From Lentisphaerota bacterium (lineage in GTDB: Bacteria > Verrucomicrobiota > Lentisphaeria > Victivallales > Victivallaceae), in assembly GCA_015061625.1 (NCBI GenBank), contig SUWG01000004.1, positions 62,001-126,000 of the forward strand: DNA of 64,000 bases, read 5' to 3'. The translations under genes were made by a program, and so were the position numbers. Shown in pieces: positions 1-64,000 of this stretch. The notes under the pieces were generated by a model. That model worked only from the letters and a program-made list of their open reading frames with translations. It was not told where the DNA came from and did not search any database. The first letter of the stretch is position 1. Each line of letters opens with the position of its first letter.

Positions 1-407
1 GCCTCATCAAAAGTACTTTCTGCGACGGCCTTCTGATTCCACAATCTGGTTTGCCGTTCCAAATTTTTTCTGGCGAATTCGTATTCAGCTTTAGCCTGAT
101 TCAATTTAGCTTCAGCGTTTTGGACTGCAGCGCGATAAGTCGTATCTTCAAGCACAAAAAGGATATCGCCTTTTTTTACAATATCACCGCTGCTGAATCT
201 TTGCTCCAGAATCACTCCATTGATACGGGCAACGAGAGAAACCTCGTCAACTGCAGTAACTTTACCGATATAACGCCGGGTTGTTTCTTTGGTCAACTGC
301 GTAACCACCCCTACTCTGACCGCTTCAGGCGGCCTTTCCACGGCACTCACACAAGTTCCGGCGATCATCACCGCACAAAACAACAAATTTTTCCAACTGC
401 TTTTCAC
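1..407 (-). CDS. RND efflux periplasmic adaptor (HlyD/AcrA family), 3' part missing
   Basis: This is the first 135 codons of a membrane-fusion protein that would link an inner-membrane RND pump to an outer-membrane channel; the rest lies outside the window. It reads from a GTG at 407 with AGGAG eight bases upstream, inside the end of the marR gene. Residues 1-22 form a signal peptide. Then come the typical adaptor segments: a barrel strand (RRYIGKVTAVDEVSLVAR), the biotinyl-lipoyl half motif (GVILEQRFSSGDIVKKGDIL), and the start of the coiled-coil hairpin (AALKL-type heptads ending LERQTRLWNQKAVAESTFDEA). It starts three bases after the marR stop, so the two are almost certainly co-transcribed and the regulator probably controls the pump. 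The exported substrate cannot be inferred. Confidence 0.9.
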   Translation of the reverse strand, partial: MKSSWKNLLFCAVMIAGTCVSAVERPPEAVRVGVVTQLTKETTRRYIGKVTAVDEVSLVARINGVILEQRFSSGDIVKKGDILFVLEDTTYRAAVQNAEAKLNQAKAEYEFARKNLERQTRLWNQKAVAESTFDE

Positions 408-410
408 TTT

Positions 411-890
411 TTATTCTCCTTTTTTATCGGTTAAAAATTTATTGAATTCACTTAAAATTTCTTCAAAGCAACGGACTTTTTCCTCATCACATCCCAAAAT
501 AAAATCATTCACATTACTGCCGAAAAGACGCTCGGTTTTGTCACGATGAGCAACTCCCTTTTCAGATATTCTGATGCATACTTTGCGACGATCGTCTTGA
601 GAGGTGACTCTTTCGAGATATCCGCGCTGCACCAGATTTTCAACGGTCACCGACACAGCACTGCAGGAGAGACCGAGTTTTTCGGCAAGGTCACGCAACA
701 TGACACCTTCCTGCCGGTTGACAGTCATGCGCCACACTGCACGGAGCACCCTGCTCTGACTGACGGTCAAATTCATGAACTCCCGGATTTTACTTTGTGA
801 TTGCTGCTGCAACCACAAATCACGCAATTCATCAGTCACATCACAGATCAACCGGCATATATGTATGCCATATTTTTCTTTATCTGTCAA
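411..890 (-). CDS. MarR family transcriptional regulator
   Basis: 159 residues, typical MarR length, with the winged-helix core at about residues 40-115: a recognition-helix region (LRDLAEKLGLSCSAVSVTV) and the wing motif TSQDDRRKVCIRISEKG containing the family's D-x-R-R. The start is a TTG at 890, chosen because a strong GGAGG (897-901) sits six bases upstream and no ATG fits. MarR proteins are dimeric repressors released by small aromatic or toxic ligands. Here the gene is first in an operon with the efflux adaptor, the classic arrangement for a self-regulated pump operon. The ligand is unknown. Confidence 0.93.
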   Translation of the reverse strand: MTDKEKYGIHICRLICDVTDELRDLWLQQQSQSKIREFMNLTVSQSRVLRAVWRMTVNRQEGVMLRDLAEKLGLSCSAVSVTVENLVQRGYLERVTSQDDRRKVCIRISEKGVAHRDKTERLFGSNVNDFILGCDEEKVRCFEEILSEFNKFLTDKKGE

Positions 891-935
891 GAAAAACCTC
901 CATCAAAATACAATCCGGCAATACCAATTTTTCTT

Positions 936-964
936 AATATACATGAAGTCCGAACTTTTTACAA
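936..964 (-). promoter_or_regulatory. Promoter of marR-efflux operon with possible operator
   Basis: Read on the minus strand: -35 TTGTAA (959-964), 17-base spacer, -10 TATATT (936-941). The spacer holds AAGTTCGGACTT (946-957), whose four-base ends are inverted repeats. A MarR dimer bound there would block RNA polymerase. The promoter is seen directly; the operator role is inferred. Confidence 0.65.
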
Positions 965-996
965 ATTAAAAGGAGATGTTGAAGCAAAAAAAATGC

Positions 997-1836
997 TTAA
1001 TTTTTTACTCGGTAAATCGCGCGTCCCTGCAAAAGATCGATCTCACCATCAAAGTCAGGATTCTGATGGACAACATAAATCACATTTTGCAGTTCGTTGA
1101 AAAGTACACTGAAACTTCGATTAACCGGAAAAGTGACATAAAGATCGCGTTCATTGCCGAAAAGATCACTGGTCAAAACGACACGCAGTTGATTAACATT
1201 GGAAATATCCACCTGTTTGACAGTTATATCCCGACACTCCCGGGTCGCCACCATAATCAATTCGACGGCTTTGCTGACAGCGAATTGATTGCTGGAATCC
1301 CCGATGATTTCCGGAAGCATATAAGTTGCTTCTGCAGATTCTTCTCTTTTGAATTTAACACACTTTTCATCAATAAACATATCACCGTCAATGACAGCGC
1401 GCGGTATGCGTTCCTTGAATTCAAAGACCAGCATATCAGGTAGAACAAGTTGCACTCTGGCATCTTCGACATTACCAAGTTCCAGACATTTTTCCCGGAT
1501 TTTTCCAATATCCAGTGTAAAAACATTAGCAGCCAGCGGAATCCCCAATCGTTGGATCAATTCAAAGTCACGCCCCTGCCAATACCCATTTTTCACTTCA
1601 ACCTGATAGAGTTTGAAACGCGGATTTTTGTAAACCAATTCCTGCGGGATAAGACACAGCAGCCAAACAAATCCACCGATAAGCACAACCAGCAAAAGCA
1701 GAGAGCAACACAACAGAAATTTGTGCCACAATGAAGACACTGAAGCACCCTTATCCCTGCCGGATGTTTTTTTGGTCACTGTCTTTTTTGCTGCAGTTTT
1801 ACTGCTGCTTTTTGAACTGTTTTTTTTTATTGCCAT
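997..1836 (-). CDS. ftsQ: Cell division protein FtsQ/DivIB-like
   Basis: 279 residues with the FtsQ plan: a Lys/Ser/Thr-rich cytoplasmic tail (1-32), one membrane helix (about 38-63, FLLCCSLLLLVVLIGGFVWLLC), a POTRA domain (about 70-140; FKLYQVEVKNGYWQGRDFELIQ, then LGIPLAANVFTLDIGKIREK and VEDARVQLVLPDMLVFEFKER) and a C-terminal beta domain. FtsQ joins the FtsBL complex in the divisome at the inner membrane. ATG start with AGGAAAG about ten bases upstream. It is isolated from ftsA, ftsZ or mur genes, the usual neighbours. Sequence identity within this family is low, so the assignment rests on architecture and the POTRA pattern. Confidence 0.78.
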   Translation of the reverse strand: MAIKKNSSKSSSKTAAKKTVTKKTSGRDKGASVSSLWHKFLLCCSLLLLVVLIGGFVWLLCLIPQELVYKNPRFKLYQVEVKNGYWQGRDFELIQRLGIPLAANVFTLDIGKIREKCLELGNVEDARVQLVLPDMLVFEFKERIPRAVIDGDMFIDEKCVKFKREESAEATYMLPEIIGDSSNQFAVSKAVELIMVATRECRDITVKQVDISNVNQLRVVLTSDLFGNERDLYVTFPVNRSFSVLFNELQNVIYVVHQNPDFDGEIDLLQGRAIYRVKN

Positions 1837-1860
1837 TCAAAAAACTTTCCTGTATCCCTA

Positions 1861-1904
1861 AAAAAATCAAAAAAGTGACGTCCCGAATTGATACGAAACG
1901 TCAC
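1861..1904 (-). terminator. Rho-independent terminator after hisF
   Basis: Minus-strand stem GTGACGT (1898-1904) pairs with ACGTCAC (1875-1881) across a 16-base loop. It is followed by TTTTTTGATTTTTTT, which ends the SDR-hisF transcript before ftsQ. Confidence 0.8.
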
Positions 1905-1928
1905 CGACAGAATCAAATATCACCAAGA

Positions 1929-2690
1929 TTATTTCACCATAAATCCGTGACGTTTGAGTTCAGATTTCAATTCAGGTATTTCAATCATCTTGAAATGAAA
2001 TACGGAAGCAGCCAAAAGCACTTGAGCACCAGCCTGCGCCGCTTCAATAAAATGTTCCATCTTTCCGGCACCTCCGGATGCCACGATTTTAGCAGAACAA
2101 CACTGGGCCATAGCACGGATAACCGGCAAATCGTAACCGGTTTTTGCACCGTCTCCAGCCTTGCTGGTCGGAAGAATTACCTTGACACCGAAATCATCCA
2201 CCATTTTGGCAAAATCCACAGCATCAGCTCCGGTCGCAGTACGTCCACCATCAATGTAGACTTCATAACCGGACTTCATCGCCGGATTGACATCCAAATC
2301 GATAGCAACAGTTACGGCATCAACGCCGAATTCGGAAATCAATTCCCGTATAAGTTCGGGGCGGCGGAATGCCGCACTGCTGGTGGATATCTTATTCGCA
2401 CCGGCATTCAATACTGCACGCGCAGATTCAACATCCCGAATACCGCCGCCGACGGTAAACGGCACAGTACAAACATCGGCGACTTTACGCACCACTTCAG
2501 TCAGAGTGTCGCGCTGTTCAACGGTGGCCGTGATATCCAACAATGCCAATTCATCAGCTCCGGCGTGACAGTACGCTTGAGCGCAAGCCACCGGATCACC
2601 GGCATCAGCAATATCAACAAAATGCACCCCCTTGACCACCCTGCCGGCACGCATATCCAGACAAGGCATCACCGAAATCAACTTTTCCAT
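1929..2690 (-). CDS. hisF: Imidazole glycerol phosphate synthase subunit HisF
   Basis: The cyclase subunit of histidine biosynthesis: with ammonia from HisH it converts PRFAR to imidazole glycerol phosphate and AICAR. About 253 residues, a full (beta/alpha)8 barrel. Visible hallmarks are the catalytic Asp in MPCLD near the N-terminus, VKGVHF, the phosphate-binding VGGGIRD, the second catalytic Asp region VAIDLD, DGAKTGYD, and the final phosphate loop ASGGAGKMEHF. ATG at 2690 is preferred over TTG at 2699 because AAAGG lies nine bases upstream. The DG..GYD segment departs from the common TSxxxDGTKxGYD form but keeps Asp and GYD. It follows the SDR gene by 17 bases. No other his gene is in the window. 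Confidence 0.92.
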   Translation of the reverse strand: MEKLISVMPCLDMRAGRVVKGVHFVDIADAGDPVACAQAYCHAGADELALLDITATVEQRDTLTEVVRKVADVCTVPFTVGGGIRDVESARAVLNAGANKISTSSAAFRRPELIRELISEFGVDAVTVAIDLDVNPAMKSGYEVYIDGGRTATGADAVDFAKMVDDFGVKVILPTSKAGDGAKTGYDLPVIRAMAQCCSAKIVASGGAGKMEHFIEAAQAGAQVLLAASVFHFKMIEIPELKSELKRHGFMVK

Positions 2691-2707
2691 ACTCAACAAC
2701 CTTTATT

Positions 2708-3871
2708 TTAACGAATGGGCATACGATCAGGTTCTTCCGAAATAACCTTCTGCAGCCATTCAACATTGGGGAAATAATCTTCATAGAAAGATTTGATCAT
2801 TACTTCCAAGCCTTTCACACCGAACTCCCAATCCAGAATACCGTCACCGAGAGCCTTGCGGACATTACTCTGATCAAAAACGATATCACTGCTGAAGTAC
2901 GGGAAAAGATCGCCGACAAAGCGGCTCATCAAACTTTCTCCGGCACCGTCACCTTTGCTTTCGCCACCAACGGTAGTGCCATCCAAACGGAGAACTTTGC
3001 AAATGGTATTTTCAATCTGTTTGACTGAAACCGGGCTGTCGCCGGAAATGTGATATGCGGTATTGGTTACCGGCTTCTGGAAAAGAGCTGTAATTGCTTC
3101 CTGCACATAATCGATCGGCACAAAATAAACGTGTTCAGACGGATTGGTTGCGAAATTGATCTGCATATCCACCCAGTTATCCGGAGCGATGCCCAGTTTG
3201 GAACAACGGTGACTTTTAACCTTGCCAAGAAACTCAAGAATGCGGTAAAAGGCCAACGGTTTACGGATACGGCCATCGGAACGGCGGCCGGTAATGATCG
3301 CCGGCCGGTAAACCGAGAACGGGATGCCGCTTTTACGGACGAGAAATTCAGCCTTGAATTTACTTTCTTCGTACGGGTTATTGAAGCCGTTATCCACCGG
3401 ATTATCTTCATACGCCGTACCGCAAAGTTTACCGGCAATATAACAGGTGCCGACATAATGAAATTCTTTGACATTGAGCAATTTCGCCAACGCAACCATA
3501 TTCTGGGTGCCGCCATAATTGATCCGGAAAACTTTTCCGGTGGGATCTTTTCCGAGATTGACATCAGCCGCACAATGGAAAATAATATTAACACCCTGGA
3601 GTTTTTCATCTTTGGCCAACTCTTCCGGGACGATCGTTGTCACGTCACCTTCAACAACTTGAATTTTTTTCAAAATCGCATCAGCTGCCTCCGGGTAACC
3701 GTCAAAAGCGCACTCATCGCGAATGATCGAATCAACGCGCTCCGCTGCACTTTTTCCGCCGCCACTGCGAACCAGGCATACAATATCGTAATCCTGACGT
3801 TCACGCAACAAGGCAACCACAAATGCGCTGCCGACCAATCCTGTAATACCAGTGACCAAAACTTTGTTCAT
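2708..3871 (-). CDS. Extended SDR, thioester-reductase-like NAD(P)-binding protein
   Basis: About 387 residues. N-terminal Rossmann motif TGITGLVGSAF (about 9-19), then FHCAADVNL, and the SDR catalytic Tyr/Lys in NPYEESKFKAEF with an upstream Thr/Tyr pair (YVGTCYIAG). This is the pattern of NAD_binding_4 / male-sterility type proteins that act on acyl or nucleotide-sugar substrates. A C-terminal region of about 130 residues follows the Rossmann domain. ATG at 3871 has AGG eight bases upstream, better than TTG at 3877. It is the first gene of the SDR-hisF transcript. The substrate cannot be named from sequence; a fatty-acyl reductase or nucleotide-sugar epimerase role are both possible. Confidence 0.8.
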   Translation of the reverse strand: MNKVLVTGITGLVGSAFVVALLRERQDYDIVCLVRSGGGKSAAERVDSIIRDECAFDGYPEAADAILKKIQVVEGDVTTIVPEELAKDEKLQGVNIIFHCAADVNLGKDPTGKVFRINYGGTQNMVALAKLLNVKEFHYVGTCYIAGKLCGTAYEDNPVDNGFNNPYEESKFKAEFLVRKSGIPFSVYRPAIITGRRSDGRIRKPLAFYRILEFLGKVKSHRCSKLGIAPDNWVDMQINFATNPSEHVYFVPIDYVQEAITALFQKPVTNTAYHISGDSPVSVKQIENTICKVLRLDGTTVGGESKGDGAGESLMSRFVGDLFPYFSSDIVFDQSNVRKALGDGILDWEFGVKGLEVMIKSFYEDYFPNVEWLQKVISEEPDRMPIR

Positions 3872-3981
3872 TATCAATACCTGTTTTTATTTTTATGTGG
3901 CGGATACGGAAACGCCGAACTGCTTTTTCTGGAACCGGTCATCCGCCGCCCCATTCACCAAGTGGCCCAGAATTTTCAAAC

Positions 3982-4032
3982 TTGCAATAAGTGCAACTTG
4001 CTAACTATACACCTCAATTAACAATTTTTCAA
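3982..4032 (-). promoter_or_regulatory. Promoter for SDR-hisF with overlapping inverted repeat
   Basis: Minus strand -35 TTGAAA (4027-4032), 17-base spacer, -10 TATAGT (4004-4009). Just past the predicted start point lies TTGCA-5-TGCAA (3982-3996), a perfect short inverted repeat that could be an operator. The leader is about 120 bases. The rest of the 3872-4196 gap holds only the opposing znuA promoter. Confidence 0.6.
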
Positions 4033-4111
4033 GTCACCGACAAACAAAGCTCCGGTTTTTTAGTAAAAAATCAATCTTTTGCGGTTTCTGCATCATATAT
4101 CCAAAATATTC

Positions 4112-4140
4112 TTGACTAAACCGGAAAATCGTGTTATATT
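4112..4140 (+). promoter_or_regulatory. Promoter of the znuACB-dnaG transcript
   Basis: TTGACT (4112-4117), 17 bases, TATATT (4135-4140). This near-consensus sigma70-type promoter predicts a start near 4147 and a 50-base leader before znuA. No convincing Zur palindrome was seen. Confidence 0.75.
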
Positions 4141-4196
4141 TATTAAGATGTAAATGTATGGTTCTTTTTGCCCCGAATAACAGATATGAGGTTTTT

Positions 4197-5087
4197 ATGA
4201 AATCATTCCCGGCACTGTGTATTGCAGTATTCACTGCATTTTGTATTGCGGGCTGCTCCCGGAGCGGCGACAGTGGCAAAATCAAAGTTGCGGCCGGATT
4301 GCCACCCATAGCCGGATTGACCGCGATCATCGGCGGAGACCGCATCGAAGTGATTTCGGTTCTGCCGCAGGGAAAAACTCCTCACGATTTCACCCCGCGC
4401 ACAGACACGATACGCCAGACAAGCGGAGCGCAATTATTTCTCACTACCGGAATGCCATTTGAAAATAAAATTTCAGATTTCATGCAAAGCAAAGCAGAGG
4501 TTTGCGATGTAACAACAGGCATAGAACGTATCGCATTTCATGACGGAGGAGATCATGACCATCAACATCATGACGGATGTACGCATGACGATCATGATCC
4601 GCATGTATGGCTCTCTCCCCGCAATGCGATTGCCATTGCAGAAAACATCCTCAATGCCCTTTGTCGGATCGACCCGGAAGGAGCAGAATACTACCGGGCA
4701 AATTTCGAAGCATTGCGTACAAGATTACAGGATTTGGATCAGAGAATTTCAACCAGGTTGGCCCCGTATGCCGGCAGAACATTCTTTGTTTATCACCCGG
4801 CATTCGGTTACTTTGCCCATGCTTACAACCTCAATCAGCGAGCAATTGAACTCAACGGCAGAGAAGCAACTACTACGCAACTGGTTCAGATACGCCGCGA
4901 AGCGCGCGCTGCCGGAGCAAGAACTATATTCGTCCAGGAACAATTCAATCCGGGCAGTGCAGAAGCATTGGCCAGAGATATTGGCGGACGGGCAGTGCCA
5001 CTTGATCCGCTCGGCGAAGACCTGCCCGGCAATCTGGAAAAAATCGCCGATGCAATATTTGCCGGTTTCAGTGGAGAGCAAGAGTAA
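4197..5087 (+). CDS. znuA: Zinc/manganese ABC transporter substrate-binding lipoprotein
   Basis: 296 residues, cluster A-I metal-binding lipoprotein. A signal peptide ends in the lipobox IAGC (Cys20). The metal-site histidines are visible in GKTPHDFTP, DPHVWLSP and FFVYHPAFGYF, with the late acidic ligand near VPLDPLGED. Before the second His is a His/Asp-rich loop (HDGGDHDHQHHDGCTHDD), typical of zinc-type ZnuA proteins. ATG at 4197 was chosen over the upstream in-frame ATG because GAGG lies five bases before it and the signal peptide then begins correctly. First gene of the operon; it would capture metal in the periplasm for the following ATPase and permease. Confidence 0.92.
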   Translation: MKSFPALCIAVFTAFCIAGCSRSGDSGKIKVAAGLPPIAGLTAIIGGDRIEVISVLPQGKTPHDFTPRTDTIRQTSGAQLFLTTGMPFENKISDFMQSKAEVCDVTTGIERIAFHDGGDHDHQHHDGCTHDDHDPHVWLSPRNAIAIAENILNALCRIDPEGAEYYRANFEALRTRLQDLDQRISTRLAPYAGRTFFVYHPAFGYFAHAYNLNQRAIELNGREATTTQLVQIRREARAAGARTIFVQEQFNPGSAEALARDIGGRAVPLDPLGEDLPGNLEKIADAIFAGFSGEQE

Positions 5088-5092
5088 ACATT

Positions 5093-5860
5093 ATGGATAG
5101 GCCAATCATCGAAGTTAAAAATCTTTCATTCAATTACTCACCGGATGTCCCGGTGTTGGAAAACGTTTCTTTCAGCGTTTATCCGGGACAATCCGGATGT
5201 ATCGTCGGCCCCAATGGCGGAGGCAAAAGCACGTTGCTCAAACTGATGCTCGGCTTGTTGTCGCCGATTTCAGGAAATATCAATATTTTCGGAACCTCGC
5301 CGGTGCAAGCCAGAGCAAAAATCGGCTATATGCCACAATATCACCAGTTGGATGCCTCCTTCCCGGCCAGTGTGCTTGAAGTGGCCATGATGGGAAGAAT
5401 AACTCCCAAAACGTTATTCCGTCACAGCAAGTCGGATCGCTCAGCGGCATTGGCAGCCTTGGATATCCTCGGTATCGGCGATCTGGCAGACCGTTCATTC
5501 GCCGGTCTCTCCGGCGGACAGCGTCAACGTGTATTGATCGCCCGTGCGTTGGCAGGAAGCCCGCAACTCCTGTTACTCGATGAACCGACTGCCAACATTG
5601 ATCCCGGCGCAGAGGAACAGTTTTATATGACTCTTGATGAGTTGCGTAAACAGATGACTGTTATTACTGTGTCTCATGATTTAGGCTTTGTCAACCGGGA
5701 AACTGATTTGGTAATTTGCGTAAACCGTTCGGTAAGCATACATAACGCCACAGACTTCAATGCGGAAACCGCAAATGAAGTATATCATCATCACGTCAAC
5801 ATGATAAAACATGATCACTCATGTTTCTGTCATTGCGCAAAGGAGCATCACAATGATTGA
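5093..5860 (+). CDS. znuC: Metal ABC transporter ATP-binding protein
   Basis: 255 residues. Walker A GPNGGGKST (about 39-47), Q-loop MPQYHQ, signature LSGGQRQR (about 140), Walker B LLLLDEPT and H-loop VSHD are all intact, so it should power the importer. The C-terminal tail is odd: after the usual end it runs HHHVNMIKHDHSCFCHCAKEHHND, rich in His and Cys, and could sense or bind the transported metal. It begins five bases after znuA and ends inside the start of znuB. The zinc assignment rests on the ZnuA His loop; manganese is possible. Confidence 0.92.
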   Translation: MDRPIIEVKNLSFNYSPDVPVLENVSFSVYPGQSGCIVGPNGGGKSTLLKLMLGLLSPISGNINIFGTSPVQARAKIGYMPQYHQLDASFPASVLEVAMMGRITPKTLFRHSKSDRSAALAALDILGIGDLADRSFAGLSGGQRQRVLIARALAGSPQLLLLDEPTANIDPGAEEQFYMTLDELRKQMTVITVSHDLGFVNRETDLVICVNRSVSIHNATDFNAETANEVYHHHVNMIKHDHSCFCHCAKEHHND

Positions 5861-6695
5861 GATACAGGATATCCTTTTTGCTCCGGAATGGAGTTTTCTG
5901 CGGTTCGCGATGTTGATCGGCTTGTGTATTTCCCCTGCCCTCGGCATAATCGGCACCATGGTCGTCACCCGCCGGATATCCTCTCTTGCCGGTGCCAGCA
6001 CTCATGCTGCCCTCGGTGGTTTTGGCCTTGCGCTCTTTTTACAACGGGTCTGTATGCTTGACTGGTTCACGCCGACGATCGGAGCGGTCATCGGTGCCGT
6101 CACCGCAGCAGTCGTGGTCGGGATCGTAAGCATCACGGCGAAAGAAAGAGAAGATACCGTTATCGGAGCAGTATGGGCGATCGGGATGTCGATCGGCCTG
6201 TTGTTTTTAGACCGCACTCCCGGTTATGTAGACTGGCAGGGATATCTGTTCGGCAGTATCTTACTGCTTACTGAAAAAGATCTTTACATGACACTGATCC
6301 TTGATGCCGTAATATTGATACCGACCCTGATATTTTTTCCGGCCCTGCTGGCCATGAGTTTTGATGATACATTCGCAAAATTGCGCGGGATCAGAGTATC
6401 TGCGCTGTATATCGGCTTATTGATTCTCACAGCACTTACGATAGTGCTGTTGATCAATCTGGTTGGCATCATGCTGGTCATTGCCCTGCTGACACTCCCG
6501 GCGGCGGCAGCGGCGTGTTATACATCACATCTGCGCAGCAACATGATTCTGGCGGCAATATTCAACGCATTTTTCATAACCGGCGGTCTGGTAATCAGCT
6601 GTCTGCTTGATTTGCCATCCGGGCCAACGATAGTAGTGCTTTCCGGTATTATTTATTCCGGCAGTATCATCAGAAAGAAAATAACTTCCAAATAA
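5853..6695 (+). CDS. znuB: Metal ABC transporter permease (ZnuB/MntB type)
   Basis: 280 residues, ABC-3 family permease with about eight hydrophobic helices and the coupling-helix region around GASTHAALGGFGLAL. ATG at 5853 is preceded by AGGAG seven bases upstream and overlaps the znuC stop by eight bases, showing translational coupling; a longer in-frame reading from 5811 has no ribosome site. With ZnuA and ZnuC it completes the importer in the inner membrane. Confidence 0.92.
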   Translation: MIEIQDILFAPEWSFLRFAMLIGLCISPALGIIGTMVVTRRISSLAGASTHAALGGFGLALFLQRVCMLDWFTPTIGAVIGAVTAAVVVGIVSITAKEREDTVIGAVWAIGMSIGLLFLDRTPGYVDWQGYLFGSILLLTEKDLYMTLILDAVILIPTLIFFPALLAMSFDDTFAKLRGIRVSALYIGLLILTALTIVLLINLVGIMLVIALLTLPAAAAACYTSHLRSNMILAAIFNAFFITGGLVISCLLDLPSGPTIVVLSGIIYSGSIIRKKITSK

Positions 6696-6709
6696 AAATG
6701 GGGACAACA

Positions 6710-7483
6710 ATGAAACTTTTTACCATTTTACCGGCGGTATTATGCACAACGGTCATATTGACCGGTTGTTCCGGTGAAAAATCCGGCAACGAAAAGATGG
6801 CCGGAATAATTGCCGCTGCCAAAAACGGCGATTGGCAGAATGCAGAACAAACCGCCCGGGAATTATCCGATGAAAATCCCGGCGACATTGCACCGACTCT
6901 TTTCCTGATCATAGCTTATGAAAAAGCCGGAGAGTTGAATAAAGCAATCGACCTTGCCGTGCAATGTGTCAGAAACAACCCGAAAGATTTTACAGCCCAA
7001 TATCTGTTAGGCAGGCTTTATGCCAGGGACAGCCGACGGGAAGCTGATGCCTTTACTACTTTGGAAAGCGCATTTCAACTCCGCCCCGGCGACTTGAATA
7101 CCTTGATTCTGCTCTGCAATCTGGGAGTAAAACGCAACGAACCCAACACCTCAATATATCTACAGCAGTTGGTGACAAAAACTCAACTTGATGACACTGA
7201 ATTGGCCAAAGCATTCTATCTGCAGGGTCTTTATCTTTACAAAAACGGTGATACATCCATGGCTTTTGAATGTATGGATCAGGCCCGGAACCTGTGTTCC
7301 AGAAACAATCCGGAATTACTGTTGCAAATAGCCCGTTTCGTGGATAATGACGGCAACCGCAGCGATGATGCGAGATACATATACCGTCACTTTATCATAC
7401 TCTATGAGAATACCCCGAATCATGATCCGGCAAAATTGCAGGAAGCACGTCAACGCGAACAACAACTTCTCGGCAGAAGATGA
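6710..7483 (+). CDS. TPR-repeat lipoprotein
   Basis: 257 residues. The signal peptide ends in the lipobox ILTGC, then come tetratricopeptide-like helices from about residue 30 to 215 (AEQTARELSDENPGDIAPTL, AIDLAVQCVRNNPKDFTAQY, ALESAFQL-type units). Such proteins scaffold envelope complexes, but no partner can be named. GGGG five to six bases before ATG 6710 favours that start over ATG 6698. It follows znuB by 14 bases and its stop overlaps dnaG as ATGA, so it belongs to the same transcript. Confidence 0.75.
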   Translation: MKLFTILPAVLCTTVILTGCSGEKSGNEKMAGIIAAAKNGDWQNAEQTARELSDENPGDIAPTLFLIIAYEKAGELNKAIDLAVQCVRNNPKDFTAQYLLGRLYARDSRREADAFTTLESAFQLRPGDLNTLILLCNLGVKRNEPNTSIYLQQLVTKTQLDDTELAKAFYLQGLYLYKNGDTSMAFECMDQARNLCSRNNPELLLQIARFVDNDGNRSDDARYIYRHFIILYENTPNHDPAKLQEARQREQQLLGRR

Positions 7484-9297
7484 GTCTTGATTTAAGCAAA
7501 GAAATCATTGAAGAGATCCGCCGCCGTTGTGATATCAGCGAAGTCATCAGCAGTTGCGGGATTCAACTCAAACGTTCTGGTTCATCCAGTTTAAAGGGGC
7601 TGTGTCCGTTTCATCAGGAAAAAACCCCCTCTTTCCATGTGGATACCGCCCGTCAGAGTTTTCATTGTTTCGGCTGTGGAAAAGGCGGTGATGTTTTCCG
7701 TTTTTTCATGGATAAAGAAAATGTGGATTTTGTCAATGCCGCACAAATTCTTGCTTCCAGATGCGGTGTGTTGATTCCGGAAAAAAGTGATGGCAAACGG
7801 GAAGATTCCGCCCAACGCAGTGAACGGGAAAGGATGTATGCCATCAACGGCGAATTCAGCAACTTTTTCTGCCGTTATCTGCGGGATAATCCGCACAGCC
7901 CGGCAGCAGAATATTTACGCCGAAGAAATATCCCGCGGGAAGTGGCAGATAAATTCCGCATTGGCGCAGTTCCCGATAGTTGGACAGCCTGCCGGGATTA
8001 TGGAAGAAGTCTCGGATTTTCTGATAAAGATATGATCACAGCAGGTATTCTGCGGTGCAAAGAGGATACCGGCAGGATTTACGATCAATTCAAAGGCAGG
8101 TTGGCCTTTACTATTGAAAATGAACAGGGCAAACCGGTCGGATTCAGTGCCCGTACTTTGGAAGCCAAACCGCTGGATGGCAGAAAGTATGTGAACACTC
8201 CGGAAACTCCGGTTTTTCACAAAGGACACTTGCTCTATGCGTTGCCGCAGGCAAGACAGGGAATCGGCCGCCATAAACAGGCAATCCTCTGCGAAGGTCA
8301 GTTGGATGCCATCGCATTTCACCGCGCCGGATTTGATTGTGCAGTTGCCCCGCTCGGCACGGCCTTCACCCCGGATCAGGCGCGTATAATTCGCCGCTAT
8401 TCCCAAAAGTTGATTTTGGCATTTGATGCTGACAATGCCGGAAAAAAAGCCGTTTTGCGGGCCGCTGAAATCCTTTTGCCATTATCAGTTGAATTGAAAA
8501 TCCTTCAGATTCCCGGCGGCAAAGATCCGGATGAGTTATATGCACACGGCGGCAGTGCCGCCATTGGCAATGCGCTGGAAAACACCATCAACTGGATGGA
8601 TGTATTACGGGAAACATTGCCGGAAAAATTCGACATGAGTTCTCCGGTCGGCCGCAGTCAGGCGGCGGCATTTGTAGCTTCATTTCTGAAACTGGTCGGC
8701 AACCAGATAGAGTTGGAAGTTTACACCAAGGAAGCGGCAAAAATGCTGGAAATCAGTGAAAACGCAATGATTTCAGAACTCTCCGGTGCAATAAAAACTC
8801 ACATTATCCAATCCGATAAAAGACCGCCTTTACCATCGGTCAAACCGGTCAAAGACACCGCTCAAGCCAATGCGGCACTTGTAACGCTGCTGGAATTGGC
8901 CGTATACGACATCAACGCCGGTCGTGCCATGGCGGAATTGATCCCGCCGGAATACATTTCGGATGTGACCCCATTGGGGAAAGCCCTGAATTTAGCAATC
9001 AATGCCGCACTTAATGATGAAATGGATGAGTTGCCCGGAATGTTGCATGACCTGCTTATCGAGACCCCCTGTCCGGAAGTAAGCAAAGTGCTATTCCGGC
9101 CAACCGAATTTCAAAGCGATCGCCGCAGTCAGGCATTAAATGATGCAGTCAAAGAATTGATCCATTTTTACAGAAAAAAGGATGAGCGCAGTTTGCTGGA
9201 AAAATTACGCAATGCTGCATCTGAAAGCGAAAAAATGAGTATTCTCACCGAATTACAAAATTCAAATCCTCCCAAAGAAAGGAGCAATATGGAATGA
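7480..9297 (+). CDS. dnaG: DNA primase
   Basis: 605 residues, full length. The N-terminal CHC2 zinc finger has Cys42, His45, Cys63 and Cys66 (LCPFHQEK and CFGCGKGG). The catalytic core includes ARTLEAKPLDGRKYVNTPET, and the TOPRIM domain carries the acidic EGQLDAI motif and the DADNAG (DxD) motif; a helicase-interaction domain follows. It makes RNA primers at replication forks in the cytoplasm. ATGA overlap with the preceding lipoprotein gene and with the following one. Primase usually sits beside rpsU and rpoD; here it lies in a zinc-import operon, notable because the protein itself needs zinc. Confidence 0.97.
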   Translation: MSLDLSKEIIEEIRRRCDISEVISSCGIQLKRSGSSSLKGLCPFHQEKTPSFHVDTARQSFHCFGCGKGGDVFRFFMDKENVDFVNAAQILASRCGVLIPEKSDGKREDSAQRSERERMYAINGEFSNFFCRYLRDNPHSPAAEYLRRRNIPREVADKFRIGAVPDSWTACRDYGRSLGFSDKDMITAGILRCKEDTGRIYDQFKGRLAFTIENEQGKPVGFSARTLEAKPLDGRKYVNTPETPVFHKGHLLYALPQARQGIGRHKQAILCEGQLDAIAFHRAGFDCAVAPLGTAFTPDQARIIRRYSQKLILAFDADNAGKKAVLRAAEILLPLSVELKILQIPGGKDPDELYAHGGSAAIGNALENTINWMDVLRETLPEKFDMSSPVGRSQAAAFVASFLKLVGNQIELEVYTKEAAKMLEISENAMISELSGAIKTHIIQSDKRPPLPSVKPVKDTAQANAALVTLLELAVYDINAGRAMAELIPPEYISDVTPLGKALNLAINAALNDEMDELPGMLHDLLIETPCPEVSKVLFRPTEFQSDRRSQALNDAVKELIHFYRKKDERSLLEKLRNAASESEKMSILTELQNSNPPKERSNME

Positions 9298-9863
9298 AAA
9301 AATACAATAATTTGTGGGCGATACTGGTGCTGGCCGGAATTGCCGGATGTTCCACGCCGCCACCGGAACCGACTCCAAGACTCGGTCTCGGAGTGCTGGA
9401 TGGAACTGTAGAATATGAACCGGTGCCGGCTGATGGCTTGTCGCTGAAAATGATCAGTAACAATACCGTTTATGCCGGAGAAAGAACAAGCATTTGCTTT
9501 GCGTTGAGCAACGACAGCCACCTTTTGGTATCAATTCCGGAATGGTACAGTAATGAACCGGACAACGTTATCGTATATGTCCAGCCGTGGCTTACCGGAA
9601 TGACTGAACCAGATCCGGACTCATGGATAGAATTGTCTTTTGATCTCAAAACACCGATCCTTCATTATCCATTGACATTGATGCCCGGCAATAAAGTGAT
9701 GGTCAACAAAGAATTGGAGTTTATCAGAATGTTGCACGTTTCTGAGGGTAAGATGCGCCGCTTCTTTATCAAGGCTTCGCTGAACCTCAAATCCTTGCAA
9801 TTAACTACAGAAGTGACAGCATTGCAAGTGTTGCCACGGAGAAAAACAGGAGATCAACAATGA
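9294..9863 (+). CDS. Lipoprotein of unknown function
   Basis: 189 residues. The signal peptide ends in the lipobox GIAGC (Cys19), followed by a short Pro-rich linker (STPPPEPTPR). The remainder is a predicted all-beta domain with several Trp/Pro-rich strands (SIPEWYSNEPDNVIVYVQPW). I do not recognise the family. ATGA overlaps at both ends bind it translationally to dnaG and to the CBM9-like gene, so it probably works in the envelope with the next two secreted proteins. Confidence 0.65.
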   Translation: MKKYNNLWAILVLAGIAGCSTPPPEPTPRLGLGVLDGTVEYEPVPADGLSLKMISNNTVYAGERTSICFALSNDSHLLVSIPEWYSNEPDNVIVYVQPWLTGMTEPDPDSWIELSFDLKTPILHYPLTLMPGNKVMVNKELEFIRMLHVSEGKMRRFFIKASLNLKSLQLTTEVTALQVLPRRKTGDQQ

Positions 9864-10621
9864 AAAAGTTTTTTTTGCTTCCGGCTGTTTTATGCGCCAT
9901 AAGTTTGCTTGCCACCCCGGAAACATTCCGCCCAAAAATACAAATTGCCAAAGTCGACAACTTTGATTTGGCCAATGGGATCGATAATCCGGCGTGGAAA
10001 AATGCCCCGGCGTATGAATTAATGACGCTGGTCCGCTCGCCCCAGGATATGTATCGCCGCCCCCAGGAACCTGCCACAGTGCAATATCTCTATGATGATC
10101 AATACCTTTACATCCGTACAGAATTGATCGATTCGGATATTATGACACAGGGAACCCAAAATGGTTCTCATCTCTATCGTGATGGTGATCTGGTGGAAAT
10201 ATTCATAAAACCGGCCAATGCCCATTACTACTGGGAGATATACGGTGCCCCCAATCAGCTCAATACCAGATTTTACTTCAACGCCCGCGGTTCTGTCGGC
10301 TTGCCGTCAAGTTTCCGTCATGTTGATGTCGGCATCAAAGTTTTCAGTCGCATAGACGGCACATTCAATGATCCATCTGACCGTGACCGATCCTATATTG
10401 TTCTGATAGCAATTCCGACCGCAGAGTTGAATCGACCGCACCAAACCGGAGATCATCCGGCAGGCACTGTTCCTTTCGCTCCCGGCGAAGATTGGCGGAT
10501 CCAAACCGCCCGCTACAACTACAGCCGCTATCTTGATGATCTTGAATTATCCAGTTTCCCGCAAACTTACGGCGGTTATCACTCTCTGGAATACTTTGCT
10601 GAAATCGAATTGATCAAATAA
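9860..10621 (+). CDS. Secreted CBM9-like carbohydrate-binding protein
   Basis: 253 residues: signal peptide (1-18, ending SLLATPE) and then one CBM9-like jelly-roll domain. The pattern seen is a GIDNPAWKNAPAYELMTLV opening, an ATVQYLYDDQYLYIRTELID strand pair, a GDLVEIFIKP strand, and closing RYNYSRYLDDLELSSFPQT. These features match xylanase-type CBM9 modules, but no catalytic module is attached, so it is probably a periplasmic or surface glycan binder. It overlaps the preceding gene as ATGA. It is a paralogue of the next gene: both end in an R-[YH]-N-[YF]-SR segment followed by SS-[FY]-PQ. Confidence 0.72.
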   Translation: MKKFFLLPAVLCAISLLATPETFRPKIQIAKVDNFDLANGIDNPAWKNAPAYELMTLVRSPQDMYRRPQEPATVQYLYDDQYLYIRTELIDSDIMTQGTQNGSHLYRDGDLVEIFIKPANAHYYWEIYGAPNQLNTRFYFNARGSVGLPSSFRHVDVGIKVFSRIDGTFNDPSDRDRSYIVLIAIPTAELNRPHQTGDHPAGTVPFAPGEDWRIQTARYNYSRYLDDLELSSFPQTYGGYHSLEYFAEIELIK

Positions 10622-10650
10622 TCAAACTTATAAAAAAGGAGTCTTTTATC

Positions 10651-11304
10651 ATGAAAAAATCCCTCATCTATGCGATAATGTGTGCAACATTTGTGCTTTC
10701 CGCCGGAGAAGCAGAATACGTCCGTCAGGAATTGGCAGCCGGAGGAGACATTCAACATTTCAGGATCAATGCCAATCTTCCGGAACAATTCAACCGCAAA
10801 CCATTGGAAGCCGGTTCAGTAAAGTTTGATTGCGATGAAAAAAATCTCTATTTTACGATCACCATGGCAGATAATGATTTGGTCAGTGAAGCAGAGAACG
10901 ATCAGTCCCCATTGAGGAATCTTGGAGATGCGATCCAAATCTTCCTCAAATCAGAAAAAGACACCTACATCTGGGAATTTCAGGTTGATTCTCAAGCTCA
11001 CAGAAGTTACTTCTTCCATCAAGGCCCCGGACGGATTTTTTATCCGAATGAAGCCACAGGCACCCCTGCTTTTTCCGTGGAAAACACCATTACCGATGGT
11101 CAGTGGATCACCAAAATCACGATTCCCTTGAGCATTTTCAAAGAAAAAGGATTCGATTTCACGGATGCAGAAAACTGGACATTTCTGATCGTGCGTCACA
11201 ATTTTTCCAGATTCAATGATGCAAAAGAAACCAGCAGTTACCCGCAGGTCGTTGGCAATATGTACAATCCGGCACGTTTCGGCAGATTGATTCTCAAAAG
11301 ATAA
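10651..11304 (+). CDS. Secreted CBM9-like protein, paralogue of the preceding gene
   Basis: 217 residues with a signal peptide (1-18) and one CBM9-like domain. Hallmarks are GSVKFDCDEKNLYFTITMAD, GDAIQIFLKSEKDTYIWEF and RHNFSRFNDAKETSSYPQ. It is shorter than its neighbour and lacks the extended loop there. AAAAGGAG-type ribosome site before ATG 10651. Its TAA stop directly abuts the stop codon of the opposing lplA gene with no spacer and no visible terminator hairpin. Confidence 0.68.
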   Translation: MKKSLIYAIMCATFVLSAGEAEYVRQELAAGGDIQHFRINANLPEQFNRKPLEAGSVKFDCDEKNLYFTITMADNDLVSEAENDQSPLRNLGDAIQIFLKSEKDTYIWEFQVDSQAHRSYFFHQGPGRIFYPNEATGTPAFSVENTITDGQWITKITIPLSIFKEKGFDFTDAENWTFLIVRHNFSRFNDAKETSSYPQVVGNMYNPARFGRLILKR

Positions 11305-12288
11305 TCAGCGCAGACGGAAAAGGGTAAGTAACTCATCTGCGTTGATTCCGCAGATATAATCATTTATATCAATGGCGGCCAATTTCCCGGCAATATCATC
11401 AAACCGGGGAATTGAGCCGTTTAATTTTGCTGCTAATTCATTTACCGGCTTCCGGCCGAAAAAATCACCATTAAAACACAAATCCCGGATTTGATTGTCT
11501 GCCACATTGAAACGTACTTCGACACTTCCGGCAGAGAACCGTTTTTTGAAGCAATAAGTAAAAGCAGTGATTGAACCGAAATTCCATTCCCAGGTGCGAT
11601 ACTTTCTATCGGCAAGTTCTTCTGCCTTTTTTATCAACTCCTCCGGAAGCGGAGAAACCTCATCCAGAGACAACTCTGCGAGAATACCGTTTTTTAACTG
11701 CTCCACAAAATCATCAGCGCTCCAATCCGGCAGAAATTCTTTCAAATTAGCCACTCTGGAACGTACTGATTTGATCCCCTTTGCTTTGATTTTTTCCTCA
11801 TCCGGAGTCAACACCTGCGACAACACACTCAAATCAGCATCAAATAAAAGCGTTCCGTGGAACAATGTCCGGTTGCTTAATACACTTTTGGCACTGCCGG
11901 AAATTTTGCGTCCATCAACCAAAATGTCATTGCGTCCATGAAATTCAGCGGGAACACCCATTTTATGCAAAACATCAATGATGATTTGTGCATTCCGCGC
12001 AAAAGCCTCATTATCCAGTTGCCGGTCATTTGCGGCAATCGTATAATTGATATTTCCCAAATCATGATAAACGGCCCCGCCCCCGGTGATCCGGCGCACC
12101 ACATTGATACCGCGCTCCCGGACGGCGGCAGCATTGATTTCCGCTTCAGTATTCTGGTTGCGTCCGATAATGATTGATGGTTCATTGCGCCATAACATGA
12201 CCGCTTCAAATGGGTAGTCACTGGCAATGATCTCTTCCAAAGCCAGATTGTATGCCGGATCAACAGATGGATTTATCAAAAGTTTCAT
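11305..12288 (-). CDS. lplA: Lipoate-protein ligase A
   Basis: 327 residues. Contains the BPL/LplA core: WRNEPSIIIGRNQN, the signature RRITGGGAVYHDLGN(INYTI), and the lysine motif DGRKISGSAKSV, followed by an LplA C-terminal domain (from about 245). It would adenylate free lipoate and transfer it to lipoyl domains of 2-oxoacid dehydrogenases or GcvH. The ATG at 12288 lacks a clear Shine-Dalgarno sequence. It is separated from the V-ATPase genes by a terminator, so it likely has its own expression. Confidence 0.93.
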   Translation of the reverse strand: MKLLINPSVDPAYNLALEEIIASDYPFEAVMLWRNEPSIIIGRNQNTEAEINAAAVRERGINVVRRITGGGAVYHDLGNINYTIAANDRQLDNEAFARNAQIIIDVLHKMGVPAEFHGRNDILVDGRKISGSAKSVLSNRTLFHGTLLFDADLSVLSQVLTPDEEKIKAKGIKSVRSRVANLKEFLPDWSADDFVEQLKNGILAELSLDEVSPLPEELIKKAEELADRKYRTWEWNFGSITAFTYCFKKRFSAGSVEVRFNVADNQIRDLCFNGDFFGRKPVNELAAKLNGSIPRFDDIAGKLAAIDINDYICGINADELLTLFRLR

Positions 12289-12304
12289 TTTTCAAATAAA
12301 TAAT

Positions 12305-12332
12305 GCCGCCGGGAAATAATTCTCCCGACGGC
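12305..12332 (-). terminator. Terminator of the V-ATPase I-K operon
   Basis: Minus-strand stem GCCGTCGGGA (12323-12332) pairs with TCCCGGCGGC (12305-12314), with one U-G pair. It is followed by ATTATTTATTT, a weak U-tract. Confidence 0.65.
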
Positions 12333-12349
12333 AAATTTTATCAAACCAA

Positions 12350-12799
12350 TCACGGCATTGCCATAAAGGAGAATACCAAAGCAAAGATCGCACAGGTTTC
12401 AACCACACCGAGCACGATCAGATAGTTTGCAAAGCCTTTGCCGGTTTCCGCAAATGAAATACAGGCATTAGCACCGCAACGCCCCTGAAATATCGCAGAC
12501 ACCATCTGGGCGATACCGCCGAGCAATCCCATGCAGACATAGGCCAGAGCATATTCCGGCTTATCCACGATCGCCTGTTTGGAAAGCACCATCATCAACA
12601 TCGCATAAATCGTCTGCGAAAGCGGCGCACCAACCATGGCAATCAACAGAAACGGCGCGGCCTTTCCCTGCTGATAACATTTTTTCCATGCGCCGATAGC
12701 CGCAGCCCCGGCAGTTCCGGCACCGACAGCAGAACCAACCGCAGCCAATCCCACTGCCACATAACCGACACCGATCGCCAACGCTTGAATTGAATTCAT
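12350..12799 (-). CDS. ntpK: V-type ATPase rotor (proteolipid) subunit K
   Basis: 149 residues, four membrane helices in two hairpins, the double-length c-subunit of V/A-ATPases. The ion site is readable: PLSQ (Ser61, Gln62), GGIAQ (Gln98) and GVVETCAIF (Glu134). By alignment these match Thr64, Gln65, Gln110 and Glu139 of the Enterococcus hirae NtpK sodium site, so sodium coupling is plausible. ATG has GAGGAG nine bases upstream. It follows subunit I by six bases. Catalytic subunits A, B, D and E are not in the window. Confidence 0.93.
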   Translation of the reverse strand: MNSIQALAIGVGYVAVGLAAVGSAVGAGTAGAAAIGAWKKCYQQGKAAPFLLIAMVGAPLSQTIYAMLMMVLSKQAIVDKPEYALAYVCMGLLGGIAQMVSAIFQGRCGANACISFAETGKGFANYLIVLGVVETCAIFALVFSFMAMP

Positions 12800-12805
12800 C
12801 TTCTT

Positions 12806-14611
12806 TTACTCCTCTTTTTTATTTGATTTAAATGGATTAAAACTTTGACCACTCCATGACAATCCGGTATGATTTGAAAATTCCAAAGTATTGAGTCGCA
12901 CAGCATGCACCAGCACACTGAGCAAAGCCAATGCAATATTCAATGCGTGCCCGACCAACACCACCAGAATACCGGCCGGCAACAACCATGCTGAAACCTG
13001 ACAAAGATCAAACGCCATGCCATTGAAACTGCCGGCGATGCAAGCCCCGGCTAATCCGACAGCGAACAACCGGATGTAACTCAAAACATCTGTAAAACTG
13101 CCGATTATATCAAACGGGAACTGAAACACATCAGAAGCCTGCTTCCAATTCACTCCGCAAAACATAACCAACGCCAAACCGACGCCATACAAGACGTACA
13201 TATAAGTCGGAAACTCGCCCGGATAAACGATCAGCCTGATTGTAAGAAAAAAATTCCCCCAGATGATCAGCATCCATCCGAGATGTTGACCGGCAGCTTT
13301 CCAGTTGCGTTCACTTATGACCCGCCAGATGCGTCCGACGGAAAGTTGCACCACTGCCAGAATAAAGCAGAAAAATTGAATATTGGCCTGTTTAGCCGCA
13401 CTACCGGCAAAATCCCGGAAACACTCCAACGCCGGGAACGGTTGGTCTGTTCCGGGAATAGTGGACATACCGAACCAACTGCCGCACAATGCTCCCCACA
13501 CCGTGGCGGCCACACTCAATACCAACAATAATCGCATCGGAGCAAGCAGTCTGGGAACTTTTTTTGCCGCCAGCAACCCGAAACCGGAAATCGCCCCGAA
13601 TAAAATACCATATCCGGCATCTCCGATAATAATTGCATAAAAGATGGTAAAAAAGATCAGTACCGCGCCGGAAATATCAATTTCACGATACCCCGGCACG
13701 ATTCCCAGAAAATCAAAAAGCGGTTTAATGATCCGGGTAAATTTATTTTCTTTCAACAAAACCGGCACATCATCATCCTCTGCCGGATCAAGTATCAACA
13801 ATCCCCAGCCATTTTTTTCAGCGGCAGAACGCACCTTATCAATTTCCGGAAGCGGCACAAAACCTGAAACCGTAACGATTTCTCCATATTCGGCAATCGA
13901 ATCACGCACCCGGCAAAACTCCCAAACACAACTTTCATCCTCAATCGCACGGATCAAGATATGACGGCTGGCCGCCAATTTACGAAGTTCATCATCAAGT
14001 TTTTTATCTTCTTTTTCCAAAGCAGCGATTTTCTTCCGCAATGCCGCCGGATCATCCTTGTCGGTAAGGTTAACGACCGGGAACTGACTTTCATCGACTT
14101 CATCAACCGCAATTACGACAAATGCCACCCTGCCCTTGCCGCCGGAGATTTCCCGGCAGTTGACATTTTCCATCGCCTGCGCCTTGGCAAAATCTTCACG
14201 AGTACCGGAACAAAGCAGAAAATGTACTCCGGATACATTTAACTCATCGAGCAGTTTACGATCGAAATCCCCCCAGACCGCCAACATTTCCTGACGGCGG
14301 CGCAAATCGGTTATTTCTCCGGCAATGGAAGTGCGTTGCTCAATGATTGCTGCGACCAAAGCGGCGATTTTTTCAGCAGATTCCGCCTTTGCGGAGAAAT
14401 CTGTTGAAATTTTATTTTCAACAGCAATCTGTTCCAACACCGAAAGAATACGCTTGTAGGTATTCATTTTTTCGGCGGCGGCAGCAGAATCGGATGAAAA
14501 ACGCCCGTCCAACTCAACTTGCATAACGCCGAGATCACGCAAAGACACCAATGCATTTTCGCATTCACTTTGCAACGTGATCAACGTTACTTTTTTCATT
14601 GGAACAATCAT
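12806..14611 (-). CDS. ntpI: V-type ATPase subunit I (a-subunit)
   Basis: 601 residues. The N-terminal half is cytoplasmic with long coiled-coil stretches (30-110 and 190-240). The C-terminal half (from about 300) has seven or eight membrane helices, including AVLIFFTIFYAIIIGDAGYG and the conserved late helix SYIRLFAVGLAGACIAGSFN, whose Arg is the essential stator arginine. It forms the ion half-channels against subunit K. GGAG eight bases before ATG 14611. It is transcribed from its own promoter just downstream of proA, away from the usual E-A-B-D genes. Confidence 0.94.
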   Translation of the reverse strand: MIVPMKKVTLITLQSECENALVSLRDLGVMQVELDGRFSSDSAAAAEKMNTYKRILSVLEQIAVENKISTDFSAKAESAEKIAALVAAIIEQRTSIAGEITDLRRRQEMLAVWGDFDRKLLDELNVSGVHFLLCSGTREDFAKAQAMENVNCREISGGKGRVAFVVIAVDEVDESQFPVVNLTDKDDPAALRKKIAALEKEDKKLDDELRKLAASRHILIRAIEDESCVWEFCRVRDSIAEYGEIVTVSGFVPLPEIDKVRSAAEKNGWGLLILDPAEDDDVPVLLKENKFTRIIKPLFDFLGIVPGYREIDISGAVLIFFTIFYAIIIGDAGYGILFGAISGFGLLAAKKVPRLLAPMRLLLVLSVAATVWGALCGSWFGMSTIPGTDQPFPALECFRDFAGSAAKQANIQFFCFILAVVQLSVGRIWRVISERNWKAAGQHLGWMLIIWGNFFLTIRLIVYPGEFPTYMYVLYGVGLALVMFCGVNWKQASDVFQFPFDIIGSFTDVLSYIRLFAVGLAGACIAGSFNGMAFDLCQVSAWLLPAGILVVLVGHALNIALALLSVLVHAVRLNTLEFSNHTGLSWSGQSFNPFKSNKKEE

Positions 14612-14646
14612 CTTTTCAACTCCATTCTACTGAATATTTTGAACAA

Positions 14647-14675
14647 AATATAACACTTTTTTATCAAAAAATCAA
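14647..14675 (-). promoter_or_regulatory. Promoter of ntpI-ntpK
   Basis: Minus strand TTGATT (14670-14675), 17 bases, TATATT (14647-14652), in an A/T-rich gap after the proA stop. It starts the V-ATPase I-K transcript separately from proA. Confidence 0.7.
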
Positions 14676-14699
14676 GCGTTTTTATTCAAAAAATCCGAA

Positions 14700-15962
14700 T
14701 TATCTAATCTGTCCATTGCCTTTTACAATGTATTTGTAGGTCGTCAACTCATCAGTTCCCATCGGTCCTCTGGCATGAAGTTTATCGGTACTGATCCCGA
14801 TTTCAGCCCCCATACCGAATTCTCCGCCATCAGTAAAGCGGGTCGAAGCATTAACGTATACTGTCGAAGAATCAACATTTCTGGTAAAGTATTCAATATT
14901 TTCCTGGATCGTACTTAAAATACCGTCGCTGTGCCGCGAGCCGTAGGTGTTGATATGTTCCACGGCCTCATCCACACCATCAACGGTTTTCACTGCCAGA
15001 ATCAAGGAAAGATATTCTGCATGATAGTCATCTTCTGTCGCCGGCAACGCATTGGCGACCAGATCGCAAAATTCAGCATCTCCACGTAATTCAACATGGC
15101 GGGCTTGCAACTCGGCGGCAACCAGCGGAGCAAACTTATCAACAATAGTGCGGTCGATCAACAAAGTTTCAAGAGCATTGCAAACAGCCGGGCGTGAACA
15201 TTTGGAATTAACAATAATTTTGACTGCCTGTGCCATATCACACTCCGCATCAACAAAGAGATGACAAACTCCTTTGTAATGTTTCAAGACCGGCATGGTC
15301 GCTTCGGCAACGACTGTACGGATCAACCCCTCCCCTCCACGCGGAATAACCAAGTCGATATAACGATCCATTTTCAGCATCAATTTTACCGCTTCACGAT
15401 CAGTCCACGGAATCAACTGCACAATACCATCAGGCAATCCGTCTCCGGCGGCACTGGCATTGAGAATAGCCGCTATTGCCGAGTTAGACTCAAAAGCCTC
15501 TTTACCACCGCGCAAAATAACGGCGTTGCCGGCCTTGATGCAAATACCGGCGGCATCTGCAGTAACATTGGGTCTGGCTTCATAAATGATCCCGATCACG
15601 CCGAATGGCACGGCTACTTTGGTGATTTTCAATCCATTCGGCCGGGTGTTTTCCGAAATGACTTTGCCGACCGGATCGTTTTGGGCAGCGACCTGACGCA
15701 ACCCGTCTGCCATAGCAGATATACGTTCTGCAGTCAAAGTCAAGCGGTCTATTTTTGCCTCATCCATACCATTCGCTCTGGCATTGGCTATATCTTTTGC
15801 GTTGGCATCGGCTATAACATCAGCAGAAGCCAACAATGCATCCGCCATATTATTCAAGCACGTTTCTTTTGCTTCCGGGGGCAAAAGAGCAAGAGCCGCA
15901 GATGCCCGGCGGGCTTTTTTCCCGATCCCCTCTAATACCTGAAACATTTCTGATGAATCCAT
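14700..15962 (-). CDS. proA: Gamma-glutamyl phosphate reductase
   Basis: 420 residues, the second enzyme of proline biosynthesis, reducing gamma-glutamyl phosphate to the semialdehyde with NADPH. The aldehyde dehydrogenase fold motifs are visible: VPFGVIGIIYEARPNVTADA, GNAVILRGGKEA, the catalytic Cys in SKCSRPAVCNALET, and the C-terminal FGMGAEIGISTDKLHARGPMG. AAGGAA precedes ATG 15962. No proB or proC in the window; transcribed toward the V-ATPase genes. Confidence 0.96.
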   Translation of the reverse strand: MDSSEMFQVLEGIGKKARRASAALALLPPEAKETCLNNMADALLASADVIADANAKDIANARANGMDEAKIDRLTLTAERISAMADGLRQVAAQNDPVGKVISENTRPNGLKITKVAVPFGVIGIIYEARPNVTADAAGICIKAGNAVILRGGKEAFESNSAIAAILNASAAGDGLPDGIVQLIPWTDREAVKLMLKMDRYIDLVIPRGGEGLIRTVVAEATMPVLKHYKGVCHLFVDAECDMAQAVKIIVNSKCSRPAVCNALETLLIDRTIVDKFAPLVAAELQARHVELRGDAEFCDLVANALPATEDDYHAEYLSLILAVKTVDGVDEAVEHINTYGSRHSDGILSTIQENIEYFTRNVDSSTVYVNASTRFTDGGEFGMGAEIGISTDKLHARGPMGTDELTTYKYIVKGNGQIR

Positions 15963-16046
15963 AAAAAAATTTCCTTATTGATTGATCTTGTTACAAATAA
16001 AACTCTCACAAAAATAATATACTGTTGCAAACCGTTTTTTGCAATA

Positions 16047-16961
16047 TTACCGATCAATATCCTTGAATTTTTTATGTTCCTTATGATCCAGCAATGCGAC
16101 CGCCGGATTGCGCCGGCAAAAAGATGGCGTAACTCCGGTGATTTTACGGAATGCACGATTGAAACTGCAAACATTCCTGAAACCGACCGCCAAAGCAATT
16201 TCATAAACATCAAGTTTAGACTTCCGTAACAACTCAATCGCCTGCACCACACGATAAGTCGCCAAATACTGCATCGGACTGATACCGTTTTCACTGGTAA
16301 ACTGATGGATCATGTAACTGGCACTCATACCGGTTATTCTGGCCAGTTTTCCGATAGTCAATTCCTGCGTGTAATGTGTCTTTATATAAGACTCCACCTT
16401 TTCCACCTGCGATGAATTGGTAATTGAAGCCAAAAATTTGCTTTTCCCGTAAGAGTCACAAATAAAATCCGCAATCAATTGGAGCAACTCCTGTAATCCT
16501 TCAGCTTCCTCTCTGGTGAAACGGCGGGTATTTTTATGATAGGCAGCTATTTCATCCGGAGTGATATTCAAAAAAGAAAGATTTTCAGCAATTTCATCCA
16601 CTTCTTTACCGGAACATTTGGACAACCGGAATTGTCCGGCACACAATGCCCCCAGATATTCTCCGTGATCGAATATCGGCAAAACCAAATCGTAAAATCC
16701 GGCATGACAGCGATTCATCAGCGGTTTGCCGGTGTTGCGGGTTTCCTGCAAACGCTGACGGGTCTGCCGGGCACACATCTTACTGCCCTCTATACTGCTC
16801 ATTATTTTGAAGCACAAAGGGTTGCAATGATCCTGACCGCAAACCGAAAACGTTTTATCGTCCGGCTGGATCCAATCCAGCGGAATATGGCACAACTTGA
16901 AAAAAGCCGAGTGATACAAATGCAACAATTTCTTTTTAGACAAATCGCTTATGCTGCCCAT
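16047..16961 (-). CDS. PocR-domain AraC family regulator of the adjacent glycan locus
   Basis: 304 residues. The N-terminal half is a PocR-type sensor with its Cys cluster (CGQDHCNPLC, KMCARQTRQR, NRCHAGFYDLVLPI, GALCAGQFRLS), known to bind small ligands or a metal. The C-terminal 100 residues are an AraC DNA-binding domain with two helix-turn-helices (TIGKLARITGMSASYMIHQF and VYEIALAVGFRNVCSFNRAFRK). ATG 16961 has AAGGAG six bases upstream. It is divergent from the long sugar operon at 17166, the usual position of a dedicated activator. PocR-AraC proteins often respond to sugars or sugar-derived metabolites; the inducer here is unknown. Confidence 0.88.
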   Translation of the reverse strand: MGSISDLSKKKLLHLYHSAFFKLCHIPLDWIQPDDKTFSVCGQDHCNPLCFKIMSSIEGSKMCARQTRQRLQETRNTGKPLMNRCHAGFYDLVLPIFDHGEYLGALCAGQFRLSKCSGKEVDEIAENLSFLNITPDEIAAYHKNTRRFTREEAEGLQELLQLIADFICDSYGKSKFLASITNSSQVEKVESYIKTHYTQELTIGKLARITGMSASYMIHQFTSENGISPMQYLATYRVVQAIELLRKSKLDVYEIALAVGFRNVCSFNRAFRKITGVTPSFCRRNPAVALLDHKEHKKFKDIDR

Positions 16962-16994
16962 TTTCTGCTCCTTACTGTACAACGATTTTTGTAT

Positions 16995-17034
16995 AAAATA
17001 GCACAGCATTTGCAAAAAAGCAAGAATTGCAAAA
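16995..17034 (-). promoter_or_regulatory. Promoter of the PocR-AraC gene with direct repeats
   Basis: Minus strand -35 TTGCTT (17018-17023), 17 bases, -10 TATTTT (16995-17000). On the plus strand TTGCAAAA occurs twice (17010-17017 and 17027-17034), start to start 17 bases. Such direct repeats beside divergent promoters are likely AraC-type binding sites. Confidence 0.5.
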
Positions 17035-17052
17035 GAAAAAGCAGTAATTGAT

Positions 17053-17081
17053 TTGTCAAAAGCTTGCTTGACGAGTATATT
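17053..17081 (+). promoter_or_regulatory. Promoter of the glycan/sugar operon
   Basis: TTGTCA (17053-17058), 17 bases, TATATT (17076-17081), with start predicted near 17088 and a leader of about 78 bases. The TTGCAAAA repeats lie 20-45 bases upstream of the -35, well placed for an AraC activator. Confidence 0.65.
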
Positions 17082-17165
17082 TTTTACCGTAGAACGGATT
17101 CTTTCCGCCTTTTGGAAAGAAAAATTCCGTTGCACACAGCAATCCGATGGGAGTTTTCAGAGAAA

Positions 17166-17861
17166 ATGAGTAACAAAGTATTGGTTTTAGGAGCACATCT
17201 TGATGACTCCGTAATCGCTATGGGCGGTACCATACGCAAACTGGTCAAGTCCGGTTGTGAAGTTCATGTATTCTGCTTTGGCAACGGCGATGAAGCCTAC
17301 GTCGTGCCGGGGGGACAGCAAGCAGCCGCTGAACGTTTCACTCAAGGCGGTATCGAGGCCCATAACATTCTCGGTTGTGCAAGCATGGAGTGTTTCGATG
17401 TGGGTGATTTTGAAGTAGATGCCACTGCTGAATTTTACCGCCAGTGCATCGGTGCGATCCGCAAACATCAGCCTGACATCATTTTCGGTCACGATTTTGC
17501 CGAATATTTCCAGCATCTCGGCATGGCCCAGATGTCACTGGATGCCTGGAATCAGGCACGCTGGCATTGCACTGCCGACTACGGTACCGAACCGTGGGCA
17601 GCAAAAAAATATTATCAGTTTGAAGTGTGCGACACTTTGACCAAACCGACTCACTTCGTTGATGTTACAGATGAATTTGAAGATAAAATATCGGCAATGA
17701 TGGCTTTTGATCCGGAAGGCGGCAGACTTGGTGCATGGGAAGATGAAATGCGCGCCCGTGCCCGTTTTTACGGATCACGGATCGGAGTGAAATATGCGGA
17801 AGTTTTCCGGCAGAATTTCAACATTCCAATAACAATTAAAAACACGTCTGAATTATTTTGA
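17166..17861 (+). CDS. PIG-L family deacetylase (LmbE-like)
   Basis: 231 residues, full-length single-domain LmbE fold. The family's AHPDDE zinc motif appears as LGAHLDDSVIAMGG (residues 8-21). The His and both Asp are kept, but Pro is Leu and the final Glu is Ser. The third zinc His is in FGHDFAEYFQHLGM. These metal enzymes remove N-acetyl groups from amino sugars or conjugates. The ATG at 17166 has only a weak GA-rich leader; it was chosen because the beta-strand before the motif starts there. First gene of the operon, nine bases before the isomerase-like gene. Substrate presumably a sugar or small molecule of this locus. Confidence 0.85.
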   Translation: MSNKVLVLGAHLDDSVIAMGGTIRKLVKSGCEVHVFCFGNGDEAYVVPGGQQAAAERFTQGGIEAHNILGCASMECFDVGDFEVDATAEFYRQCIGAIRKHQPDIIFGHDFAEYFQHLGMAQMSLDAWNQARWHCTADYGTEPWAAKKYYQFEVCDTLTKPTHFVDVTDEFEDKISAMMAFDPEGGRLGAWEDEMRARARFYGSRIGVKYAEVFRQNFNIPITIKNTSELF

Positions 17862-17870
17862 GGAAAAATC

Positions 17871-19349
17871 ATGGCAAAAGAAAAAATAGTATCATTCGAC
17901 TCCGATGAGATCGGAGTGTACGGAGATGTTTTCACCTCTCCGTTACCGAAACGCAAATTGAAAGTCGGGATGCTCGGTCTGGGTTACTTTGAGTACTGGC
18001 GGATGTATCCGGCACTGGAAGCGCAGGTTTCCGGTGATTTGGACGGCATAAAGAACCGTCTGATCGAATTTCTGCCTGATTGCGAAATCATATATCCGGG
18101 CATGGTTGACACCCTGGACCGGGCGGAAGTTGCCGGATTGGCATTCAGAGAAGCTGAAGTTGATGCCATTGTGGTTGTCGCCGGAACATATCTGCCGGAT
18201 TTTATCACGATGCACGCCATCAACCGTTGCGCCGCCCGCCCGCTGGTGATCCTGTTCAACACCCAGACCGGAAACGATGTCAATCCGTTGGACAATTACA
18301 TTGCCACCATGCGCAACTCGGCTCTGATCGCCATTACTCAACTTTCCGGTAGCTTCCGCAAAATGAAGCTGGATTACAAAGTTGTCGTCGGTGAAGTTTC
18401 CGAAGTATCAGCATACCGGGAAATCGCCGCTGAAATTTCCGCTCTTGGGGCCTGCAAACGTTTAAGCAAATCCACCTACGGCATCGTCGGACACGTTTTC
18501 CGGGGAATGTACGATCTGGAGTTTGACCGGGCCAAAGTCAAAGGTTTTCTCGGCCCGGAAATCATGACCATTCAGGCGGAACACCTGATCGACCTCTGGA
18601 AGATCGTTCCGGATGATGAAGTCAATGCTGAAGCACAAAAACTGATCGATCGTTTCCGGACCCGCAACGTTGCTTTTGAAGATGTAAAAAAATCGGTCAA
18701 ACTCGGATTGGCGATGCGGGCGTTGTATAAAAAATTCAATCTGGATGCAATGTGCTTCCTCGGTCAGCATTATCTGGAAAAAATGACCGGAGCTCCCGCC
18801 CGTATGGGAGCATCAATGCTTATGGAGCAAGATCGTTTTACCGTTGCCTGTGAAGGGGATGTCGGCGGTCTGGTAATGATGGATCTGATGCAGGAATTTA
18901 CCGGCAACACTCCATTTCAGGCGGAATGGGGGCAATTTGATATTGCCAACAATGCCCTGTTTCTGCTCGGCCACGGCATCGGAACTCCATCTCTGGCTGA
19001 ATCAGATGATAAAATCACTCTTACCGGTTCTCCGGAAGAATGGGGCTTTTCCGGCGGCGGTTTGAATTACGAATTGATAATGAAACCGGGAACTGTAACT
19101 TTCGGCCATGTACTCAACTGCGGGGAAACCTACCGGATGTTGATCTCCAAAGGAGAATCTTTTGCTTATCCGACTCTGCCCTGCAATGAATTGCACGCTA
19201 TGATAAAGGTAAATAAGCCGGTCAAAGAATATTTGCAAGAATTGATCTCTGCCGGAGTAGCGCATCATGCCATTGCAGTTCACGGCGATTGTGCGGAGCA
19301 ATTAAAAAAATGCGCCGCCAATATGCGCATTGAATTTATTGAATTATAA
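17871..19349 (+). CDS. L-fucose/L-arabinose isomerase family protein
   Basis: 492 residues, the usual length for AraA/FucI-type isomerases, which convert aldoses to ketoses at a Mn site. N-terminal Rossmann-like part (KLKVGMLGLGYFEYWRMYPA) and a middle part with VVAGTYLPDF and LFNTQTGNDV. The C-terminal catalytic part has ACEGDVGGLVMMDLM, carrying a candidate metal Glu, and late VTFGHVLNCGETYRM. Clear family, uncertain substrate. Many such divergent members act on sugars other than arabinose or fucose, or on sugar-like compounds. GAGGA six to seven bases before ATG. It sits between a deacetylase and an M24 protein in one transcript. Confidence 0.8.
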   Translation: MAKEKIVSFDSDEIGVYGDVFTSPLPKRKLKVGMLGLGYFEYWRMYPALEAQVSGDLDGIKNRLIEFLPDCEIIYPGMVDTLDRAEVAGLAFREAEVDAIVVVAGTYLPDFITMHAINRCAARPLVILFNTQTGNDVNPLDNYIATMRNSALIAITQLSGSFRKMKLDYKVVVGEVSEVSAYREIAAEISALGACKRLSKSTYGIVGHVFRGMYDLEFDRAKVKGFLGPEIMTIQAEHLIDLWKIVPDDEVNAEAQKLIDRFRTRNVAFEDVKKSVKLGLAMRALYKKFNLDAMCFLGQHYLEKMTGAPARMGASMLMEQDRFTVACEGDVGGLVMMDLMQEFTGNTPFQAEWGQFDIANNALFLLGHGIGTPSLAESDDKITLTGSPEEWGFSGGGLNYELIMKPGTVTFGHVLNCGETYRMLISKGESFAYPTLPCNELHAMIKVNKPVKEYLQELISAGVAHHAIAVHGDCAEQLKKCAANMRIEFIEL

Positions 19350-19382
19350 CCATATATTGTTTTGAGAGGAAAGGATAAAACC

Positions 19383-20549
19383 ATGATCTGCATTCCCGAA
19401 AGTGAATTCAAAGAGCGCATCATCCGCATTCAGGCGGAGATGGAGAAAAACAATTTTGATGCCATTGCCGTTTACGGCGATGAATACCGCAAAGAAAATT
19501 TGCGCTATGTTTGTAACTTCTGGCCGATTTTTGAACGCGGCATCTGCGTTATTCCCAAATGCGGTGAACCGACTCTCGCCGGAGCACCGGAGGGCGAAAG
19601 TTACGCAAAAGAGATGTCTGTTTGGAGCGACTATCGCAACGTTAAAGAATTTGCCTGTGTTTCCGTTCCGGAAGAAATCGATTATCCGCTGGCGACTTTT
19701 TCCAGTTTGAAAGATATTCTGCAAACCGCTCTTAAAGGCGGCAAACGCCTCGGACTGGTCGGAGTTTGGGATATCCCTGCTCCCATCATGGAGCGGCTCA
19801 AAGCGGCTGTTCCGGGAGTGGAGATCATCGATGCAATGCCATTGCTGGCAAAATTGCGGTTGATCAAAAGTGCCAATGAGATCGCTTGTTTGAAAGAAGC
19901 CGGCCGTCAGGCATGTGAAGGCTACAAAAAACTTCTGGAATATGCCGTTGACGGCAATCCGGAAACCATGGCGGCCGGAGCCGCTGAAGGTGCGGCAAGA
20001 ATGGCCGGTGCGGAAGACATCAACTTCATGGTTTTCGGTTCAGGCAAACGTACCGAAACTGTTATCGGCCGGGCCACCAACAAAATCATGCGTAATGGCG
20101 AAATGGTGATGGCGGCAATGGCAGTACAGTATCAGGGCTATGTTTCCACGGTGGAGTATCCCTTTGTCATCGGTCAAGCCAGCGATGAGCAGAAAAAATT
20201 CCTCAATGTTCTCTTTGAAGCGGCCAATATCCAGCAAAACTACCTTAAAAGCGGTGTGGTTTCCGGAGAAATGGTCCGAAAAGTCAAAGAGGTATTTGCC
20301 CGTAACAACATGACCGAATACGACCTTTACCCGCCGATGCACGGTATCGGTCTGGCCGAAGCGGAATCCCCCTACCCGGATGAAACTGCCACCTATCTTT
20401 TTGAAAGCGGTATGTGTGTCAACAGCGATATCAGCATCTGGGGACACCCCGCAGGCAGCAACCGGATCGAAGAGGGTTTCGTAATCACCGAAGCCGGTCC
20501 GAAATCGATCACGCCCTTTATCCGTGAACTTGTAGCGAAAGGAATTTGA
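19383..20549 (+). CDS. M24 'pita-bread' protein (creatinase/Xaa-Pro peptidase fold), metal ligands mostly lost
   Basis: 388 residues: creatinase N-terminal domain (1-about 160) and M24 domain. The M24 His (PPMHGIGLAEAE) and final Glu (EEGFVITEAGPK) remain. The first Asp pair of the metal site is replaced: VMAAMAVQYQGY where DxG...GY is expected, and YVSTVEYPF where SDxTRT is expected. The middle Glu is Asp or absent (GMCVNSDISIW). So it is unlikely to be a normal dinuclear metallopeptidase; creatinase, a metal-free hydrolase of the same fold, is the nearest precedent. ATG 19383 follows GAGAGGAAAGGA. The in-operon partner proteins suggest it acts on a small C-N linked compound. Function inferred, fold confident. 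Confidence 0.82.
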   Translation: MICIPESEFKERIIRIQAEMEKNNFDAIAVYGDEYRKENLRYVCNFWPIFERGICVIPKCGEPTLAGAPEGESYAKEMSVWSDYRNVKEFACVSVPEEIDYPLATFSSLKDILQTALKGGKRLGLVGVWDIPAPIMERLKAAVPGVEIIDAMPLLAKLRLIKSANEIACLKEAGRQACEGYKKLLEYAVDGNPETMAAGAAEGAARMAGAEDINFMVFGSGKRTETVIGRATNKIMRNGEMVMAAMAVQYQGYVSTVEYPFVIGQASDEQKKFLNVLFEAANIQQNYLKSGVVSGEMVRKVKEVFARNNMTEYDLYPPMHGIGLAEAESPYPDETATYLFESGMCVNSDISIWGHPAGSNRIEEGFVITEAGPKSITPFIRELVAKGI

Positions 20550-20551
20550 AA

Positions 20552-20920
20552 ATGAGCGGTGGAAAAAGAGTTTGGTATTTTGCCGACGGTTATTTGCCGG
20601 AAAAAGTGAATAACGGCCCGGCCGAGGCCCACGAAGCATTGATGTTTTTCAATACCCATGAGCAGGATTCAGAAGTGACGATCGACATCTATTTCAGTGA
20701 CCGTGAACCGGTCAAAGGCATCAAAGTAAATGCCCCGGCGGAAAGAGTGATCGCATTGCGTCTGGATCACCCGGAAGATCTGGCCGGCACGGTCATTCCG
20801 CCCTTGACCCAATACGCCTTGCGGATCACTTCCGAACTGCCGATCGTCAGTCAATTCGGCCGGGTCGATACTACGCAGAATGCGATGTCTTACTATGTGG
20901 GGGTCGGTCATGCCGAATAA
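20552..20920 (+). CDS. ASRT-family protein (sensory rhodopsin transducer homologue)
   Basis: 122 residues, the full length of the Anabaena sensory rhodopsin transducer family, a small all-beta tetramer. The family pattern is clear: KRVWYFADGYLPE, a GPAEAHEALMFFNTHEQDSE stretch, VTIDIYFSDREPV, a VNAPAERVIALRL strand, and TSELPIVSQFGRVDTTQ. No rhodopsin gene is present in the window, so it is not used as a light transducer here. In the family many members lie in sugar metabolism clusters and are thought to bind small carbohydrate-like ligands. GGA eight bases before ATG 20552. It is overlapped by the following deacetylase gene. Confidence 0.88.
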   Translation: MSGGKRVWYFADGYLPEKVNNGPAEAHEALMFFNTHEQDSEVTIDIYFSDREPVKGIKVNAPAERVIALRLDHPEDLAGTVIPPLTQYALRITSELPIVSQFGRVDTTQNAMSYYVGVGHAE

Positions 20921-21797
20921 TGAATTTTACTTTGCCGTAACCGTTGATGACGTAGCATTGCAAGGTTGGTACAGCGAGAGCAACTTCCGGAAACTGCTGG
21001 CATTTTTTACAGAAGAAAAGGTCAATGCGACATTTTTTGTCGTTCCGGTGGATGAAGAAACCGATAAGCCCTTTAATGAAGTTTTTCCGGAATTGCCGGA
21101 AATCATCCGGGAAGCCCGGCAAAACGGTCATGCCTTCGGTCAGCACGGCATCCGTCACAACCGTTTTGAATTGGGTATTCCTCCGGCCATGGTGCTGGAT
21201 CTGCCTCACGAAACGGAAAACAAACGCTTTGCCGAAACTCATAAACAAGAGTTGGAAGCGGAACACACTAAAGAGAACTGCCTGAAACGCCTGAAATACG
21301 GTAGGGATATTCTGGAAAAAGGTCTTGGATTTGCCGTAAAAGGCTTCCGGGCTCCGGCAGCGCAGACCAGTGACGGGATGTTTGCGGCCTTGCGTGAAGC
21401 GTATGATTTTGACAGTTCGACCTGTTTTCAGGAAACCGGTTGGGATTATCTTTTGGATAAACTGGATGTGCCGCCACGGGAACTTGATATGGAACGCTGG
21501 AAAAAAATCACATCGGTCAATCCGGGCAAAGAATTTCCCGGCAGTTGCGACTACACATGGTTCCTGCCGGCAGAGCGTTATAATATAACCATGAAACTTG
21601 CAAAACATGATCTGGATGCCTGCATGGCTCTGGATGTGCCTTTTGTAACAGTAAGTCATGTCGATCCGGTTTTCAATGGTGAAGGTATCCGTTTCCTGCG
21701 AGAATTATTTCAGTATGCCAGAGAAAAAGCCAAAGCAATGGGAAAAGAATTGGTCTTTGCCAATTTGGAAACCGTTGCAGAAAAATACAATAATTGA
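20910..21797 (+). CDS. Polysaccharide deacetylase (NodB/CE4-like)
   Basis: 295 residues. CE4 motifs: the Asp pair in [13 protein letters not shown] (motif 1), the metal histidines in [11 protein letters not shown] (motif 2), then [19 protein letters not shown] (motif 3), and a late [10 protein letters not shown]. All metal ligands appear present, so deacetylation of a sugar or oligosaccharide is plausible. No signal peptide is seen, so it works in the cytoplasm, unlike most chitin deacetylases. It starts 11 bases inside the ASRT gene, so the two are translationally coupled. Confidence 0.85.
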
Positions 21798-21826
21798 GTG
21801 CCACCCATAACAAAGGAGATGTTTCT

Positions 21827-22567
21827 ATGAAAAAACAGAATGTTTCGTTGAGTATCCGTTCCGGTTATACCAATAACCGGAAGCCCATGGGCTTCACCCT
21901 GATCGAACTGTTGGTCGTTATCGCCATCATCGCTATTCTGGCGGCGATTCTGCTTCCGGCTCTCAACTCCGCCCGTGAGCGCGGCCGTGCCGCAAGTTGC
22001 ATAAACAACCTGAAACAGTTGGGCATGATGGTTGCCCAATATGCAGATGCTTCTGATGATTATGCTCCGGTTGCTGATGAATGGTTCCATGAACTTTCCA
22101 ACCTCGGTCTTCTGCATGACTATCTGGTTCAGGTAACTGAAGCCCACCCCGAAGGTGAAGCACGCTATGGAACCGATGAAAAACCGACCAACCTTGCGTG
22201 TCCGAGCCTGGTTTATGAGCCTTCATTTTTCAAATTCACTTACAACTATGCTATGAACAGCCGGACTTACGGCTACCGGAATGGTTCAGTTCCCTTGTGG
22301 GTCAGAAGAAAAATCATTACCATCGGCAACCCCAGTTCCCGCATGACTCTGGCAGATGGGCAACCTTCTGCTTCCGTGGCTTATGAAAACCGCACTGACA
22401 ACATGGGTATTTCCTCCAACCGGCACAACAACGGTTCAAATGTAGTTTTTGCCGATGGTCATGCCGATCACAAAAACCCGAAAGACTTGAAAGGCGGCAC
22501 CGGATTGTGGCAGGGGGATCCCGACTTTTTCGGCCCCAATACCAATGCTGAAGCAAATGACAGATAA
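21827..22567 (+). CDS. Type II pseudopilin-like protein (prepilin N-terminus)
   Basis: 246 residues. A 24-residue basic leader ends in the prepilin site MG|FTLIELL with Glu at +5, followed by the 20-residue hydrophobic helix and [21 protein letters not shown]. The C-terminal domain ends with [12 protein letters not shown], the H-type motif of the large pseudopilin families of Lentisphaerae and Planctomycetes. Such proteins are exported by type II-like systems, and many sit next to glycoside hydrolases. AAAGGAG eight bases before ATG 21827. It lies between the deacetylase and the giant secreted hydrolase, suggesting a role in its secretion or surface display. Confidence 0.88.
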
Positions 22568-22585
22568 CAGAGAATTATTCACTAT

Positions 22586-25500
22586 ATGAAATACAAATGT
22601 TTCCTTTTTCTTGCCGCATTCACCGCATTGGCGGTGAATGCCGGTAATATCATTGCCAATGGCAGTTTTGAGTCGCTGAAAAGTGACACCAATTTCCCAA
22701 CTGACTGGGGTATCCATTATATCTGGAAAGGTCCGGTAACCGTCGTCAATGATTTCGGTCATGCCCATGACGGTTCTGTCTCACTTCATTTCAATCAGCT
22801 GGCAGACAATGCTCACAAAACCCAGTTGACCATCGGCTCCAGCCGCTGTGCAACCCGGCCGGGAACCCGTTACCGTTTAAGCGTATGGGCAAAGGGCAAT
22901 GGCAGTGTATCAATGACTGCTTACTTTTCCTCAAAAGGGAAATATCTGTCTGATGATGGCACATTTCCTCCGGCCAATCCGTTGCAAAGTGAATTTTTCA
23001 CGATCAATTCAGATGAGTACCGGCAAATCACATTCACTTTCACTGTGCCGGAAATTCTGACCGCCATTACGGCAGATCATGAAAAACTTTCACCGGAAAC
23101 GGTAGAAATATTGCTCAATGTCAAAGGTGACATTTATCTTGACGATGTGGAACTTTACCCTGCCGATGAAGTTCCGCCGCAGGAAAAAGCCTTTGCAAGT
23201 GATCCGGATCGCCCGACGCTGATGACCATTCCCCGGTTGCCCAATGCTCCTGAAATCGATGGCAAATTGACCGATGCAGTTTGGCAGCAGGCTTCTGCGA
23301 CTACCGGATTCCGGGCGGTCGGCGGCATTTTGTCCCCCAAACAAACCATTGTATATGCCGGTTATGATGATGAAAATCTCTACATCGCATTCACCGCATT
23401 GCAACTTCCCGGCAGTGCAAACCCCGGCTTTGACCGTGAATTTGAAAGTTTTCCCTCTGACGTGGAAGGTTTTGAGATCTGGCTCGCTCCCGATGGTCAA
23501 CGCTGGTATCAACTGCTTTTAGTACCCGGCGGCGGATTCTTGAGCAACTCGGCCGATGGCGACACCCATTGGGGCAGACAAACCCGCTATGCGGCTACTT
23601 ATATCGAAAGTACCATGATGTTTGGCGGCATTCTGGCGACCGATTCCAGAACATGGTTTGGCGAAGTTGTTATTCCGTTTTCAGCTCTCGGCATGACCAC
23701 TCCGGCAGACGGCAGTGAATTGCGTATCAACTTCTGCCGCGATATCGCCACGGAAAAATCTACCGACGCCCGTTCCAGTGAAGATTGGACGAGTTGGAGC
23801 GATGTGACCGGATTCAACAACGTTGCCAGATATGGATATTTGCGTTTTGATTCACGCATTCCCGGCATTCAGTGTATTACTCTCAATGATCCATCCAATG
23901 GCAGCGTTGCCATTGCCGGCAGAAGTTTGTCTCAAAACAATGTGCAAACACGGATCCGGCTGCCGCAATTCAACAACCGCATTTTGCAAACTTCATCCGG
24001 CAATGCCGGAGAAACCGGTGAATTCAATCTTAATGATGAAATTCAAGTTTCCGGTTCTGAACAAACTCCGATGGTACTTGATTTTTCCGTCAGCGATCAA
24101 AACGGCAAAGTTTTAAGCCAGAACAGCGTGCCTTTTATTCTGATGCCGGCATTCGGCTTGAATTACCAACTCTTTTATTCTGCTAAAAAAGTCGAAGTCA
24201 CAGCGGACTACGCCCGTTTGTCACACTCCGACGGATGCAAAATCGTTTTTTCGGTCGAAAAAGCGAACCGGGAAAAAACCGCTTCCGGCGAATCTGCCGT
24301 ATCTGCCAATGACCGCAGCAGTAAATATGAATTCGACATCACCAGCTGGACTCCCGGTCAATACACTTTGACCGTACAACTCTTTGATCCGGCAGGCAAA
24401 TTGCTTGCCGGCAATTCCCGACCACTGGAAATCCCGGAAAAACCGGCATGGATGGATAATCCTTTGTGGCAGGATCGCAGTGTCCCGGCGCCATATACCC
24501 CCATCGTACAAAATGGCACTCAAACTTCGGTGGTTCTGCGTACATACACCTGGCAAAGCAACGGTCTGCCGCAACGCGTTTCATATCAGAATCATGAATT
24601 GTTTGCCGCACCGGCACAATTGGTTTTGAAAGTCAACGGCAGAGCGGAAACACTGCAGTTCCAGCCTTTGGAAGTGCTTGAATCATCTGAAGATCTGGTG
24701 CAGTATAAAATCAAAGGCCTATCCGCTTCAGTGGAATTAACCGGCACTTTGGATGTGGAATTCGACGGCTTTGCCAGATGGAAAGTGGAACTCAAAGCCC
24801 GCCGCCCCGGTGTACGGGTCACGGAATTCTCCCTGAATTTCCCGATCACCAGAGAAGATGCCTTATTCATGCGTGGTGACGGATACACCGGTTCACTGCT
24901 TCAGGATCGTTACACCCGTTCTCCCCGCCCCTCCCCGGTAGTTCATATCGGCAATGCGGAAACCATGTGGGGCAACTGGAAATATGATGCTTCCGGCTGG
25001 AATTGGACCGATAAATTTTTCCACGAATTAGTCATCGGCAGTGATCACTACGCATTCAGCGTGATGTGCGAAGACAATGAATTTGTCCGCGGCAATAAAT
25101 ATGCCAGTGTCAGCAACACCACCCCAGGAGCATCGGTATTGACCGTCACTCTGGTAAGTGAGCCGACTTTGCTGGATAATAAACCGCTGAAATATGACTA
25201 CTTCTTCCAGACTCTGCCGATCCGTCCGGAACCGACCGACCCCAAAAGATGGCACGCCGCTCTGGATCCGTCAAGTATCTTTACCATCAATCTGCCCGGA
25301 TATCTGAATACTCCGGAAGGCCAGAGACTGCTGGATGCCCTTTACGTCGGCGAATCATATCACGATCTGGCCCCTTCCGGATTTTCCACTTGGGCAAAAG
25401 ATCCGCAGGCAAGCGAAGAAGCATTGGCCAAATTTCACAGTCACGGGATGAAGATCGCATCCAATCTCTGGTATGCGGTCATGCCGGAAATTTGTCCTGA

Positions 25501-26437
25501 ATACCGTATTTTCGGTGCTGAATGGCGGGCATATCCGGAATACTACTGGACCACACCGACTTCAATGATGAGATCTGTTTGTCTTAACAGTGCATTTGCC
25601 GACTTTCATATTGAAAATGTCGCAAAAATCATTTTGGAAACTCCGTTCGATGGCGTATATACCGATGCGACAGCAGTGTTTTGCAACAACGGTCATCACG
25701 GATGCGGCTGGACCGATGCCAATGGTGTCCGTCACGCTGATCTCAATTTGCTGGCGACCAGACGTTTTGTCAAGCAGATGTACCGTCTGCTGAAAAGAAA
25801 CGGAGCCGACAAAATCAACTTCAACCACAATGGAGAAAGTCCCTCAACTGCCGGATTCGTCGATATCCGCACCGACGGAGAAGAACTCATTTGGGAAGGC
25901 AAAGAACATTACCGCCGGATCACCCCGGATTACTTCCGCTCCACCTACGCCCAGAATGAGTATGGCATACCTTACACATTTCATGCCGTATTCCACTATT
26001 CATGGCGGCGGGTTGGTGATGTTGTGCCGGTTCGTGAAGTGCTGATGATGACTCTGCCGCACCGGGTTTCTTTCACGCTGGCCTATGACGTGGAAACACT
26101 GCCAGTATGGGAGATCGTCGATCCGTGGTGGACAACGTCAGACTTCCGGGCTTATTGGTATGCAAATTGTCCGGTAACGACCGATATCCCGACCGAAATG
26201 CTTTCAAGCGTATTCATCAAGCAGGCAGAGAAAAAAGCGTTGGTCATTTTCTCCAACTGGAGTTTTGAAGATCGCACTGCCAGATGGCAGATCGACACCG
26301 GAAAACTCGGTTTTGACGTAAAAAGTATTTATGAAATAGATACCGTTACCGGAGAAAGACGCCCCGTTGCGCTTGATGCTCTGGTGATGTCACTCAAATC
26401 CCGCGATTTTGCCATTGTGGAATTAAGCGGTGAATAA
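22586..26437 (+). CDS. Large secreted multidomain glycoside-hydrolase-like protein
   Basis: 1283 residues. Signal peptide 1-19. Residues 20-200: CBM4/9-like jelly roll (NIIANGSFESLKS ... IYLDDVELYP). About 210-420: CBM9-like domain (LPNAPEIDGKLTDAVWQQAS ... ARYGYLRFDS). Beta domains follow to about 880. About 885-1200 resembles a TIM-barrel glycosidase of the DUF6067 type (FTINLPGYLNTPEGQ, MKIASNLWYAVMPEICPEY, FDGVYTDATAVFCNNGHHGC, DIRTDGEELIWEG), where DGVYTDA and TDGEELIW may carry catalytic acids. A closing beta domain ends the protein. It should act outside the inner membrane on a complex glycan. No strong Shine-Dalgarno sequence is seen before ATG. The CBM9-like section resembles the two proteins at 9.9-11.3 kb. 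Confidence 0.75.
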   Translation: MKYKCFLFLAAFTALAVNAGNIIANGSFESLKSDTNFPTDWGIHYIWKGPVTVVNDFGHAHDGSVSLHFNQLADNAHKTQLTIGSSRCATRPGTRYRLSVWAKGNGSVSMTAYFSSKGKYLSDDGTFPPANPLQSEFFTINSDEYRQITFTFTVPEILTAITADHEKLSPETVEILLNVKGDIYLDDVELYPADEVPPQEKAFASDPDRPTLMTIPRLPNAPEIDGKLTDAVWQQASATTGFRAVGGILSPKQTIVYAGYDDENLYIAFTALQLPGSANPGFDREFESFPSDVEGFEIWLAPDGQRWYQLLLVPGGGFLSNSADGDTHWGRQTRYAATYIESTMMFGGILATDSRTWFGEVVIPFSALGMTTPADGSELRINFCRDIATEKSTDARSSEDWTSWSDVTGFNNVARYGYLRFDSRIPGIQCITLNDPSNGSVAIAGRSLSQNNVQTRIRLPQFNNRILQTSSGNAGETGEFNLNDEIQVSGSEQTPMVLDFSVSDQNGKVLSQNSVPFILMPAFGLNYQLFYSAKKVEVTADYARLSHSDGCKIVFSVEKANREKTASGESAVSANDRSSKYEFDITSWTPGQYTLTVQLFDPAGKLLAGNSRPLEIPEKPAWMDNPLWQDRSVPAPYTPIVQNGTQTSVVLRTYTWQSNGLPQRVSYQNHELFAAPAQLVLKVNGRAETLQFQPLEVLESSEDLVQYKIKGLSASVELTGTLDVEFDGFARWKVELKARRPGVRVTEFSLNFPITREDALFMRGDGYTGSLLQDRYTRSPRPSPVVHIGNAETMWGNWKYDASGWNWTDKFFHELVIGSDHYAFSVMCEDNEFVRGNKYASVSNTTPGASVLTVTLVSEPTLLDNKPLKYDYFFQTLPIRPEPTDPKRWHAALDPSSIFTINLPGYLNTPEGQRLLDALYVGESYHDLAPSGFSTWAKDPQASEEALAKFHSHGMKIASNLWYAVMPEICPEYRIFGAEWRAYPEYYWTTPTSMMRSVCLNSAFADFHIENVAKIILETPFDGVYTDATAVFCNNGHHGCGWTDANGVRHADLNLLATRRFVKQMYRLLKRNGADKINFNHNGESPSTAGFVDIRTDGEELIWEGKEHYRRITPDYFRSTYAQNEYGIPYTFHAVFHYSWRRVGDVVPVREVLMMTLPHRVSFTLAYDVETLPVWEIVDPWWTTSDFRAYWYANCPVTTDIPTEMLSSVFIKQAEKKALVIFSNWSFEDRTARWQIDTGKLGFDVKSIYEIDTVTGERRPVALDALVMSLKSRDFAIVELSGE

Positions 26438-26447
26438 ATCAAATGAC

Positions 26448-26475
26448 ACTTCCGGCGGATGATTCCGCCGGAAGT
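26448..26475 (+). terminator. Perfect 11-bp hairpin between the two glycosidase genes
   Basis: ACTTCCGGCGG (26448-26458), six-base loop, CCGCCGGAAGT (26465-26475). No U-tract follows, so it is probably a partial terminator or an mRNA-stability element rather than a full stop. Confidence 0.55.
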
Positions 26476-26517
26476 TCCCATTGCGCCATAAACAATATCC
26501 TGAAAACACTTTTCAAT

Positions 26518-28545
26518 ATGAATTCTTATAAAAAATTTCTCTGGATGGAATTGATCGGCTTGGATAATACCCAAAGTGATTGCGGTGTATCAAAATATCT
26601 TGATTCACTGGATTTCACCCCTGATACAATTTCTATTTTCATGTGGGGACCGGATTTCCTGCACCATCATACCGGCCTTGATTCAGATGGTTTATTCCCC
26701 CCGGATGTCGGGGCATATATGGACTTCTGGTATCCGGGAGCCAAAAGCAGCAATCCGCCATGGAGCAAATTTCAACTAAAAAAAGTTGTTGATGGCTTTC
26801 ATGCCCGCAATGTAAAAGTATTTTTTTCGATCTTCCCCCGTTCGCTGAATAATCATTTTCACCGGGAATGGTTATCAGATCACCCGGAAGTGCGCCTGAC
26901 CACCTCCGGGATTCCCACTGATCCCAATACGATCAATCCGTTACGCCGCTTTAACAGCGGAGCCTACTATGAAGATTTCATCATCGGCAAAGCACGCGAA
27001 GCTTTGATCGATTACGGTTTTGACGGCTGGCATCTGGCCGATGGTTACAATCATCCGTGGTGTCAGTTGTGTCACGGAGATTATTCCGATGATATGGTCG
27101 ATCAGTTTTTAACCGATGCAAATCCGGAATTACCGCCATGGTTGGAAAAAACAGTCGGCAACGATCAAGATGCTATTGACCGGCGGGCAAAACTGATCTG
27201 GAACAAACTGCGCCGTCAATGGATAAACTTTTACTGCCGCCGCAATGAAAGATTTTTATCCAAAATTTGCGATATGGCTCATGCTGCCGGTAAAGAAGTT
27301 TCCGCCAACACTTGCTGGACACGGGATCCGGTGGAAGCCGTTTACCGTTACGGTATAGACTACCGGAAATTCAAAAAGGTCGGTATCGACACACTGGTTG
27401 TGGAAACCTGTTCTGCCGCCGGAGAATTGGAATCAGCCAGAAGCAGGGCCTCTTTTTCCGTCCCGTTTTTCCATGTTTTACAGTCAACAAGCCTGCTCAC
27501 CGGCGTGGCAGCAGACTCGGAATTGCTTTTCAACCAATGTGTTCAGGATACCACAGAGGGCTGGTCCACACTGCATCATGCTCCGGCATTTCTGGAGCGG
27601 GAAATAATGGCATACCCCAATTTATTCCGCTTTGATAAATCCGGCAAAATGCACCGGTGTTTTTCCGGATTCCAGATATGTCTTGCCACCGGGATCGAAA
27701 GTCACGAATGGCGTTGGCTGAAAAACAAATGGGATATTGCCTATGAATTTATGCCGTCTGCAATAGATTCTGCTGCTCTGGTCTGGAGCGAAGCATTGAT
27801 GGATGCAGAACTTGATTATTATCTTGAAACCCGCAACAGCTTGAATGCCAACATTCTGTATAATCTTTACAGTGCCGGAGCCCCGCTTCACACAGTGATC
27901 CCCATTAAAGCAGTTGATAAAGTTGATATGCCATTGGTATCGATTCATCCCGGCTTGCTTCCGGAAGCAGAATTTTCCAAACTTTTCAATGAACGCAAAT
28001 CGCCGCTCATTCTGATCGGCGAAATGCCACCTGATCTGCCCGAAGCAGATTTTGCTTTTGCAGAAGGCGACATGGAATTGCGCATTTACGGAGCCACCCC
28101 GGATGTTGAGGTAACTGCATTGGAAAAAGTCACCGTCAAATTACCGGAAGATATCATGGATATCCCCGAACCGGCAAGTTTTTTCAAAGAACAGTTTTAT
28201 CTGCCGCTTTCCCCGGAATTTTACCGGTTGGCAACCAGTTGTATCGAAAAAGTTGCCGGGCCGAATATCGAACTTGATGATCCGGGCCGTCCGGATTCAG
28301 CATTTTTCAAATTCAAAGTATTGCGCAGTAAAGACAAGCGGATACGGGTATTCATCACCAATGACGATATGCATTACGCATTCGGAAATATGTGTCTGCC
28401 GTATGAAGTTAAAACCATGGATATCGTCAACAATTTCCGCGGTCGGCCAATGTTCATTGAAGAACGCTTTGATAAAAAGCCAGGATCAATGACATTTATG
28501 GTGATCGCCCCCAAAGGCGTTGCAGTAATCGACATGAAAGAGTAA
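26518..28545 (+). CDS. Glycoside-hydrolase-like TIM-barrel protein, unknown specificity
   Basis: 675 residues, no signal peptide. The N-terminal 330 residues look like a (beta/alpha)8 glycosidase: HARNVKVFFSIFPRS, DYGFDGWHLADGYNH (candidate acid on strand 4), KEVSANTCWTRDP, and GIDTLVVETCSAAGELESA (candidate acid). A second, Rossmann-like region (about 440-520, LVSIHPGLL ... SPLILIGEM) and a beta tail follow, as in trimeric beta-galactosidase-type or GH-like proteins. I cannot place it in a numbered family. An in-frame ATG at 26443 is rejected because the hairpin at 26448 would then be coding; ATG 26518 lacks a Shine-Dalgarno sequence, so the start is uncertain. It probably acts in the cytoplasm on fragments released by the preceding enzyme. 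Confidence 0.68.
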   Translation: MNSYKKFLWMELIGLDNTQSDCGVSKYLDSLDFTPDTISIFMWGPDFLHHHTGLDSDGLFPPDVGAYMDFWYPGAKSSNPPWSKFQLKKVVDGFHARNVKVFFSIFPRSLNNHFHREWLSDHPEVRLTTSGIPTDPNTINPLRRFNSGAYYEDFIIGKAREALIDYGFDGWHLADGYNHPWCQLCHGDYSDDMVDQFLTDANPELPPWLEKTVGNDQDAIDRRAKLIWNKLRRQWINFYCRRNERFLSKICDMAHAAGKEVSANTCWTRDPVEAVYRYGIDYRKFKKVGIDTLVVETCSAAGELESARSRASFSVPFFHVLQSTSLLTGVAADSELLFNQCVQDTTEGWSTLHHAPAFLEREIMAYPNLFRFDKSGKMHRCFSGFQICLATGIESHEWRWLKNKWDIAYEFMPSAIDSAALVWSEALMDAELDYYLETRNSLNANILYNLYSAGAPLHTVIPIKAVDKVDMPLVSIHPGLLPEAEFSKLFNERKSPLILIGEMPPDLPEADFAFAEGDMELRIYGATPDVEVTALEKVTVKLPEDIMDIPEPASFFKEQFYLPLSPEFYRLATSCIEKVAGPNIELDDPGRPDSAFFKFKVLRSKDKRIRVFITNDDMHYAFGNMCLPYEVKTMDIVNNFRGRPMFIEERFDKKPGSMTFMVIAPKGVAVIDMKE

Positions 28546-28547
28546 GA

Positions 28548-28576
28548 TTGAAAAAACTGCAATCCGATGATATATT
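28548..28576 (+). promoter_or_regulatory. Internal promoter for the GH13-GH38 pair
   Basis: TTGAAA (28548-28553), 17 bases, TATATT (28571-28576), beginning three bases after the preceding stop codon. It would allow the glucosidase and mannosidase to be made independently of the upstream operon. Confidence 0.65.
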
Positions 28577-28608
28577 ATCAACAATATTGAGATTTTATGG
28601 AGTTTCCA

Positions 28609-30267
28609 ATGGGCAAATTAGGACCATCCTGGCTCAGAGATGCCGTTTTTTATGAAATTTATCCTTCCAGTTTTTATGACAGCAATGGCGATGGTATCGG
28701 TGACATTCCGGGAATTATCGCCAAACTGGATTATCTGACCGCATTGGGAGTAAATGCGGTATGGTTGAATCCATGTTTTGTTTCTCCATTTTGCGATGGC
28801 GGTTACGATATTGCCGATTACCGGCAAGTTGCCCCCCGTTTCGGAACCAATGATGATTTGTTCCGACTTTTTGCCGAAGCAAAAAAGCGGAATATAAAAA
28901 TCTGTCTGGATATGGTTCCGGGACACACCTCTACCGAACACCCGTGGTTCAAAGCCTCCTGCCAGCCGGAAGAAAATCCTTATTCCAATTATTACATCTG
29001 GAACAACAGTTGGCTGGCTCCTACTGACGGCTTGCGCATGATTTCCGGCTCGACCAACCGCAACGGCAGTTTCATGATCAACTACTTTGCCATGCAACCG
29101 GCATTGAATTACGGTTTTGCCAATCCCAATCCGGAGTACCCATGGCAGTTGCCGACCGATCACCCGGACGTACTGAAAGTGCGTGAAGAACTGAAAAACA
29201 ATATGAGATTCTGGTTGGAAAAAGGATGTGACGGCTTCCGGGTGGATATGGCCCCATCTCTGGTAAAAAAAGATCCCGGCAAAAAAGCGACAATGGCATT
29301 GTGGCGCGAAGTGCGGGAAATGTTTGACCGGGAATATCCGGAATGTGCGCTTATTGCCGAATGGGCTTATCCGCCGCAATCGTTAAAGGCCGGATTTCAT
29401 TGCGACTTCCTGCTGCATTGCGGAACCCCCGGTTACACAACCTTATTCCGCAATGAACCGGAAAGAGATCTATTCAATGTCAGCGGTCTGAATAAAAACA
29501 CTCAATACGAGGATGATGGCAACGACTACACCGTTACCAATCGGCACAGTTTTTTCGATGCCGCAGGTTTGGGAGATGCCAAAGCATTTTTCGACATCTA
29601 TATGCGACATTACGAATTGACCAGAAATGACGGATATATCTCCATTCCCAGCGGTGACCACGATATGCCCAGAATCAGCGATTTCCGGGATAAAAAAGAT
29701 TTGGCTTGTGTTTTTGCCTTTCTGATGACCATGCCCGGCGTGCCATTTGTGTACTATGGAGATGAAATCGGTATGCGTAACATACCAAACCTGATCTCCA
29801 AAGAGGGGGGTTTTACCAGAACTCAAGCAAGAACTCCGATGCAATGGGATGCCGGGAATAATGCCGGCTTTTCCGCCGCACCGGCTGAAAAACTCTTTTT
29901 GCCGGTAGACAGGGCGTCGGATGCACCGAATGTGAGTGACCAGATGTCACGCGCAGATTCCTTGTGGCATGAAGTGCAAAAGTTGATCGATCTGCGCAAA
30001 TCCACCCCTGCCCTGCACGCCGACAGTGAATTGATACTATTGCAAGCTGATTATCCGCTGGTATATCTGCGCCGGAACGGAAATGATTACATTTTGACCG
30101 TCATTCAACCGGCTCGCAGAAAATGGGAATGCAATATCACCCTGCCCGTCGCCGCCCAATCGCTTGAAAGCTTGAAAAATTGCAACATTTCAGCAGAAGT
30201 TTGCGGCACCTTGCTGCATTTAAGCGGCGATGACACTCAATACGGTATTTGGAAAGTAATACGATGA
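28609..30267 (+). CDS. GH13 alpha-glucosidase-like protein
   Basis: 552 residues. GH13 regions are clear: I (LDMVPGHTSTEHPWF), II with the nucleophile (CDGFRVDMA, about residue 211), III with the acid/base (ALIAEWAYP), and IV with the transition-state Asp (PSGDHDMPR). Its opening (DAVFYEIYPSSFYDSNGDGIGDIPGI) matches the oligo-1,6-glucosidase, alpha-glucosidase and trehalose-synthase subfamilies that cleave or transfer small alpha-glucosides. No signal peptide, so cytoplasmic. ATG 28609 is preferred because GGAG is six bases upstream. It is followed 13 bases later by the GH38 gene. Region III has Trp after Glu, unusual but seen in the family. Confidence 0.9.
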   Translation: MGKLGPSWLRDAVFYEIYPSSFYDSNGDGIGDIPGIIAKLDYLTALGVNAVWLNPCFVSPFCDGGYDIADYRQVAPRFGTNDDLFRLFAEAKKRNIKICLDMVPGHTSTEHPWFKASCQPEENPYSNYYIWNNSWLAPTDGLRMISGSTNRNGSFMINYFAMQPALNYGFANPNPEYPWQLPTDHPDVLKVREELKNNMRFWLEKGCDGFRVDMAPSLVKKDPGKKATMALWREVREMFDREYPECALIAEWAYPPQSLKAGFHCDFLLHCGTPGYTTLFRNEPERDLFNVSGLNKNTQYEDDGNDYTVTNRHSFFDAAGLGDAKAFFDIYMRHYELTRNDGYISIPSGDHDMPRISDFRDKKDLACVFAFLMTMPGVPFVYYGDEIGMRNIPNLISKEGGFTRTQARTPMQWDAGNNAGFSAAPAEKLFLPVDRASDAPNVSDQMSRADSLWHEVQKLIDLRKSTPALHADSELILLQADYPLVYLRRNGNDYILTVIQPARRKWECNITLPVAAQSLESLKNCNISAEVCGTLLHLSGDDTQYGIWKVIR

Positions 30268-30280
30268 ACAGGAGAAAAAT

Positions 30281-33200
30281 ATGCATCTTGAAAAATTGAA
30301 TATGCTGCAGACTAAAGTAAACTATTTCCTTACCTGTTTGAGGCGTGATTATGTCAAATCTTCAATCGATTTGAATGCAGAATATTGTCTCACAGATGAG
30401 CCGGTCTCTTTTGATGAAAAAAACAATTATCCATTCAAAAAAATTCATACCGGAGAAGCCTGGGGACACAACTGGCAATGTGCATGGTTTCACATCACCG
30501 GCAAAATCCCCGCAGAATGGCAGGATAAAACGGTGTGCTTCCGGATCAATATCGGTGGAGAAGGTCTTATTTTTTCGCCCTCCGGAATGCCGTTGCGCGG
30601 AGTGACCGATGGTTCAATTTTTCAAGTAACATATATCAATGAGTATTTCCCGCTCTATGATTCCGTTGTCAACGGTTCTGACGTGGAGTTTTGGGTCGAT
30701 GCCGGAGCAAACGGCTATTTCGGTATGAATTTGAATGGACACCCGCGGCTGGATATCGCAGAAAAAGAGGGAAGCGCATCGGCAACTGTCAACGCCTTGC
30801 AACTTTGTCTGACCGATGAAACTCTGCGGCAATTAAGTTTCGATTGGGAAATTGCCTTGGATTTGCTTAAAATATATCCTCAAAATCATTACCGGCACCG
30901 GCAGATTTTGACAATCTTGACCGATGCCATCGATCTTTATCAGGGCAATCAGAATAATGCGAAAAAAGTAAGGGGATTTCTTCAGCAAAAATTATTCAGT
31001 CAAAAAGCCTGTGACAGCGCATTGCAGGTAACTGCAGTCGGTCACGCCCATATTGATACCGCATGGTTGTGGCCGATACGGGAAACCATCCGCAAATGCG
31101 GCAGGACATTTGCCAACCAGATCGCCAATATTGAAAAATTTCCGGAATACATTTTCGGAGCTTCACAACCGCAGCATTATCAGTTTGTCAAGGATCATTA
31201 TCCCGCACTTTACGAAAAAGTAAAACAAGCCATAGCCGCTGGCCGCTGGGAAGTGCAAGGTGGTATGTGGGTGGAAGCTGATTGCAATCTTATCAGCGGC
31301 GAATCCATGATCCGGCAATTTCTGAATGGCAAAAATTTCTACATGGATGAATTTGGTATCGATGTAAAAAACCTGTGGCTTCCTGATGTTTTCGGTTATT
31401 CCGGTCTCATGCCGCAAATCATCAAAGGTTGCGGGTGTGATTTCTTTCTGACCCAGAAGATATCCTGGAACCAATTCAACAAATTTCCGCACACGACTTT
31501 CATCTGGCGCGGCATCGACGGCACGGATGTATTGACCCATTTCCCACCGGAAAGCGACTACAACGCCACAGTCACCCCCGAACAATTATCCGGAGCCCAG
31601 AATAATTTCCGGGAAGCAGGTGTATTGGATGAATTTCTTTCTCTTTTCGGCATCGGTGACGGTGGCGGCGGCCCCGGCGAAGAGTATATCGAAAGAGCAA
31701 TGCGTTTGAAAGATTTGGAAGGTTGTCCAAAAGTTACAATGGGTAAAGCCGAGGGATTTTTCGATCGGCTGAAACGCCATGCTGACAAACTGGAGATCTG
31801 GCAGGAAGAATTATATCTGGAAAAACATCAGGGTACTCTTACCACTCAAGCCAAAGTAAAAAAGGCCAACCGGCAACTTGAATATCTGTTGAAAAATGTT
31901 GAGCAGATCTATTCAGCTCTGCCATTGGAAAACTATCCGCAACAGCAGTTGGAAAACTTGTGGAAAAAACTTCTGGTAAATCAGTTCCATGATATCATCC
32001 CCGGCTCATCGATCACCAGAGTTTACAAAGAAACTCATCAGCAGCACCGTGAAATTTTCACCGGGTGTCAAAAGTTGCTCTCCGCAGCGGCAGAAAAACT
32101 TTTCATCGCCGATGATAATTCGATGACCATTTTCAACCCGCTTTCAGTAACATATACCGGAATGATTGAGTTACCCCACTCCTGGCAAGGGGCATCGCTT
32201 AACGGCAAAACACTTCCGGGAATACAGAAAAAAGGTCAAAGTGCTGAAGTTATGGTATCCATTCCCGGCAACAGTTTTGTCACTTTGAAAAAGTCTCAAC
32301 AAATTCTTCCGGAACCGGAAAAAATCGTGGATTCTCTGATTTTGGAAAATGAATTGATCCGCTGCGAGTTTGATCAAGATGCCCGGATCACCGCAATTTG
32401 GGATAAAGAAACTGACCGGCAATTACTTGCCCCGGGAACTGCGGGGAATGTATTATCGCTTTATTATGACGATCCGGCCAATTATGATGCATGGGATATT
32501 GACATCGGTTATGAAGCACAGAAACTGGAAAATGCCAGAGGTTGCCGATCGGTCAAATATGCGAGTGAGATACAGCAGTCGTTGGAGTTTGAGTTGACCA
32601 TAGGCAATTCAAAAATCCTTCAGCAAATCATTTTGCGGCAGAATAAACGTCTGGATTTCAAAACGACAGTTCAATGGAATGAAAATCATAAAATGCTGCG
32701 AACATCTTTCGCCCCGGATATTCATTCAACCGAAACAGCTTGTGATCTGCAATACGGCTTTATCAAACGGCAGAATACCGGCAATACCAGTTGGGATATG
32801 GCCCGTTATGAAGTCGCGGCTCACCGCTATATCGATATTTCCGATTCCCGATACGGTGTGGCATTGCTAAATAATTGCAAATACGGGCATAAAATCAACG
32901 GCGGCATATTGGATTTGAATTTATTGCGTTCACCGAAATATCCGGATTTCCATGCCGACATAGGCGAACATGAATTCACTTACAGTCTGCTTCCGCATTG
33001 CGGCACGCTGGTAAACTCTGATGTAATTGCCCAAGCGGCAATGCTCAATCAGGAGCCATTACGATTTACCGGTTTCGACCACCGTCAAACAGCCCTGCCC
33101 TGCCGGATCGAATCGGAAAATGTTTCTCTTGAAGTAATCAAAAAAGCCGAAAAAGAAAATTGCCTGATCATCCGTCTGGTTGAAACCAAAGGAGAAAATT

Positions 33201-33355
33201 CTCCGGCGGTGTTGCACTTCAATATTCCGGTAAAACAACTGGTGACCACCAATTTTATCGAATGGGGCGAATCGGCAGTTATGGAAGTTGTCGATCATCT
33301 GGCACAACTCAAGTTGAAGCCGTTTGAAATAAAGACATTCAAACTCATAGTCTGA
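30281..33355 (+). CDS. Alpha-mannosidase, GH38
   Basis: 1024 residues, the standard length of bacterial GH38 enzymes. An N-terminal beta domain (to about 240, with AWGHNWQCAWFHITG) precedes the catalytic domain, opening with the zinc motif VGHAHIDTAWLWPIRET. It continues with GGMWVEADCNLISGESMIRQ, and the nucleophile Asp in LWLPDVFGYSGLMPQI. The helical bundle has VNQFHDIIPGSSI, and C-terminal beta domains bind the substrate. It would remove terminal alpha-mannose from N-glycan-type or mannosylglycerate-type substrates. AGGAG six bases before ATG. It is the last gene of the locus and is followed by a strong terminator. Confidence 0.94.
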   Translation: MHLEKLNMLQTKVNYFLTCLRRDYVKSSIDLNAEYCLTDEPVSFDEKNNYPFKKIHTGEAWGHNWQCAWFHITGKIPAEWQDKTVCFRINIGGEGLIFSPSGMPLRGVTDGSIFQVTYINEYFPLYDSVVNGSDVEFWVDAGANGYFGMNLNGHPRLDIAEKEGSASATVNALQLCLTDETLRQLSFDWEIALDLLKIYPQNHYRHRQILTILTDAIDLYQGNQNNAKKVRGFLQQKLFSQKACDSALQVTAVGHAHIDTAWLWPIRETIRKCGRTFANQIANIEKFPEYIFGASQPQHYQFVKDHYPALYEKVKQAIAAGRWEVQGGMWVEADCNLISGESMIRQFLNGKNFYMDEFGIDVKNLWLPDVFGYSGLMPQIIKGCGCDFFLTQKISWNQFNKFPHTTFIWRGIDGTDVLTHFPPESDYNATVTPEQLSGAQNNFREAGVLDEFLSLFGIGDGGGGPGEEYIERAMRLKDLEGCPKVTMGKAEGFFDRLKRHADKLEIWQEELYLEKHQGTLTTQAKVKKANRQLEYLLKNVEQIYSALPLENYPQQQLENLWKKLLVNQFHDIIPGSSITRVYKETHQQHREIFTGCQKLLSAAAEKLFIADDNSMTIFNPLSVTYTGMIELPHSWQGASLNGKTLPGIQKKGQSAEVMVSIPGNSFVTLKKSQQILPEPEKIVDSLILENELIRCEFDQDARITAIWDKETDRQLLAPGTAGNVLSLYYDDPANYDAWDIDIGYEAQKLENARGCRSVKYASEIQQSLEFELTIGNSKILQQIILRQNKRLDFKTTVQWNENHKMLRTSFAPDIHSTETACDLQYGFIKRQNTGNTSWDMARYEVAAHRYIDISDSRYGVALLNNCKYGHKINGGILDLNLLRSPKYPDFHADIGEHEFTYSLLPHCGTLVNSDVIAQAAMLNQEPLRFTGFDHRQTALPCRIESENVSLEVIKKAEKENCLIIRLVETKGENSPAVLHFNIPVKQLVTTNFIEWGESAVMEVVDHLAQLKLKPFEIKTFKLIV

Positions 33356-33377
33356 CAAATCCGAATATTCTTACCAT

Positions 33378-33420
33378 GGGCTGTCGCAAAACTTGAAAAG
33401 TAAGCGGCAGCCCTGTTTTA
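33378..33420 (+). terminator. Terminator of the glycan locus
   Basis: Stem GGGCTGTCGC (33378-33387) pairs with GCGGCAGCCC (33404-33413) with one G-U pair, followed by TGTTTTATT. The T-tract overlaps the stop codon of the small opposing gene. Confidence 0.8.
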
Positions 33421-33567
33421 TTGCCTGCCACCAAAGCCGAGACAACCGATATACAGTAACAAAATCGGCAAGCAGACCGCGATCATCAGGATAAGCAGTA
33501 AAAATTCTCCAACTCCTTCAAAAAATTCGAGCCATGCCTCTCCTTTGGATTTATTCATATAAGTCAT
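33418..33567 (-). CDS. Small membrane protein, 49 residues
   Basis: A short ORF starting MTYMNKSKGEAWLEFF, then one membrane helix (about 20-44: GEFLLLILMIAVCLPILLLY), ending LGFGGRQ. AGG nine bases before ATG 33567 supports it; an upstream ATG at 33573 is too close to the ribosome site. An amphipathic acidic stretch precedes the helix. I do not recognise the family. It lies convergent to the glycan locus, with a perfect inverted repeat upstream that could regulate it. It may be a small stress or regulatory membrane peptide, but that is only a guess. Confidence 0.5.
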   Translation of the reverse strand: MTYMNKSKGEAWLEFFEGVGEFLLLILMIAVCLPILLLYIGCLGFGGRQ

Positions 33568-33638
33568 TTTCATTCACCTTTCTTTTTTGGGGTTTTGCCA
33601 ATGTATCGCGTTTCAACAAACACAATATATCACCGGCA

Positions 33639-33659
33639 AGTGGACTTTTTGTGTCCACT
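33639..33659. repeat. Perfect inverted repeat upstream of the small membrane protein gene
   Basis: AGTGGAC-7-GTCCACT. On the minus strand it lies just upstream of a TATATT (-10-like, 33624-33629), where a -35 would be, but no TTGACA-like -35 exists. This suggests activator-dependent control. Confidence 0.45.
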
Positions 33660-33699
33660 CTAAAAATTCCCCATATTTTTGATTGATAAAAATAATTAT

Positions 33700-33945
33700 T
33701 TTATTTGAAAGTCATTGTCCTGATTTTTGTGAAAAATATAACTTACGGTGGCGCATTGCGGGCTTTTTTCTTGCCAAATCGGCGGACTCAAGCTCGGTCG
33801 AGTATGGTTATACACTCCCTCGCTTTCGCCTTGATTCAGCAGCGACCTTACCTCACACTGCATCCACCGGTCTCCATCAAGATTACGCCCTGGCAAGCCG
33901 GTTGCTGACAAACCGTGTTTTCCGGTTGACAAATCCAAGTTGTCA
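33700..33945. other. Unexplained GC-richer island between genes
   Basis: About 200 bases (33745-33940) are clearly richer in G and C than the A/T-rich flanks, yet contain no believable gene. A minus-strand reading of 80 codons (33938 to 33696) has EGVYNHTRPSLSPP, reminiscent of the YNxxRPHxxLG end of integrase-type transposases, but nothing else supports that. It could be a transposase scar or a structured RNA. The remainder of 33574-34092 holds promoters only. Confidence 0.3.
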
Positions 33946-33954
33946 TGGTATTAC
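33926..33954 (+). promoter_or_regulatory. Distal promoter before the GDPD gene, with inverted repeat
   Basis: TTGACA (33926-33931), 17 bases, TATTAC (33949-33954). TGACAA-7-TTGTCA (33927-33945) is a perfect inverted repeat covering the -35 and much of the spacer, so a repressor could bind there. Confidence 0.5.
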
Positions 33955-34023
33955 TTTGTTTGTTGCGGAATTTGCCGCATATAACTTTATATACCAGTTT
34001 CACAAAATTCAGGACATTACCAT

Positions 34024-34052
34024 TTGAAAAGATTGGTAAAAAGACATATATT
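34024..34052 (+). promoter_or_regulatory. Proximal promoter of the GDPD gene
   Basis: TTGAAA (34024-34029), 17 bases, TATATT (34047-34052); start predicted near 34059, giving a leader of about 34 bases. Confidence 0.65.
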
Positions 34053-34092
34053 ATTTTTGAGTTTTTCAGTTGCAAACGCAAAAGGAAGTATC

Positions 34093-34836
34093 ATGATTTT
34101 TATTTCTCACCGGGGCGAAAGCATTGATGCTCCGGAAAATACCCTGCCGGCATTTGAATTATCCCGGCAGCGCAACACCTCCGGCATGGAATGCGATATT
34201 CATTTGACCCAAGACAATGTATTGGTAACGATTCATGACAATCACACCGGCAGAGTCGGCAATAAAAAAATGGATGTGGAAAACAGTACCTATGCCCAGT
34301 TACAAACCGTAGATGTTTCCAACGGCAAAGCCGGATTTAAAAACATCAAGATCCCGAAGTTTTCCCAAACCCTGCAACATTTGGGGAACGACAGGATATT
34401 TTATATTGAAATAAAAGGAAATGATCCGGCAGTGATCGATGCAATGATTCAGGAGTTGGATAATGCGCAAATCGCCCCGGAACAAGTGGTAATGATCGCA
34501 TTTGCGGAAGAGATCGTCCGCATTTTTAAAGAGCGTTACCCGTCACGCAAAGCGTTATTGCTGGTGCTATGTTCAATAAATCCTCACGGCCATTGGACAC
34601 CGAGTGCAGATGAATTGATTGCCAAACTCCGTGAATTGAATGCAGATGGAGTTGACATCGGAGCAAACTTGCACTGCATAAATCAGGAATATGTAAATAA
34701 AGTCAAAGCGGCCGGCTTTGATTTTGCCGTATGGACGATCGACAACGAAAATATTGCCAAAACATTCATCGATTATGGAGTTGATGCCATAACCAGCAAC
34801 TGCGCCGGATATTTGCAAGAAATTTTTGACAAATAA
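34093..34836 (+). CDS. ugpQ: Glycerophosphodiester phosphodiesterase
   Basis: 247 residues, single GDPD TIM-barrel domain without signal peptide, so the cytoplasmic UgpQ type. Metal and catalytic motifs: ISHRGESIDAPENTLPAF (HRG and PENT), GMECDIHLTQDNVLV (ExD) and TIHDNHTGR (HD). Later IEIKGND and the C-terminal VWTIDNENIA complete the family pattern. It hydrolyses glycerophosphodiesters from phospholipid breakdown to glycerol-3-phosphate and an alcohol. AAGGAA five bases before ATG. It is flanked by short unknown genes and has two tandem promoters. Confidence 0.92.
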   Translation: MIFISHRGESIDAPENTLPAFELSRQRNTSGMECDIHLTQDNVLVTIHDNHTGRVGNKKMDVENSTYAQLQTVDVSNGKAGFKNIKIPKFSQTLQHLGNDRIFYIEIKGNDPAVIDAMIQELDNAQIAPEQVVMIAFAEEIVRIFKERYPSRKALLLVLCSINPHGHWTPSADELIAKLRELNADGVDIGANLHCINQEYVNKVKAAGFDFAVWTIDNENIAKTFIDYGVDAITSNCAGYLQEIFDK

Positions 34837-34863
34837 CAATTTTACGTTGTTTGTTAAAAACGG

Positions 34864-34892
34864 TGGAAAATTTGTTTATAATGATATATATT
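34864..34892 (+). promoter_or_regulatory. Promoter of the 75-residue hypothetical gene
   Basis: TGGAAA (34864-34869), 17 bases, TATATT (34887-34892), with start predicted near 34899. Confidence 0.5.
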
Positions 34893-34931
34893 ATGATAAC
34901 AACTCAAACCGTTTGATTGTGAGAGGTGAAT

Positions 34932-35159
34932 ATGTACCCGACTGAAGAACAAATAAAAAGGCACAATGAGGAAGCGGAGGAGGAAAATATTGCCAGCACC
35001 GCGTTAATTCTTATTCGCGGACTTTGGGATTACTCATCTTTTGTAAAATCCGTAAATGGGGATAATATTTATAAACAACGTGTCGATAAAATGATCCGTC
35101 ATTATCTTTCTCTGCCCCAATACAAACATCTGCCGGTGCCGAAAGGGTTTGAGATGTAA
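34932..35159 (+). CDS. Hypothetical protein, 75 residues
   Basis: Starts MYPTEEQIKRHNEEAEEENI and ends HLPVPKGFEM. Highly charged and mostly helical, with Trp and Tyr clusters (LIRGLWDYSSFV, IRHYLSLPQYKHLP). No membrane helix or signal peptide. AGG five bases before ATG 34932, its own promoter and a strong terminator just after the stop make it a convincing one-gene transcript. I do not recognise the family. Confidence 0.6.
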   Translation: MYPTEEQIKRHNEEAEEENIASTALILIRGLWDYSSFVKSVNGDNIYKQRVDKMIRHYLSLPQYKHLPVPKGFEM

Positions 35160-35175
35160 AAGACATCGACACAAG

Positions 35176-35201
35176 GGAGACTGTTATGGTCTCCTTTTTT
35201 T
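35176..35201 (+). terminator. Terminator after the 75-residue gene
   Basis: GGAGAC (35176-35181), loop, GTCTCC (35189-35194), then seven T. Confidence 0.8.
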
Positions 35202-35259
35202 ATTGTTGACAATCCGGGTATGTTTGAACCTAAACCAACACACGGAGAATCAACGACCC

Positions 35260-35494
35260 ATGCAAATTCAGCAATATTCCGCAAAGCAACTGGAAGGGAT
35301 GATCGCAGACAGAAATCGTTTTCTGCACATATATACTATAAAAAACAAATTTCAAAGGGAACTTTCAAAATTGGGAAGACCGGATTGCATATCAATTACT
35401 TGACCACAAACAGACAGGGCTATTTTACTGGTGTGAGGAAGAAAAAACAACCGGACTGAAACAATATAAGAAACAAAAGCAAGATATTATTTAA
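35260..35494 (+). pseudogene. Frameshifted small ORF (about 78 codons)
   Basis: The first frame runs from ATG 35260 (MQIQQYSAKQLEGM ... FQRELSKLGRPD) to TGA at about 35401. The next frame continues without a break as DRIAYQLLDHKQTGLFYW and KTTGLKQYKKQKQDII to TAA at 35492-35494. The two halves join near the CCGGAT at about 35380 and read like one small basic protein, so a one- or two-base indel is likely. No family recognised. GGAG is 12 bases before the ATG, a weak site. This may also be an ordinary intergenic coincidence. Confidence 0.35.
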
Positions 35495-35571
35495 AATGAA
35501 ATTTTTCACTTTATCAACAACTTGAGTTTGAATGTTTTCAAGGCGATTTTCAAAGATTCAGGCAAAAAAAA

Positions 35572-35659
35572 TGGCGGAAGAAGAGGGATTCGAACCCTCG
35601 GAGAGTTGCCCCTCGGCGGTTTTCAAGACCGCTGCCTTAAACCACTCGACCATTCTTCC
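35572..35659 (-). tRNA. tRNA-Ser(UGA)
   Basis: 88 bases including an encoded CCA. Minus strand from GGAAGAA (acceptor), with D-arm GTCGAGTGGTTTAAGGC, anticodon loop CTTGAAA (anticodon TGA), long variable arm GAGGGGCAACTCTC, T-loop GGTTCGAATCC, and 3' TTCTTCC-G-CCA. A T-run follows directly. It matches the E. coli tRNA-Ser(UGA) plan closely. Confidence 0.95.
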
Positions 35660-35673
35660 GCAGTCATTTGGAT

Positions 35674-35702
35674 AATTTAACCCCGATTAATGGATTTTGC
35701 AA
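35674..35702 (-). promoter_or_regulatory. Promoter of tRNA-Ser
   Basis: Minus strand TTGCAA (35697-35702), 17 bases, TAAATT (35674-35679), with start predicted about eight bases before the mature tRNA 5' end. Confidence 0.6.
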
Positions 35703-35751
35703 ATGTTTTTTGGCAAATAATCAAAAAAAGTTATCATTTAAACACATAAAA

Positions 35752-35785
35752 TCGGCGGTACAGCCTGATACAACTATACCGCCGA
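35752..35785 (-). terminator. Terminator of the LarA-like gene
   Basis: TCGGCGGTA (35777-35785 read on minus) pairs perfectly with TACCGCCGA (35752-35760), followed by TTTTA. Confidence 0.7.
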
Positions 35786-35806
35786 CAGAATATTCACCAA
35801 ATCACT

Positions 35807-37093
35807 TCATTCGGCAAACGCAGATTTCAACGCCCACAAACCGAGAGCCGGGTTGCTGATATAGAAAATTTCTTCTCCATTGACCACATTGATTCCGTCT
35901 TTCAAATCCGCGAAATGATATTTATCCATGGTGGCTTGCAAGTCACCGTATTCAAAACCGACACTGCGGATTTCATCTGCAGTAACTTTATCGCCGGGGC
36001 AGTAAGTAATGGTAAATCTGCCTTCACTGGAACCATGGATCAAGTGAGCCGCCGCACCAAGATTATTGCGTAAATCTTCATTCTCGGCGACCATTTTCAA
36101 CGTATTCGGCGTACCTTTGTAGCCGTATTTACGGATAAGACGGTCGATTTCCGGATCTTCACCGAATTCCTGCAATCCCGGAGCCAATACGATCAAATCA
36201 CCATCATCGGCGATTGCCATACGGGTACGGTACACTGATTTATTCCCCAGCCATGTACTTTTGAATTCTTCCGGATCAAGATAGACGATCACCTTTTTCA
36301 AAGGCTTGTCCAACAGCTGCAAGTTGGTCTCCACACTCAACTTTGCCGCCGCACGGAATGCATCATCGCCATTACCGGCAAAAAATCCGCGCATCGCCAT
36401 TTTTCCGGTAGCCTCATCTCTCGCCATAACCGTTTGCATATAGATTATCGGCAGATCAGCAAGGAAAGTATCCACTCCGTAATTGAACAAACTGCGCACC
36501 GGACTGTCTGCATGGCCCATGATCTTTTCCATATTTGAAACCGCACCGAGAAAGTGAGATTTATTGATCATATCCGAGCCGCCGATACCAACCATGATAT
36601 TTTTGGTGTAGTTCGCCATGCCAACCACTTCATGCGGAACAACCTGACCGACAGAAACAATAAGATCATAATTTTCAAACACGATCTTATTGACCTGCAC
36701 ACTCACCTCGTAATCAACTTTGCCACCGGATAATTCACTGATAAATTCACTGGAAGCTTTGCCCATGGTTTTGACCGCATTGCGCCAGTCATGAACCAGA
36801 AACTTATCCTTCGGTATCTTGCTGCCGAACATCAATTCCAATTGGGCATCACCCATTGCACTATGCGTTCCCAATGCCGGCATGATATCGATGTGGCATT
36901 TATCAGCATAATTTTCGTAAATGATTTCGGTGATCCTGCCGGCACAGGAATTAAGCCGGGTATGATCCGGCGGCAGAATCAGCATACGCTTGATATCTTT
37001 TCCGCTTTTGGCAATAGCCTCAAGAACCAAACTTTGCAATTCACTGTCGCTGACAGCGATATCAGCACCACCCTTTTGCACATACATAGCCAT
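35807..37093 (-). CDS. LarA-like nickel-pincer (DUF2088) protein
   Basis: 428 residues. DUF2088/LarA N-terminal domain opening ILPPDHTRLNSCAGRI, then ALGTHSAMG, VGQVVPHEVVGMANYTKNIMVGIGG. By comparison with lactate racemase, the catalytic pair (His in GTH and in VPHE) and the Lys that carries the pincer nucleotide (YTKN) are present. The family racemises or epimerises alpha-hydroxy acids, often sugar acids. Start ATG 37093 has AGGAAAGGA eight bases upstream. The larB, larC and larE maturation genes are not nearby. Its neighbours gnd and a mannonate-type reductase suggest a sugar-acid substrate. Confidence 0.85.
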   Translation of the reverse strand: MAMYVQKGGADIAVSDSELQSLVLEAIAKSGKDIKRMLILPPDHTRLNSCAGRITEIIYENYADKCHIDIMPALGTHSAMGDAQLELMFGSKIPKDKFLVHDWRNAVKTMGKASSEFISELSGGKVDYEVSVQVNKIVFENYDLIVSVGQVVPHEVVGMANYTKNIMVGIGGSDMINKSHFLGAVSNMEKIMGHADSPVRSLFNYGVDTFLADLPIIYMQTVMARDEATGKMAMRGFFAGNGDDAFRAAAKLSVETNLQLLDKPLKKVIVYLDPEEFKSTWLGNKSVYRTRMAIADDGDLIVLAPGLQEFGEDPEIDRLIRKYGYKGTPNTLKMVAENEDLRNNLGAAAHLIHGSSEGRFTITYCPGDKVTADEIRSVGFEYGDLQATMDKYHFADLKDGINVVNGEEIFYISNPALGLWALKSAFAE

Positions 37094-37111
37094 AGTAAAA
37101 ATCCTTTCCTG

Positions 37112-37150
37112 AAAAAACGGCGGGCAACACCGCAAATGATGCACCCGCCG
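37112..37150 (-). terminator. Terminator after gnd
   Basis: CGGCGGG (37144-37150) pairs with CCCGCCG (37118-37124), followed by TTTTTT (37112-37117), between gnd and the LarA-like gene. It probably attenuates rather than fully separates them. Confidence 0.65.
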
Positions 37151-37168
37151 CAATCGGCAAATTCTGTT

Positions 37169-38626
37169 TTATGCGGTATAAGTACCGGCCACGGTAGTAC
37201 CGCTGGTTTCAGTCCATGCCGTGTGGAAAAATTTACCGCGCTCGGCATCAACACGCTCGTAAGTATGAGCACCGAAATAATCGCGCTGTGCCTGAAGCAA
37301 GTTGGCGGGCAGACAGGCTGAACGGTAACCATCGTAATAAGCAAGCGCACTGCTGAATGCCGGCACCGGAACTCCGTTGGCGACCGCAGTTGCGATAACT
37401 TCACGCCAGGCGGCCTGACAGTTGTCGATAACACCGTGGAAGAAATCATCCAGCAACAGGTTATCCAAATCTGGATTTTTGTCAAATGCTTCTTTGATGC
37501 GTTCAAGGAACTGCGCCCGGATAATACATCCGCCACGCCACATCAGAGCGATTTCGCCATACTGCAATTTCCAGCCGTATTCTTTGGCAGCCAGTTTCAT
37601 CAACTGATAGCCCTGAGCGTAAGAACAGATCTTGGAAGCATAAAGTGCTTTGCGGACAGACTCAATAAATGCTTTCTTATCACCGGTGAAATTGACTTTT
37701 GGACCGGTCAACACACCGGAAGCCGCCACGCGTTCTTCCTTGATAGCAGAAAGGCAACGGGCAAAAACCGCTTCGGCAACTGTCGGGGCCGGGGCACCGA
37801 GATCCAACGCACTCTGGCTGGTCCACTTACCGGTACCTTTCTGACCGGCCGTGTCAAGAATGATATCCACCACCGGTTTGCCGGTTTCCGGATCGACTTT
37901 GCTGAAAATATTGGAAGTGATCTCGATCAGATAACTGTTAAGTTCACCGGCATTCCATTCGGTAAATACTTCATGCAATTCAGCCGCAGTAAGACCGAGA
38001 ATATTCTTCATGATCCAATAGGCTTCGCAAATCATCTGCATATCGCCGTATTCGATACCGTTGTGAACCATTTTCACATAGTGACCGGCACCGTCATTAC
38101 CGACCCATTCGCAACAGGGCTGACCACCGGCGACTTTAGCCGCGATCGCCTGAAAAACCGGTTTGATTTCCGGCCATGCTTCCGGATCTCCACCGGGCAT
38201 CAGAGATGGACCGAGCAAGGCCCCTTCTTCACCGCCGGAAACACCGGAACCGACAAAGCGCAAACCTTTTTCGGCCAGATATTTGGTGCGGCGGATGGTA
38301 TCGGGGAAGTGACTGTTGCCGCCATCGATCAGGATATCGCCTTTATCGAGATAGGGGATGAGTTGTTCCATAAGGTCATCAACCGGTTTTCCGGCTTTGA
38401 CCATCATCATGATCTTACGGGGAGTTTTCAGAGAATTGCACAGTTCTTCAAGGCTGTGGCAGCCGATGAAATTTTTACCTTTGCCTCTGCCATTGATAAA
38501 ATTGTCAACTTTTTCGACCGTGCGGTTGTAAACCGCGGCACTGAAGCCGTGACTTTCCATATTGAGAACGAGGTTCTCACCCATTACCGCCAGACCGATA
38601 AGACCGATATCTGCTTTTTTATCCAT
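37169..38626 (-). CDS. gnd: 6-phosphogluconate dehydrogenase, decarboxylating
   Basis: 485 residues, the long (dimeric) form. N-terminal Rossmann motif [15 protein letters not shown], then the catalytic [19 protein letters not shown] and [19 protein letters not shown], which holds the catalytic Lys. The helical C-terminal domain has [20 protein letters not shown] and ends [15 protein letters not shown]. It oxidises 6-phosphogluconate to ribulose-5-phosphate, making NADPH in the cytoplasm. AAGGAAAG before ATG. It follows an SDR gene by 30 bases in the same transcript. Confidence 0.97.
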
Positions 38627-38656
38627 AATAATCTTTCCTTGAATTAAGATTGAAAA

Positions 38657-39505
38657 TTACACGCCGCTGAATGCCGCAAAACCGCCATCGATCGGCAGCA
38701 CCACACCATTGATGAAACCGGCGGCCTCATCATCAAGCAGGAAAAGCAAGGCACCAACCAAATCTTCCGGCTGACCGAATTTGCCCATCGGAGTATGAGT
38801 CAGAATGGTGTTGCCACGGGGAGTCAGAGAACCATCCGGATTGGTCAGAAGAGTGCGATTCTGATTGGTCAGGAAAAATCCCGGTGCGATCGCATTGACC
38901 CGGATATTGACTTTGGAAAAGTGAACCGCAAGCCACTGGGTAAAGTTGCTGATCGCCGCTTTAGCACCGCTGTACGCCGGAATCTTGGTCAGCGGACAAA
39001 ATGCATTCATACTGGAAATATTGATCACATTACCGCCATTATTTTCTGCCATGTGTTTACAGAAAACCTGGGTCGGCAGCAAAGTGCCGAGGAAGTTAAG
39101 ATTGAAAACGAAACCGACACCGGCGGGATCAAGATCAAAGAAAGTGGTGATACCCTCCGCTTTGGCAAGCAAATCTTCTTTAGTCAGATATTCTTTGCTG
39201 GTCGTGCCTTTGGGATTGTTGCCACCGGCACCATTGACCAGAATATCACAATGACCGAATGCGGCAGTAACTTTGGCTTCAGCTTCCTGCAAACTGGCAA
39301 GTTCCAATACATTGGCACTCAAACCGATCGCTTCGCCGCCATCGGCCACGATTTCGGCGGCCACCTGTTCCGCAGATTCGGCACGCAAGTCAAGAATCGC
39401 GACTTTAGCACCGGCTTTGGCAAGCGCCTTGGCCATCACACTGCAGAGAATTCCGCCGCCGCCGGTAACGACAGCAACTTTGTCTTTCAGGTCAACTTTC
39501 ATCAT
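38657..39505 (-). CDS. SDR oxidoreductase, D-mannonate/fructuronate reductase-like
   Basis: 282 residues, classical SDR. TGGGGILCSVMAKAL (cofactor), ILVNGAGGNN, catalytic Ser in VINISSMNAF and Tyr/Lys in IPAYSGAKAAISN, and IAPGFFLTNQNRTLL. The inserted loop GNNPKGTTSKEYL and the FFLTNQNR region are typical of the SDR family annotated as D-mannonate oxidoreductase. It would interconvert fructuronate and mannonate with NAD(H). GGAG precedes tandem ATGs at 39505 and 39502, either usable. First gene of the transcript with gnd. Confidence 0.85.
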   Translation of the reverse strand: MMKVDLKDKVAVVTGGGGILCSVMAKALAKAGAKVAILDLRAESAEQVAAEIVADGGEAIGLSANVLELASLQEAEAKVTAAFGHCDILVNGAGGNNPKGTTSKEYLTKEDLLAKAEGITTFFDLDPAGVGFVFNLNFLGTLLPTQVFCKHMAENNGGNVINISSMNAFCPLTKIPAYSGAKAAISNFTQWLAVHFSKVNIRVNAIAPGFFLTNQNRTLLTNPDGSLTPRGNTILTHTPMGKFGQPEDLVGALLFLLDDEAAGFINGVVLPIDGGFAAFSGV

Positions 39506-39558
39506 CTTTCTCCTTATTTTGACAAGTTGTTCCGATGAATATCAAAATGCTCGCTAAT

Positions 39559-39587
39559 AAAATACCATTAATTCCGCAGTTTTTCAA
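39559..39587 (-). promoter_or_regulatory. Promoter of the SDR-gnd transcript
   Basis: Minus strand TTGAAA (39582-39587), 17 bases, TATTTT (39559-39564). A hairpin GCAGTTTTT-8-AAAAACTGC (about 39576-39601) overlaps the -35 and may end the opposing or upstream transcript. Confidence 0.6.
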
Positions 39588-39646
39588 GTTTCAAAAACTG
39601 CTTTCTTCAAAGTTTGTTCATAAACTTTACCAACCCGGCAAAAAAA

Positions 39647-40576
39647 TCACAGTCGTTCAAGATTTTTCCGGTTCACCGAATGAAGTAAAGCGGCACAACA
39701 TCTAATTGCCGGAACCGCCACTCCATGCTCAAGAGCAAGTTGCAAAACATTGCCGATTATCGCCTCAACTTCCAATGGACGCCCGGCTTCGAAATCCTGC
39801 AGCATACTGGTTTTGTACGGTGGAAAATTACGGGTATATTCCAGTTGATCCTCTGCCATGCGTCTATCCAGCGGCACATTGCAGGCATTGGCCACCGCAA
39901 TCACCTCATCCATTAAATTTGAACACAATTCTTCTATTGCCGCACCGTCACACAATTCTCTGGAATTCAGACCGCCGCCCAAAACAGAAACCGGATTGAA
40001 AGGCAAATTCCACAGCAACTTTTTCCAGCGTTCCAGGGCGATATTTTCCACAACATCACAAGGTATCCCCCCTGCCCTGAAAAGCGAGGCGGCCCATTCA
40101 CTTTTGCCGATACCGCCACCGAAACGGCCTAAAATCAACCGTCCGCTGCCGGAATGAACAACCTGATTGACCTCCCGGCGTGATGCTCCGATATAAGCAA
40201 TGGCACTGATGATTTCATTTTCAGGGAATGCCGCGGCTATCTCATTTTCAATGCCGACTCCATTCTGGATCAGAATGATTGGCGGATGCTCCGGACGGTC
40301 TGCAACCCCTTTCAACAAGCCGACCCGATCGACACCGGGCAGAACTTTGGTCGCCACAACAATACAATCGATATCAGCAGATGCCTCACGCGCGCTTTGC
40401 AATACTTTTTCCGGGCGGAACGAAAAATTTCCGGCGATACTTTCCACCAGATATCCTTCCCGGCGGATTTTTTCCAATTCCCGGTGGGCAACGACCTCCA
40501 CAGACGTTCCGCCACAGGCGGCACGTCCGCAAAAGTAAACGCCGACACTGCCAGCTCCGATCAATAAAATTTTCAT
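39647..40576 (-). CDS. panE: 2-dehydropantoate 2-reductase family protein
   Basis: 309 residues. N-terminal NADP Rossmann motif ILLIGAGSVGVYFCGR; ATKVLPGV; NGVGIENEI with the catalytic-region Lys and Asn; C-terminal ApbA domain ERWKKLLWNLPFNPVSVLGG (the conserved Lys and Asn-Pro). This reaction gives pantoate for coenzyme A. Some paralogues have other substrates, and no panB or panC is in the window. It overlaps yggS as ATGA. Confidence 0.85.
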   Translation of the reverse strand: MKILLIGAGSVGVYFCGRAACGGTSVEVVAHRELEKIRREGYLVESIAGNFSFRPEKVLQSAREASADIDCIVVATKVLPGVDRVGLLKGVADRPEHPPIILIQNGVGIENEIAAAFPENEIISAIAYIGASRREVNQVVHSGSGRLILGRFGGGIGKSEWAASLFRAGGIPCDVVENIALERWKKLLWNLPFNPVSVLGGGLNSRELCDGAAIEELCSNLMDEVIAVANACNVPLDRRMAEDQLEYTRNFPPYKTSMLQDFEAGRPLEVEAIIGNVLQLALEHGVAVPAIRCCAALLHSVNRKNLERL

Positions 40577-41268
40577 CGGGAAATTCTCTCAATACCTTCA
40601 AAAATCTTGCTTCCGACCCGCACGACCGTCGATCCGCAGGCAACGGCCACCTGAAAATCGCCACTCATTCCCATTGACAGGATCGGCAAATCCATTTGAC
40701 ACGCTTTTCCGGTTTGCTCATTCAAAATCCGCAAGCGGTCAAAAATCGAATGAAGTTCTTCCTCATTTGCTTCAAAAGGAGCCATCGTCATCAAACCGGA
40801 AAAACGCACATTGCGACATTTCGCGGCACAATCGGCGACCTCCGGCAACTCCTCCGGTGTCATTCCTCCTTTGGATGCTTCACCGGAAACATTTATCTCC
40901 AACAAAATTTGCGGACTTTTGTTTTCTTCACCGGCGATACGCTCAAATCTTTCCAGTTGACTTTTGGATTCAACAGAATGAATGATCTGCGCCAGTTTGA
41001 CGACCTTGCGGATTTTATTGGATTGCACCGGCCCGATAAAATGCCAGACTATATCATCCGGCATGGCGGCAGCTTTCACGGCCAATTCCGGTTCCCGGTT
41101 TTCAGCAAATTCCCTGACTCCAAATTCATAAAGTTCCATCATTACCGGAATGGGGATCGTCTTGCTGACGACCAGCAACTTGACATCATCAACACTGCGT
41201 CCGCACTGGCGGCAAGCACTTTCCAACTCGGCCCTCACCGCCAGAAAATTTTCGATTACACGGCTCAT
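40573..41268 (-). CDS. yggS: YggS-family pyridoxal phosphate homeostasis protein
   Basis: 231 residues, single TIM barrel of the alanine-racemase N-terminal type. PLP lysine in KLLVVSKTIPI, then WHFIGPVQSNKIRKV, LLEINVSGEASKGG, and MGMSGDFQVAVACGSTVVRVGSKIFEG. It buffers PLP in the cytoplasm and has no known catalytic activity. ATGA overlap with cysE upstream and with panE downstream. Confidence 0.94.
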   Translation of the reverse strand: MSRVIENFLAVRAELESACRQCGRSVDDVKLLVVSKTIPIPVMMELYEFGVREFAENREPELAVKAAAMPDDIVWHFIGPVQSNKIRKVVKLAQIIHSVESKSQLERFERIAGEENKSPQILLEINVSGEASKGGMTPEELPEVADCAAKCRNVRFSGLMTMAPFEANEEELHSIFDRLRILNEQTGKACQMDLPILSMGMSGDFQVAVACGSTVVRVGSKIFEGIERISR

Positions 41269-42182
41269 TTTTCACCGCCTCCGGTAGTGTTGAGAAACTT
41301 TTTCCGGTGTTCCGGCGGCAGTGCCGTGATTTTGGTCCCCGGCGGTAAACTTTCAGCCAGCCACACATTGCCGCCGATCACTGAATTATCACCGATCGTG
41401 ATATCTCCCAGCACAGAAGCCCCGGAATAGATCGTAACATTATTGCCGACTGTCGGATGACGTTTGTTGCCTTTGATCAACATACCGCAGGCATTTTTGG
41501 GGAAGTTGGCGGCTCCGAGAGTGACCCCCTGATAAATTCGCACATTGTCACCGATCACAGCTGTTTCCCCAACTACCACGCCGGTTCCGTGATCGATAAA
41601 AACTCCACTGCCGATCTTTGCGCCGGGATGGATATCGATACCGGTAACTGAATGAGCATATTCGGTCATCATGCGAGGGATCAGAGGTACGTTGAGAACA
41701 TACAACTCATGAGCAAGCCGTTGAATGGCAATCGCCTTGACTCCGGGGTAACTCAAAATGATCTCATCATAATTTTTGGCAGCCGGATCACCATTGTAAG
41801 CGGCTTTGACATCAAGTTTCATAATTTCCCGGATCGCCGGCAAACGTTGCAGCATTGCCAGAGTAAGAGTATCGCATTTTGAATTGCACCCATTAGTACA
41901 TGAATCGCAATCGTCACCACTCATCCGATGCATGGCCCGGGATATCTGATCGGATAATTCCCGCATACAATCCCCCAGCAAAACTGCCGCCGACGGATAA
42001 GTTCCGGCCCGATCGAATCCGGGAAAGATCAATTCCAGCAATTTTTCAGTAACAGCGATCACCTCACTGCGTCGGGGCAAACTGTCACCACCGGCATCAT
42101 TCACCCCGAAACCATCAGCATAACTTTTCTGCAACTCATCATGAATCGCATTCAATGCGTTCTTTTTTTCCAGACGATTCAT
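41265..42182 (-). CDS. cysE: Serine O-acetyltransferase (EpsC type)
   Basis: About 305 residues. N-terminal helical SAT domain (about 20-165), then a left-handed beta-helix of hexapeptide repeats with the active-site His (DIHPGAKIGSGVFIDHG) and GVTLGAANF, RHPTVGNNVTIYSGASVLG. It acetylates serine, the first step to cysteine. ATG 42182 is preferred over GTG 42197 because AGG lies six bases upstream. Longer than E. coli CysE owing to a Cys-rich insertion in the middle (DDCDSCTNGCNSKCD), an unusual feature that could be redox- or metal-sensitive. Operon with yicC and yggS. Confidence 0.9.
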   Translation of the reverse strand: MNRLEKKNALNAIHDELQKSYADGFGVNDAGGDSLPRRSEVIAVTEKLLELIFPGFDRAGTYPSAAVLLGDCMRELSDQISRAMHRMSGDDCDSCTNGCNSKCDTLTLAMLQRLPAIREIMKLDVKAAYNGDPAAKNYDEIILSYPGVKAIAIQRLAHELYVLNVPLIPRMMTEYAHSVTGIDIHPGAKIGSGVFIDHGTGVVVGETAVIGDNVRIYQGVTLGAANFPKNACGMLIKGNKRHPTVGNNVTIYSGASVLGDITIGDNSVIGGNVWLAESLPPGTKITALPPEHRKKFLNTTGGGEK

Positions 42183-42193
42183 ATAAAACCTGT

Positions 42194-43075
42194 TCACTCA
42201 ATATTCTGTATTTGTTCGCGGATCTTTTCCATTTCCGCCTTGAAAGCCACCACCAGCACCGAAGCTCCGGCAACAGCCGCTTTATTTCCGAGAGTGGTTA
42301 TCTCTCTGAAAATCTCCTGCGCCAGAAAATCCATATTACGGCCGACCGCCTCCCCGGCATCAAGAAATGCCCGGAACTGCTGAAAATGGCTGGACAAACG
42401 GGTCAGTTCTTCTGTCACATCGCCTTTATCCACATAAAAAAGCACCTCTTTCAGCAAAGCCGGATCATCGGCAGTGACTGGCAATTTTTCCTCTGCAAGA
42501 CGGCTCATGATCCGTTGTTTGGCAAGCTCCGGATAGCCGGAAGTCATATCTGATAATTCCTTATGCCACTGTTCCAATTTTTCCAGACGGCTCAAAAGAT
42601 CTTTTTTAAGCGTTTCCCCCTCGATACTGCGCATACGCATAAAATCTTCCAACGCATTGCGCAAAGCGGTTTCAAACGCCACGGTCAACTCGGTCTGATC
42701 ATCCTCCTGCACCGGTTGAGTCACGACACCGGGAATGGTCAGTAAAGTTTCCACGGCCACTTCCGGAGCCATATTGGCCCGACTGCGGGCGGCATGACAT
42801 TCGCGGATCAACTTATCCAACAATGCCGAATCAACTTCCCAATGTGCAGATTGCCGGCTGGAAGTATTCAAGGCACAACGCACCTGTACCGAACCGCGGG
42901 AAATCGCCGCTGAAATCAACTTACGTCCATTGATTTCCATAGCCGCCAAATCCTGCGGCATGGAAAAACGCACTTCCAATTGTTTACGGTTTACAGATGA
43001 TATCTGTACAGTCACTCTGGTTCCATCGGCACAAACGCTCTCACCTTTGCCGAATCCGGTCATACTCAAAAGCAT
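42194..43075 (-). CDS. yicC: YicC family endoribonuclease
   Basis: 293 residues. N-terminal YicC domain opens MLLSMTGFGKGES and the C-terminal DUF1732 has GRNMDFLAQEIFREITTLGNKA, both signatures intact. YicC proteins are conserved RNases that cut single-stranded RNA and influence RNA decay. ATG 43075 follows GAGGAG; an ATG nine codons upstream lacks one. It starts one base after the stop of the lipoprotein gene. Confidence 0.92.
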   Translation of the reverse strand: MLLSMTGFGKGESVCADGTRVTVQISSVNRKQLEVRFSMPQDLAAMEINGRKLISAAISRGSVQVRCALNTSSRQSAHWEVDSALLDKLIRECHAARSRANMAPEVAVETLLTIPGVVTQPVQEDDQTELTVAFETALRNALEDFMRMRSIEGETLKKDLLSRLEKLEQWHKELSDMTSGYPELAKQRIMSRLAEEKLPVTADDPALLKEVLFYVDKGDVTEELTRLSSHFQQFRAFLDAGEAVGRNMDFLAQEIFREITTLGNKAAVAGASVLVVAFKAEMEKIREQIQNIE

Positions 43076-43076
43076 A

Positions 43077-43859
43077 TCAATTCTCCTCTGCGGCAGTTTC
43101 ACTTGCCGGCAAGGCTTCCAAACCCTGTTCCGGAGTCATGACGACTGCAACGACATATTCATCCAATTCGGTTTTATCCATAATTTGAACCAACCGGACA
43201 TTCCAGTTTTTCATTCCACGGTCAGCCAGACCGGCGAAGACGATGGCTTTACCATCATTCAACAGCCACACCAGAGAATACTGGATTTTTTCAGCGGCTC
43301 CACTGCGGAGTTTTTCAACATCCACCTCGTCAAGTTCGCCCTGCGGGTCAAAATTCAACTCAAACGCGGTTCGCATAAGATAGGGAAATGTAAAGCGCAC
43401 TGTATTGATATCCTCACTGGACATATCAGCATAAAAACCGTTATTTTGAGCATAACTTCTCGCCGCTCCGGCAGGAGCAAACAACACCGGAGTATGGCTG
43501 TCGTAATCGCGGATCAGTATCCGGTTGGGCTGCCAATCATCCATTCGCGGTCCGGAAACACCAAAGACCATATAGAGATCATCCCTGCCGGGAATGAGCC
43601 ATGTCACACAAATCTGCCGCAATTCAGTGGAAAGATGTTCTTTTACGTTATGGCCGCCGGCACTGCCCAACACCGGAGCGTGCAACAAAACCGGAGCATT
43701 GAAGCGGATAAAATTGATTTCTTCTGAAGTCAAATCTCCGCGATTATCCATAACATACTTTCTGGCCCGATCGATGGCTTGACTCTGATAATGAATATCA
43801 GAACGGCATCCGGCAACAAATCCGGCCACAACCAGCGCAAAAACGATCCTGTAAATCAT
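43077..43859 (-). CDS. Lipoprotein of unknown function
   Basis: 260 residues. Signal peptide with lipobox GFVAGC. The mature part has two similar halves: the phrases DLTSEEINFIRFNAPVL and DMSSEDINTVRFTFPYL, and VFGVSGPRMDDWQPNRILI and VFAGLADRGMKNWNVRLVQ, repeat about 115 residues apart. This suggests an internal duplication of a roughly 110-residue beta-rich domain. Family not recognised. ATG 43859 has AAGGAA nine bases upstream. First gene of the yicC-cysE-yggS-panE operon. Confidence 0.7.
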   Translation of the reverse strand: MIYRIVFALVVAGFVAGCRSDIHYQSQAIDRARKYVMDNRGDLTSEEINFIRFNAPVLLHAPVLGSAGGHNVKEHLSTELRQICVTWLIPGRDDLYMVFGVSGPRMDDWQPNRILIRDYDSHTPVLFAPAGAARSYAQNNGFYADMSSEDINTVRFTFPYLMRTAFELNFDPQGELDEVDVEKLRSGAAEKIQYSLVWLLNDGKAIVFAGLADRGMKNWNVRLVQIMDKTELDEYVVAVVMTPEQGLEALPASETAAEEN

Positions 43860-43905
43860 AATTTTCATTTCCTTGCTTATACACAAAACTGTTGTCTTTC
43901 ATATA

Positions 43906-43934
43906 AAGATATCATTTCCTTTTGAAAAGTTCAA
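43906..43934 (-). promoter_or_regulatory. Promoter of the lipoprotein-yicC-panE operon
   Basis: Minus strand TTGAAC (43929-43934), 17 bases, TATCTT (43906-43911). Confidence 0.6.
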
Positions 43935-43943
43935 TCTCTTCAG

Positions 43944-43971
43944 TTGATTTTTGAAAAAAAAAGACTATTTT
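43944..43971 (+). promoter_or_regulatory. Promoter of nadD-rsfS
   Basis: TTGATT (43944-43949), 16 bases, TATTTT (43966-43971), divergent from the lipoprotein promoter. Weaker than most in this window. Confidence 0.45.
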
Positions 43972-44005
43972 ATAGTAAAAAAACAGCATTCAGGATGATG
44001 AAACA

Positions 44006-44644
44006 GTGAAAAAAGTATTTTTCGGCGGCAGTTTTGATCCGCCGCATTACGGCCATCTCGGAGTTGCCAGAGCCGCTATATCTTCCGGCAGATGCGATGA
44101 AGTGGTGTGGTTTCCGGCGGCATCTCCACCACACAAGCTGCACACCCGGCGCGCTTCATTTGCCGACCGTTTCCACATGGTCGAATTACTCATTGCCGGA
44201 GAACCGGGCATGAGCGTTTCCGATTTTGAAAACCGGATCGCTCTTTCACCGTCTTATACGATAGATGTGCTGGAAAAGTTGACCGCTGAAACCGGAGAAA
44301 AATTCGGTCTTCTGATTGGCGGAGACAGTTTGCTTTCACTGCACACCTGGCACCGGGCAAAGGAACTGGTAAAAACGGTTGAATTGATCACCTATCCCAG
44401 AGCAAATTCCCCGGTTTCAGTCGAAAATTTGGAAAATTTCTGGGATAAAGATACCGCCAGAAAACTTTTCAACACTTTGCTTCCGGGAACTTTTTTTGAA
44501 ATATCTTCAACAGAAGTGAAAAATTCAATGGAAAAAAACGTATTCCGGCATCATATTATAGAGAAAGCAGTTTTTCCTGCTGAAATAGCTGATTATATCC
44601 GGAAAAAAGGACTTTACCCGACCGGAAACATTGAGAAAGGATAA
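44006..44644 (+). CDS. nadD: Nicotinate-nucleotide adenylyltransferase
   Basis: 212 residues, GTG start. FGGSFDPPHYGHLGVAR holds the (T/H)xGH nucleotidyl-transfer motif, and FEISSTEVKNSMEKN is the ISSTxIR-like motif. It makes deamido-NAD from nicotinate mononucleotide and ATP. AGGA precedes GTG by ten bases. It is followed two bases later by rsfS, the very common nadD-rsfS pair. Confidence 0.95.
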   Translation: MKKVFFGGSFDPPHYGHLGVARAAISSGRCDEVVWFPAASPPHKLHTRRASFADRFHMVELLIAGEPGMSVSDFENRIALSPSYTIDVLEKLTAETGEKFGLLIGGDSLLSLHTWHRAKELVKTVELITYPRANSPVSVENLENFWDKDTARKLFNTLLPGTFFEISSTEVKNSMEKNVFRHHIIEKAVFPAEIADYIRKKGLYPTGNIEKG

Positions 44645-44646
44645 TT

Positions 44647-45000
44647 ATGACGTTGGAAAAGACCAGAATGGAAAAAGCCGAAGAACTGGCGAATTTCTGC
44701 ATTCAGTGTGCAGAAGACAAAAAAGCCGAAAATCCGGTATTGATCAAATTGCCGGAAACTTCCGGTGTAGCGGATTACTTTGTCGTGCTTACCGCCAATT
44801 CTGAACCGCATTTGCAGGCTCTTGCCCATCACCTTGAGCGTCAGGTCAGAGATGTTTTCCAACAGCGGGTTCTTTCCGGAGATGACAACAATCCGGGCGG
44901 TTGGATACTGCTTGATTTCAATACAGTCATCGTTCATCTGATGCTTCCGGAAATACGGGACAAATATCAGTTGGAAAATCTCTGGGGCGGCAAACGCTGA
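44647..45000 (+). CDS. rsfS: Ribosome silencing factor RsfS
   Basis: 117 residues. KAENPVLIKLPETSGVADYFVVLTA and GWILLDFNTVIVHLMLPEIRDKYQLENLWG match the DUF143/RsfS family, which binds L14 and blocks subunit joining in starvation. AGGA-type ribosome site before ATG. Full length. Confidence 0.95.
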   Translation: MTLEKTRMEKAEELANFCIQCAEDKKAENPVLIKLPETSGVADYFVVLTANSEPHLQALAHHLERQVRDVFQQRVLSGDDNNPGGWILLDFNTVIVHLMLPEIRDKYQLENLWGGKR

Positions 45001-45022
45001 CAGCTGCGGAGCAAAAACGATC

Positions 45023-45664
45023 ATGAAACACTTCTCGCAATGGGACGAATATCAATGGGAAAATGAGATCCGCAGGCACGAAAACAATGTGGCCTGTTTT
45101 TTTCAGGATCTTGTTTATTGCCTTGATCTGCCCATTGGCGATGTATTGTTTGATCCCCTCGCCTCTCCGGCGGCAGAAACCAATACCGATCCGGTCAGTG
45201 CCAAACGCTCCAATGCTCTGCGTCAATGGATGAGTGAGCATGGCGAATTTGAAGACGGGGAAGATGACGATTATCAATCATCCGATGCCGAACCGCGGCA
45301 CCCGGTATGTTTTTCCTGTGTAGATGCCCTTGATGCGATGGCGGTGCAATGGAATCAATTTGCTGCAACGATTGAAAAAGAAAATATTTTTGAATTTGCC
45401 CTCGGCATAAATTGTGCATTCGGCAAACTGCTTGCCCGCACAGCAGACTTCACCGAACCGGGGGAAGAATGCACAACACCACTGTTGATAACGTTGGGCA
45501 AACGGGCGATCAACGATTTGGAAGATCTGGTTGACCGTCTTAAAGAATGCAGCAGCGTTTTCCCGGGAAATATGATTTTCTCTGATTTGGTGGCGCGCCT
45601 TGCTGTCGTGCGGGATCAATTAACAGCACAACTGCACACCCTGCGAACTGCCGCGAACCGGTAA
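45023..45664 (+). CDS. Hypothetical protein, 213 residues
   Basis: Starts MKHFSQWDEYQWENEIRRHE. Acidic with a linker FEDGEDDDYQSSDAEP (about 76-91) between a helical N-terminal part and a helical C-terminal part (LGKRAINDLEDLVDRLKECS, LVARLAVVRDQLTAQL). No signal peptide or membrane helix. It follows rsfS by 22 bases with a GGAG site and overlaps the converging remnant at 45616-46308 by 49 bases. Family not recognised; possibly a partner of RsfS/NadD by context only. Confidence 0.6.
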   Translation: MKHFSQWDEYQWENEIRRHENNVACFFQDLVYCLDLPIGDVLFDPLASPAAETNTDPVSAKRSNALRQWMSEHGEFEDGEDDDYQSSDAEPRHPVCFSCVDALDAMAVQWNQFAATIEKENIFEFALGINCAFGKLLARTADFTEPGEECTTPLLITLGKRAINDLEDLVDRLKECSSVFPGNMIFSDLVARLAVVRDQLTAQLHTLRTAANR

Positions 45665-46308
45665 AAATTCTTTCCGGGGTTGATCATTTGTGAATCAGAA
45701 AATTCCATAAAGAAATCAAAGAGCGGATTTGCCTGCCGGAAGTAAGCATAAGCCGTCTCGATCGATCTGCGGATACTGTCGCGCTTCCGGATCCGGCGCA
45801 CTTCTTCGGCAATAACGACGGCTTCGGCGGGTGATACATCATCGACGCTGTAAAGTTCTTTGAGTTTGGCGACCAGATATTCACCGTCCAATTCGTCATA
45901 TTGGGAAACAAAAGGCTTCATCATATCGACCAGCCTTTTAGTGCGCAACTCCATTTCCGGGTTGACGCTCTGCCGGCTTGACTTTCCATCATTTTGTGCT
46001 ATATTAGCGTTTGGATCGGTGATATTTCCGGATGAGACGTTATGAGCCCCGGTTTCTGTTTTTCTATCAGAGTAAAAATTTATCACCGATCTGTTTTTAT
46101 CGTTTTTCTGTAAAAATCAATACCGTACCCCATCCGTTCTTCCACTTGCTCTGGCAGCACGGTAAAGCACACTGGCAATATCATCATCGGTCAGGTGATG
46201 TACGAGCCATCCGCGCTGCCGGAGATAAAGCCGGATCCGGCTGATGAGCAGCTTGAACCAATTTGGGCGGTCAGGCTGATAGCCGGTGGCGACGAGAAAG
46301 AAAATGGC
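45616..46308 (-). pseudogene. Remnant gene with an in-frame TGA, truncated start
   Basis: Directly after the permease stop, the same frame stays open for 63 codons (ending HLTDDDIASVLYRAARASGR and RTDGVRY), is broken by TGA (46117-46119), and continues open for 166 codons (KNDKNRSVINFYSDRKTE ... VSPAEAVVIAEEVRRIRKRD ... FYRFAAVRRVCSCAVN) to a stop at 45616. No ATG exists in the first part and the GTG at 46086 has no ribosome site. So a gene that lost its 5' end and gained a nonsense codon fits best. The downstream part alone, from GTG 46086, is 156 residues and could still be made. Family not recognised. The remaining stretch has coding-like amino acid use. Confidence 0.4.
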
Positions 46309-47229
46309 TTAAAGACAGATGCCTGCAACGCCACACAAGCAAAGGAGCAACGCAACGATTTGCATTGCAGAACGTTTTTCATGTAAAAATATCACCGAAT
46401 AGAACTCAAATATAAGCAAACATGAACAAACCATAACCGGATAAGCAATTGCTCCGGCATCAATATCCGCTAAAATATTCATTCCCGGATAAAGAAAAAG
46501 AAAGGAAAAAATCAGATTGGAAAATCCTCCCAATGCCGCCATCCACCAAACCTTGTGATTTTTTAATTGCCCGATGATCAAGCCGGAAAAATTCCGCAAC
46601 TGCCGGATTCTGACCAGAATACACCCGAACAACAATCCGAGAGCAAATGCCGCAGTACGCCACATTGACGGTATAGAATCCGCTTCCGGAAAATAAGAGG
46701 GCAGATTGCTCAATATCTGGCAGACTCCCGTCGCCAGAAAAGCCAGCAATGCCGTAAATTTCCAATTCCCGAAGTTGCCGTTTTTTTCATCTTTGCCCCC
46801 AAACATTATCAAACTGGTAATGATCAGTAAAAAAGCAACTCCTCTAACCCAGCCGAGAGGTACACCGAAAAAAATAATACCAACGGCAAAGGGGAAAACA
46901 AATCCGGATTGAGTCACCGTCCAAACAATGCCATTCGGCCCTTTCTGCATAGCCTTGGACATGAATTCCAGTTGAAAATAATTCACTATACCGCAAAGCA
47001 CCAAAACGCCGAATCCGATCAGCCAGCCACTCAAGGCAGCCTGCGGAATACCCATAATGCAAGCAATAATGCCACTGCATAAAAACTCGATCCCGGTACA
47101 GATAAAGAGCAAACCGGTAACATCAATTCCTTCTTTAGGGGCTTTACCCATCAAATAACCAAAAACAGTCCATCCGGCGCCGACCATGACCATTGAACCG
47201 ACGCCCCAAAGCAACTCAAGATTATTCAT
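46309..47229 (-). CDS. DMT-type membrane transporter
   Basis: 306 residues, about ten hydrophobic helices with two similar halves, as in EamA/RhaT-type drug and metabolite carriers (GAGWTVFGYLMGKAPKEG; MQIVALLLCLCGVAGICL at the end). ATG 47229 is preferred over the TTG/ATG upstream. Substrate not predictable. It begins 25 bases after the antiporter gene and ends by TAA directly against the remnant gene, a likely rearrangement point. Confidence 0.72.
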   Translation of the reverse strand: MNNLELLWGVGSMVMVGAGWTVFGYLMGKAPKEGIDVTGLLFICTGIEFLCSGIIACIMGIPQAALSGWLIGFGVLVLCGIVNYFQLEFMSKAMQKGPNGIVWTVTQSGFVFPFAVGIIFFGVPLGWVRGVAFLLIITSLIMFGGKDEKNGNFGNWKFTALLAFLATGVCQILSNLPSYFPEADSIPSMWRTAAFALGLLFGCILVRIRQLRNFSGLIIGQLKNHKVWWMAALGGFSNLIFSFLFLYPGMNILADIDAGAIAYPVMVCSCLLIFEFYSVIFLHEKRSAMQIVALLLCLCGVAGICL

Positions 47230-47254
47230 AATCATCCCATTGGTTGAAAAAAGT

Positions 47255-48622
47255 TCAGAGCAAGTTATCCTCTTTTACCACGCCAGGTACCTGATAATCA
47301 GTTTCATCAAAACTCTTTTTATTGCAGGAAAGCACCACCCGCACCAAAGACGGGATAGGCAAGGTTGTCACAATAGAAAGAATGATGATCGCATTAAAAA
47401 AGTTTTCATTCAGCAATCCCAGATCTTTACCGATCGCCGCCGCCGCCAAAGTCGCAGACAACTGCGGCACTGTCATCAATCCGGCCGCCACGCCTTGAGC
47501 ATTGTTGAATCCGCACAACCGCATGGCAGCGTAACCGGAAACCATCTTACTGCCAATCAAACCGATGACCGTAAGAAGCACGATCATCCAACTGCCGGAG
47601 TTTTGAAATGCGGTAAAGTCAGTTTTCATACCGATCGAAACGAAAAGGAATGGAATCAAAAATCCATAACCGATACTTTCCATACGTTTGAAAAGCAGCA
47701 TATCACGCTGCTGAACCACCTGTGACAATCCCAAACCGGCAATAAATGCACCGACCACCAAGTTGATCCCCAGCAACTCACCGACGATCACGGTCGCAAG
47801 GATCACCAGCATAACAAAAGTGATCAACACATCCTCGCCCGGATGAAAATACTTGAGCAAAAACTTGCCGGAATAATAAACCAGCACCATGGAAATAACC
47901 AGATATGCCAGCACTATCGCCAGAAACACCGGAACAAAACTATTTCCCAGAAAATCACTATTCATGTGATCAAAAATTGAAAGTGTACTGTTTACCACCG
48001 AATGGGATATCTGTATCGACTTGCGGTGCAACTGCACACTGACTGCCAGCAACACGATACTGGCAATGTCGGTGATCACCGTGGAAATCAACACCGCCGC
48101 TCCGAAACGGGTCTTACTCAATTTCAATTCCCGCATGACCGGAAAAACGATACCGACCGAGTGCGAAGCAAACAATGATGCATAAAGCAATTTACCGGCC
48201 AGATCTTCCGGTTGAAAATACCAGTAAACCCAATATCCGGCAACCGCCGGGATCAAAAAAGTGAAAATACTCAACGTAATCACCGGAGACCTCACCGATT
48301 TGATCAACTTGAAGTCGGCCTCCATACCAGCCAACGCCATCAACAACATCAAACCGAGCGACCCCAAAGAATTGATAATGACATTGAAACTTTCCGTCGT
48401 CTGCGCCGCAGTGGCCGCTTCATTGCCCGGAGTGCCTAAAAAACTTAATGCGTTTGACAAAATTCCGACCAGATCCACACCGATCCCGGTGGGTCCGATA
48501 AGCATACCGACAACCAGCAATGAAATAACCGTCGGGATTTTAAATTTTCTCAGTATAAACGGGATCAATCCCATCATACCGGTAAAAGCCAAAAACAATA
48601 TTAAAAAAGCACCGTCATTCAT
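47255..48622 (-). CDS. Kef-type cation:proton antiporter
   Basis: 455 residues, CPA2 Na+/H+ exchanger fold with 11 or 12 helices. Motifs: LISLLVVGMLIGPTGIGV (GxLxGP), FGAAVLISTVITDIASIVLLAV (the conserved Thr-Asp ion-site region; the second acidic residue is absent), and IGSKMVSGYAAMRL. No TrkA or RCK nucleotide domain is attached. It may expel Na+ or K+, and a Na+-type V-ATPase elsewhere in this window would fit. GGAG ten bases before ATG. Confidence 0.85.
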   Translation of the reverse strand: MNDGAFLILFLAFTGMMGLIPFILRKFKIPTVISLLVVGMLIGPTGIGVDLVGILSNALSFLGTPGNEAATAAQTTESFNVIINSLGSLGLMLLMALAGMEADFKLIKSVRSPVITLSIFTFLIPAVAGYWVYWYFQPEDLAGKLLYASLFASHSVGIVFPVMRELKLSKTRFGAAVLISTVITDIASIVLLAVSVQLHRKSIQISHSVVNSTLSIFDHMNSDFLGNSFVPVFLAIVLAYLVISMVLVYYSGKFLLKYFHPGEDVLITFVMLVILATVIVGELLGINLVVGAFIAGLGLSQVVQQRDMLLFKRMESIGYGFLIPFLFVSIGMKTDFTAFQNSGSWMIVLLTVIGLIGSKMVSGYAAMRLCGFNNAQGVAAGLMTVPQLSATLAAAAIGKDLGLLNENFFNAIIILSIVTTLPIPSLVRVVLSCNKKSFDETDYQVPGVVKEDNLL

Positions 48623-48665
48623 TGTTTCAAATCTCCGCAGGTTACTGACAAAATAAACTCCAATT

Positions 48666-48694
48666 AATATAGGACATCCTTATCACTTTTTCAA
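48666..48694 (-). promoter_or_regulatory. Promoter of the antiporter-permease transcript
   Basis: Minus strand TTGAAA (48689-48694), 17 bases, TATATT (48666-48671). Confidence 0.7.
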
Positions 48695-48744
48695 CCGGAT
48701 TTACCCGATAAAATTGATACTTCTGCAAAAAAACGATTATCAAA

Positions 48745-48773
48745 TTGTTTTTATACCATTTCCGGTGTATATT
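48745..48773 (+). promoter_or_regulatory. Promoter of the DEAD-box helicase gene
   Basis: TTGTTT (48745-48750), 17 bases, TATATT (48768-48773). The leader is about 42 bases. Confidence 0.65.
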
Positions 48774-48821
48774 ATGAAGATGATTATAGTTTTTTAACAA
48801 CAGTAAAGTGAATATTGCATA

Positions 48822-50528
48822 ATGAATGATCTGCCGGAATTCCGTGCGCTCGGCATTGCTGATGAATTCATCCCTGCCCTGATCGCAAAAAATTTTCAAT
48901 CCCCAAGTGCCATCCAGAGTTTGGCGATCCCGTTGCTCCTTTCCGGAGAAAAAGATCTCATCGGACAAGCCCTCACCGGCACCGGAAAAACAGCCGCATT
49001 CGGTCTGCCGGTCATTCAGACGATCACTCCCGGACAAAGCAAACCGCAGGCATTGATCCTCTCGCCGACCAGAGAATTATCCATTCAAATCGCCGACGAA
49101 TTACGTTCCCTCGCCGGAAACAAACCTCTGCGCATCGTGCCGCTTTACGGCGGACAACTTATCACGATCCAAATGGATGAGTTGAAACGCGGGGTTGATA
49201 TTGCCGTCGGCACCCCCGGCAGGATCATGGATCTTTACCGCCGGGGAAAAATCGCCCTCGATGCCTTGCAGTTCGCCATTCTCGACGAAGCCGACGAAAT
49301 GCTGGATATGGGATTTATTGATGATATCCGGGAAATTCTGGCATTGACCAATCCGGATAAAAGAATGTTGATGTTCAGCGCGACCATGCCGCCGGAAATC
49401 ATGGAGATCGCCGCTGAATTCATGCGTCCGGAATACGAGATCGCCCGCACCGGCAATGCCGGAGCGACCAACACCGACCTGACAGAACAATACTGGCATG
49501 AAGTCAAAAGAGAACATAAACTTCACGCCCTCACCCGGCTGATCGATGCCAACAGTGACCTCTATGCCATGGTATTCTGCCGTACCAGAGCCGATGTCGA
49601 TGAAGTCACCGAAAAACTGCACGCTCAAAATTACCGGGCGGAAGCTCTTCACGGTGAAATATCCCAGGCCCAGCGTCTGCGGGTCATCAATGGTTTCAAA
49701 AAACGCAAATTCCCGTTGCTGATAGCCACCGATGTCGCCGCCAGAGGCATTGACGTCAATGATCTTACTCATGTAATAAACTATTCTCTGCCGCAAAATT
49801 CAGAGATTTACATCCACCGCATCGGCCGTACCGGCCGGGCCGGAAGACACGGTGTTGCAGTATCATTCGTCACTCCGGGCGAAAAACGGAAACTTAAATT
49901 CATTGAAAAAGATATCGGCAATGAAATTCCGCGCCGGGAATTACCCACTGTCGCCGATATCATCGAAAACAAAAAACAACTTTTTGCAGAAAATATCGCA
50001 CTTTTGCTGGAAACCGGCGAGGCTGAAGCATACCTCAATTTTGCCGAAGAACTCTGCACTCTGGGCAGTCATCCCGCAGAAGCTCTGGCGGCAATGCTCA
50101 AAATGCACTTTAAAAATGAGTTGCTTGCCGAAAGTTACCAGCAATTCAGCACTCCGGAGAAAAAAGATCAGAGCAATATGAAAAAACTTTTGCTCTTTGC
50201 CGGCAGAGCCGACGGCATAACCGTACCGGAATTGCTCCGTGAAATCTGCGACCGTACCGGCATACGCAGTAATCAACTGGGCAAAATCATCTGCCGTGCC
50301 GATAAAACCTTTATCAATGCCGAACCTGCCGATGCAGAAAAAATCCTCAAGGCGTTTGCCAAAGATAAAGAATGGCGTTTCAAATACGATGAACCATTGG
50401 AAAAGCGCACCGGCAAGCCAAAGGAAAAATCCATCCCGCGCGGGGAAAAACCGCCCAAAAAGAAAAAAGTAAAAACTCACAAACCTTTGCGTGAAGAATT
50501 TTTCAAGTGGATCGCTGATTCCGAATAA
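48822..50528 (+). CDS. DEAD-box RNA helicase with DbpA-like RNA-binding domain
   Basis: 568 residues. All motifs are intact: Q motif (FQSPSAIQSLAIPLL), I ALTGTGKTAAF, Ia PTRELSIQ, II DEADEM, III SAT, V DVAARGID, VI HRIGRTGRAGR. A C-terminal domain (about 455-530, LFAGRADGITVPELLREICD) resembles the DbpA/CsdA RRM-like domain. The tail is Lys-rich (KEKSIPRGEKPPKKKKVK). It probably aids ribosome assembly or cold-shock mRNA unwinding. It is a single-gene transcript followed by a complex hairpin. Confidence 0.92.
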   Translation: MNDLPEFRALGIADEFIPALIAKNFQSPSAIQSLAIPLLLSGEKDLIGQALTGTGKTAAFGLPVIQTITPGQSKPQALILSPTRELSIQIADELRSLAGNKPLRIVPLYGGQLITIQMDELKRGVDIAVGTPGRIMDLYRRGKIALDALQFAILDEADEMLDMGFIDDIREILALTNPDKRMLMFSATMPPEIMEIAAEFMRPEYEIARTGNAGATNTDLTEQYWHEVKREHKLHALTRLIDANSDLYAMVFCRTRADVDEVTEKLHAQNYRAEALHGEISQAQRLRVINGFKKRKFPLLIATDVAARGIDVNDLTHVINYSLPQNSEIYIHRIGRTGRAGRHGVAVSFVTPGEKRKLKFIEKDIGNEIPRRELPTVADIIENKKQLFAENIALLLETGEAEAYLNFAEELCTLGSHPAEALAAMLKMHFKNELLAESYQQFSTPEKKDQSNMKKLLLFAGRADGITVPELLREICDRTGIRSNQLGKIICRADKTFINAEPADAEKILKAFAKDKEWRFKYDEPLEKRTGKPKEKSIPRGEKPPKKKKVKTHKPLREEFFKWIADSE

Positions 50529-50589
50529 TGTATTTGCGCCCACGGAACTGTTAAAGTTTTTATATGGCCCAAATCAATTTGATTTTCAG

Positions 50590-50678
50590 CCGTTAAATTT
50601 TCCCATGGAAACTTTTTCTCTTGCGGATGTTTTCTCCATCCATACGGAGAAAGAAAAATTTTAACGGTTATTGTTTTT
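50590..50678 (+). terminator. Long structured terminator after the helicase gene
   Basis: CCGTTAAATTTTCC (50590-50603) pairs with GAAAAATTTTAACGG (50653-50667) around an inner TCTCC-8-GGAGA hairpin. TTATTGTTTTTT follows. Longer and more layered than a plain terminator. Confidence 0.65.
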
Positions 50679-50685
50679 TGCGGAC

Positions 50686-51927
50686 TTAAGACCGGATACC
50701 GGAATATAAAAACATTCTGTGTTGTTTTTTTACTGCGTCATCCAAATATTCACGCCCCTGGTCAAATACACAAACCTCACTTTTATCCAGCAAAGGTCCA
50801 TGACCACCGGTAACGGTATGAAGCATCCGCTTATTTCTGACAGTCAAACGGTTGTAAGCCGCATAGGTCGATGCCGGTGGCGTAACTGTATCAATAAAAC
50901 CAACCGCCATGACCACCGGACACTTGATCCGCGAAGCAAAATTCACCACGTCAAAATAAGGCGATACCAATCGAGCCGCCTCTGGAACCAAAGGCGAATT
51001 GAAAAGATCGGGCCAACCGGGTAAATGCCCGGCACTTTTCCCATGATGATCACTCATTGCACTGGCCGTTGCCCAACAAAACTCCACTTCCGGATTCAAT
51101 ACCGAGGCGACAATACTTTGACAGCCCCCCATACTGCCACCCCAAACTGATAACTTGCCGTTGAATTCCGGCAGAGTTTTTATAAAATCGGCCACAATAA
51201 CACTGCGCAAAAATATCTGGCGCATTGCATATTTTTGCGAATCACCGGCATTCAGAAATTGATAATTCAACACCTGCTCCCTTCCGGGAGCAAGCAATTC
51301 CGGATTTCGGACCGGAAAGTTTTCCAATCCGTGAAAATTCAGATTGAATGCAACTGCACACAATTTTTTTGCATCTTTCACTGCAACTTCCAATTCTCCG
51401 GAAACCTTGCTGGCTCCGAGAAAACTTATAACTGCCGGCAGAGATCCCGGTTTGGCGTTGCGCGGCACAGCAAGAAAACCGGAAGCAATGATCCCGCCTT
51501 GGGATAAGTGGACATCAAATGCGGTGATACCATCCGGCAAATAATGCTCATCCACCGGGGTACAGGAAAGCACCTGAAGTTTTTCAGATTTGACTTTGTC
51601 AACTTCACTTTTCCAGAACTCATCAAAATCCGCCGGACAAGAGGTGCCGGGGGAAATTTTTTCCGGTTCGATCGCCGCACCGGCTGAAGTTTCAAATTTT
51701 CTGCCGTTGCGGTAACGGCCGTCAACTGTCAACAGAATAAACCCCGGTTTCTCCGCATGAACGACGATATCCCCGTAAAAATCCATCGGCGAAGAAATCT
51801 TTTCGCCATCATCAACCGTGTATCTGCCCCTGCTCCCCGGCACAACTTGAAAACAGATATCCTCGCCACAGCGATACACCGCATCTTTTCTGGATGCACG
51901 CACCGGAAAACTTCCAGACTTGACCAT
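50686..51927 (-). CDS. Acetyl xylan esterase (AXE1/cephalosporin-C deacetylase family)
   Basis: 413 residues. N-terminal beta domain (1-90), then the AXE1 alpha/beta hydrolase. Nucleophile Ser in VWGGSMGGCQS, Asp in MAVGFIDTVTPPAST, His in TVTGGHGPL. It removes acetyl esters from xylan or related glycans. No signal peptide, so it likely acts on imported oligosaccharides. Starts three bases after the dehydrogenase gene with GAGG upstream. Last gene of a four-gene operon. Confidence 0.9.
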   Translation of the reverse strand: MVKSGSFPVRASRKDAVYRCGEDICFQVVPGSRGRYTVDDGEKISSPMDFYGDIVVHAEKPGFILLTVDGRYRNGRKFETSAGAAIEPEKISPGTSCPADFDEFWKSEVDKVKSEKLQVLSCTPVDEHYLPDGITAFDVHLSQGGIIASGFLAVPRNAKPGSLPAVISFLGASKVSGELEVAVKDAKKLCAVAFNLNFHGLENFPVRNPELLAPGREQVLNYQFLNAGDSQKYAMRQIFLRSVIVADFIKTLPEFNGKLSVWGGSMGGCQSIVASVLNPEVEFCWATASAMSDHHGKSAGHLPGWPDLFNSPLVPEAARLVSPYFDVVNFASRIKCPVVMAVGFIDTVTPPASTYAAYNRLTVRNKRMLHTVTGGHGPLLDKSEVCVFDQGREYLDDAVKKQHRMFLYSGIRS

Positions 51928-51930
51928 TTT

Positions 51931-52845
51931 TCACCCCTCTAATCTGCCACAGATTTCCACCAGTTTTTCCGCAGAATAATACCAGAAGTTTTTCTCAAAA
52001 TCAGCCGAAAATGCCGCCGCATGAGGAGAAAATATAACTTTCTCACAATTCAGCAGCGGATTATCCGGCAACGGCGGCTCGTCACACAACACATCCAAAG
52101 CCGCCCCGCCGAGGTGACCGGTGGTCAAAGCCCGGTAAAGAGCCGCTTCATCGATCACTTCTCCCCGTGACGTATTGACCAGCAGAGCATCTTTTTTCAT
52201 AATGCTGAATTTATCATCATCCATCAAATTTCTGGTATCATCAGTAAGCGGACAATGCAGAGAAACAAAATCAGATTCTTTCAACAAAATATCCAACGGA
52301 GTGGAATTCTCTGACCACGGATCAAAATGCAACACTCTCATATTGAATCCGGAAACCAGTTTTTCCACAGTCCGGGCGATCCGGCCGTAACCGACCACGC
52401 CCAAAGTCCGCCCGCTCAAATGCCATTTAGTTTGATTTCCGGAAGAATCCCATTGTCCCTGACGGACTTGCCGGTCAAACTGCACCAGATTACGAGCCAA
52501 TGCAAACAACATGGAAACAGCGTGTTCAGCAACCGATTCGCTGATCGATTCCGGAGTGTTGAATACTTGAATATTGTTTGCTTTGCAAAATTCAAGCGGC
52601 AAAGCATCCAACCCACTGCCACTGCGCAAAACGGCCCGGCATTCCGGTAATTTTGCCAACGCTTCCGGCTTCACAGCCACATTGGCCCCGAACATCCAGA
52701 TAATATCAGCATTTCCGGCGAACTCAACCAACTCATCCGGCGTATTGCAACGACGGCAATTTATGATCGCCACTTCCCGGATACGGGAAATACATGAAGC
52801 AGGGAAACGCTCCTCACCGGCAGAAACCATAGCTATTTCAAGCAT
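51931..52845 (-). CDS. D-2-hydroxyacid dehydrogenase (PGDH-like)
   Basis: 304 residues. Rossmann motif LGVVGYGRIARTV, catalytic Arg in VNTSRGEVID, Glu in VLCDEPPLPDN, His in IFSPHAAAFSADF. The family reduces 2-oxoacids to D-2-hydroxyacids with NAD(P)H, including glycerate and phosphoglycerate. ATG 52845 (AAGGG seven bases upstream) is better than GTG 52851. Overlaps the aldolase gene. Substrate unknown. Confidence 0.87.
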   Translation of the reverse strand: MLEIAMVSAGEERFPASCISRIREVAIINCRRCNTPDELVEFAGNADIIWMFGANVAVKPEALAKLPECRAVLRSGSGLDALPLEFCKANNIQVFNTPESISESVAEHAVSMLFALARNLVQFDRQVRQGQWDSSGNQTKWHLSGRTLGVVGYGRIARTVEKLVSGFNMRVLHFDPWSENSTPLDILLKESDFVSLHCPLTDDTRNLMDDDKFSIMKKDALLVNTSRGEVIDEAALYRALTTGHLGGAALDVLCDEPPLPDNPLLNCEKVIFSPHAAAFSADFEKNFWYYSAEKLVEICGRLEG

Positions 52846-53596
52846 TTTCACACCCTTTTCTGAAAGCTCTTAAGCCGGCAGCCATCGCCCCCCAGTCACT
52901 TATTCCGGCAAACCAATCCACACCGCGGGCCTTCCATCTGGCGAAATCTCCGGCGGCAGTACCGAGAATCATTCCTTTTGCTTTTACCTTGGCACAAATT
53001 TCATCCAGCACTTCATTAAGTTTTTTATCATTCATCTGATTTAATATCCCCATACTTCCGGAAAGATCACATGGGCCGACACAAATACTGCCGATACCGG
53101 GAACTTCGAGTATTTCATCCAGATTGCGCACCGCATCGATATGCTCGATTTGAATGATCACCATCGGTTCTGTTTCAGAGCGTTTGACATAATCAAAGAA
53201 GTCTTCACTGCCGTAACGGACTGCCCGACGCACACCGCACCCACGGATACCGGTCTGCGGATAGCGGCAGGCGGCAACGGCTCTGGCGGCTTCTTCGGCG
53301 TTGTTGACCATGGGAATGATCACCGCATCCGGAGCAAGATCAAGATAAGGTTTGATCAACATGGGATCATTGGCCCTCACCCGCACCAATCCGGCACAAC
53401 CGGTACCGCGTAACGCGATCAAATGCCGGTGAACACCCTCGATAGTATGAGGAGCGTGTTCAGCATCGATCCAGCAAAAATCCATGCCGCAATCACCGGC
53501 CAATTCACTGACACACAAATCAGAGAGAGTAATCACAGTTCCCAGTGAAATCTTACCGGAAATCAAATTTTCCTTAAAACGATTTTCCATTTTCAT
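52838..53596 (-). CDS. HpaI/GarL-type class II aldolase
   Basis: 252 residues, TIM barrel. Motifs FCWIDAEHAPHTIEG, LVRVRANDPM, VIIPMVNNAEEA, VIIQIEHIDAVRN and ICVGPCDLSGSMG, with the metal Glu and Asp in IEH and CDLSGSMG and Arg in VRVR. It cleaves 2-keto-3-deoxy acids to pyruvate and an aldehyde. A sugar-acid role (for example 2-keto-3-deoxyglucarate or fuconate) fits its neighbours, the dehydrogenase and serine dehydratase, the latter also forming pyruvate. GAGGAA before ATG 53596. Confidence 0.88.
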   Translation of the reverse strand: MKMENRFKENLISGKISLGTVITLSDLCVSELAGDCGMDFCWIDAEHAPHTIEGVHRHLIALRGTGCAGLVRVRANDPMLIKPYLDLAPDAVIIPMVNNAEEAARAVAACRYPQTGIRGCGVRRAVRYGSEDFFDYVKRSETEPMVIIQIEHIDAVRNLDEILEVPGIGSICVGPCDLSGSMGILNQMNDKKLNEVLDEICAKVKAKGMILGTAAGDFARWKARGVDWFAGISDWGAMAAGLRAFRKGCENA

Positions 53597-53624
53597 TTAT
53601 TTCCTCTTTTACGACTCTCCGTTG

Positions 53625-54815
53625 TTATTTATTACGCATGATTTCAGCCAATCCACCTACTGACGTTTCCCGGTACAATGATGGCAGATCATGTCCAGTC
53701 GTCAACATAGTTTTTACCACATCATCAAAAGAAACAAAATGATGACCATCTGAAATAAGTGCCAATTCAGCGGCGACTAAAGCCTGATTGGCCGCTACGC
53801 TATTGCGTTCGATACAGGGGATTTGCACCAATCCGGCGACCGGATCACAGGTCAGGCCGAGAAAATGCTCCAAACCGATCTCTGCGGCACACTCACATTG
53901 CCGGGGAGTGCCTCCCAAAAGATATGCCGCCGCCGATGAAGCCATCGCACAAGCGGTGCCGATTTCGCCCTGACAACCGACCTCCGCTCCGGATATTGAA
54001 CCATTGCTTTTAACAATATTGCCAACCATACCTGCGGTAGCCAATGCCTGACGGATTTCCGTTCCGGAAAAATTCCACGTTTTCTGCAAATAAAATAACA
54101 CAGCCGGTAAAACTCCGCAAGATCCACAAGTCGGTGCAGTAACAACTTTTCCCAGAGAAGCATTTTCTTCGCTGACTGCATAAGCATAAGCCGCGATCAA
54201 TCCGGTTCGCTGAATATCAGCCCGTAAAGATTGTGCTTTCAAGTAAAAACTGCGTGCCTTTCGGGGCAGTTGCAAGCCTCCGGGAAGTACACCTTCAGCG
54301 GATAATCCCCGCTTTAAGGTTTCCACCATTTGAGCATAAATGTCATCAAGGAAATCCAGATTTTCAAATTTTTCGGCAAGTTGCCACAATGAAATGCCTT
54401 GTTGCGTACAGATTTCAAGCATTTCGCTCATGGACCGATATGGATAACACTCCGGAGTATCTTCCTGACAACCGTTTTCCGACAAAGCCCCGCCGCCGAC
54501 AGAAAAAATTTTCAAGCGATCGATTTCCTCTCCGGAATCATTCAATGCCCGGAATATCATGCCGTTGGGATGTTCTTCTAAAAATGTTTGCGGATACCAC
54601 AAAATTTCACACTTTCCTTCAGGGAAAACCGACCTTACAGCCTGATCGGTAAAGTGTCCCTTCCCGGTAGCAGCCAAACTGCCATACAGAGCAACTTCGA
54701 ACCTGTCTGCGGAAATATTTCCGGCAAAAAATCTTTCGGCGGCCCGATAAGGCCCCATAGTGTGACTGCTTGATGGTCCGAATCCTATACGGTATAATTC
54801 ACGTAAACTTTTCAT
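53625..54815 (-). CDS. sdaA: L-serine ammonia-lyase (iron-sulfur, single chain)
   Basis: 396 residues, short form with beta and alpha parts in one chain. N-terminal GFGPSSSHTMGPYRAAERF, then cluster cysteines in APTCGSCGVLPAVL, GTACAMASSAAAYLLGG and GLTCDPVAGLVQIPCIERNS. It deaminates L-serine to pyruvate and ammonia through a 4Fe-4S cluster. A weak AAGGA site precedes ATG. First gene of the operon with the aldolase, dehydrogenase and esterase. Confidence 0.94.
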   Translation of the reverse strand: MKSLRELYRIGFGPSSSHTMGPYRAAERFFAGNISADRFEVALYGSLAATGKGHFTDQAVRSVFPEGKCEILWYPQTFLEEHPNGMIFRALNDSGEEIDRLKIFSVGGGALSENGCQEDTPECYPYRSMSEMLEICTQQGISLWQLAEKFENLDFLDDIYAQMVETLKRGLSAEGVLPGGLQLPRKARSFYLKAQSLRADIQRTGLIAAYAYAVSEENASLGKVVTAPTCGSCGVLPAVLFYLQKTWNFSGTEIRQALATAGMVGNIVKSNGSISGAEVGCQGEIGTACAMASSAAAYLLGGTPRQCECAAEIGLEHFLGLTCDPVAGLVQIPCIERNSVAANQALVAAELALISDGHHFVSFDDVVKTMLTTGHDLPSLYRETSVGGLAEIMRNK

Positions 54816-54855
54816 AAAGGTAATGTCCTTGTTTCAATACACTTCCGCATACCCT

Positions 54856-55096
54856 TTACTGTCGTAAAAACCAAGCCGTGATTGTTTTTTCCAAATCCGT
54901 AACCATCTCCGTTTTTGCCCATGCCGCAGACAAACACTTCACTCCGGCTTCATTACTGGCATTGACATCAGAAATATCATCTGCGGCATAAACGATTTCG
55001 TCATTGGATAAATTATTTTGTTTGACAAGACGGTCAAATAAAAATCTACGCTGTCAACCGAACTTCCGTCAAAATCAAATTGACCAATTTAATCAT
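54856..55096 (-). pseudogene. HAD-like hydrolase pseudogene (deleted and frameshifted)
   Basis: ATG 55096 has GGGGAG nine bases upstream and opens MIKLVNLILTEV. One base added in the TTT run would give MIKLVN-FDFDGSSVDSV, the HAD motif I (FDFDG). After it, in the original frame, comes FDRLVKQNNLSNDEIVYAADDISDVNASNEAGVKCLS (split here: VYAADDISDVNA resembles motif IV) and a closing LEKTITAWFLRQ. The middle of the domain, with motifs II and III, is missing. So it is a one-base deletion plus a large internal deletion. It keeps its promoter and ribosome site. Confidence 0.7.
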
Positions 55097-55121
55097 TGCA
55101 AAACACTCCCCATAACCTTAT

Positions 55122-55149
55122 AATATAGCACAACAGAAGATGTTTTCAA
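55122..55149 (-). promoter_or_regulatory. Promoter still present before the HAD pseudogene
   Basis: Minus strand TTGAAA (55144-55149), 16 bases, TATATT (55122-55127). Confidence 0.55.
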
Positions 55150-55175
55150 CAAAAACACATTGCAAAAAAGATAAA

Positions 55176-55211
55176 AAAAACTCCTGTTCTTTTCACGGAA
55201 CAGGAGTTTTT
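55176..55211 (-). terminator. Terminator of rpsB-tsf
   Basis: AAAAACTCCTGTTC (55198-55211 read on minus) pairs perfectly (14 bp) with GAACAGGAGTTTTT (55176-55189), then further Ts. Strong; it works in both directions. Confidence 0.92.
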
Positions 55212-55231
55212 GAGTAATCAGATGATTCTGA

Positions 55232-56047
55232 TCAGAGTTCTTCGCCGATCGCCCAGCGGACAAAGCGTTTGACTTTGGCGTTGGGTTTCAGTTTTTTCAG
55301 AGAACTCTTGTCATCTTTGACCCACGGCTGGTTTTCCAGGCAGATTTCGCTGAAGAAACGATTGATCTTACCGGAAAGAATTTTATCCAGCATTTCAGCC
55401 GGCTTGTTGGCCAGTTTCGGATCAGCGGCGGCAGCAATCTCTTTTTCTTTGGCGATCACTTCAGCCGGCACATCATCACTGCTGATGTATTTCGGGCTGA
55501 AAGCCGCAATGTGCAAGCACAAATCGTTAAGGAATTCCGGATCGCTCTCACCTTCGACTTCGACCAGCACGCTCACCCGGCCATCCATGTGATGGTAACT
55601 GGCAAAGGTGGAACCGTTGGAAGCCTGCCACTTCTGGGCGCGGCGCAGAGACATATTTTCACCAATGGTGGCAATGTGACTGGTGATCAGAGCAGCTTCC
55701 TGCTCGTTGACCGCAGCAGCAACATCACCGTCAGCGGCAATTTTCAAAGCTCCGTCAAGCATCGCATCGACCAAAGCACCGAATTTCGGAGTTTTGGCAG
55801 CAAAGTCGGTTTCGCAAAGCATCTCGACGATCGCAGCTTCATTGCCGCTGATCTTGGTCCAGACTTTACCCTGTTCAGTGGCGCGGCCGGATTTTTTCTC
55901 GGCTTTGGCAACACCGGATTTACGGAGATTCTCAATCGCCAGCTCCATATCGCCGTCAGCGGCAACCAGAGCCTTTTTGCAATCCATCATACCGGCACCG
56001 GTTTTTTCCCGGAGCTCGGAAACCATTTTAGCAGTAATAGCAGCCAT
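55232..56047 (-). CDS. tsf: Translation elongation factor Ts
   Basis: 271 residues. N-terminal UBA-like ITAKMVSELREKTGAGMMDCKKAL and the dimerisation regions EMLCETDFAA, which begins core subdomain N. It recycles EF-Tu-GDP. AAGGTGA before ATG 56047. It follows rpsB by 27 bases, the universal bacterial order, and ends at a strong terminator. Confidence 0.97.
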   Translation of the reverse strand: MAAITAKMVSELREKTGAGMMDCKKALVAADGDMELAIENLRKSGVAKAEKKSGRATEQGKVWTKISGNEAAIVEMLCETDFAAKTPKFGALVDAMLDGALKIAADGDVAAAVNEQEAALITSHIATIGENMSLRRAQKWQASNGSTFASYHHMDGRVSVLVEVEGESDPEFLNDLCLHIAAFSPKYISSDDVPAEVIAKEKEIAAAADPKLANKPAEMLDKILSGKINRFFSEICLENQPWVKDDKSSLKKLKPNAKVKRFVRWAIGEEL

Positions 56048-56074
56048 TTTTGTTCACCTTATCTGTAAGTTGAA

Positions 56075-56941
56075 TTATTTTTCTTCAGCGGCTTCGGCTT
56101 TTTTCGGAGCGCGTTTGCGGGCCGGTTTGGCATCATCGCTTTTGGCAGCACGTTTACGCGGGGCTTTCGGAGCCTGGGCTTCTTCCTCGTCAGCATTTTC
56201 CTGGGCGATCTTCTTGGCGGCCTCGGCGGCATCACGCTCCTCGGTGACACGTTTCAGATGGATCTCTTTGGCAATTTTGATCGCTTCGCCGAAAAGATCA
56301 GTGATGATCTGAACAGATTTCACCGCATCATCGTTGGTGGCAACCGGATAATCGACCATGGAGGGGTCGCCGTTGGTATCGACCAGAGCAACGATCGGAA
56401 TATTCAGTTTGTTGGCTTCACGGACAGCGTTGATCTCATTGCAGACGTCAATGATGACCAAAGCAGCGGGAAGTTTTTTCATGGAAGCAATACCATCAAG
56501 GTCACGATGCAGTTTTTCAACGCGGCGGGTCAAAGCGGCAACTTCTTTTTTCTTCATGCCGTTGACAGCATCGCTGGCGAGAATACCATCGATCTCTTTC
56601 ATTTTGTCAATGCTTTTGCGGATGGTCTGATTGTTGGTCAGAGTACCGCCGAGCCAACGCTCGGAAATGCTGAACATACCGGTTTTTTCGGCCAGACCGG
56701 TGACGACTTCACGGATCTGGCGTTTGGTACCGACGAAAAGCACATCGCCGCCATCGCTGACGACTTTCTGAAGGAAGTTGCAGGCATCGGCGATCTGACG
56801 CATGGTTTTGGTCAGGTCAATAATGCTGATACCATTTTTGGCACCATAGACAAACTTCTTCATTTTGGGGTTCCAACGACGGGTCTGGTGTCCGAAATGA
56901 CAACCGGCTTCCAAAAGATCGTTGATAGTAATTTTGGCCAT
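56075..56941 (-). CDS. rpsB: 30S ribosomal protein S2
   Basis: About 288 residues. MAKITINDLLEAGCHFGHQ, RWNPKMKKFVYGAKNGISII, GGTLTNNQTIRKS and VALVDTNGDPSMVDYPVATNDDA are S2 signatures. A C-terminal tail of about 60 residues, rich in Lys, Ala and Glu, exceeds the usual length and resembles low-complexity RNA-binding extensions. ATG 56941 is supported by AAGGAAG seven bases upstream; the ATG 18 bases before it is not. Confidence 0.97.
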   Translation of the reverse strand: MAKITINDLLEAGCHFGHQTRRWNPKMKKFVYGAKNGISIIDLTKTMRQIADACNFLQKVVSDGGDVLFVGTKRQIREVVTGLAEKTGMFSISERWLGGTLTNNQTIRKSIDKMKEIDGILASDAVNGMKKKEVAALTRRVEKLHRDLDGIASMKKLPAALVIIDVCNEINAVREANKLNIPIVALVDTNGDPSMVDYPVATNDDAVKSVQIITDLFGEAIKIAKEIHLKRVTEERDAAEAAKKIAQENADEEEAQAPKAPRKRAAKSDDAKPARKRAPKKAEAAEEK

Positions 56942-57101
56942 TTTGCATCTTCCTTTCACTTTGCGGTGCTTTCCGCGCTCTTTATTTTTTGCGCTACAAA
57001 CAAGTCACCTTTTGGTTGAATTGTACCCTGCCGAACCGGCCATACTGGATCAACAGGGATGCGTATTTTATTAATATAGTGCTTAAATGCGCTTTTTTCA
57101 A
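56942..57101 (-). promoter_or_regulatory. Promoter and structured leader of rpsB-tsf
   Basis: Minus strand TTGAAA (57096-57101, overlapping the argH stop), 17 bases, TATATT (57073-57078). The leader of about 125 bases can fold: CCCTG pairs with CAGGG around an inner GCCG-GTT-CGGC hairpin. This position and structure fit an S2 autoregulatory leader, not confirmed here. Confidence 0.65.
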
Positions 57102-58474
57102 GCCATAAGCAACTGTTTTTTCCAAAATTCCACCTGATTGGCGACCGGTTCAAATCCGGTTGCACCGGGGATACGTCTTTTGGCGACACTTTCCCGCGGA
57201 TCAAAGAGAGTCAGAAATTCAGCAGTTGCTTCCGGAATAGTCTCCTGCATTTCAGCCAATGTCGCCTGATCCAGAGCCATATTACGGTCTTTACAGTATT
57301 TGACAAATGCCCCAACCCGGTGATGGGCATCACGGAAAGGCACACCGAGTTCGACCAGTTTTTCTGCAAGATCGGTTGCCATCAAAGCCGGATCGGCAGC
57401 AGCTGCAGCCATATTTTCCCGCTTGACACGCATATCCCGGATCATCGGCGGGTAGACCGCCAGCATCAATTCAGCGGTATCAAGAGCATCGAATACGGCC
57501 ACTTTATCTTCCTGCATATCCCGGTTATAGGTCATGGGCAAACCTTTGCATAACGTGAGCATGGCAGCAAGAGAACCATATACTCTGGCGGTTTTGCCGC
57601 GGGTAAGTTCACACACGTCCGGATTTTTCTTCTGCGGCATCAAACTTGAGCCGGTACAGAAAGCGTCACTCAATTCAATAAAGTCGAATTCCTGACTGCT
57701 CCACAAAATCAAATCTTCTGAAAGTCTGGAAAAATGCATGGCCATTGTGGCCAGAGCCGCAGTGAATTCGATGGCGAAATCCCGGTCGGCGACCGCATCC
57801 ATACTGTTTCTGGTGATCCGGTCAAAACCCAATTCCTTACAAACGAACTCCCGGTCGAGCGGCAAAGTCGAACCGGCCAATGCTCCGGAACCGAGCGGCA
57901 TGACATTGATCCTCTTGCGGCAATCTGCCAGTCTTTCAGCATCCCGGTCAAACATTTCGACATAAGCAAGCAGATGATGGGCGAGCAATACCACCTGGGC
58001 GTGCTGCAAATGGGTAAAACCGGGCAGAATCGTCTCTTTTTCCGCATCGGCTTTAGCGACCAATTCTTTCTGAAAATTGCGGATTTTACCGATCAGACGG
58101 TCTGCGGCATCCCGCAGATAAAGACGGAAATCCAAGGCGACCTGATCATTGCGGCTGCGCCCGGAATGCACCCGCGCTCCTTCGGCACCAAGCACATCGA
58201 TCAAAGCACTTTCGACGTGCATATGGATATCTTCTTTGGCTATGTCGTAAGAAAAATCTCCTTTTTCGATACGTTCACAAACCTTATCCAATTCACTTCT
58301 GATAGCATCTGCCGATGCCTGCGGAATGATCCCCTGTTTGGCCAGCATCGCCACATGAGCCTTGCTTCCGGCGATATCATGTTTGAAAAGACGCTGGTCA
58401 AAACTGATGGATTCAGAATATATTTTCACATCATTTTGCGTTTCTTCTCCGAAACGCCCACCCCAAAGAGCCAT
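57098..58474 (-). CDS. argH: Argininosuccinate lyase
   Basis: 458 residues. SGRSRNDQVALDFRLYLRD, THLQHAQVVLLAHHLL and the mobile loop with the catalytic Ser, GSSLMPQKKNPDVCELTRGK, all intact. It splits argininosuccinate to arginine and fumarate. GAGGTGA before ATG. Transcribed after the FabZ-like gene (23-base gap). No other arg genes in view. Confidence 0.97.
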   Translation of the reverse strand: MALWGGRFGEETQNDVKIYSESISFDQRLFKHDIAGSKAHVAMLAKQGIIPQASADAIRSELDKVCERIEKGDFSYDIAKEDIHMHVESALIDVLGAEGARVHSGRSRNDQVALDFRLYLRDAADRLIGKIRNFQKELVAKADAEKETILPGFTHLQHAQVVLLAHHLLAYVEMFDRDAERLADCRKRINVMPLGSGALAGSTLPLDREFVCKELGFDRITRNSMDAVADRDFAIEFTAALATMAMHFSRLSEDLILWSSQEFDFIELSDAFCTGSSLMPQKKNPDVCELTRGKTARVYGSLAAMLTLCKGLPMTYNRDMQEDKVAVFDALDTAELMLAVYPPMIRDMRVKRENMAAAAADPALMATDLAEKLVELGVPFRDAHHRVGAFVKYCKDRNMALDQATLAEMQETIPEATAEFLTLFDPRESVAKRRIPGATGFEPVANQVEFWKKQLLMA

Positions 58475-58497
58475 AATTCACCTCTCTGAAATTTCTG

Positions 58498-59397
58498 TTA
58501 TGCATCAACGATGGCAAACATCAAAGCGATCTCGGCGACCACCTCATCACCTACCCGGATAAATCCGGACCCTTTACCGAAACGGGATTTCCCGGCCGGC
58601 AGATCGATTTCGATAACCATCTGTTCACCGACCAGCACCTGACGGTAAAATACCGCTTTATCGATTGCCATAAAAAAGCCGAGTTTACCGGCGTTTTCCG
58701 GTCTGGTCAACACACTGGTACAACCGCTTTGAGCGGCGATCTCACAGAGCAGTGAATCCGGAACCGTATTGAATCCGGCTTCGATGAATGGTTCATTGGC
58801 AGTAATATTTTTTACCGCAATGATTTTTTCGCCCTCGACTTTGGCAACATAATCCAGCAGCAGGAACGGGAAACGGTGGGGGATCAATCCCATGACCCGG
58901 TCGGTATCCATACTGATATCGGCCGTTCTGGCGAGTTGATCATCCAGATTCGGAATACCATTGATGCCGCCGACAACTTCTTCGGCTCTGCAGATCGTAA
59001 CAGTTGCCTCGCTGCAAACGCCGGAAGCACTTTTGGCAACCGCTTTCATCGTCCATGAATCTTCAGCAGAATCGACAACTTCGGCTTCCACGATCATCCG
59101 GTCACCGGGGAGGATCGGACGGCGGAATTTGACTTTCTCCAACTGTTTGATCCGTTTGCTGCGGGCATCGCCGGGCAAAAAGCAACAGCACAACTGGCGC
59201 ATCGCCTCGACCTGAAGCACTCCGGGCACGATCGGATGCACCGGAAAGTGACCGGCAAAAAACGCTTCATTAGCGGAAAAGTTTTTGAAACCGACGAAAT
59301 GGGTCTCATCATTTTTTTGTGCAAAATCCAGCAGTTTCCACGGAGCTTTTACTCCGAGACGGGAAGCGATCTGATGACATTGCAAAACTTCTGACAT
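58498..59397 (-). CDS. Tandem hotdog (double FabZ-like) dehydratase
   Basis: 299 residues holding two FabZ-like hotdog domains. Domain 1 (about 15-145) has the full active site: GHFPVHPIVPGVLQVEAM, His50 and Glu64. Domain 2 (about 165-299) opens like a normal FabZ (LIPHRFPFLLLDY) but reads NEPFIEAGFNTVPDSLLCEI, where the GHFP His is lost with about two residues deleted, while the Glu (219) remains. It may act as a fused asymmetric dimer with one working site. ATG 59397 has GGAG nine bases upstream. It lies 35 bases after lpxC, where a plain FabZ usually sits. Dehydration of 3-hydroxyacyl-ACP is likely, perhaps for lipid A acyl supply. Confidence 0.88.
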   Translation of the reverse strand: MSEVLQCHQIASRLGVKAPWKLLDFAQKNDETHFVGFKNFSANEAFFAGHFPVHPIVPGVLQVEAMRQLCCCFLPGDARSKRIKQLEKVKFRRPILPGDRMIVEAEVVDSAEDSWTMKAVAKSASGVCSEATVTICRAEEVVGGINGIPNLDDQLARTADISMDTDRVMGLIPHRFPFLLLDYVAKVEGEKIIAVKNITANEPFIEAGFNTVPDSLLCEIAAQSGCTSVLTRPENAGKLGFFMAIDKAVFYRQVLVGEQMVIEIDLPAGKSRFGKGSGFIRVGDEVVAEIALMFAIVDA

Positions 59398-59432
59398 TCT
59401 TACTTTCTCCTTGTTTTTATACTTAAATTCGG

Positions 59433-60281
59433 TCAATTAACTTTACTTTTGATCATCGCCAGCAGTTTTCCGGCCAACTCCACATTTTTAGGATGCCCCG
59501 GACAAACAGCTATCAATTTACCGGTAATCCTGCAACCGGCCAGATAAATATCGCCGATAGCATCCATTATTTTGTGCCGGACGATCTCATTTTCAAACCG
59601 GAGTTTGTCTTTGCAAATGATCGCGCCGTCATGAATGATCGCCGCCGCATCAAGACTGCCACCTTTGCACAATCCCATGGAAAGCAGCAACCGCAAATCA
59701 CTGTAATCCACGAAAGTCCGGCCTGGAGCGATCTCTCTGGCGTAACTTTCCTGTTCCAATTCATACTGGAAAAACTGCGGATCGAACGGGCAATTTTTGA
59801 AACTGGTCACGCAACTGACCGACAACTTTTCCGTATCCGGCAACAAAACCACTTGCGTCTTTCCGCCGACAGCCGCCACCGGCACATCCGGAGTGAATGT
59901 ACGGGCAGGTTTATTCTGAACTGCCACCCCGGCTTCCATGATCAATTCATAAAACGGCAGACTGCTGCCGTCACCGATAGGCGGCTCCATACCATTCATC
60001 TCAACAATGCAGTTGTCGATCTTGCACGCATGAAGGGCCGACATGATATGCTCGACCGTGTAAACGATCCCTTTTCCCTCGGCTATCGTTGTTCCCCGCT
60101 GCACATCCACCACGTTGGATGCCAGCGCGTGGACTTCCGGCTTGCCGGGCAAATCGACCCGCCGGAAAACGATTCCGGTATCTTCAGGAGCGGCGTGCAG
60201 ACGGACAGTCGCTCTGGCTCCGGTATGCAGTGCGATTCCGGAAAAAGCGGCACTTCCTGCGACAGTTTGTTGCATTTCCAT
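59433..60281 (-). CDS. lpxC: UDP-3-O-acyl-N-acetylglucosamine deacetylase
   Basis: 282 residues. FSGIALHTGARATVRL, VEHIMSALHACKIDNC (zinc His), and HKIMDAIGDIYLAGC (zinc His and Asp), ending CPGHPKNVELAGKL with the conserved His. It is the committed step of lipid A synthesis. ATG 60281 with GGAG eight bases upstream, better than an upstream in-frame ATG. Not fused to FabZ, unlike in some relatives. Confidence 0.95.
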   Translation of the reverse strand: MEMQQTVAGSAAFSGIALHTGARATVRLHAAPEDTGIVFRRVDLPGKPEVHALASNVVDVQRGTTIAEGKGIVYTVEHIMSALHACKIDNCIVEMNGMEPPIGDGSSLPFYELIMEAGVAVQNKPARTFTPDVPVAAVGGKTQVVLLPDTEKLSVSCVTSFKNCPFDPQFFQYELEQESYAREIAPGRTFVDYSDLRLLLSMGLCKGGSLDAAAIIHDGAIICKDKLRFENEIVRHKIMDAIGDIYLAGCRITGKLIAVCPGHPKNVELAGKLLAMIKSKVN

Positions 60282-60327
60282 AAAAAAAACTCCATTTTGA
60301 CTTGCAAAAAACAATTTCACGTTTCAT

Positions 60328-60357
60328 AATATAATACGTGACAAAGGTTCAATTCAA
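60328..60357 (-). promoter_or_regulatory. Promoter of lpxC-fabZ-argH
   Basis: Minus strand TTGAAT (60352-60357), 18 bases, TATATT (60328-60333), divergent from miaA, whose own -10 (TATAAT, 60330-60335) overlaps it. Confidence 0.55.
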
Positions 60358-60374
60358 ATCAGGAGTGAAAAATA

Positions 60375-61250
60375 ATGCAGGATTTTAACGATTCTGTCAA
60401 AATTATTGTCATTTTGGGCCCGACTGCGACAGGAAAAACGGCTTTGGCGGTCAAAATGGCAGAAATTTTCAATGGAGAGATCATCAGTGCCGATTCCCGT
60501 CAGGTGTACAAAGGAATGGATATCGGTTCGGGAAAGGATATTGCTGAATATGGAAACGTACCATACCATCTGATCGACATTGCCGATCCGGCCACCGATA
60601 CTTATAATCTCGGTTTCTTTTGCCGGGATGCGTGGCAGGCAATCGCCGAAATTCGCAACCGGGGAAAACTGCCGATCATCTGCGGCGGTACCGCATTGTA
60701 TATCGCAGCGTTGCTCGACAACTACCGGCTTCCGGGCGGAGCATTGCCGCCACGCACTTACGATACACCGCGCATCCGGCAGAATCCGGATGCTCCACCG
60801 TCATTCACACCGCCATTTGCGATCACTCCGCTGGTGCTGGGGGTGCTTTATCCGCGTTTGACGGTAAGAGAAAGGATCGCCGCAAGACTCGATGCCCGTT
60901 TCGATGCCGGCATGATCGATGAAGTAAGAAAACTTCATGATGAAAATCAAGTCGGTTTTGAAAAACTTGAATCTTTCGGATTGGAATACCGGGAAATTTC
61001 ACTCTTTCTGCAAAACCGTTGTACTTTTGAAGAAATGCGCAGTCAATTACTAAACAAGATCCGGCAATTTGCCAAACGGCAGGATATCTTCTTCCGCAAA
61101 CTGGAGCGTGAAGGTCATCAAATCCACTGGCTTGCCGCCGCCAAAGAGCCGGATCCGGAACTGCTGATCAGAGATTTTCTGCAAAATAAAAAGATCGCAG
61201 AACCGTCATTCCGGCTTTGCGATCATAAAAATCCGCCATCTTATCAGTGA
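60375..61250 (+). CDS. miaA: tRNA dimethylallyltransferase
   Basis: 291 residues. P-loop ILGPTATGKTALAV, then ISADSRQVYKGMDIGSGKD and CGGTALYIAALLDNYRLP; catalytic-region LEYREISLFLQ. It adds an isoprenyl group to A37 of tRNAs reading UNN codons. Slightly shorter than the usual 310. AGGAG nine bases before ATG. Divergent from lpxC. Confidence 0.94.
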   Translation: MQDFNDSVKIIVILGPTATGKTALAVKMAEIFNGEIISADSRQVYKGMDIGSGKDIAEYGNVPYHLIDIADPATDTYNLGFFCRDAWQAIAEIRNRGKLPIICGGTALYIAALLDNYRLPGGALPPRTYDTPRIRQNPDAPPSFTPPFAITPLVLGVLYPRLTVRERIAARLDARFDAGMIDEVRKLHDENQVGFEKLESFGLEYREISLFLQNRCTFEEMRSQLLNKIRQFAKRQDIFFRKLEREGHQIHWLAAAKEPDPELLIRDFLQNKKIAEPSFRLCDHKNPPSYQ

Positions 61251-61270
61251 ATTTTCCGGCAGAGTACCGG

Positions 61271-62041
61271 TCAAAATACCGGCGGCAGAAATTCACTGTC
61301 AGAAAAAACCGGATTCAACTGATAAAAGATCACTTTGCACTCATGCGTGACGCCATCCTGTTCCACAACAGTTGTCATGGGGATATTGACCCCGTCACGC
61401 ATTTCGTAATCCTTGATCCGGTTAACGTAGTCAACATAAGAGCCGTCTGCCACCGGCACTTTCATTCTCACCATTCTGGGCAGATAGTTTTCGGCATCCA
61501 GATAGAAACACACCGGATAAGGTGATTCCTCACCGTAACAGTCGATACGGTAAAATCTGCCCTCATCATTTACGCAGCAGAAAACTTCCACCCGGGCAAA
61601 AATCGACCGGTAACTGCCGCCGCCTGGACGGCCCAGACTGACAAGCATCTGCATCCGGCGCAATCCTGATTCATCAAACTGTACTATCTTGCGATCGGAA
61701 TAGTAACACAACCATCCACGACTGCCATCCGTGCAAAAAACAGTAGCCGGCTTGTTGTTTTCGTAAGTGATCAGGGCGATTTTATCCGGCTTGGCAAATT
61801 TAACCTCCACCATGCGGATAATATCATCATTCACCCAGTAACGCTCTACGATCTCCTGACGCATGATATAACTGCCGCTGGCAGCGAAACGCCCTTCCGG
61901 ATCGGTTGCGGCGTTACGTCTTGCTTCAAGTTCCTCCAAAGTAAGATCAGACGGAGAAAGGATATCTTCATCCATCGTCGAAGCACATCCGGTGATCAAT
62001 ACCCCGGCAATGATACCGCAAATCAATTTGATAAATCTCAT
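61271..62041 (-). CDS. LolA/LolB-like lipoprotein of unknown function
   Basis: 256 residues. Signal peptide with lipobox VLITGC (Cys19). The mature part alternates beta strands (KIALITYENNKPATVFC, GWLCYYSDRKIVQFDES, YPVCFYLDAENYLPRMVRM) in the manner of a LolA-type half-barrel. A lipoprotein carrier or sensor role in the periplasm is possible, but this is inferred from shape only. GAGGTGA before ATG. Convergent with miaA. Confidence 0.6.
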   Translation of the reverse strand: MRFIKLICGIIAGVLITGCASTMDEDILSPSDLTLEELEARRNAATDPEGRFAASGSYIMRQEIVERYWVNDDIIRMVEVKFAKPDKIALITYENNKPATVFCTDGSRGWLCYYSDRKIVQFDESGLRRMQMLVSLGRPGGGSYRSIFARVEVFCCVNDEGRFYRIDCYGEESPYPVCFYLDAENYLPRMVRMKVPVADGSYVDYVNRIKDYEMRDGVNIPMTTVVEQDGVTHECKVIFYQLNPVFSDSEFLPPVF

Positions 62042-62156
62042 ATATTCACCTCATTTTCAGTTGGCAACAATACTCTGCCAATACTTTAATATACACCGGA
62101 GATGAACAAAAACCAGTAATTTTTCACATTTCATGAAAATATTTTTATTATCGCAC

Positions 62157-62184
62157 TTGACAAAACCGGTCAAAGCGTTGTAAT
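62157..62184 (+). promoter_or_regulatory. Promoter of topA
   Basis: TTGACA (62157-62162), 16 bases, TGTAAT (62179-62184); a leader of about 70 bases follows. Confidence 0.55.
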
Positions 62185-62260
62185 GTAAACTTGTGTATGT
62201 ACGATACGCGCGTGCGGGAAAACTTCTCCGCCGGGCATAAAAATCAAGGAATGTGTATAT

Positions 62261-64000
62261 ATGGCAAAATTGTTGATCGTCGAATCTCCGACCAAAGCCC
62301 GTACCATCGGAAGAATGCTGGGCAAGGATTATGATATCATTGCTTCAATGGGCCACGTCAGAGATCTGCCGGAACATGACTTCGGTATCAATATCGAAAA
62401 CAACTTCGCACCGCAGTATGTTGATACTCCACGCAGCCGACCGGTGGTAAAAAATTTGAAAGAAGCGGCTAAAAAAGCGGACGAGATCTATCTGGCAACC
62501 GACCCTGACCGTGAAGGCGAAGCCATCGCATGGCACTTGAAAAATATCCTTGCTCCGGTGAATAAAAAGTCGCCATTCCACCGGGTCACGTTTCACGAAA
62601 TCACCAGACAGGCCATTGAAAATGCCATTGCAGGAAAAGGTGATATCAATCTGAATCTGGTCGATGCCCAGCAGGCACGGCGGGTGCTTGACCGTATCGT
62701 TGGTTATCAGGTCAGCCCCCTGTTGTGGAGGAAATTGGGCAAAGGCAGTTCTGCGGGGCGTGTTCAATCCGCCGCATTGCGGCTGATCGTGGAAAGAGAA
62801 CGGGATATACTGGCATTCAAACCGGAAGAGTACTGGAATTTTTCTGCCATTTTCGCTTCGCAGAAAAACGATTCGATCAAAAGCAGACTGTTTAAGATCA
62901 ATCAGAAAGATTTTTCTGTAACATCCGCCGGAGAAGCAGAAAAAATCGAATATTCCGTAAAGAATGGTTCCACCCCTCAAGTCGGTGCAGTAACTGTGCA
63001 GGAGCGCAAACGCAATCCTTATCCGCCTTTTACCACCAGCACATTGCAGCAAGCCGCCAACCAGCTGCTTCACTATTCGGCGACCAGCACCATGCGCTAC
63101 GCCCAGCAGTTGTATGAAGGCGTGGATCTGGGCAACGGCAGTTCCGCCGGTTTGATCACCTATATGCGTACCGACTCGGTCACGATCGCCAAAGAAGCGC
63201 AGATCGCCGCCGCCGGATTCATCAGAGAAGTTTATGGGGAAAAATATTTGCCGCCCAAATTCAATTACTATAAGAACAAAGCCGCCGCCCAGGAGGCTCA
63301 CGAAGCGATCCGGCCGACCGATGTCCGGCGTACACCGGAATCCCTTGCCACTCTGCTTGACGGGCCGCAACTCAAACTCTACACGCTGATCTGGAAACGC
63401 TTTGTTGCCAGTCAGATGGCGCAAGCCCGGCAGGAACTGGTTTCTGCCGATGTTCTCGTTTCCGGCAGTGACCGCCGTCAATATCAATTCCGAACCACGG
63501 CGACGTTGACCGTATTCCCCGGTTTTCTCACCCTTTTCGGCGACAGCAATCAGGAAAAAGAAGATTGCCGCCCGGCAGTATTGCGGGGGTTGCGCCAGGG
63601 GGATATCCTGAAAATGACCGATTTTACCAAAGAACAGAAATTCACTGAACCTCCGCCGCGATTTACCGAGGCTTCGCTGATCAAACTGCTGGAGGAAAAT
63701 GGGATCGGCCGCCCCTCCACTTACGCAACGATCATCCGGACGATACAGGATCGCAGTTACGTTGCCAAAGAACAAAACAAACTTCTGCCTACCGAATTGG
63801 GCTTTACCGTAAACGACTTTCTGGTGGAAAAATTACCGGAATTATTCGACATCGGGTTCACCGCCCAGATGGAACAAAAACTGGATGATGTGGAAGCCGG
63901 TTCCGTCGGCTGGGTACAGATGATGACCGATTTCTATGCCCGGTTTTCACCGTGGTTGAGCGCGGCCAAAAACAGCGGAGCCCCGGAATCAGACAAGGCG
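62261..64000 (+). CDS. topA: DNA topoisomerase I, 3' part missing
   Basis: The first 580 codons are in the window. TOPRIM start KLLIVESPTKARTIGRMLG and the acidic ATDPDREGEAIAWHL, then QARRVLDRIVGYQVSPLLWR, and the catalytic Tyr region GLITYMRTDSVTIAKEA. The later GIGRPSTYATIIRTIQDRSY is also intact. It relaxes negatively supercoiled DNA. AAGGA ten bases before ATG 62261. The zinc-binding C-terminal domains, if present, lie beyond the window. Confidence 0.97.
   Translation, partial: MAKLLIVESPTKARTIGRMLGKDYDIIASMGHVRDLPEHDFGINIENNFAPQYVDTPRSRPVVKNLKEAAKKADEIYLATDPDREGEAIAWHLKNILAPVNKKSPFHRVTFHEITRQAIENAIAGKGDINLNLVDAQQARRVLDRIVGYQVSPLLWRKLGKGSSAGRVQSAALRLIVERERDILAFKPEEYWNFSAIFASQKNDSIKSRLFKINQKDFSVTSAGEAEKIEYSVKNGSTPQVGAVTVQERKRNPYPPFTTSTLQQAANQLLHYSATSTMRYAQQLYEGVDLGNGSSAGLITYMRTDSVTIAKEAQIAAAGFIREVYGEKYLPPKFNYYKNKAAAQEAHEAIRPTDVRRTPESLATLLDGPQLKLYTLIWKRFVASQMAQARQELVSADVLVSGSDRRQYQFRTTATLTVFPGFLTLFGDSNQEKEDCRPAVLRGLRQGDILKMTDFTKEQKFTEPPPRFTEASLIKLLEENGIGRPSTYATIIRTIQDRSYVAKEQNKLLPTELGFTVNDFLVEKLPELFDIGFTAQMEQKLDDVEAGSVGWVQMMTDFYARFSPWLSAAKNSGAPESDKA

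Follow-up and report, generated by a model that had tools for sequence, protein, structure and literature searches.

The locus studied here lies in a window of 64,000 nucleotides, the whole stretch of DNA that was analysed, from a Lentisphaerota bacterium (contig SUWG01000004.1). Between positions 16047 and 33420, the ORF list and profile searches place a minus-strand PocR-AraC gene followed by ten plus-strand genes (17166-33355; Table 1), and all ORFs after the divergent regulator have the order and strand given in a preliminary description of this DNA. The plus-strand genes overlap or are separated by intergenic gaps of at most about 80 bp between likely starts, an operon-like arrangement. 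Past the GH38 gene, the first ORF of more than 200 aa is a GDPD phosphodiesterase gene starting at 34024, and a 114-aa ORF of uncertain coding status lies between the two. Most of the families first named are backed by Pfam or NCBIfam, the exception being the 700-aa protein, which matches no Pfam family. We refer to the PIG-L deacetylase, the AraA/FucI-like isomerase, the M24-fold protein, the ASRT protein and the NodB deacetylase as the core. As described before, no transporter or SusC/D pair is found among the 12 genes that run from the regulator through the GDPD gene; SusC was searched for in these genes, and a genome-wide search for SusD (PF07980) found none in the draft genome. At gathering score, a tRNA-Ser is the sole Rfam match. 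The prepilin N-terminal signature is matched 71 times in the genome (G000), so the pseudopilin is generic and not locus-specific.

Table 1. Genes and control elements of the locus, with positions in the window.
Feature	Position	Strand	Evidence
PocR-AraC transcription regulator	16047..16964	-	Pfam PocR 9e-22, HTH_18 5e-22
Tandem direct repeat, presumed PocR-AraC operator	17014..17050	+	repeat search, alignment, matrix scan
Promoter TTGTCA-17-TATATT (-10 at 17076-17081)	17053..17081	+	10 of 12 consensus positions
PIG-L/LmbE deacetylase (core)	17166..17861	+	Pfam 1e-15
AraA/FucI-superfamily isomerase (core)	17871..19349	+	NCBIfam SftI 2e-22; PDB L-arabinose isomerase 7e-8
M24-fold protein without dinuclear metallopeptidase site (core)	19383..20549	+	Pfam 4e-21
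ASRT-family small beta-sandwich protein (core)	20546..20920	+	Pfam PF07100 6e-29
NodB-type deacetylase (core)	20910..21797	+	Pfam Polysacc_deac_1 2.5e-12; no signal peptide by eye
DUF1559 pseudopilin	21794..22567	+	Pfam N_methyl/DUF1559
Secreted 1283-aa protein (accessory)	22586..26437	+	Pfam CBM_4_9 and GH123_N-related; signal by eye
GH42/PgaB-like fold protein (linked hydrolase family)	26518..28545	+	fold match; no signal peptide by eye
GH13 (accessory)	28597..30267	+	Pfam 1e-79; no signal peptide by eye
GH38 (accessory)	30281..33355	+	Pfam GH38N 8e-88; no signal peptide by eye

The regulator and its presumed operator

The longest ORF of the regulator reaches a GTG start at 17135, a choice that would leave the promoter within the coding sequence; the Met start at 16964 is thus preferred. 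Upstream, two AAAAAAGCAATATC-like direct repeat copies (17015-17029 and 17036-17050) are 87% alike with a 21-nt spacing. For the window alone these repeats, already reported at the shared promoter, could be due to chance, but the same repeat is present in relatives. Indeed, a 21-nt-spaced repeat was seen by eye 5′ of the lead gene in four other loci (L031, L082, L052 and L053). A matrix trained on these and the window scored 35.0, 21.2, 18.8, 18.6 and 15.9 before the lead genes of the untrained loci L058, L043, L059, L050 and L038, respectively. Among the core gene starts not used for training, 4 of 50 scored above 18, against 3 of 255 other gene starts; most of the 50 are not lead genes of a PocR-bearing module, and the window lay outside the set. 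One of the three non-core starts precedes a pseudopilin/hydrolase operon adjoining the L037 module. Random sequence yields about 10 matches per Mb above score 14. The scan of gene starts missed the L082 site, the ORF there having been called from a position 5′ of its true start. Two observations speak against the operator reading. Four PocR-bearing loci (L037, L055, L063 and L066) have no matrix site before a core gene, and elsewhere in the window there are two more matches with a score of about 21, at 9278 and 43956, which may be chance or further targets of this regulator.

The promoter of Table 1 is one of five matches at 10 of 12 positions. As the numbers of promoter and terminator matches in the region are those of chance, only the cross-species footprint was used as evidence. 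In an alignment of nine sites (the window and eight loci), a TATAAT-like -10 element lies downstream of the repeat at a near-fixed distance. In AraC-type tandem operators, a pair of directly repeated half-sites with a spacing of about 21 bp adjoins the -35 element, and the window site fits this layout in its direct half-sites, its 21-nt spacing and its place next to the -35. We presume that the tandem site is the operator of the neighbouring PocR-AraC protein; as a conserved, putative operator, it argues for the PocR-AraC control that had been proposed.

Conserved residues and closest relatives

PIG-L/LmbE proteins carry a zinc motif composed of HXDD and a His (PMC4101496), which the window protein has as H14-L15-D16-D17 and H120, invariant in six sequences. 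Its closest PDB relatives are diacetylchitobiose deacetylases; deacetylation is nonetheless uncertain because the hydratase 5cgz is also among the PDB relatives. NodB/CE4 enzymes are marked by a catalytic Asp, a metal Asp, HxxxH, RxP and a late His. All of these are found in the NodB-type protein (D14, D15, H80, H84, R148, P150 and H251, invariant in eight sequences), which has no PDB relative by sequence at 1e-3. The isomerase is homologous to L-arabinose isomerase and SftI over most of its length, while falling far below the NCBIfam equivalog cut-offs (SftI 79.5 of 700 bits, AraA 35.5 of 622 bits); its Pfam match to Fucose_iso_C (6e-6, 26.3 bits) is also under the cut-off of 29.3. Its residues E328, E352, H368, H465 and H466 are invariant in 11 sequences. 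Of the AraA metal ligands, which we take to be E306, E333, H350 and H450, three align with E328, H368 and H465/H466, and E333 falls one residue off the invariant E352; the two-acid, two-His metal site of AraA/FucI enzymes is conserved. As far as sequence can tell, both deacetylases and the AraA-like isomerase keep their catalytic residues, and the idea of deacetylation as the theme of the locus is supported.

The M24-fold protein has both family domains of creatinase/prolidase by Pfam; by sequence it is not a metallopeptidase. In 1pv9, we take the metal ligands to be D209, D220, H284, E313 and E327 and the catalytic residues to be H192 and H291. Relative to these, D209 is replaced by Ala, D220 by Thr or Ser and E313 by Asp, and both catalytic histidines are lost; the five ligands D, D, H, E, E thus read A, T/S, H, D, E. 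The position of H192, presumably that of the creatinase catalytic His, is an Ile. The claim that this protein is without metal ligands holds for the two lost Asp and is slightly too strong for the site as a whole, as H284 and E327 are kept. It is possible, although we lean against it, that the protein has no catalytic function and serves as a partner or scaffold, a role compatible with the pathway favoured below. The loss of two presumed metal ligands and of both presumed catalytic histidines would suit such a role. However, this is the most conserved of the five core proteins (mean identity of 70% over 12 loci), it shares 67-68% identity with its planctomycete, Bryobacteraceae and Armatimonadota counterparts, and all 13 sequences compared keep its H319, D348 and E362.

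The ASRT protein scores 100.9 bits with PF07100, for a gathering cut-off of 25. The signature SHEshChhN of the solo ASRT family (PMC2739507) reads AHEALMFFN in the window protein, with the His and Asn kept and the Cys replaced by Met. De Souza 2009 proposed, from operons with sugar isomerases, that ASRT reports sugar (PMC2739507). The window shares with these operons a solo ASRT gene next to a sugar isomerase, while they differ by an aldolase and a kinase; the words 'deacetylase', 'M24' and 'PIG-L' are absent as word starts from the main text of that paper. The Anabaena ASRT, which bears the same family name, was reported to bend DNA and to raise reporter expression (PMC8660804), whereas the window copy stands in a sugar operon with no rhodopsin gene among the 12 genes. 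In one other locus (L072, 7789-8832), the ASRT domain closes an ORF of 348 aa, the first 227 residues of which have no Pfam match at E 0.01.

The GH42-fold protein is encoded by a 700-aa ORF and is likely 675 aa long. GH42 and GH35 enzymes combine this fold with two catalytic Glu; the window protein matches the fold, and its D175 and E347 are invariant in nine sequences. PgaB and exo-beta-D-glucosaminidase are among its structural neighbours. Similar scores are reached by many unrelated glycosidases, and a TIM-barrel fold in common shows no substrate.

Recurrence of the core in other genomes

Each core gene was looked for in 288 genomes of the phylum to which the window belongs. The isomerase profile matched 23 of them at E 1e-20, with sharply bimodal scores: ten genomes reach at least 914 bits and the next reaches 100. 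One of the ten, G284, carries a second match, a 618-bit fragment at a contig end. ASRT is found in 20 of the 288 genomes, including all ten with the isomerase orthologue. NodB orthologues (at least 340 bits; next 77) occur in nine genomes, all within the ten, and PIG-L orthologues in nine as well, eight within the ten and one in G249, where the match scores 265 bits and lies close to the end of a contig. As for the two isomerase genomes without PIG-L, the G284 copy is cut by the contig end and the isomerase contig of G158 is only 3,334 bp long. Full-length type-1 M24 genes (at least 710 bits) are present in 11 genomes, namely nine of the ten plus G079 and G094, which have no isomerase; in G158 an M24 fragment adjoins the isomerase. 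The overlap of the core genes has a hypergeometric probability below 1e-12 (2e-9 for the isomerase in ASRT by genus), a test that ignores kinship and in which M24 was entered as 12 (the 11 full genomes and the G158 fragment), with nine shared.

A wider scan of 84,980 species genomes with one pattern gave 173 candidate stretches, reduced to 26 loci, ten of them apparently in genomes already among the 288. Most are from Lentisphaerota, with one each from a planctomycete, Armatimonadota, Bryobacteraceae, Kiritimatiellae and, as filed, 'Uhrbacteria' and 'bacterium'. The planctomycete, Armatimonadota and Bryobacteraceae genomes have the core in whole or in part with no PocR seen, and the Armatimonadota genome has no ASRT. 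In the 26 compared loci, window included and the second G284 locus (L029/L075) excluded, PIG-L was found in 22, NodB in 21, M24 in 17, ASRT in 14, PocR in 13 and the GH42-fold family in nine; all were selected by the isomerase, several stop at contig ends, and these counts depend on script thresholds. Twelve loci hold all five core genes together. NodB precedes the isomerase in 18 of 21 loci, follows ASRT in the window and L031, and follows M24 in L052.

In whole-genome searches of 16 further isomerase genomes, type-1 M24 was found in 13 (as two fragments in G288) and ASRT in nine. In G298 and G300 the M24 gene lies mid-contig, apart from the isomerase, so the link within the core is not mere adjacency. 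Nor is every part essential, given the three genomes without type-1 M24, the seven without ASRT, and fetched stretches without NodB (L067) or PIG-L (L058). Homologues of the isomerase on plasmids (63 records) are all below 60% identity; the one inspected, from Rhizobium (24.6%), adjoins an ABC sugar transporter, and its gene table, possibly incomplete, names no core partner.

For the five core proteins and PocR, the pairwise identity matrices are correlated in each of the 15 pairs (r 0.29-0.81 on 9-22 loci, values reached by no more than 23 of 2000 permutations), PocR-AraC and the isomerase giving r=0.80 over 13 loci; common descent of the species may account for part of this. No correlation with any of these six was seen for the GH42-fold protein (r -0.24 to 0.07, for 7-9 loci only). 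Its family is nonetheless one that, in sequence searches, tracks the core by presence: it occurs in 15 of 259 genomes, including all ten with a full type-1 M24 that could be placed in the sample. G284 was taken as outside this sample because its copy in L028 is not listed, and the isomerase genome G158 has no GH42-fold match. We read the divergence patterns as the regulator and core probably travelling together while the GH42-fold hydrolase is replaced by relatives.

Thus, the enzyme combination highlighted in the preliminary description is a real one, recurring and often accompanied by a PocR-AraC regulator. The possibility raised there that neighbours shuffle freely in relatives receives a split answer: the core does not shuffle and most hydrolases do. 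We conclude that a real, conserved sugar-catabolic module is present, with a presumed regulator site, and that the other hydrolases of the locus are mostly local additions. No description of this combination was found in the open-licence PMC papers searched, and the module is apparently undescribed.

Several related clusters were also observed. On another contig of the same genome, L083 (G000:C10:2000-21000, 3617-12141) holds a second, diverged set of PIG-L, M24 and AraA-like isomerase, together with, by eye, a DeoR-like regulator, an opposite-strand amidohydrolase-like gene and a glycosidase-like gene; a 468-aa minus-strand ORF (L083:6049-7452) was dropped as antisense to the amidohydrolase-like ORF. 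Other ASRT genes of the phylum, in L030 and L041, lie beside a LacI gene, an Amidohydro_2 gene and a diverged M24 that shares about 29% identity with the core one, and in L035 the order is M24-Amidohydro_2-ASRT; L039, L040 and L042 resemble these by gene order, Pfam having been run on the neighbours in L030, L035 and L041 only. Judging from the second set and these other ASRT clusters, sugar operons of this group seem to include M24-fold proteins repeatedly. In L084 (G058:C21, 5870-12244), paralogues of PIG-L and M24 lie close to an alpha-L-rhamnosidase and a regulator of the GntR/IclR type. In L079 (G079, 8351-11864), a type-1 M24 without isomerase is flanked by a Gfo/Idh-type dehydrogenase and a phosphotriesterase/lactonase-like gene (NCBIfam).

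A possible route for an acetylated amino sugar

We propose, with about even confidence, that the locus encodes a cytoplasmic pathway induced by PocR-AraC, in which an imported amino-sugar glycoside would lose its N-acetyl groups, be cleaved by the GH42-fold enzyme and yield a product that is then isomerised. The regulator would bind a small product, occupy the tandem site by the -35 and turn the operon on. Outside the cell, the secreted 1283-aa protein and others would trim the glycan, and an acetylated amino-sugar glycoside would be imported by a transporter encoded elsewhere. PIG-L and NodB would strip the N-acetyl groups, the GH42-fold enzyme would then cut the deacetylated glycoside, and the isomerase would convert the freed aldose to a ketose. 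ASRT would sense or bind the sugar of the isomerase step; by analogy with the DNA-bending Anabaena protein, it could instead assist PocR-AraC. The M24-fold protein would perform a conserved non-peptidase step. The absence of a transporter or kinase from the core counts against this pathway. A more specific version, which we advance only tentatively, is an intracellular route spread over several phyla for a di-N-acetylated amino-sugar glycoside, with two unlike deacetylases acting first, a later cut by a GH42-fold enzyme from an unassigned family, a new and highly constrained reaction on the sugar by an M24-fold protein without its metallopeptidase site, and ASRT as sugar sensor in the cytoplasm.

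The order of deacetylation and cleavage follows archaeal chitin use, in which Dac deacetylates diacetylchitobiose and GlmA cuts afterwards (PMC6566704). The window shares with that pathway a PIG-L protein nearest Dac and a second-step glycosidase with GH42-like domain order (PMC6566704); it differs by adding NodB, the AraA-like isomerase, the M24-fold protein and ASRT, and GlmA structures have 9-11% identity to the GH42-fold protein in fold comparison. The likeness is one of analogy, not of membership. Similarly, the locus shares a regulator, glycosidases and sugar enzymes with the polysaccharide utilisation loci of Bacteroidetes and differs from them in having no SusC/D pair.

Additional genes were noted at other copies of the module. 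A URO-D family gene, which might carry out methyl transfer, lies in or adjoins the module in L037 (2734-3729), L067 (5642-6763) and L068 (13127-14218). A GDSL esterase/lipase gene is found after the isomerase or within the module in L053 (11470-12219), L055 (1690-2424), L038 (16358-17107) and L066 (6598-7314), which hints at O-acetyl groups too.

We consider it unlikely that the module serves the use or detoxification of a small glycoside, such as a glycosylated thiol, an aminoglycoside-like compound or another natural product, dismantled by PIG-L, NodB and M24. The core is cytoplasmic, the M24-fold matches include the small-molecule enzymes creatinase and ectoine hydrolase, and the best NCBIfam model for PIG-L is BshB1; however, that match scores 90 bits, far below the cut-off of 182.5, and the GH42-fold protein near nine of 26 loci, with further hydrolases at others, counts against this reading.

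Still less should be expected of the broader reading first given to this DNA, in which the entire 16 kb acts on one acetylated polymer bearing mannose and glucose. The single strand and short gaps are consistent with it, as is a contig (L091) from the planctomycete's phylum where a type-1 M24 is followed by GH38, the one other fetched stretch in which GH38 was labelled. Against it, GH13 is labelled beside no other fetched copy of the module, and the accessory genes at other copies are different (GH130, fucosidase, sialate-esterase-like, GH2 and sulfatase). The regulator and core hold together, while the view of all 16 kb as one glycan locus is not supported; and because GH13 and GH38, on which the mannose/glucose inference rests, were not seen beside other module copies, that inference is weak. 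A substrate deduced from neighbouring hydrolases was likewise rejected, as the accessory hydrolases identified by running chosen neighbours against Pfam differ between loci. The secreted hydrolase varies between loci, and the 1283-aa protein has 41% and 21% identity to two relatives; a modelled structure of its C-terminal part was set aside (pLDDT 51). Finally, it is very improbable that the cluster is biosynthetic or modifying and produces a surface sugar in deacetylated form: PIG-L and NodB enzymes do occur in biosynthesis, but the 12 genes hold hydrolases, with no glycosyltransferase, nucleotide-sugar enzyme or flippase above curated cut-offs.

Altogether, a recurring core beside changing hydrolases points to an undescribed breakdown pathway for an acetylated sugar. 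For ASRT outside Anabaena, defined partners are now at hand together with a presumed operator; an M24-fold protein that has been repurposed and is strongly constrained comes to light; and a glycosidase-like family without Pfam match, whose presence follows the module, is named. Together, these could reveal what Victivallales and their relatives eat.
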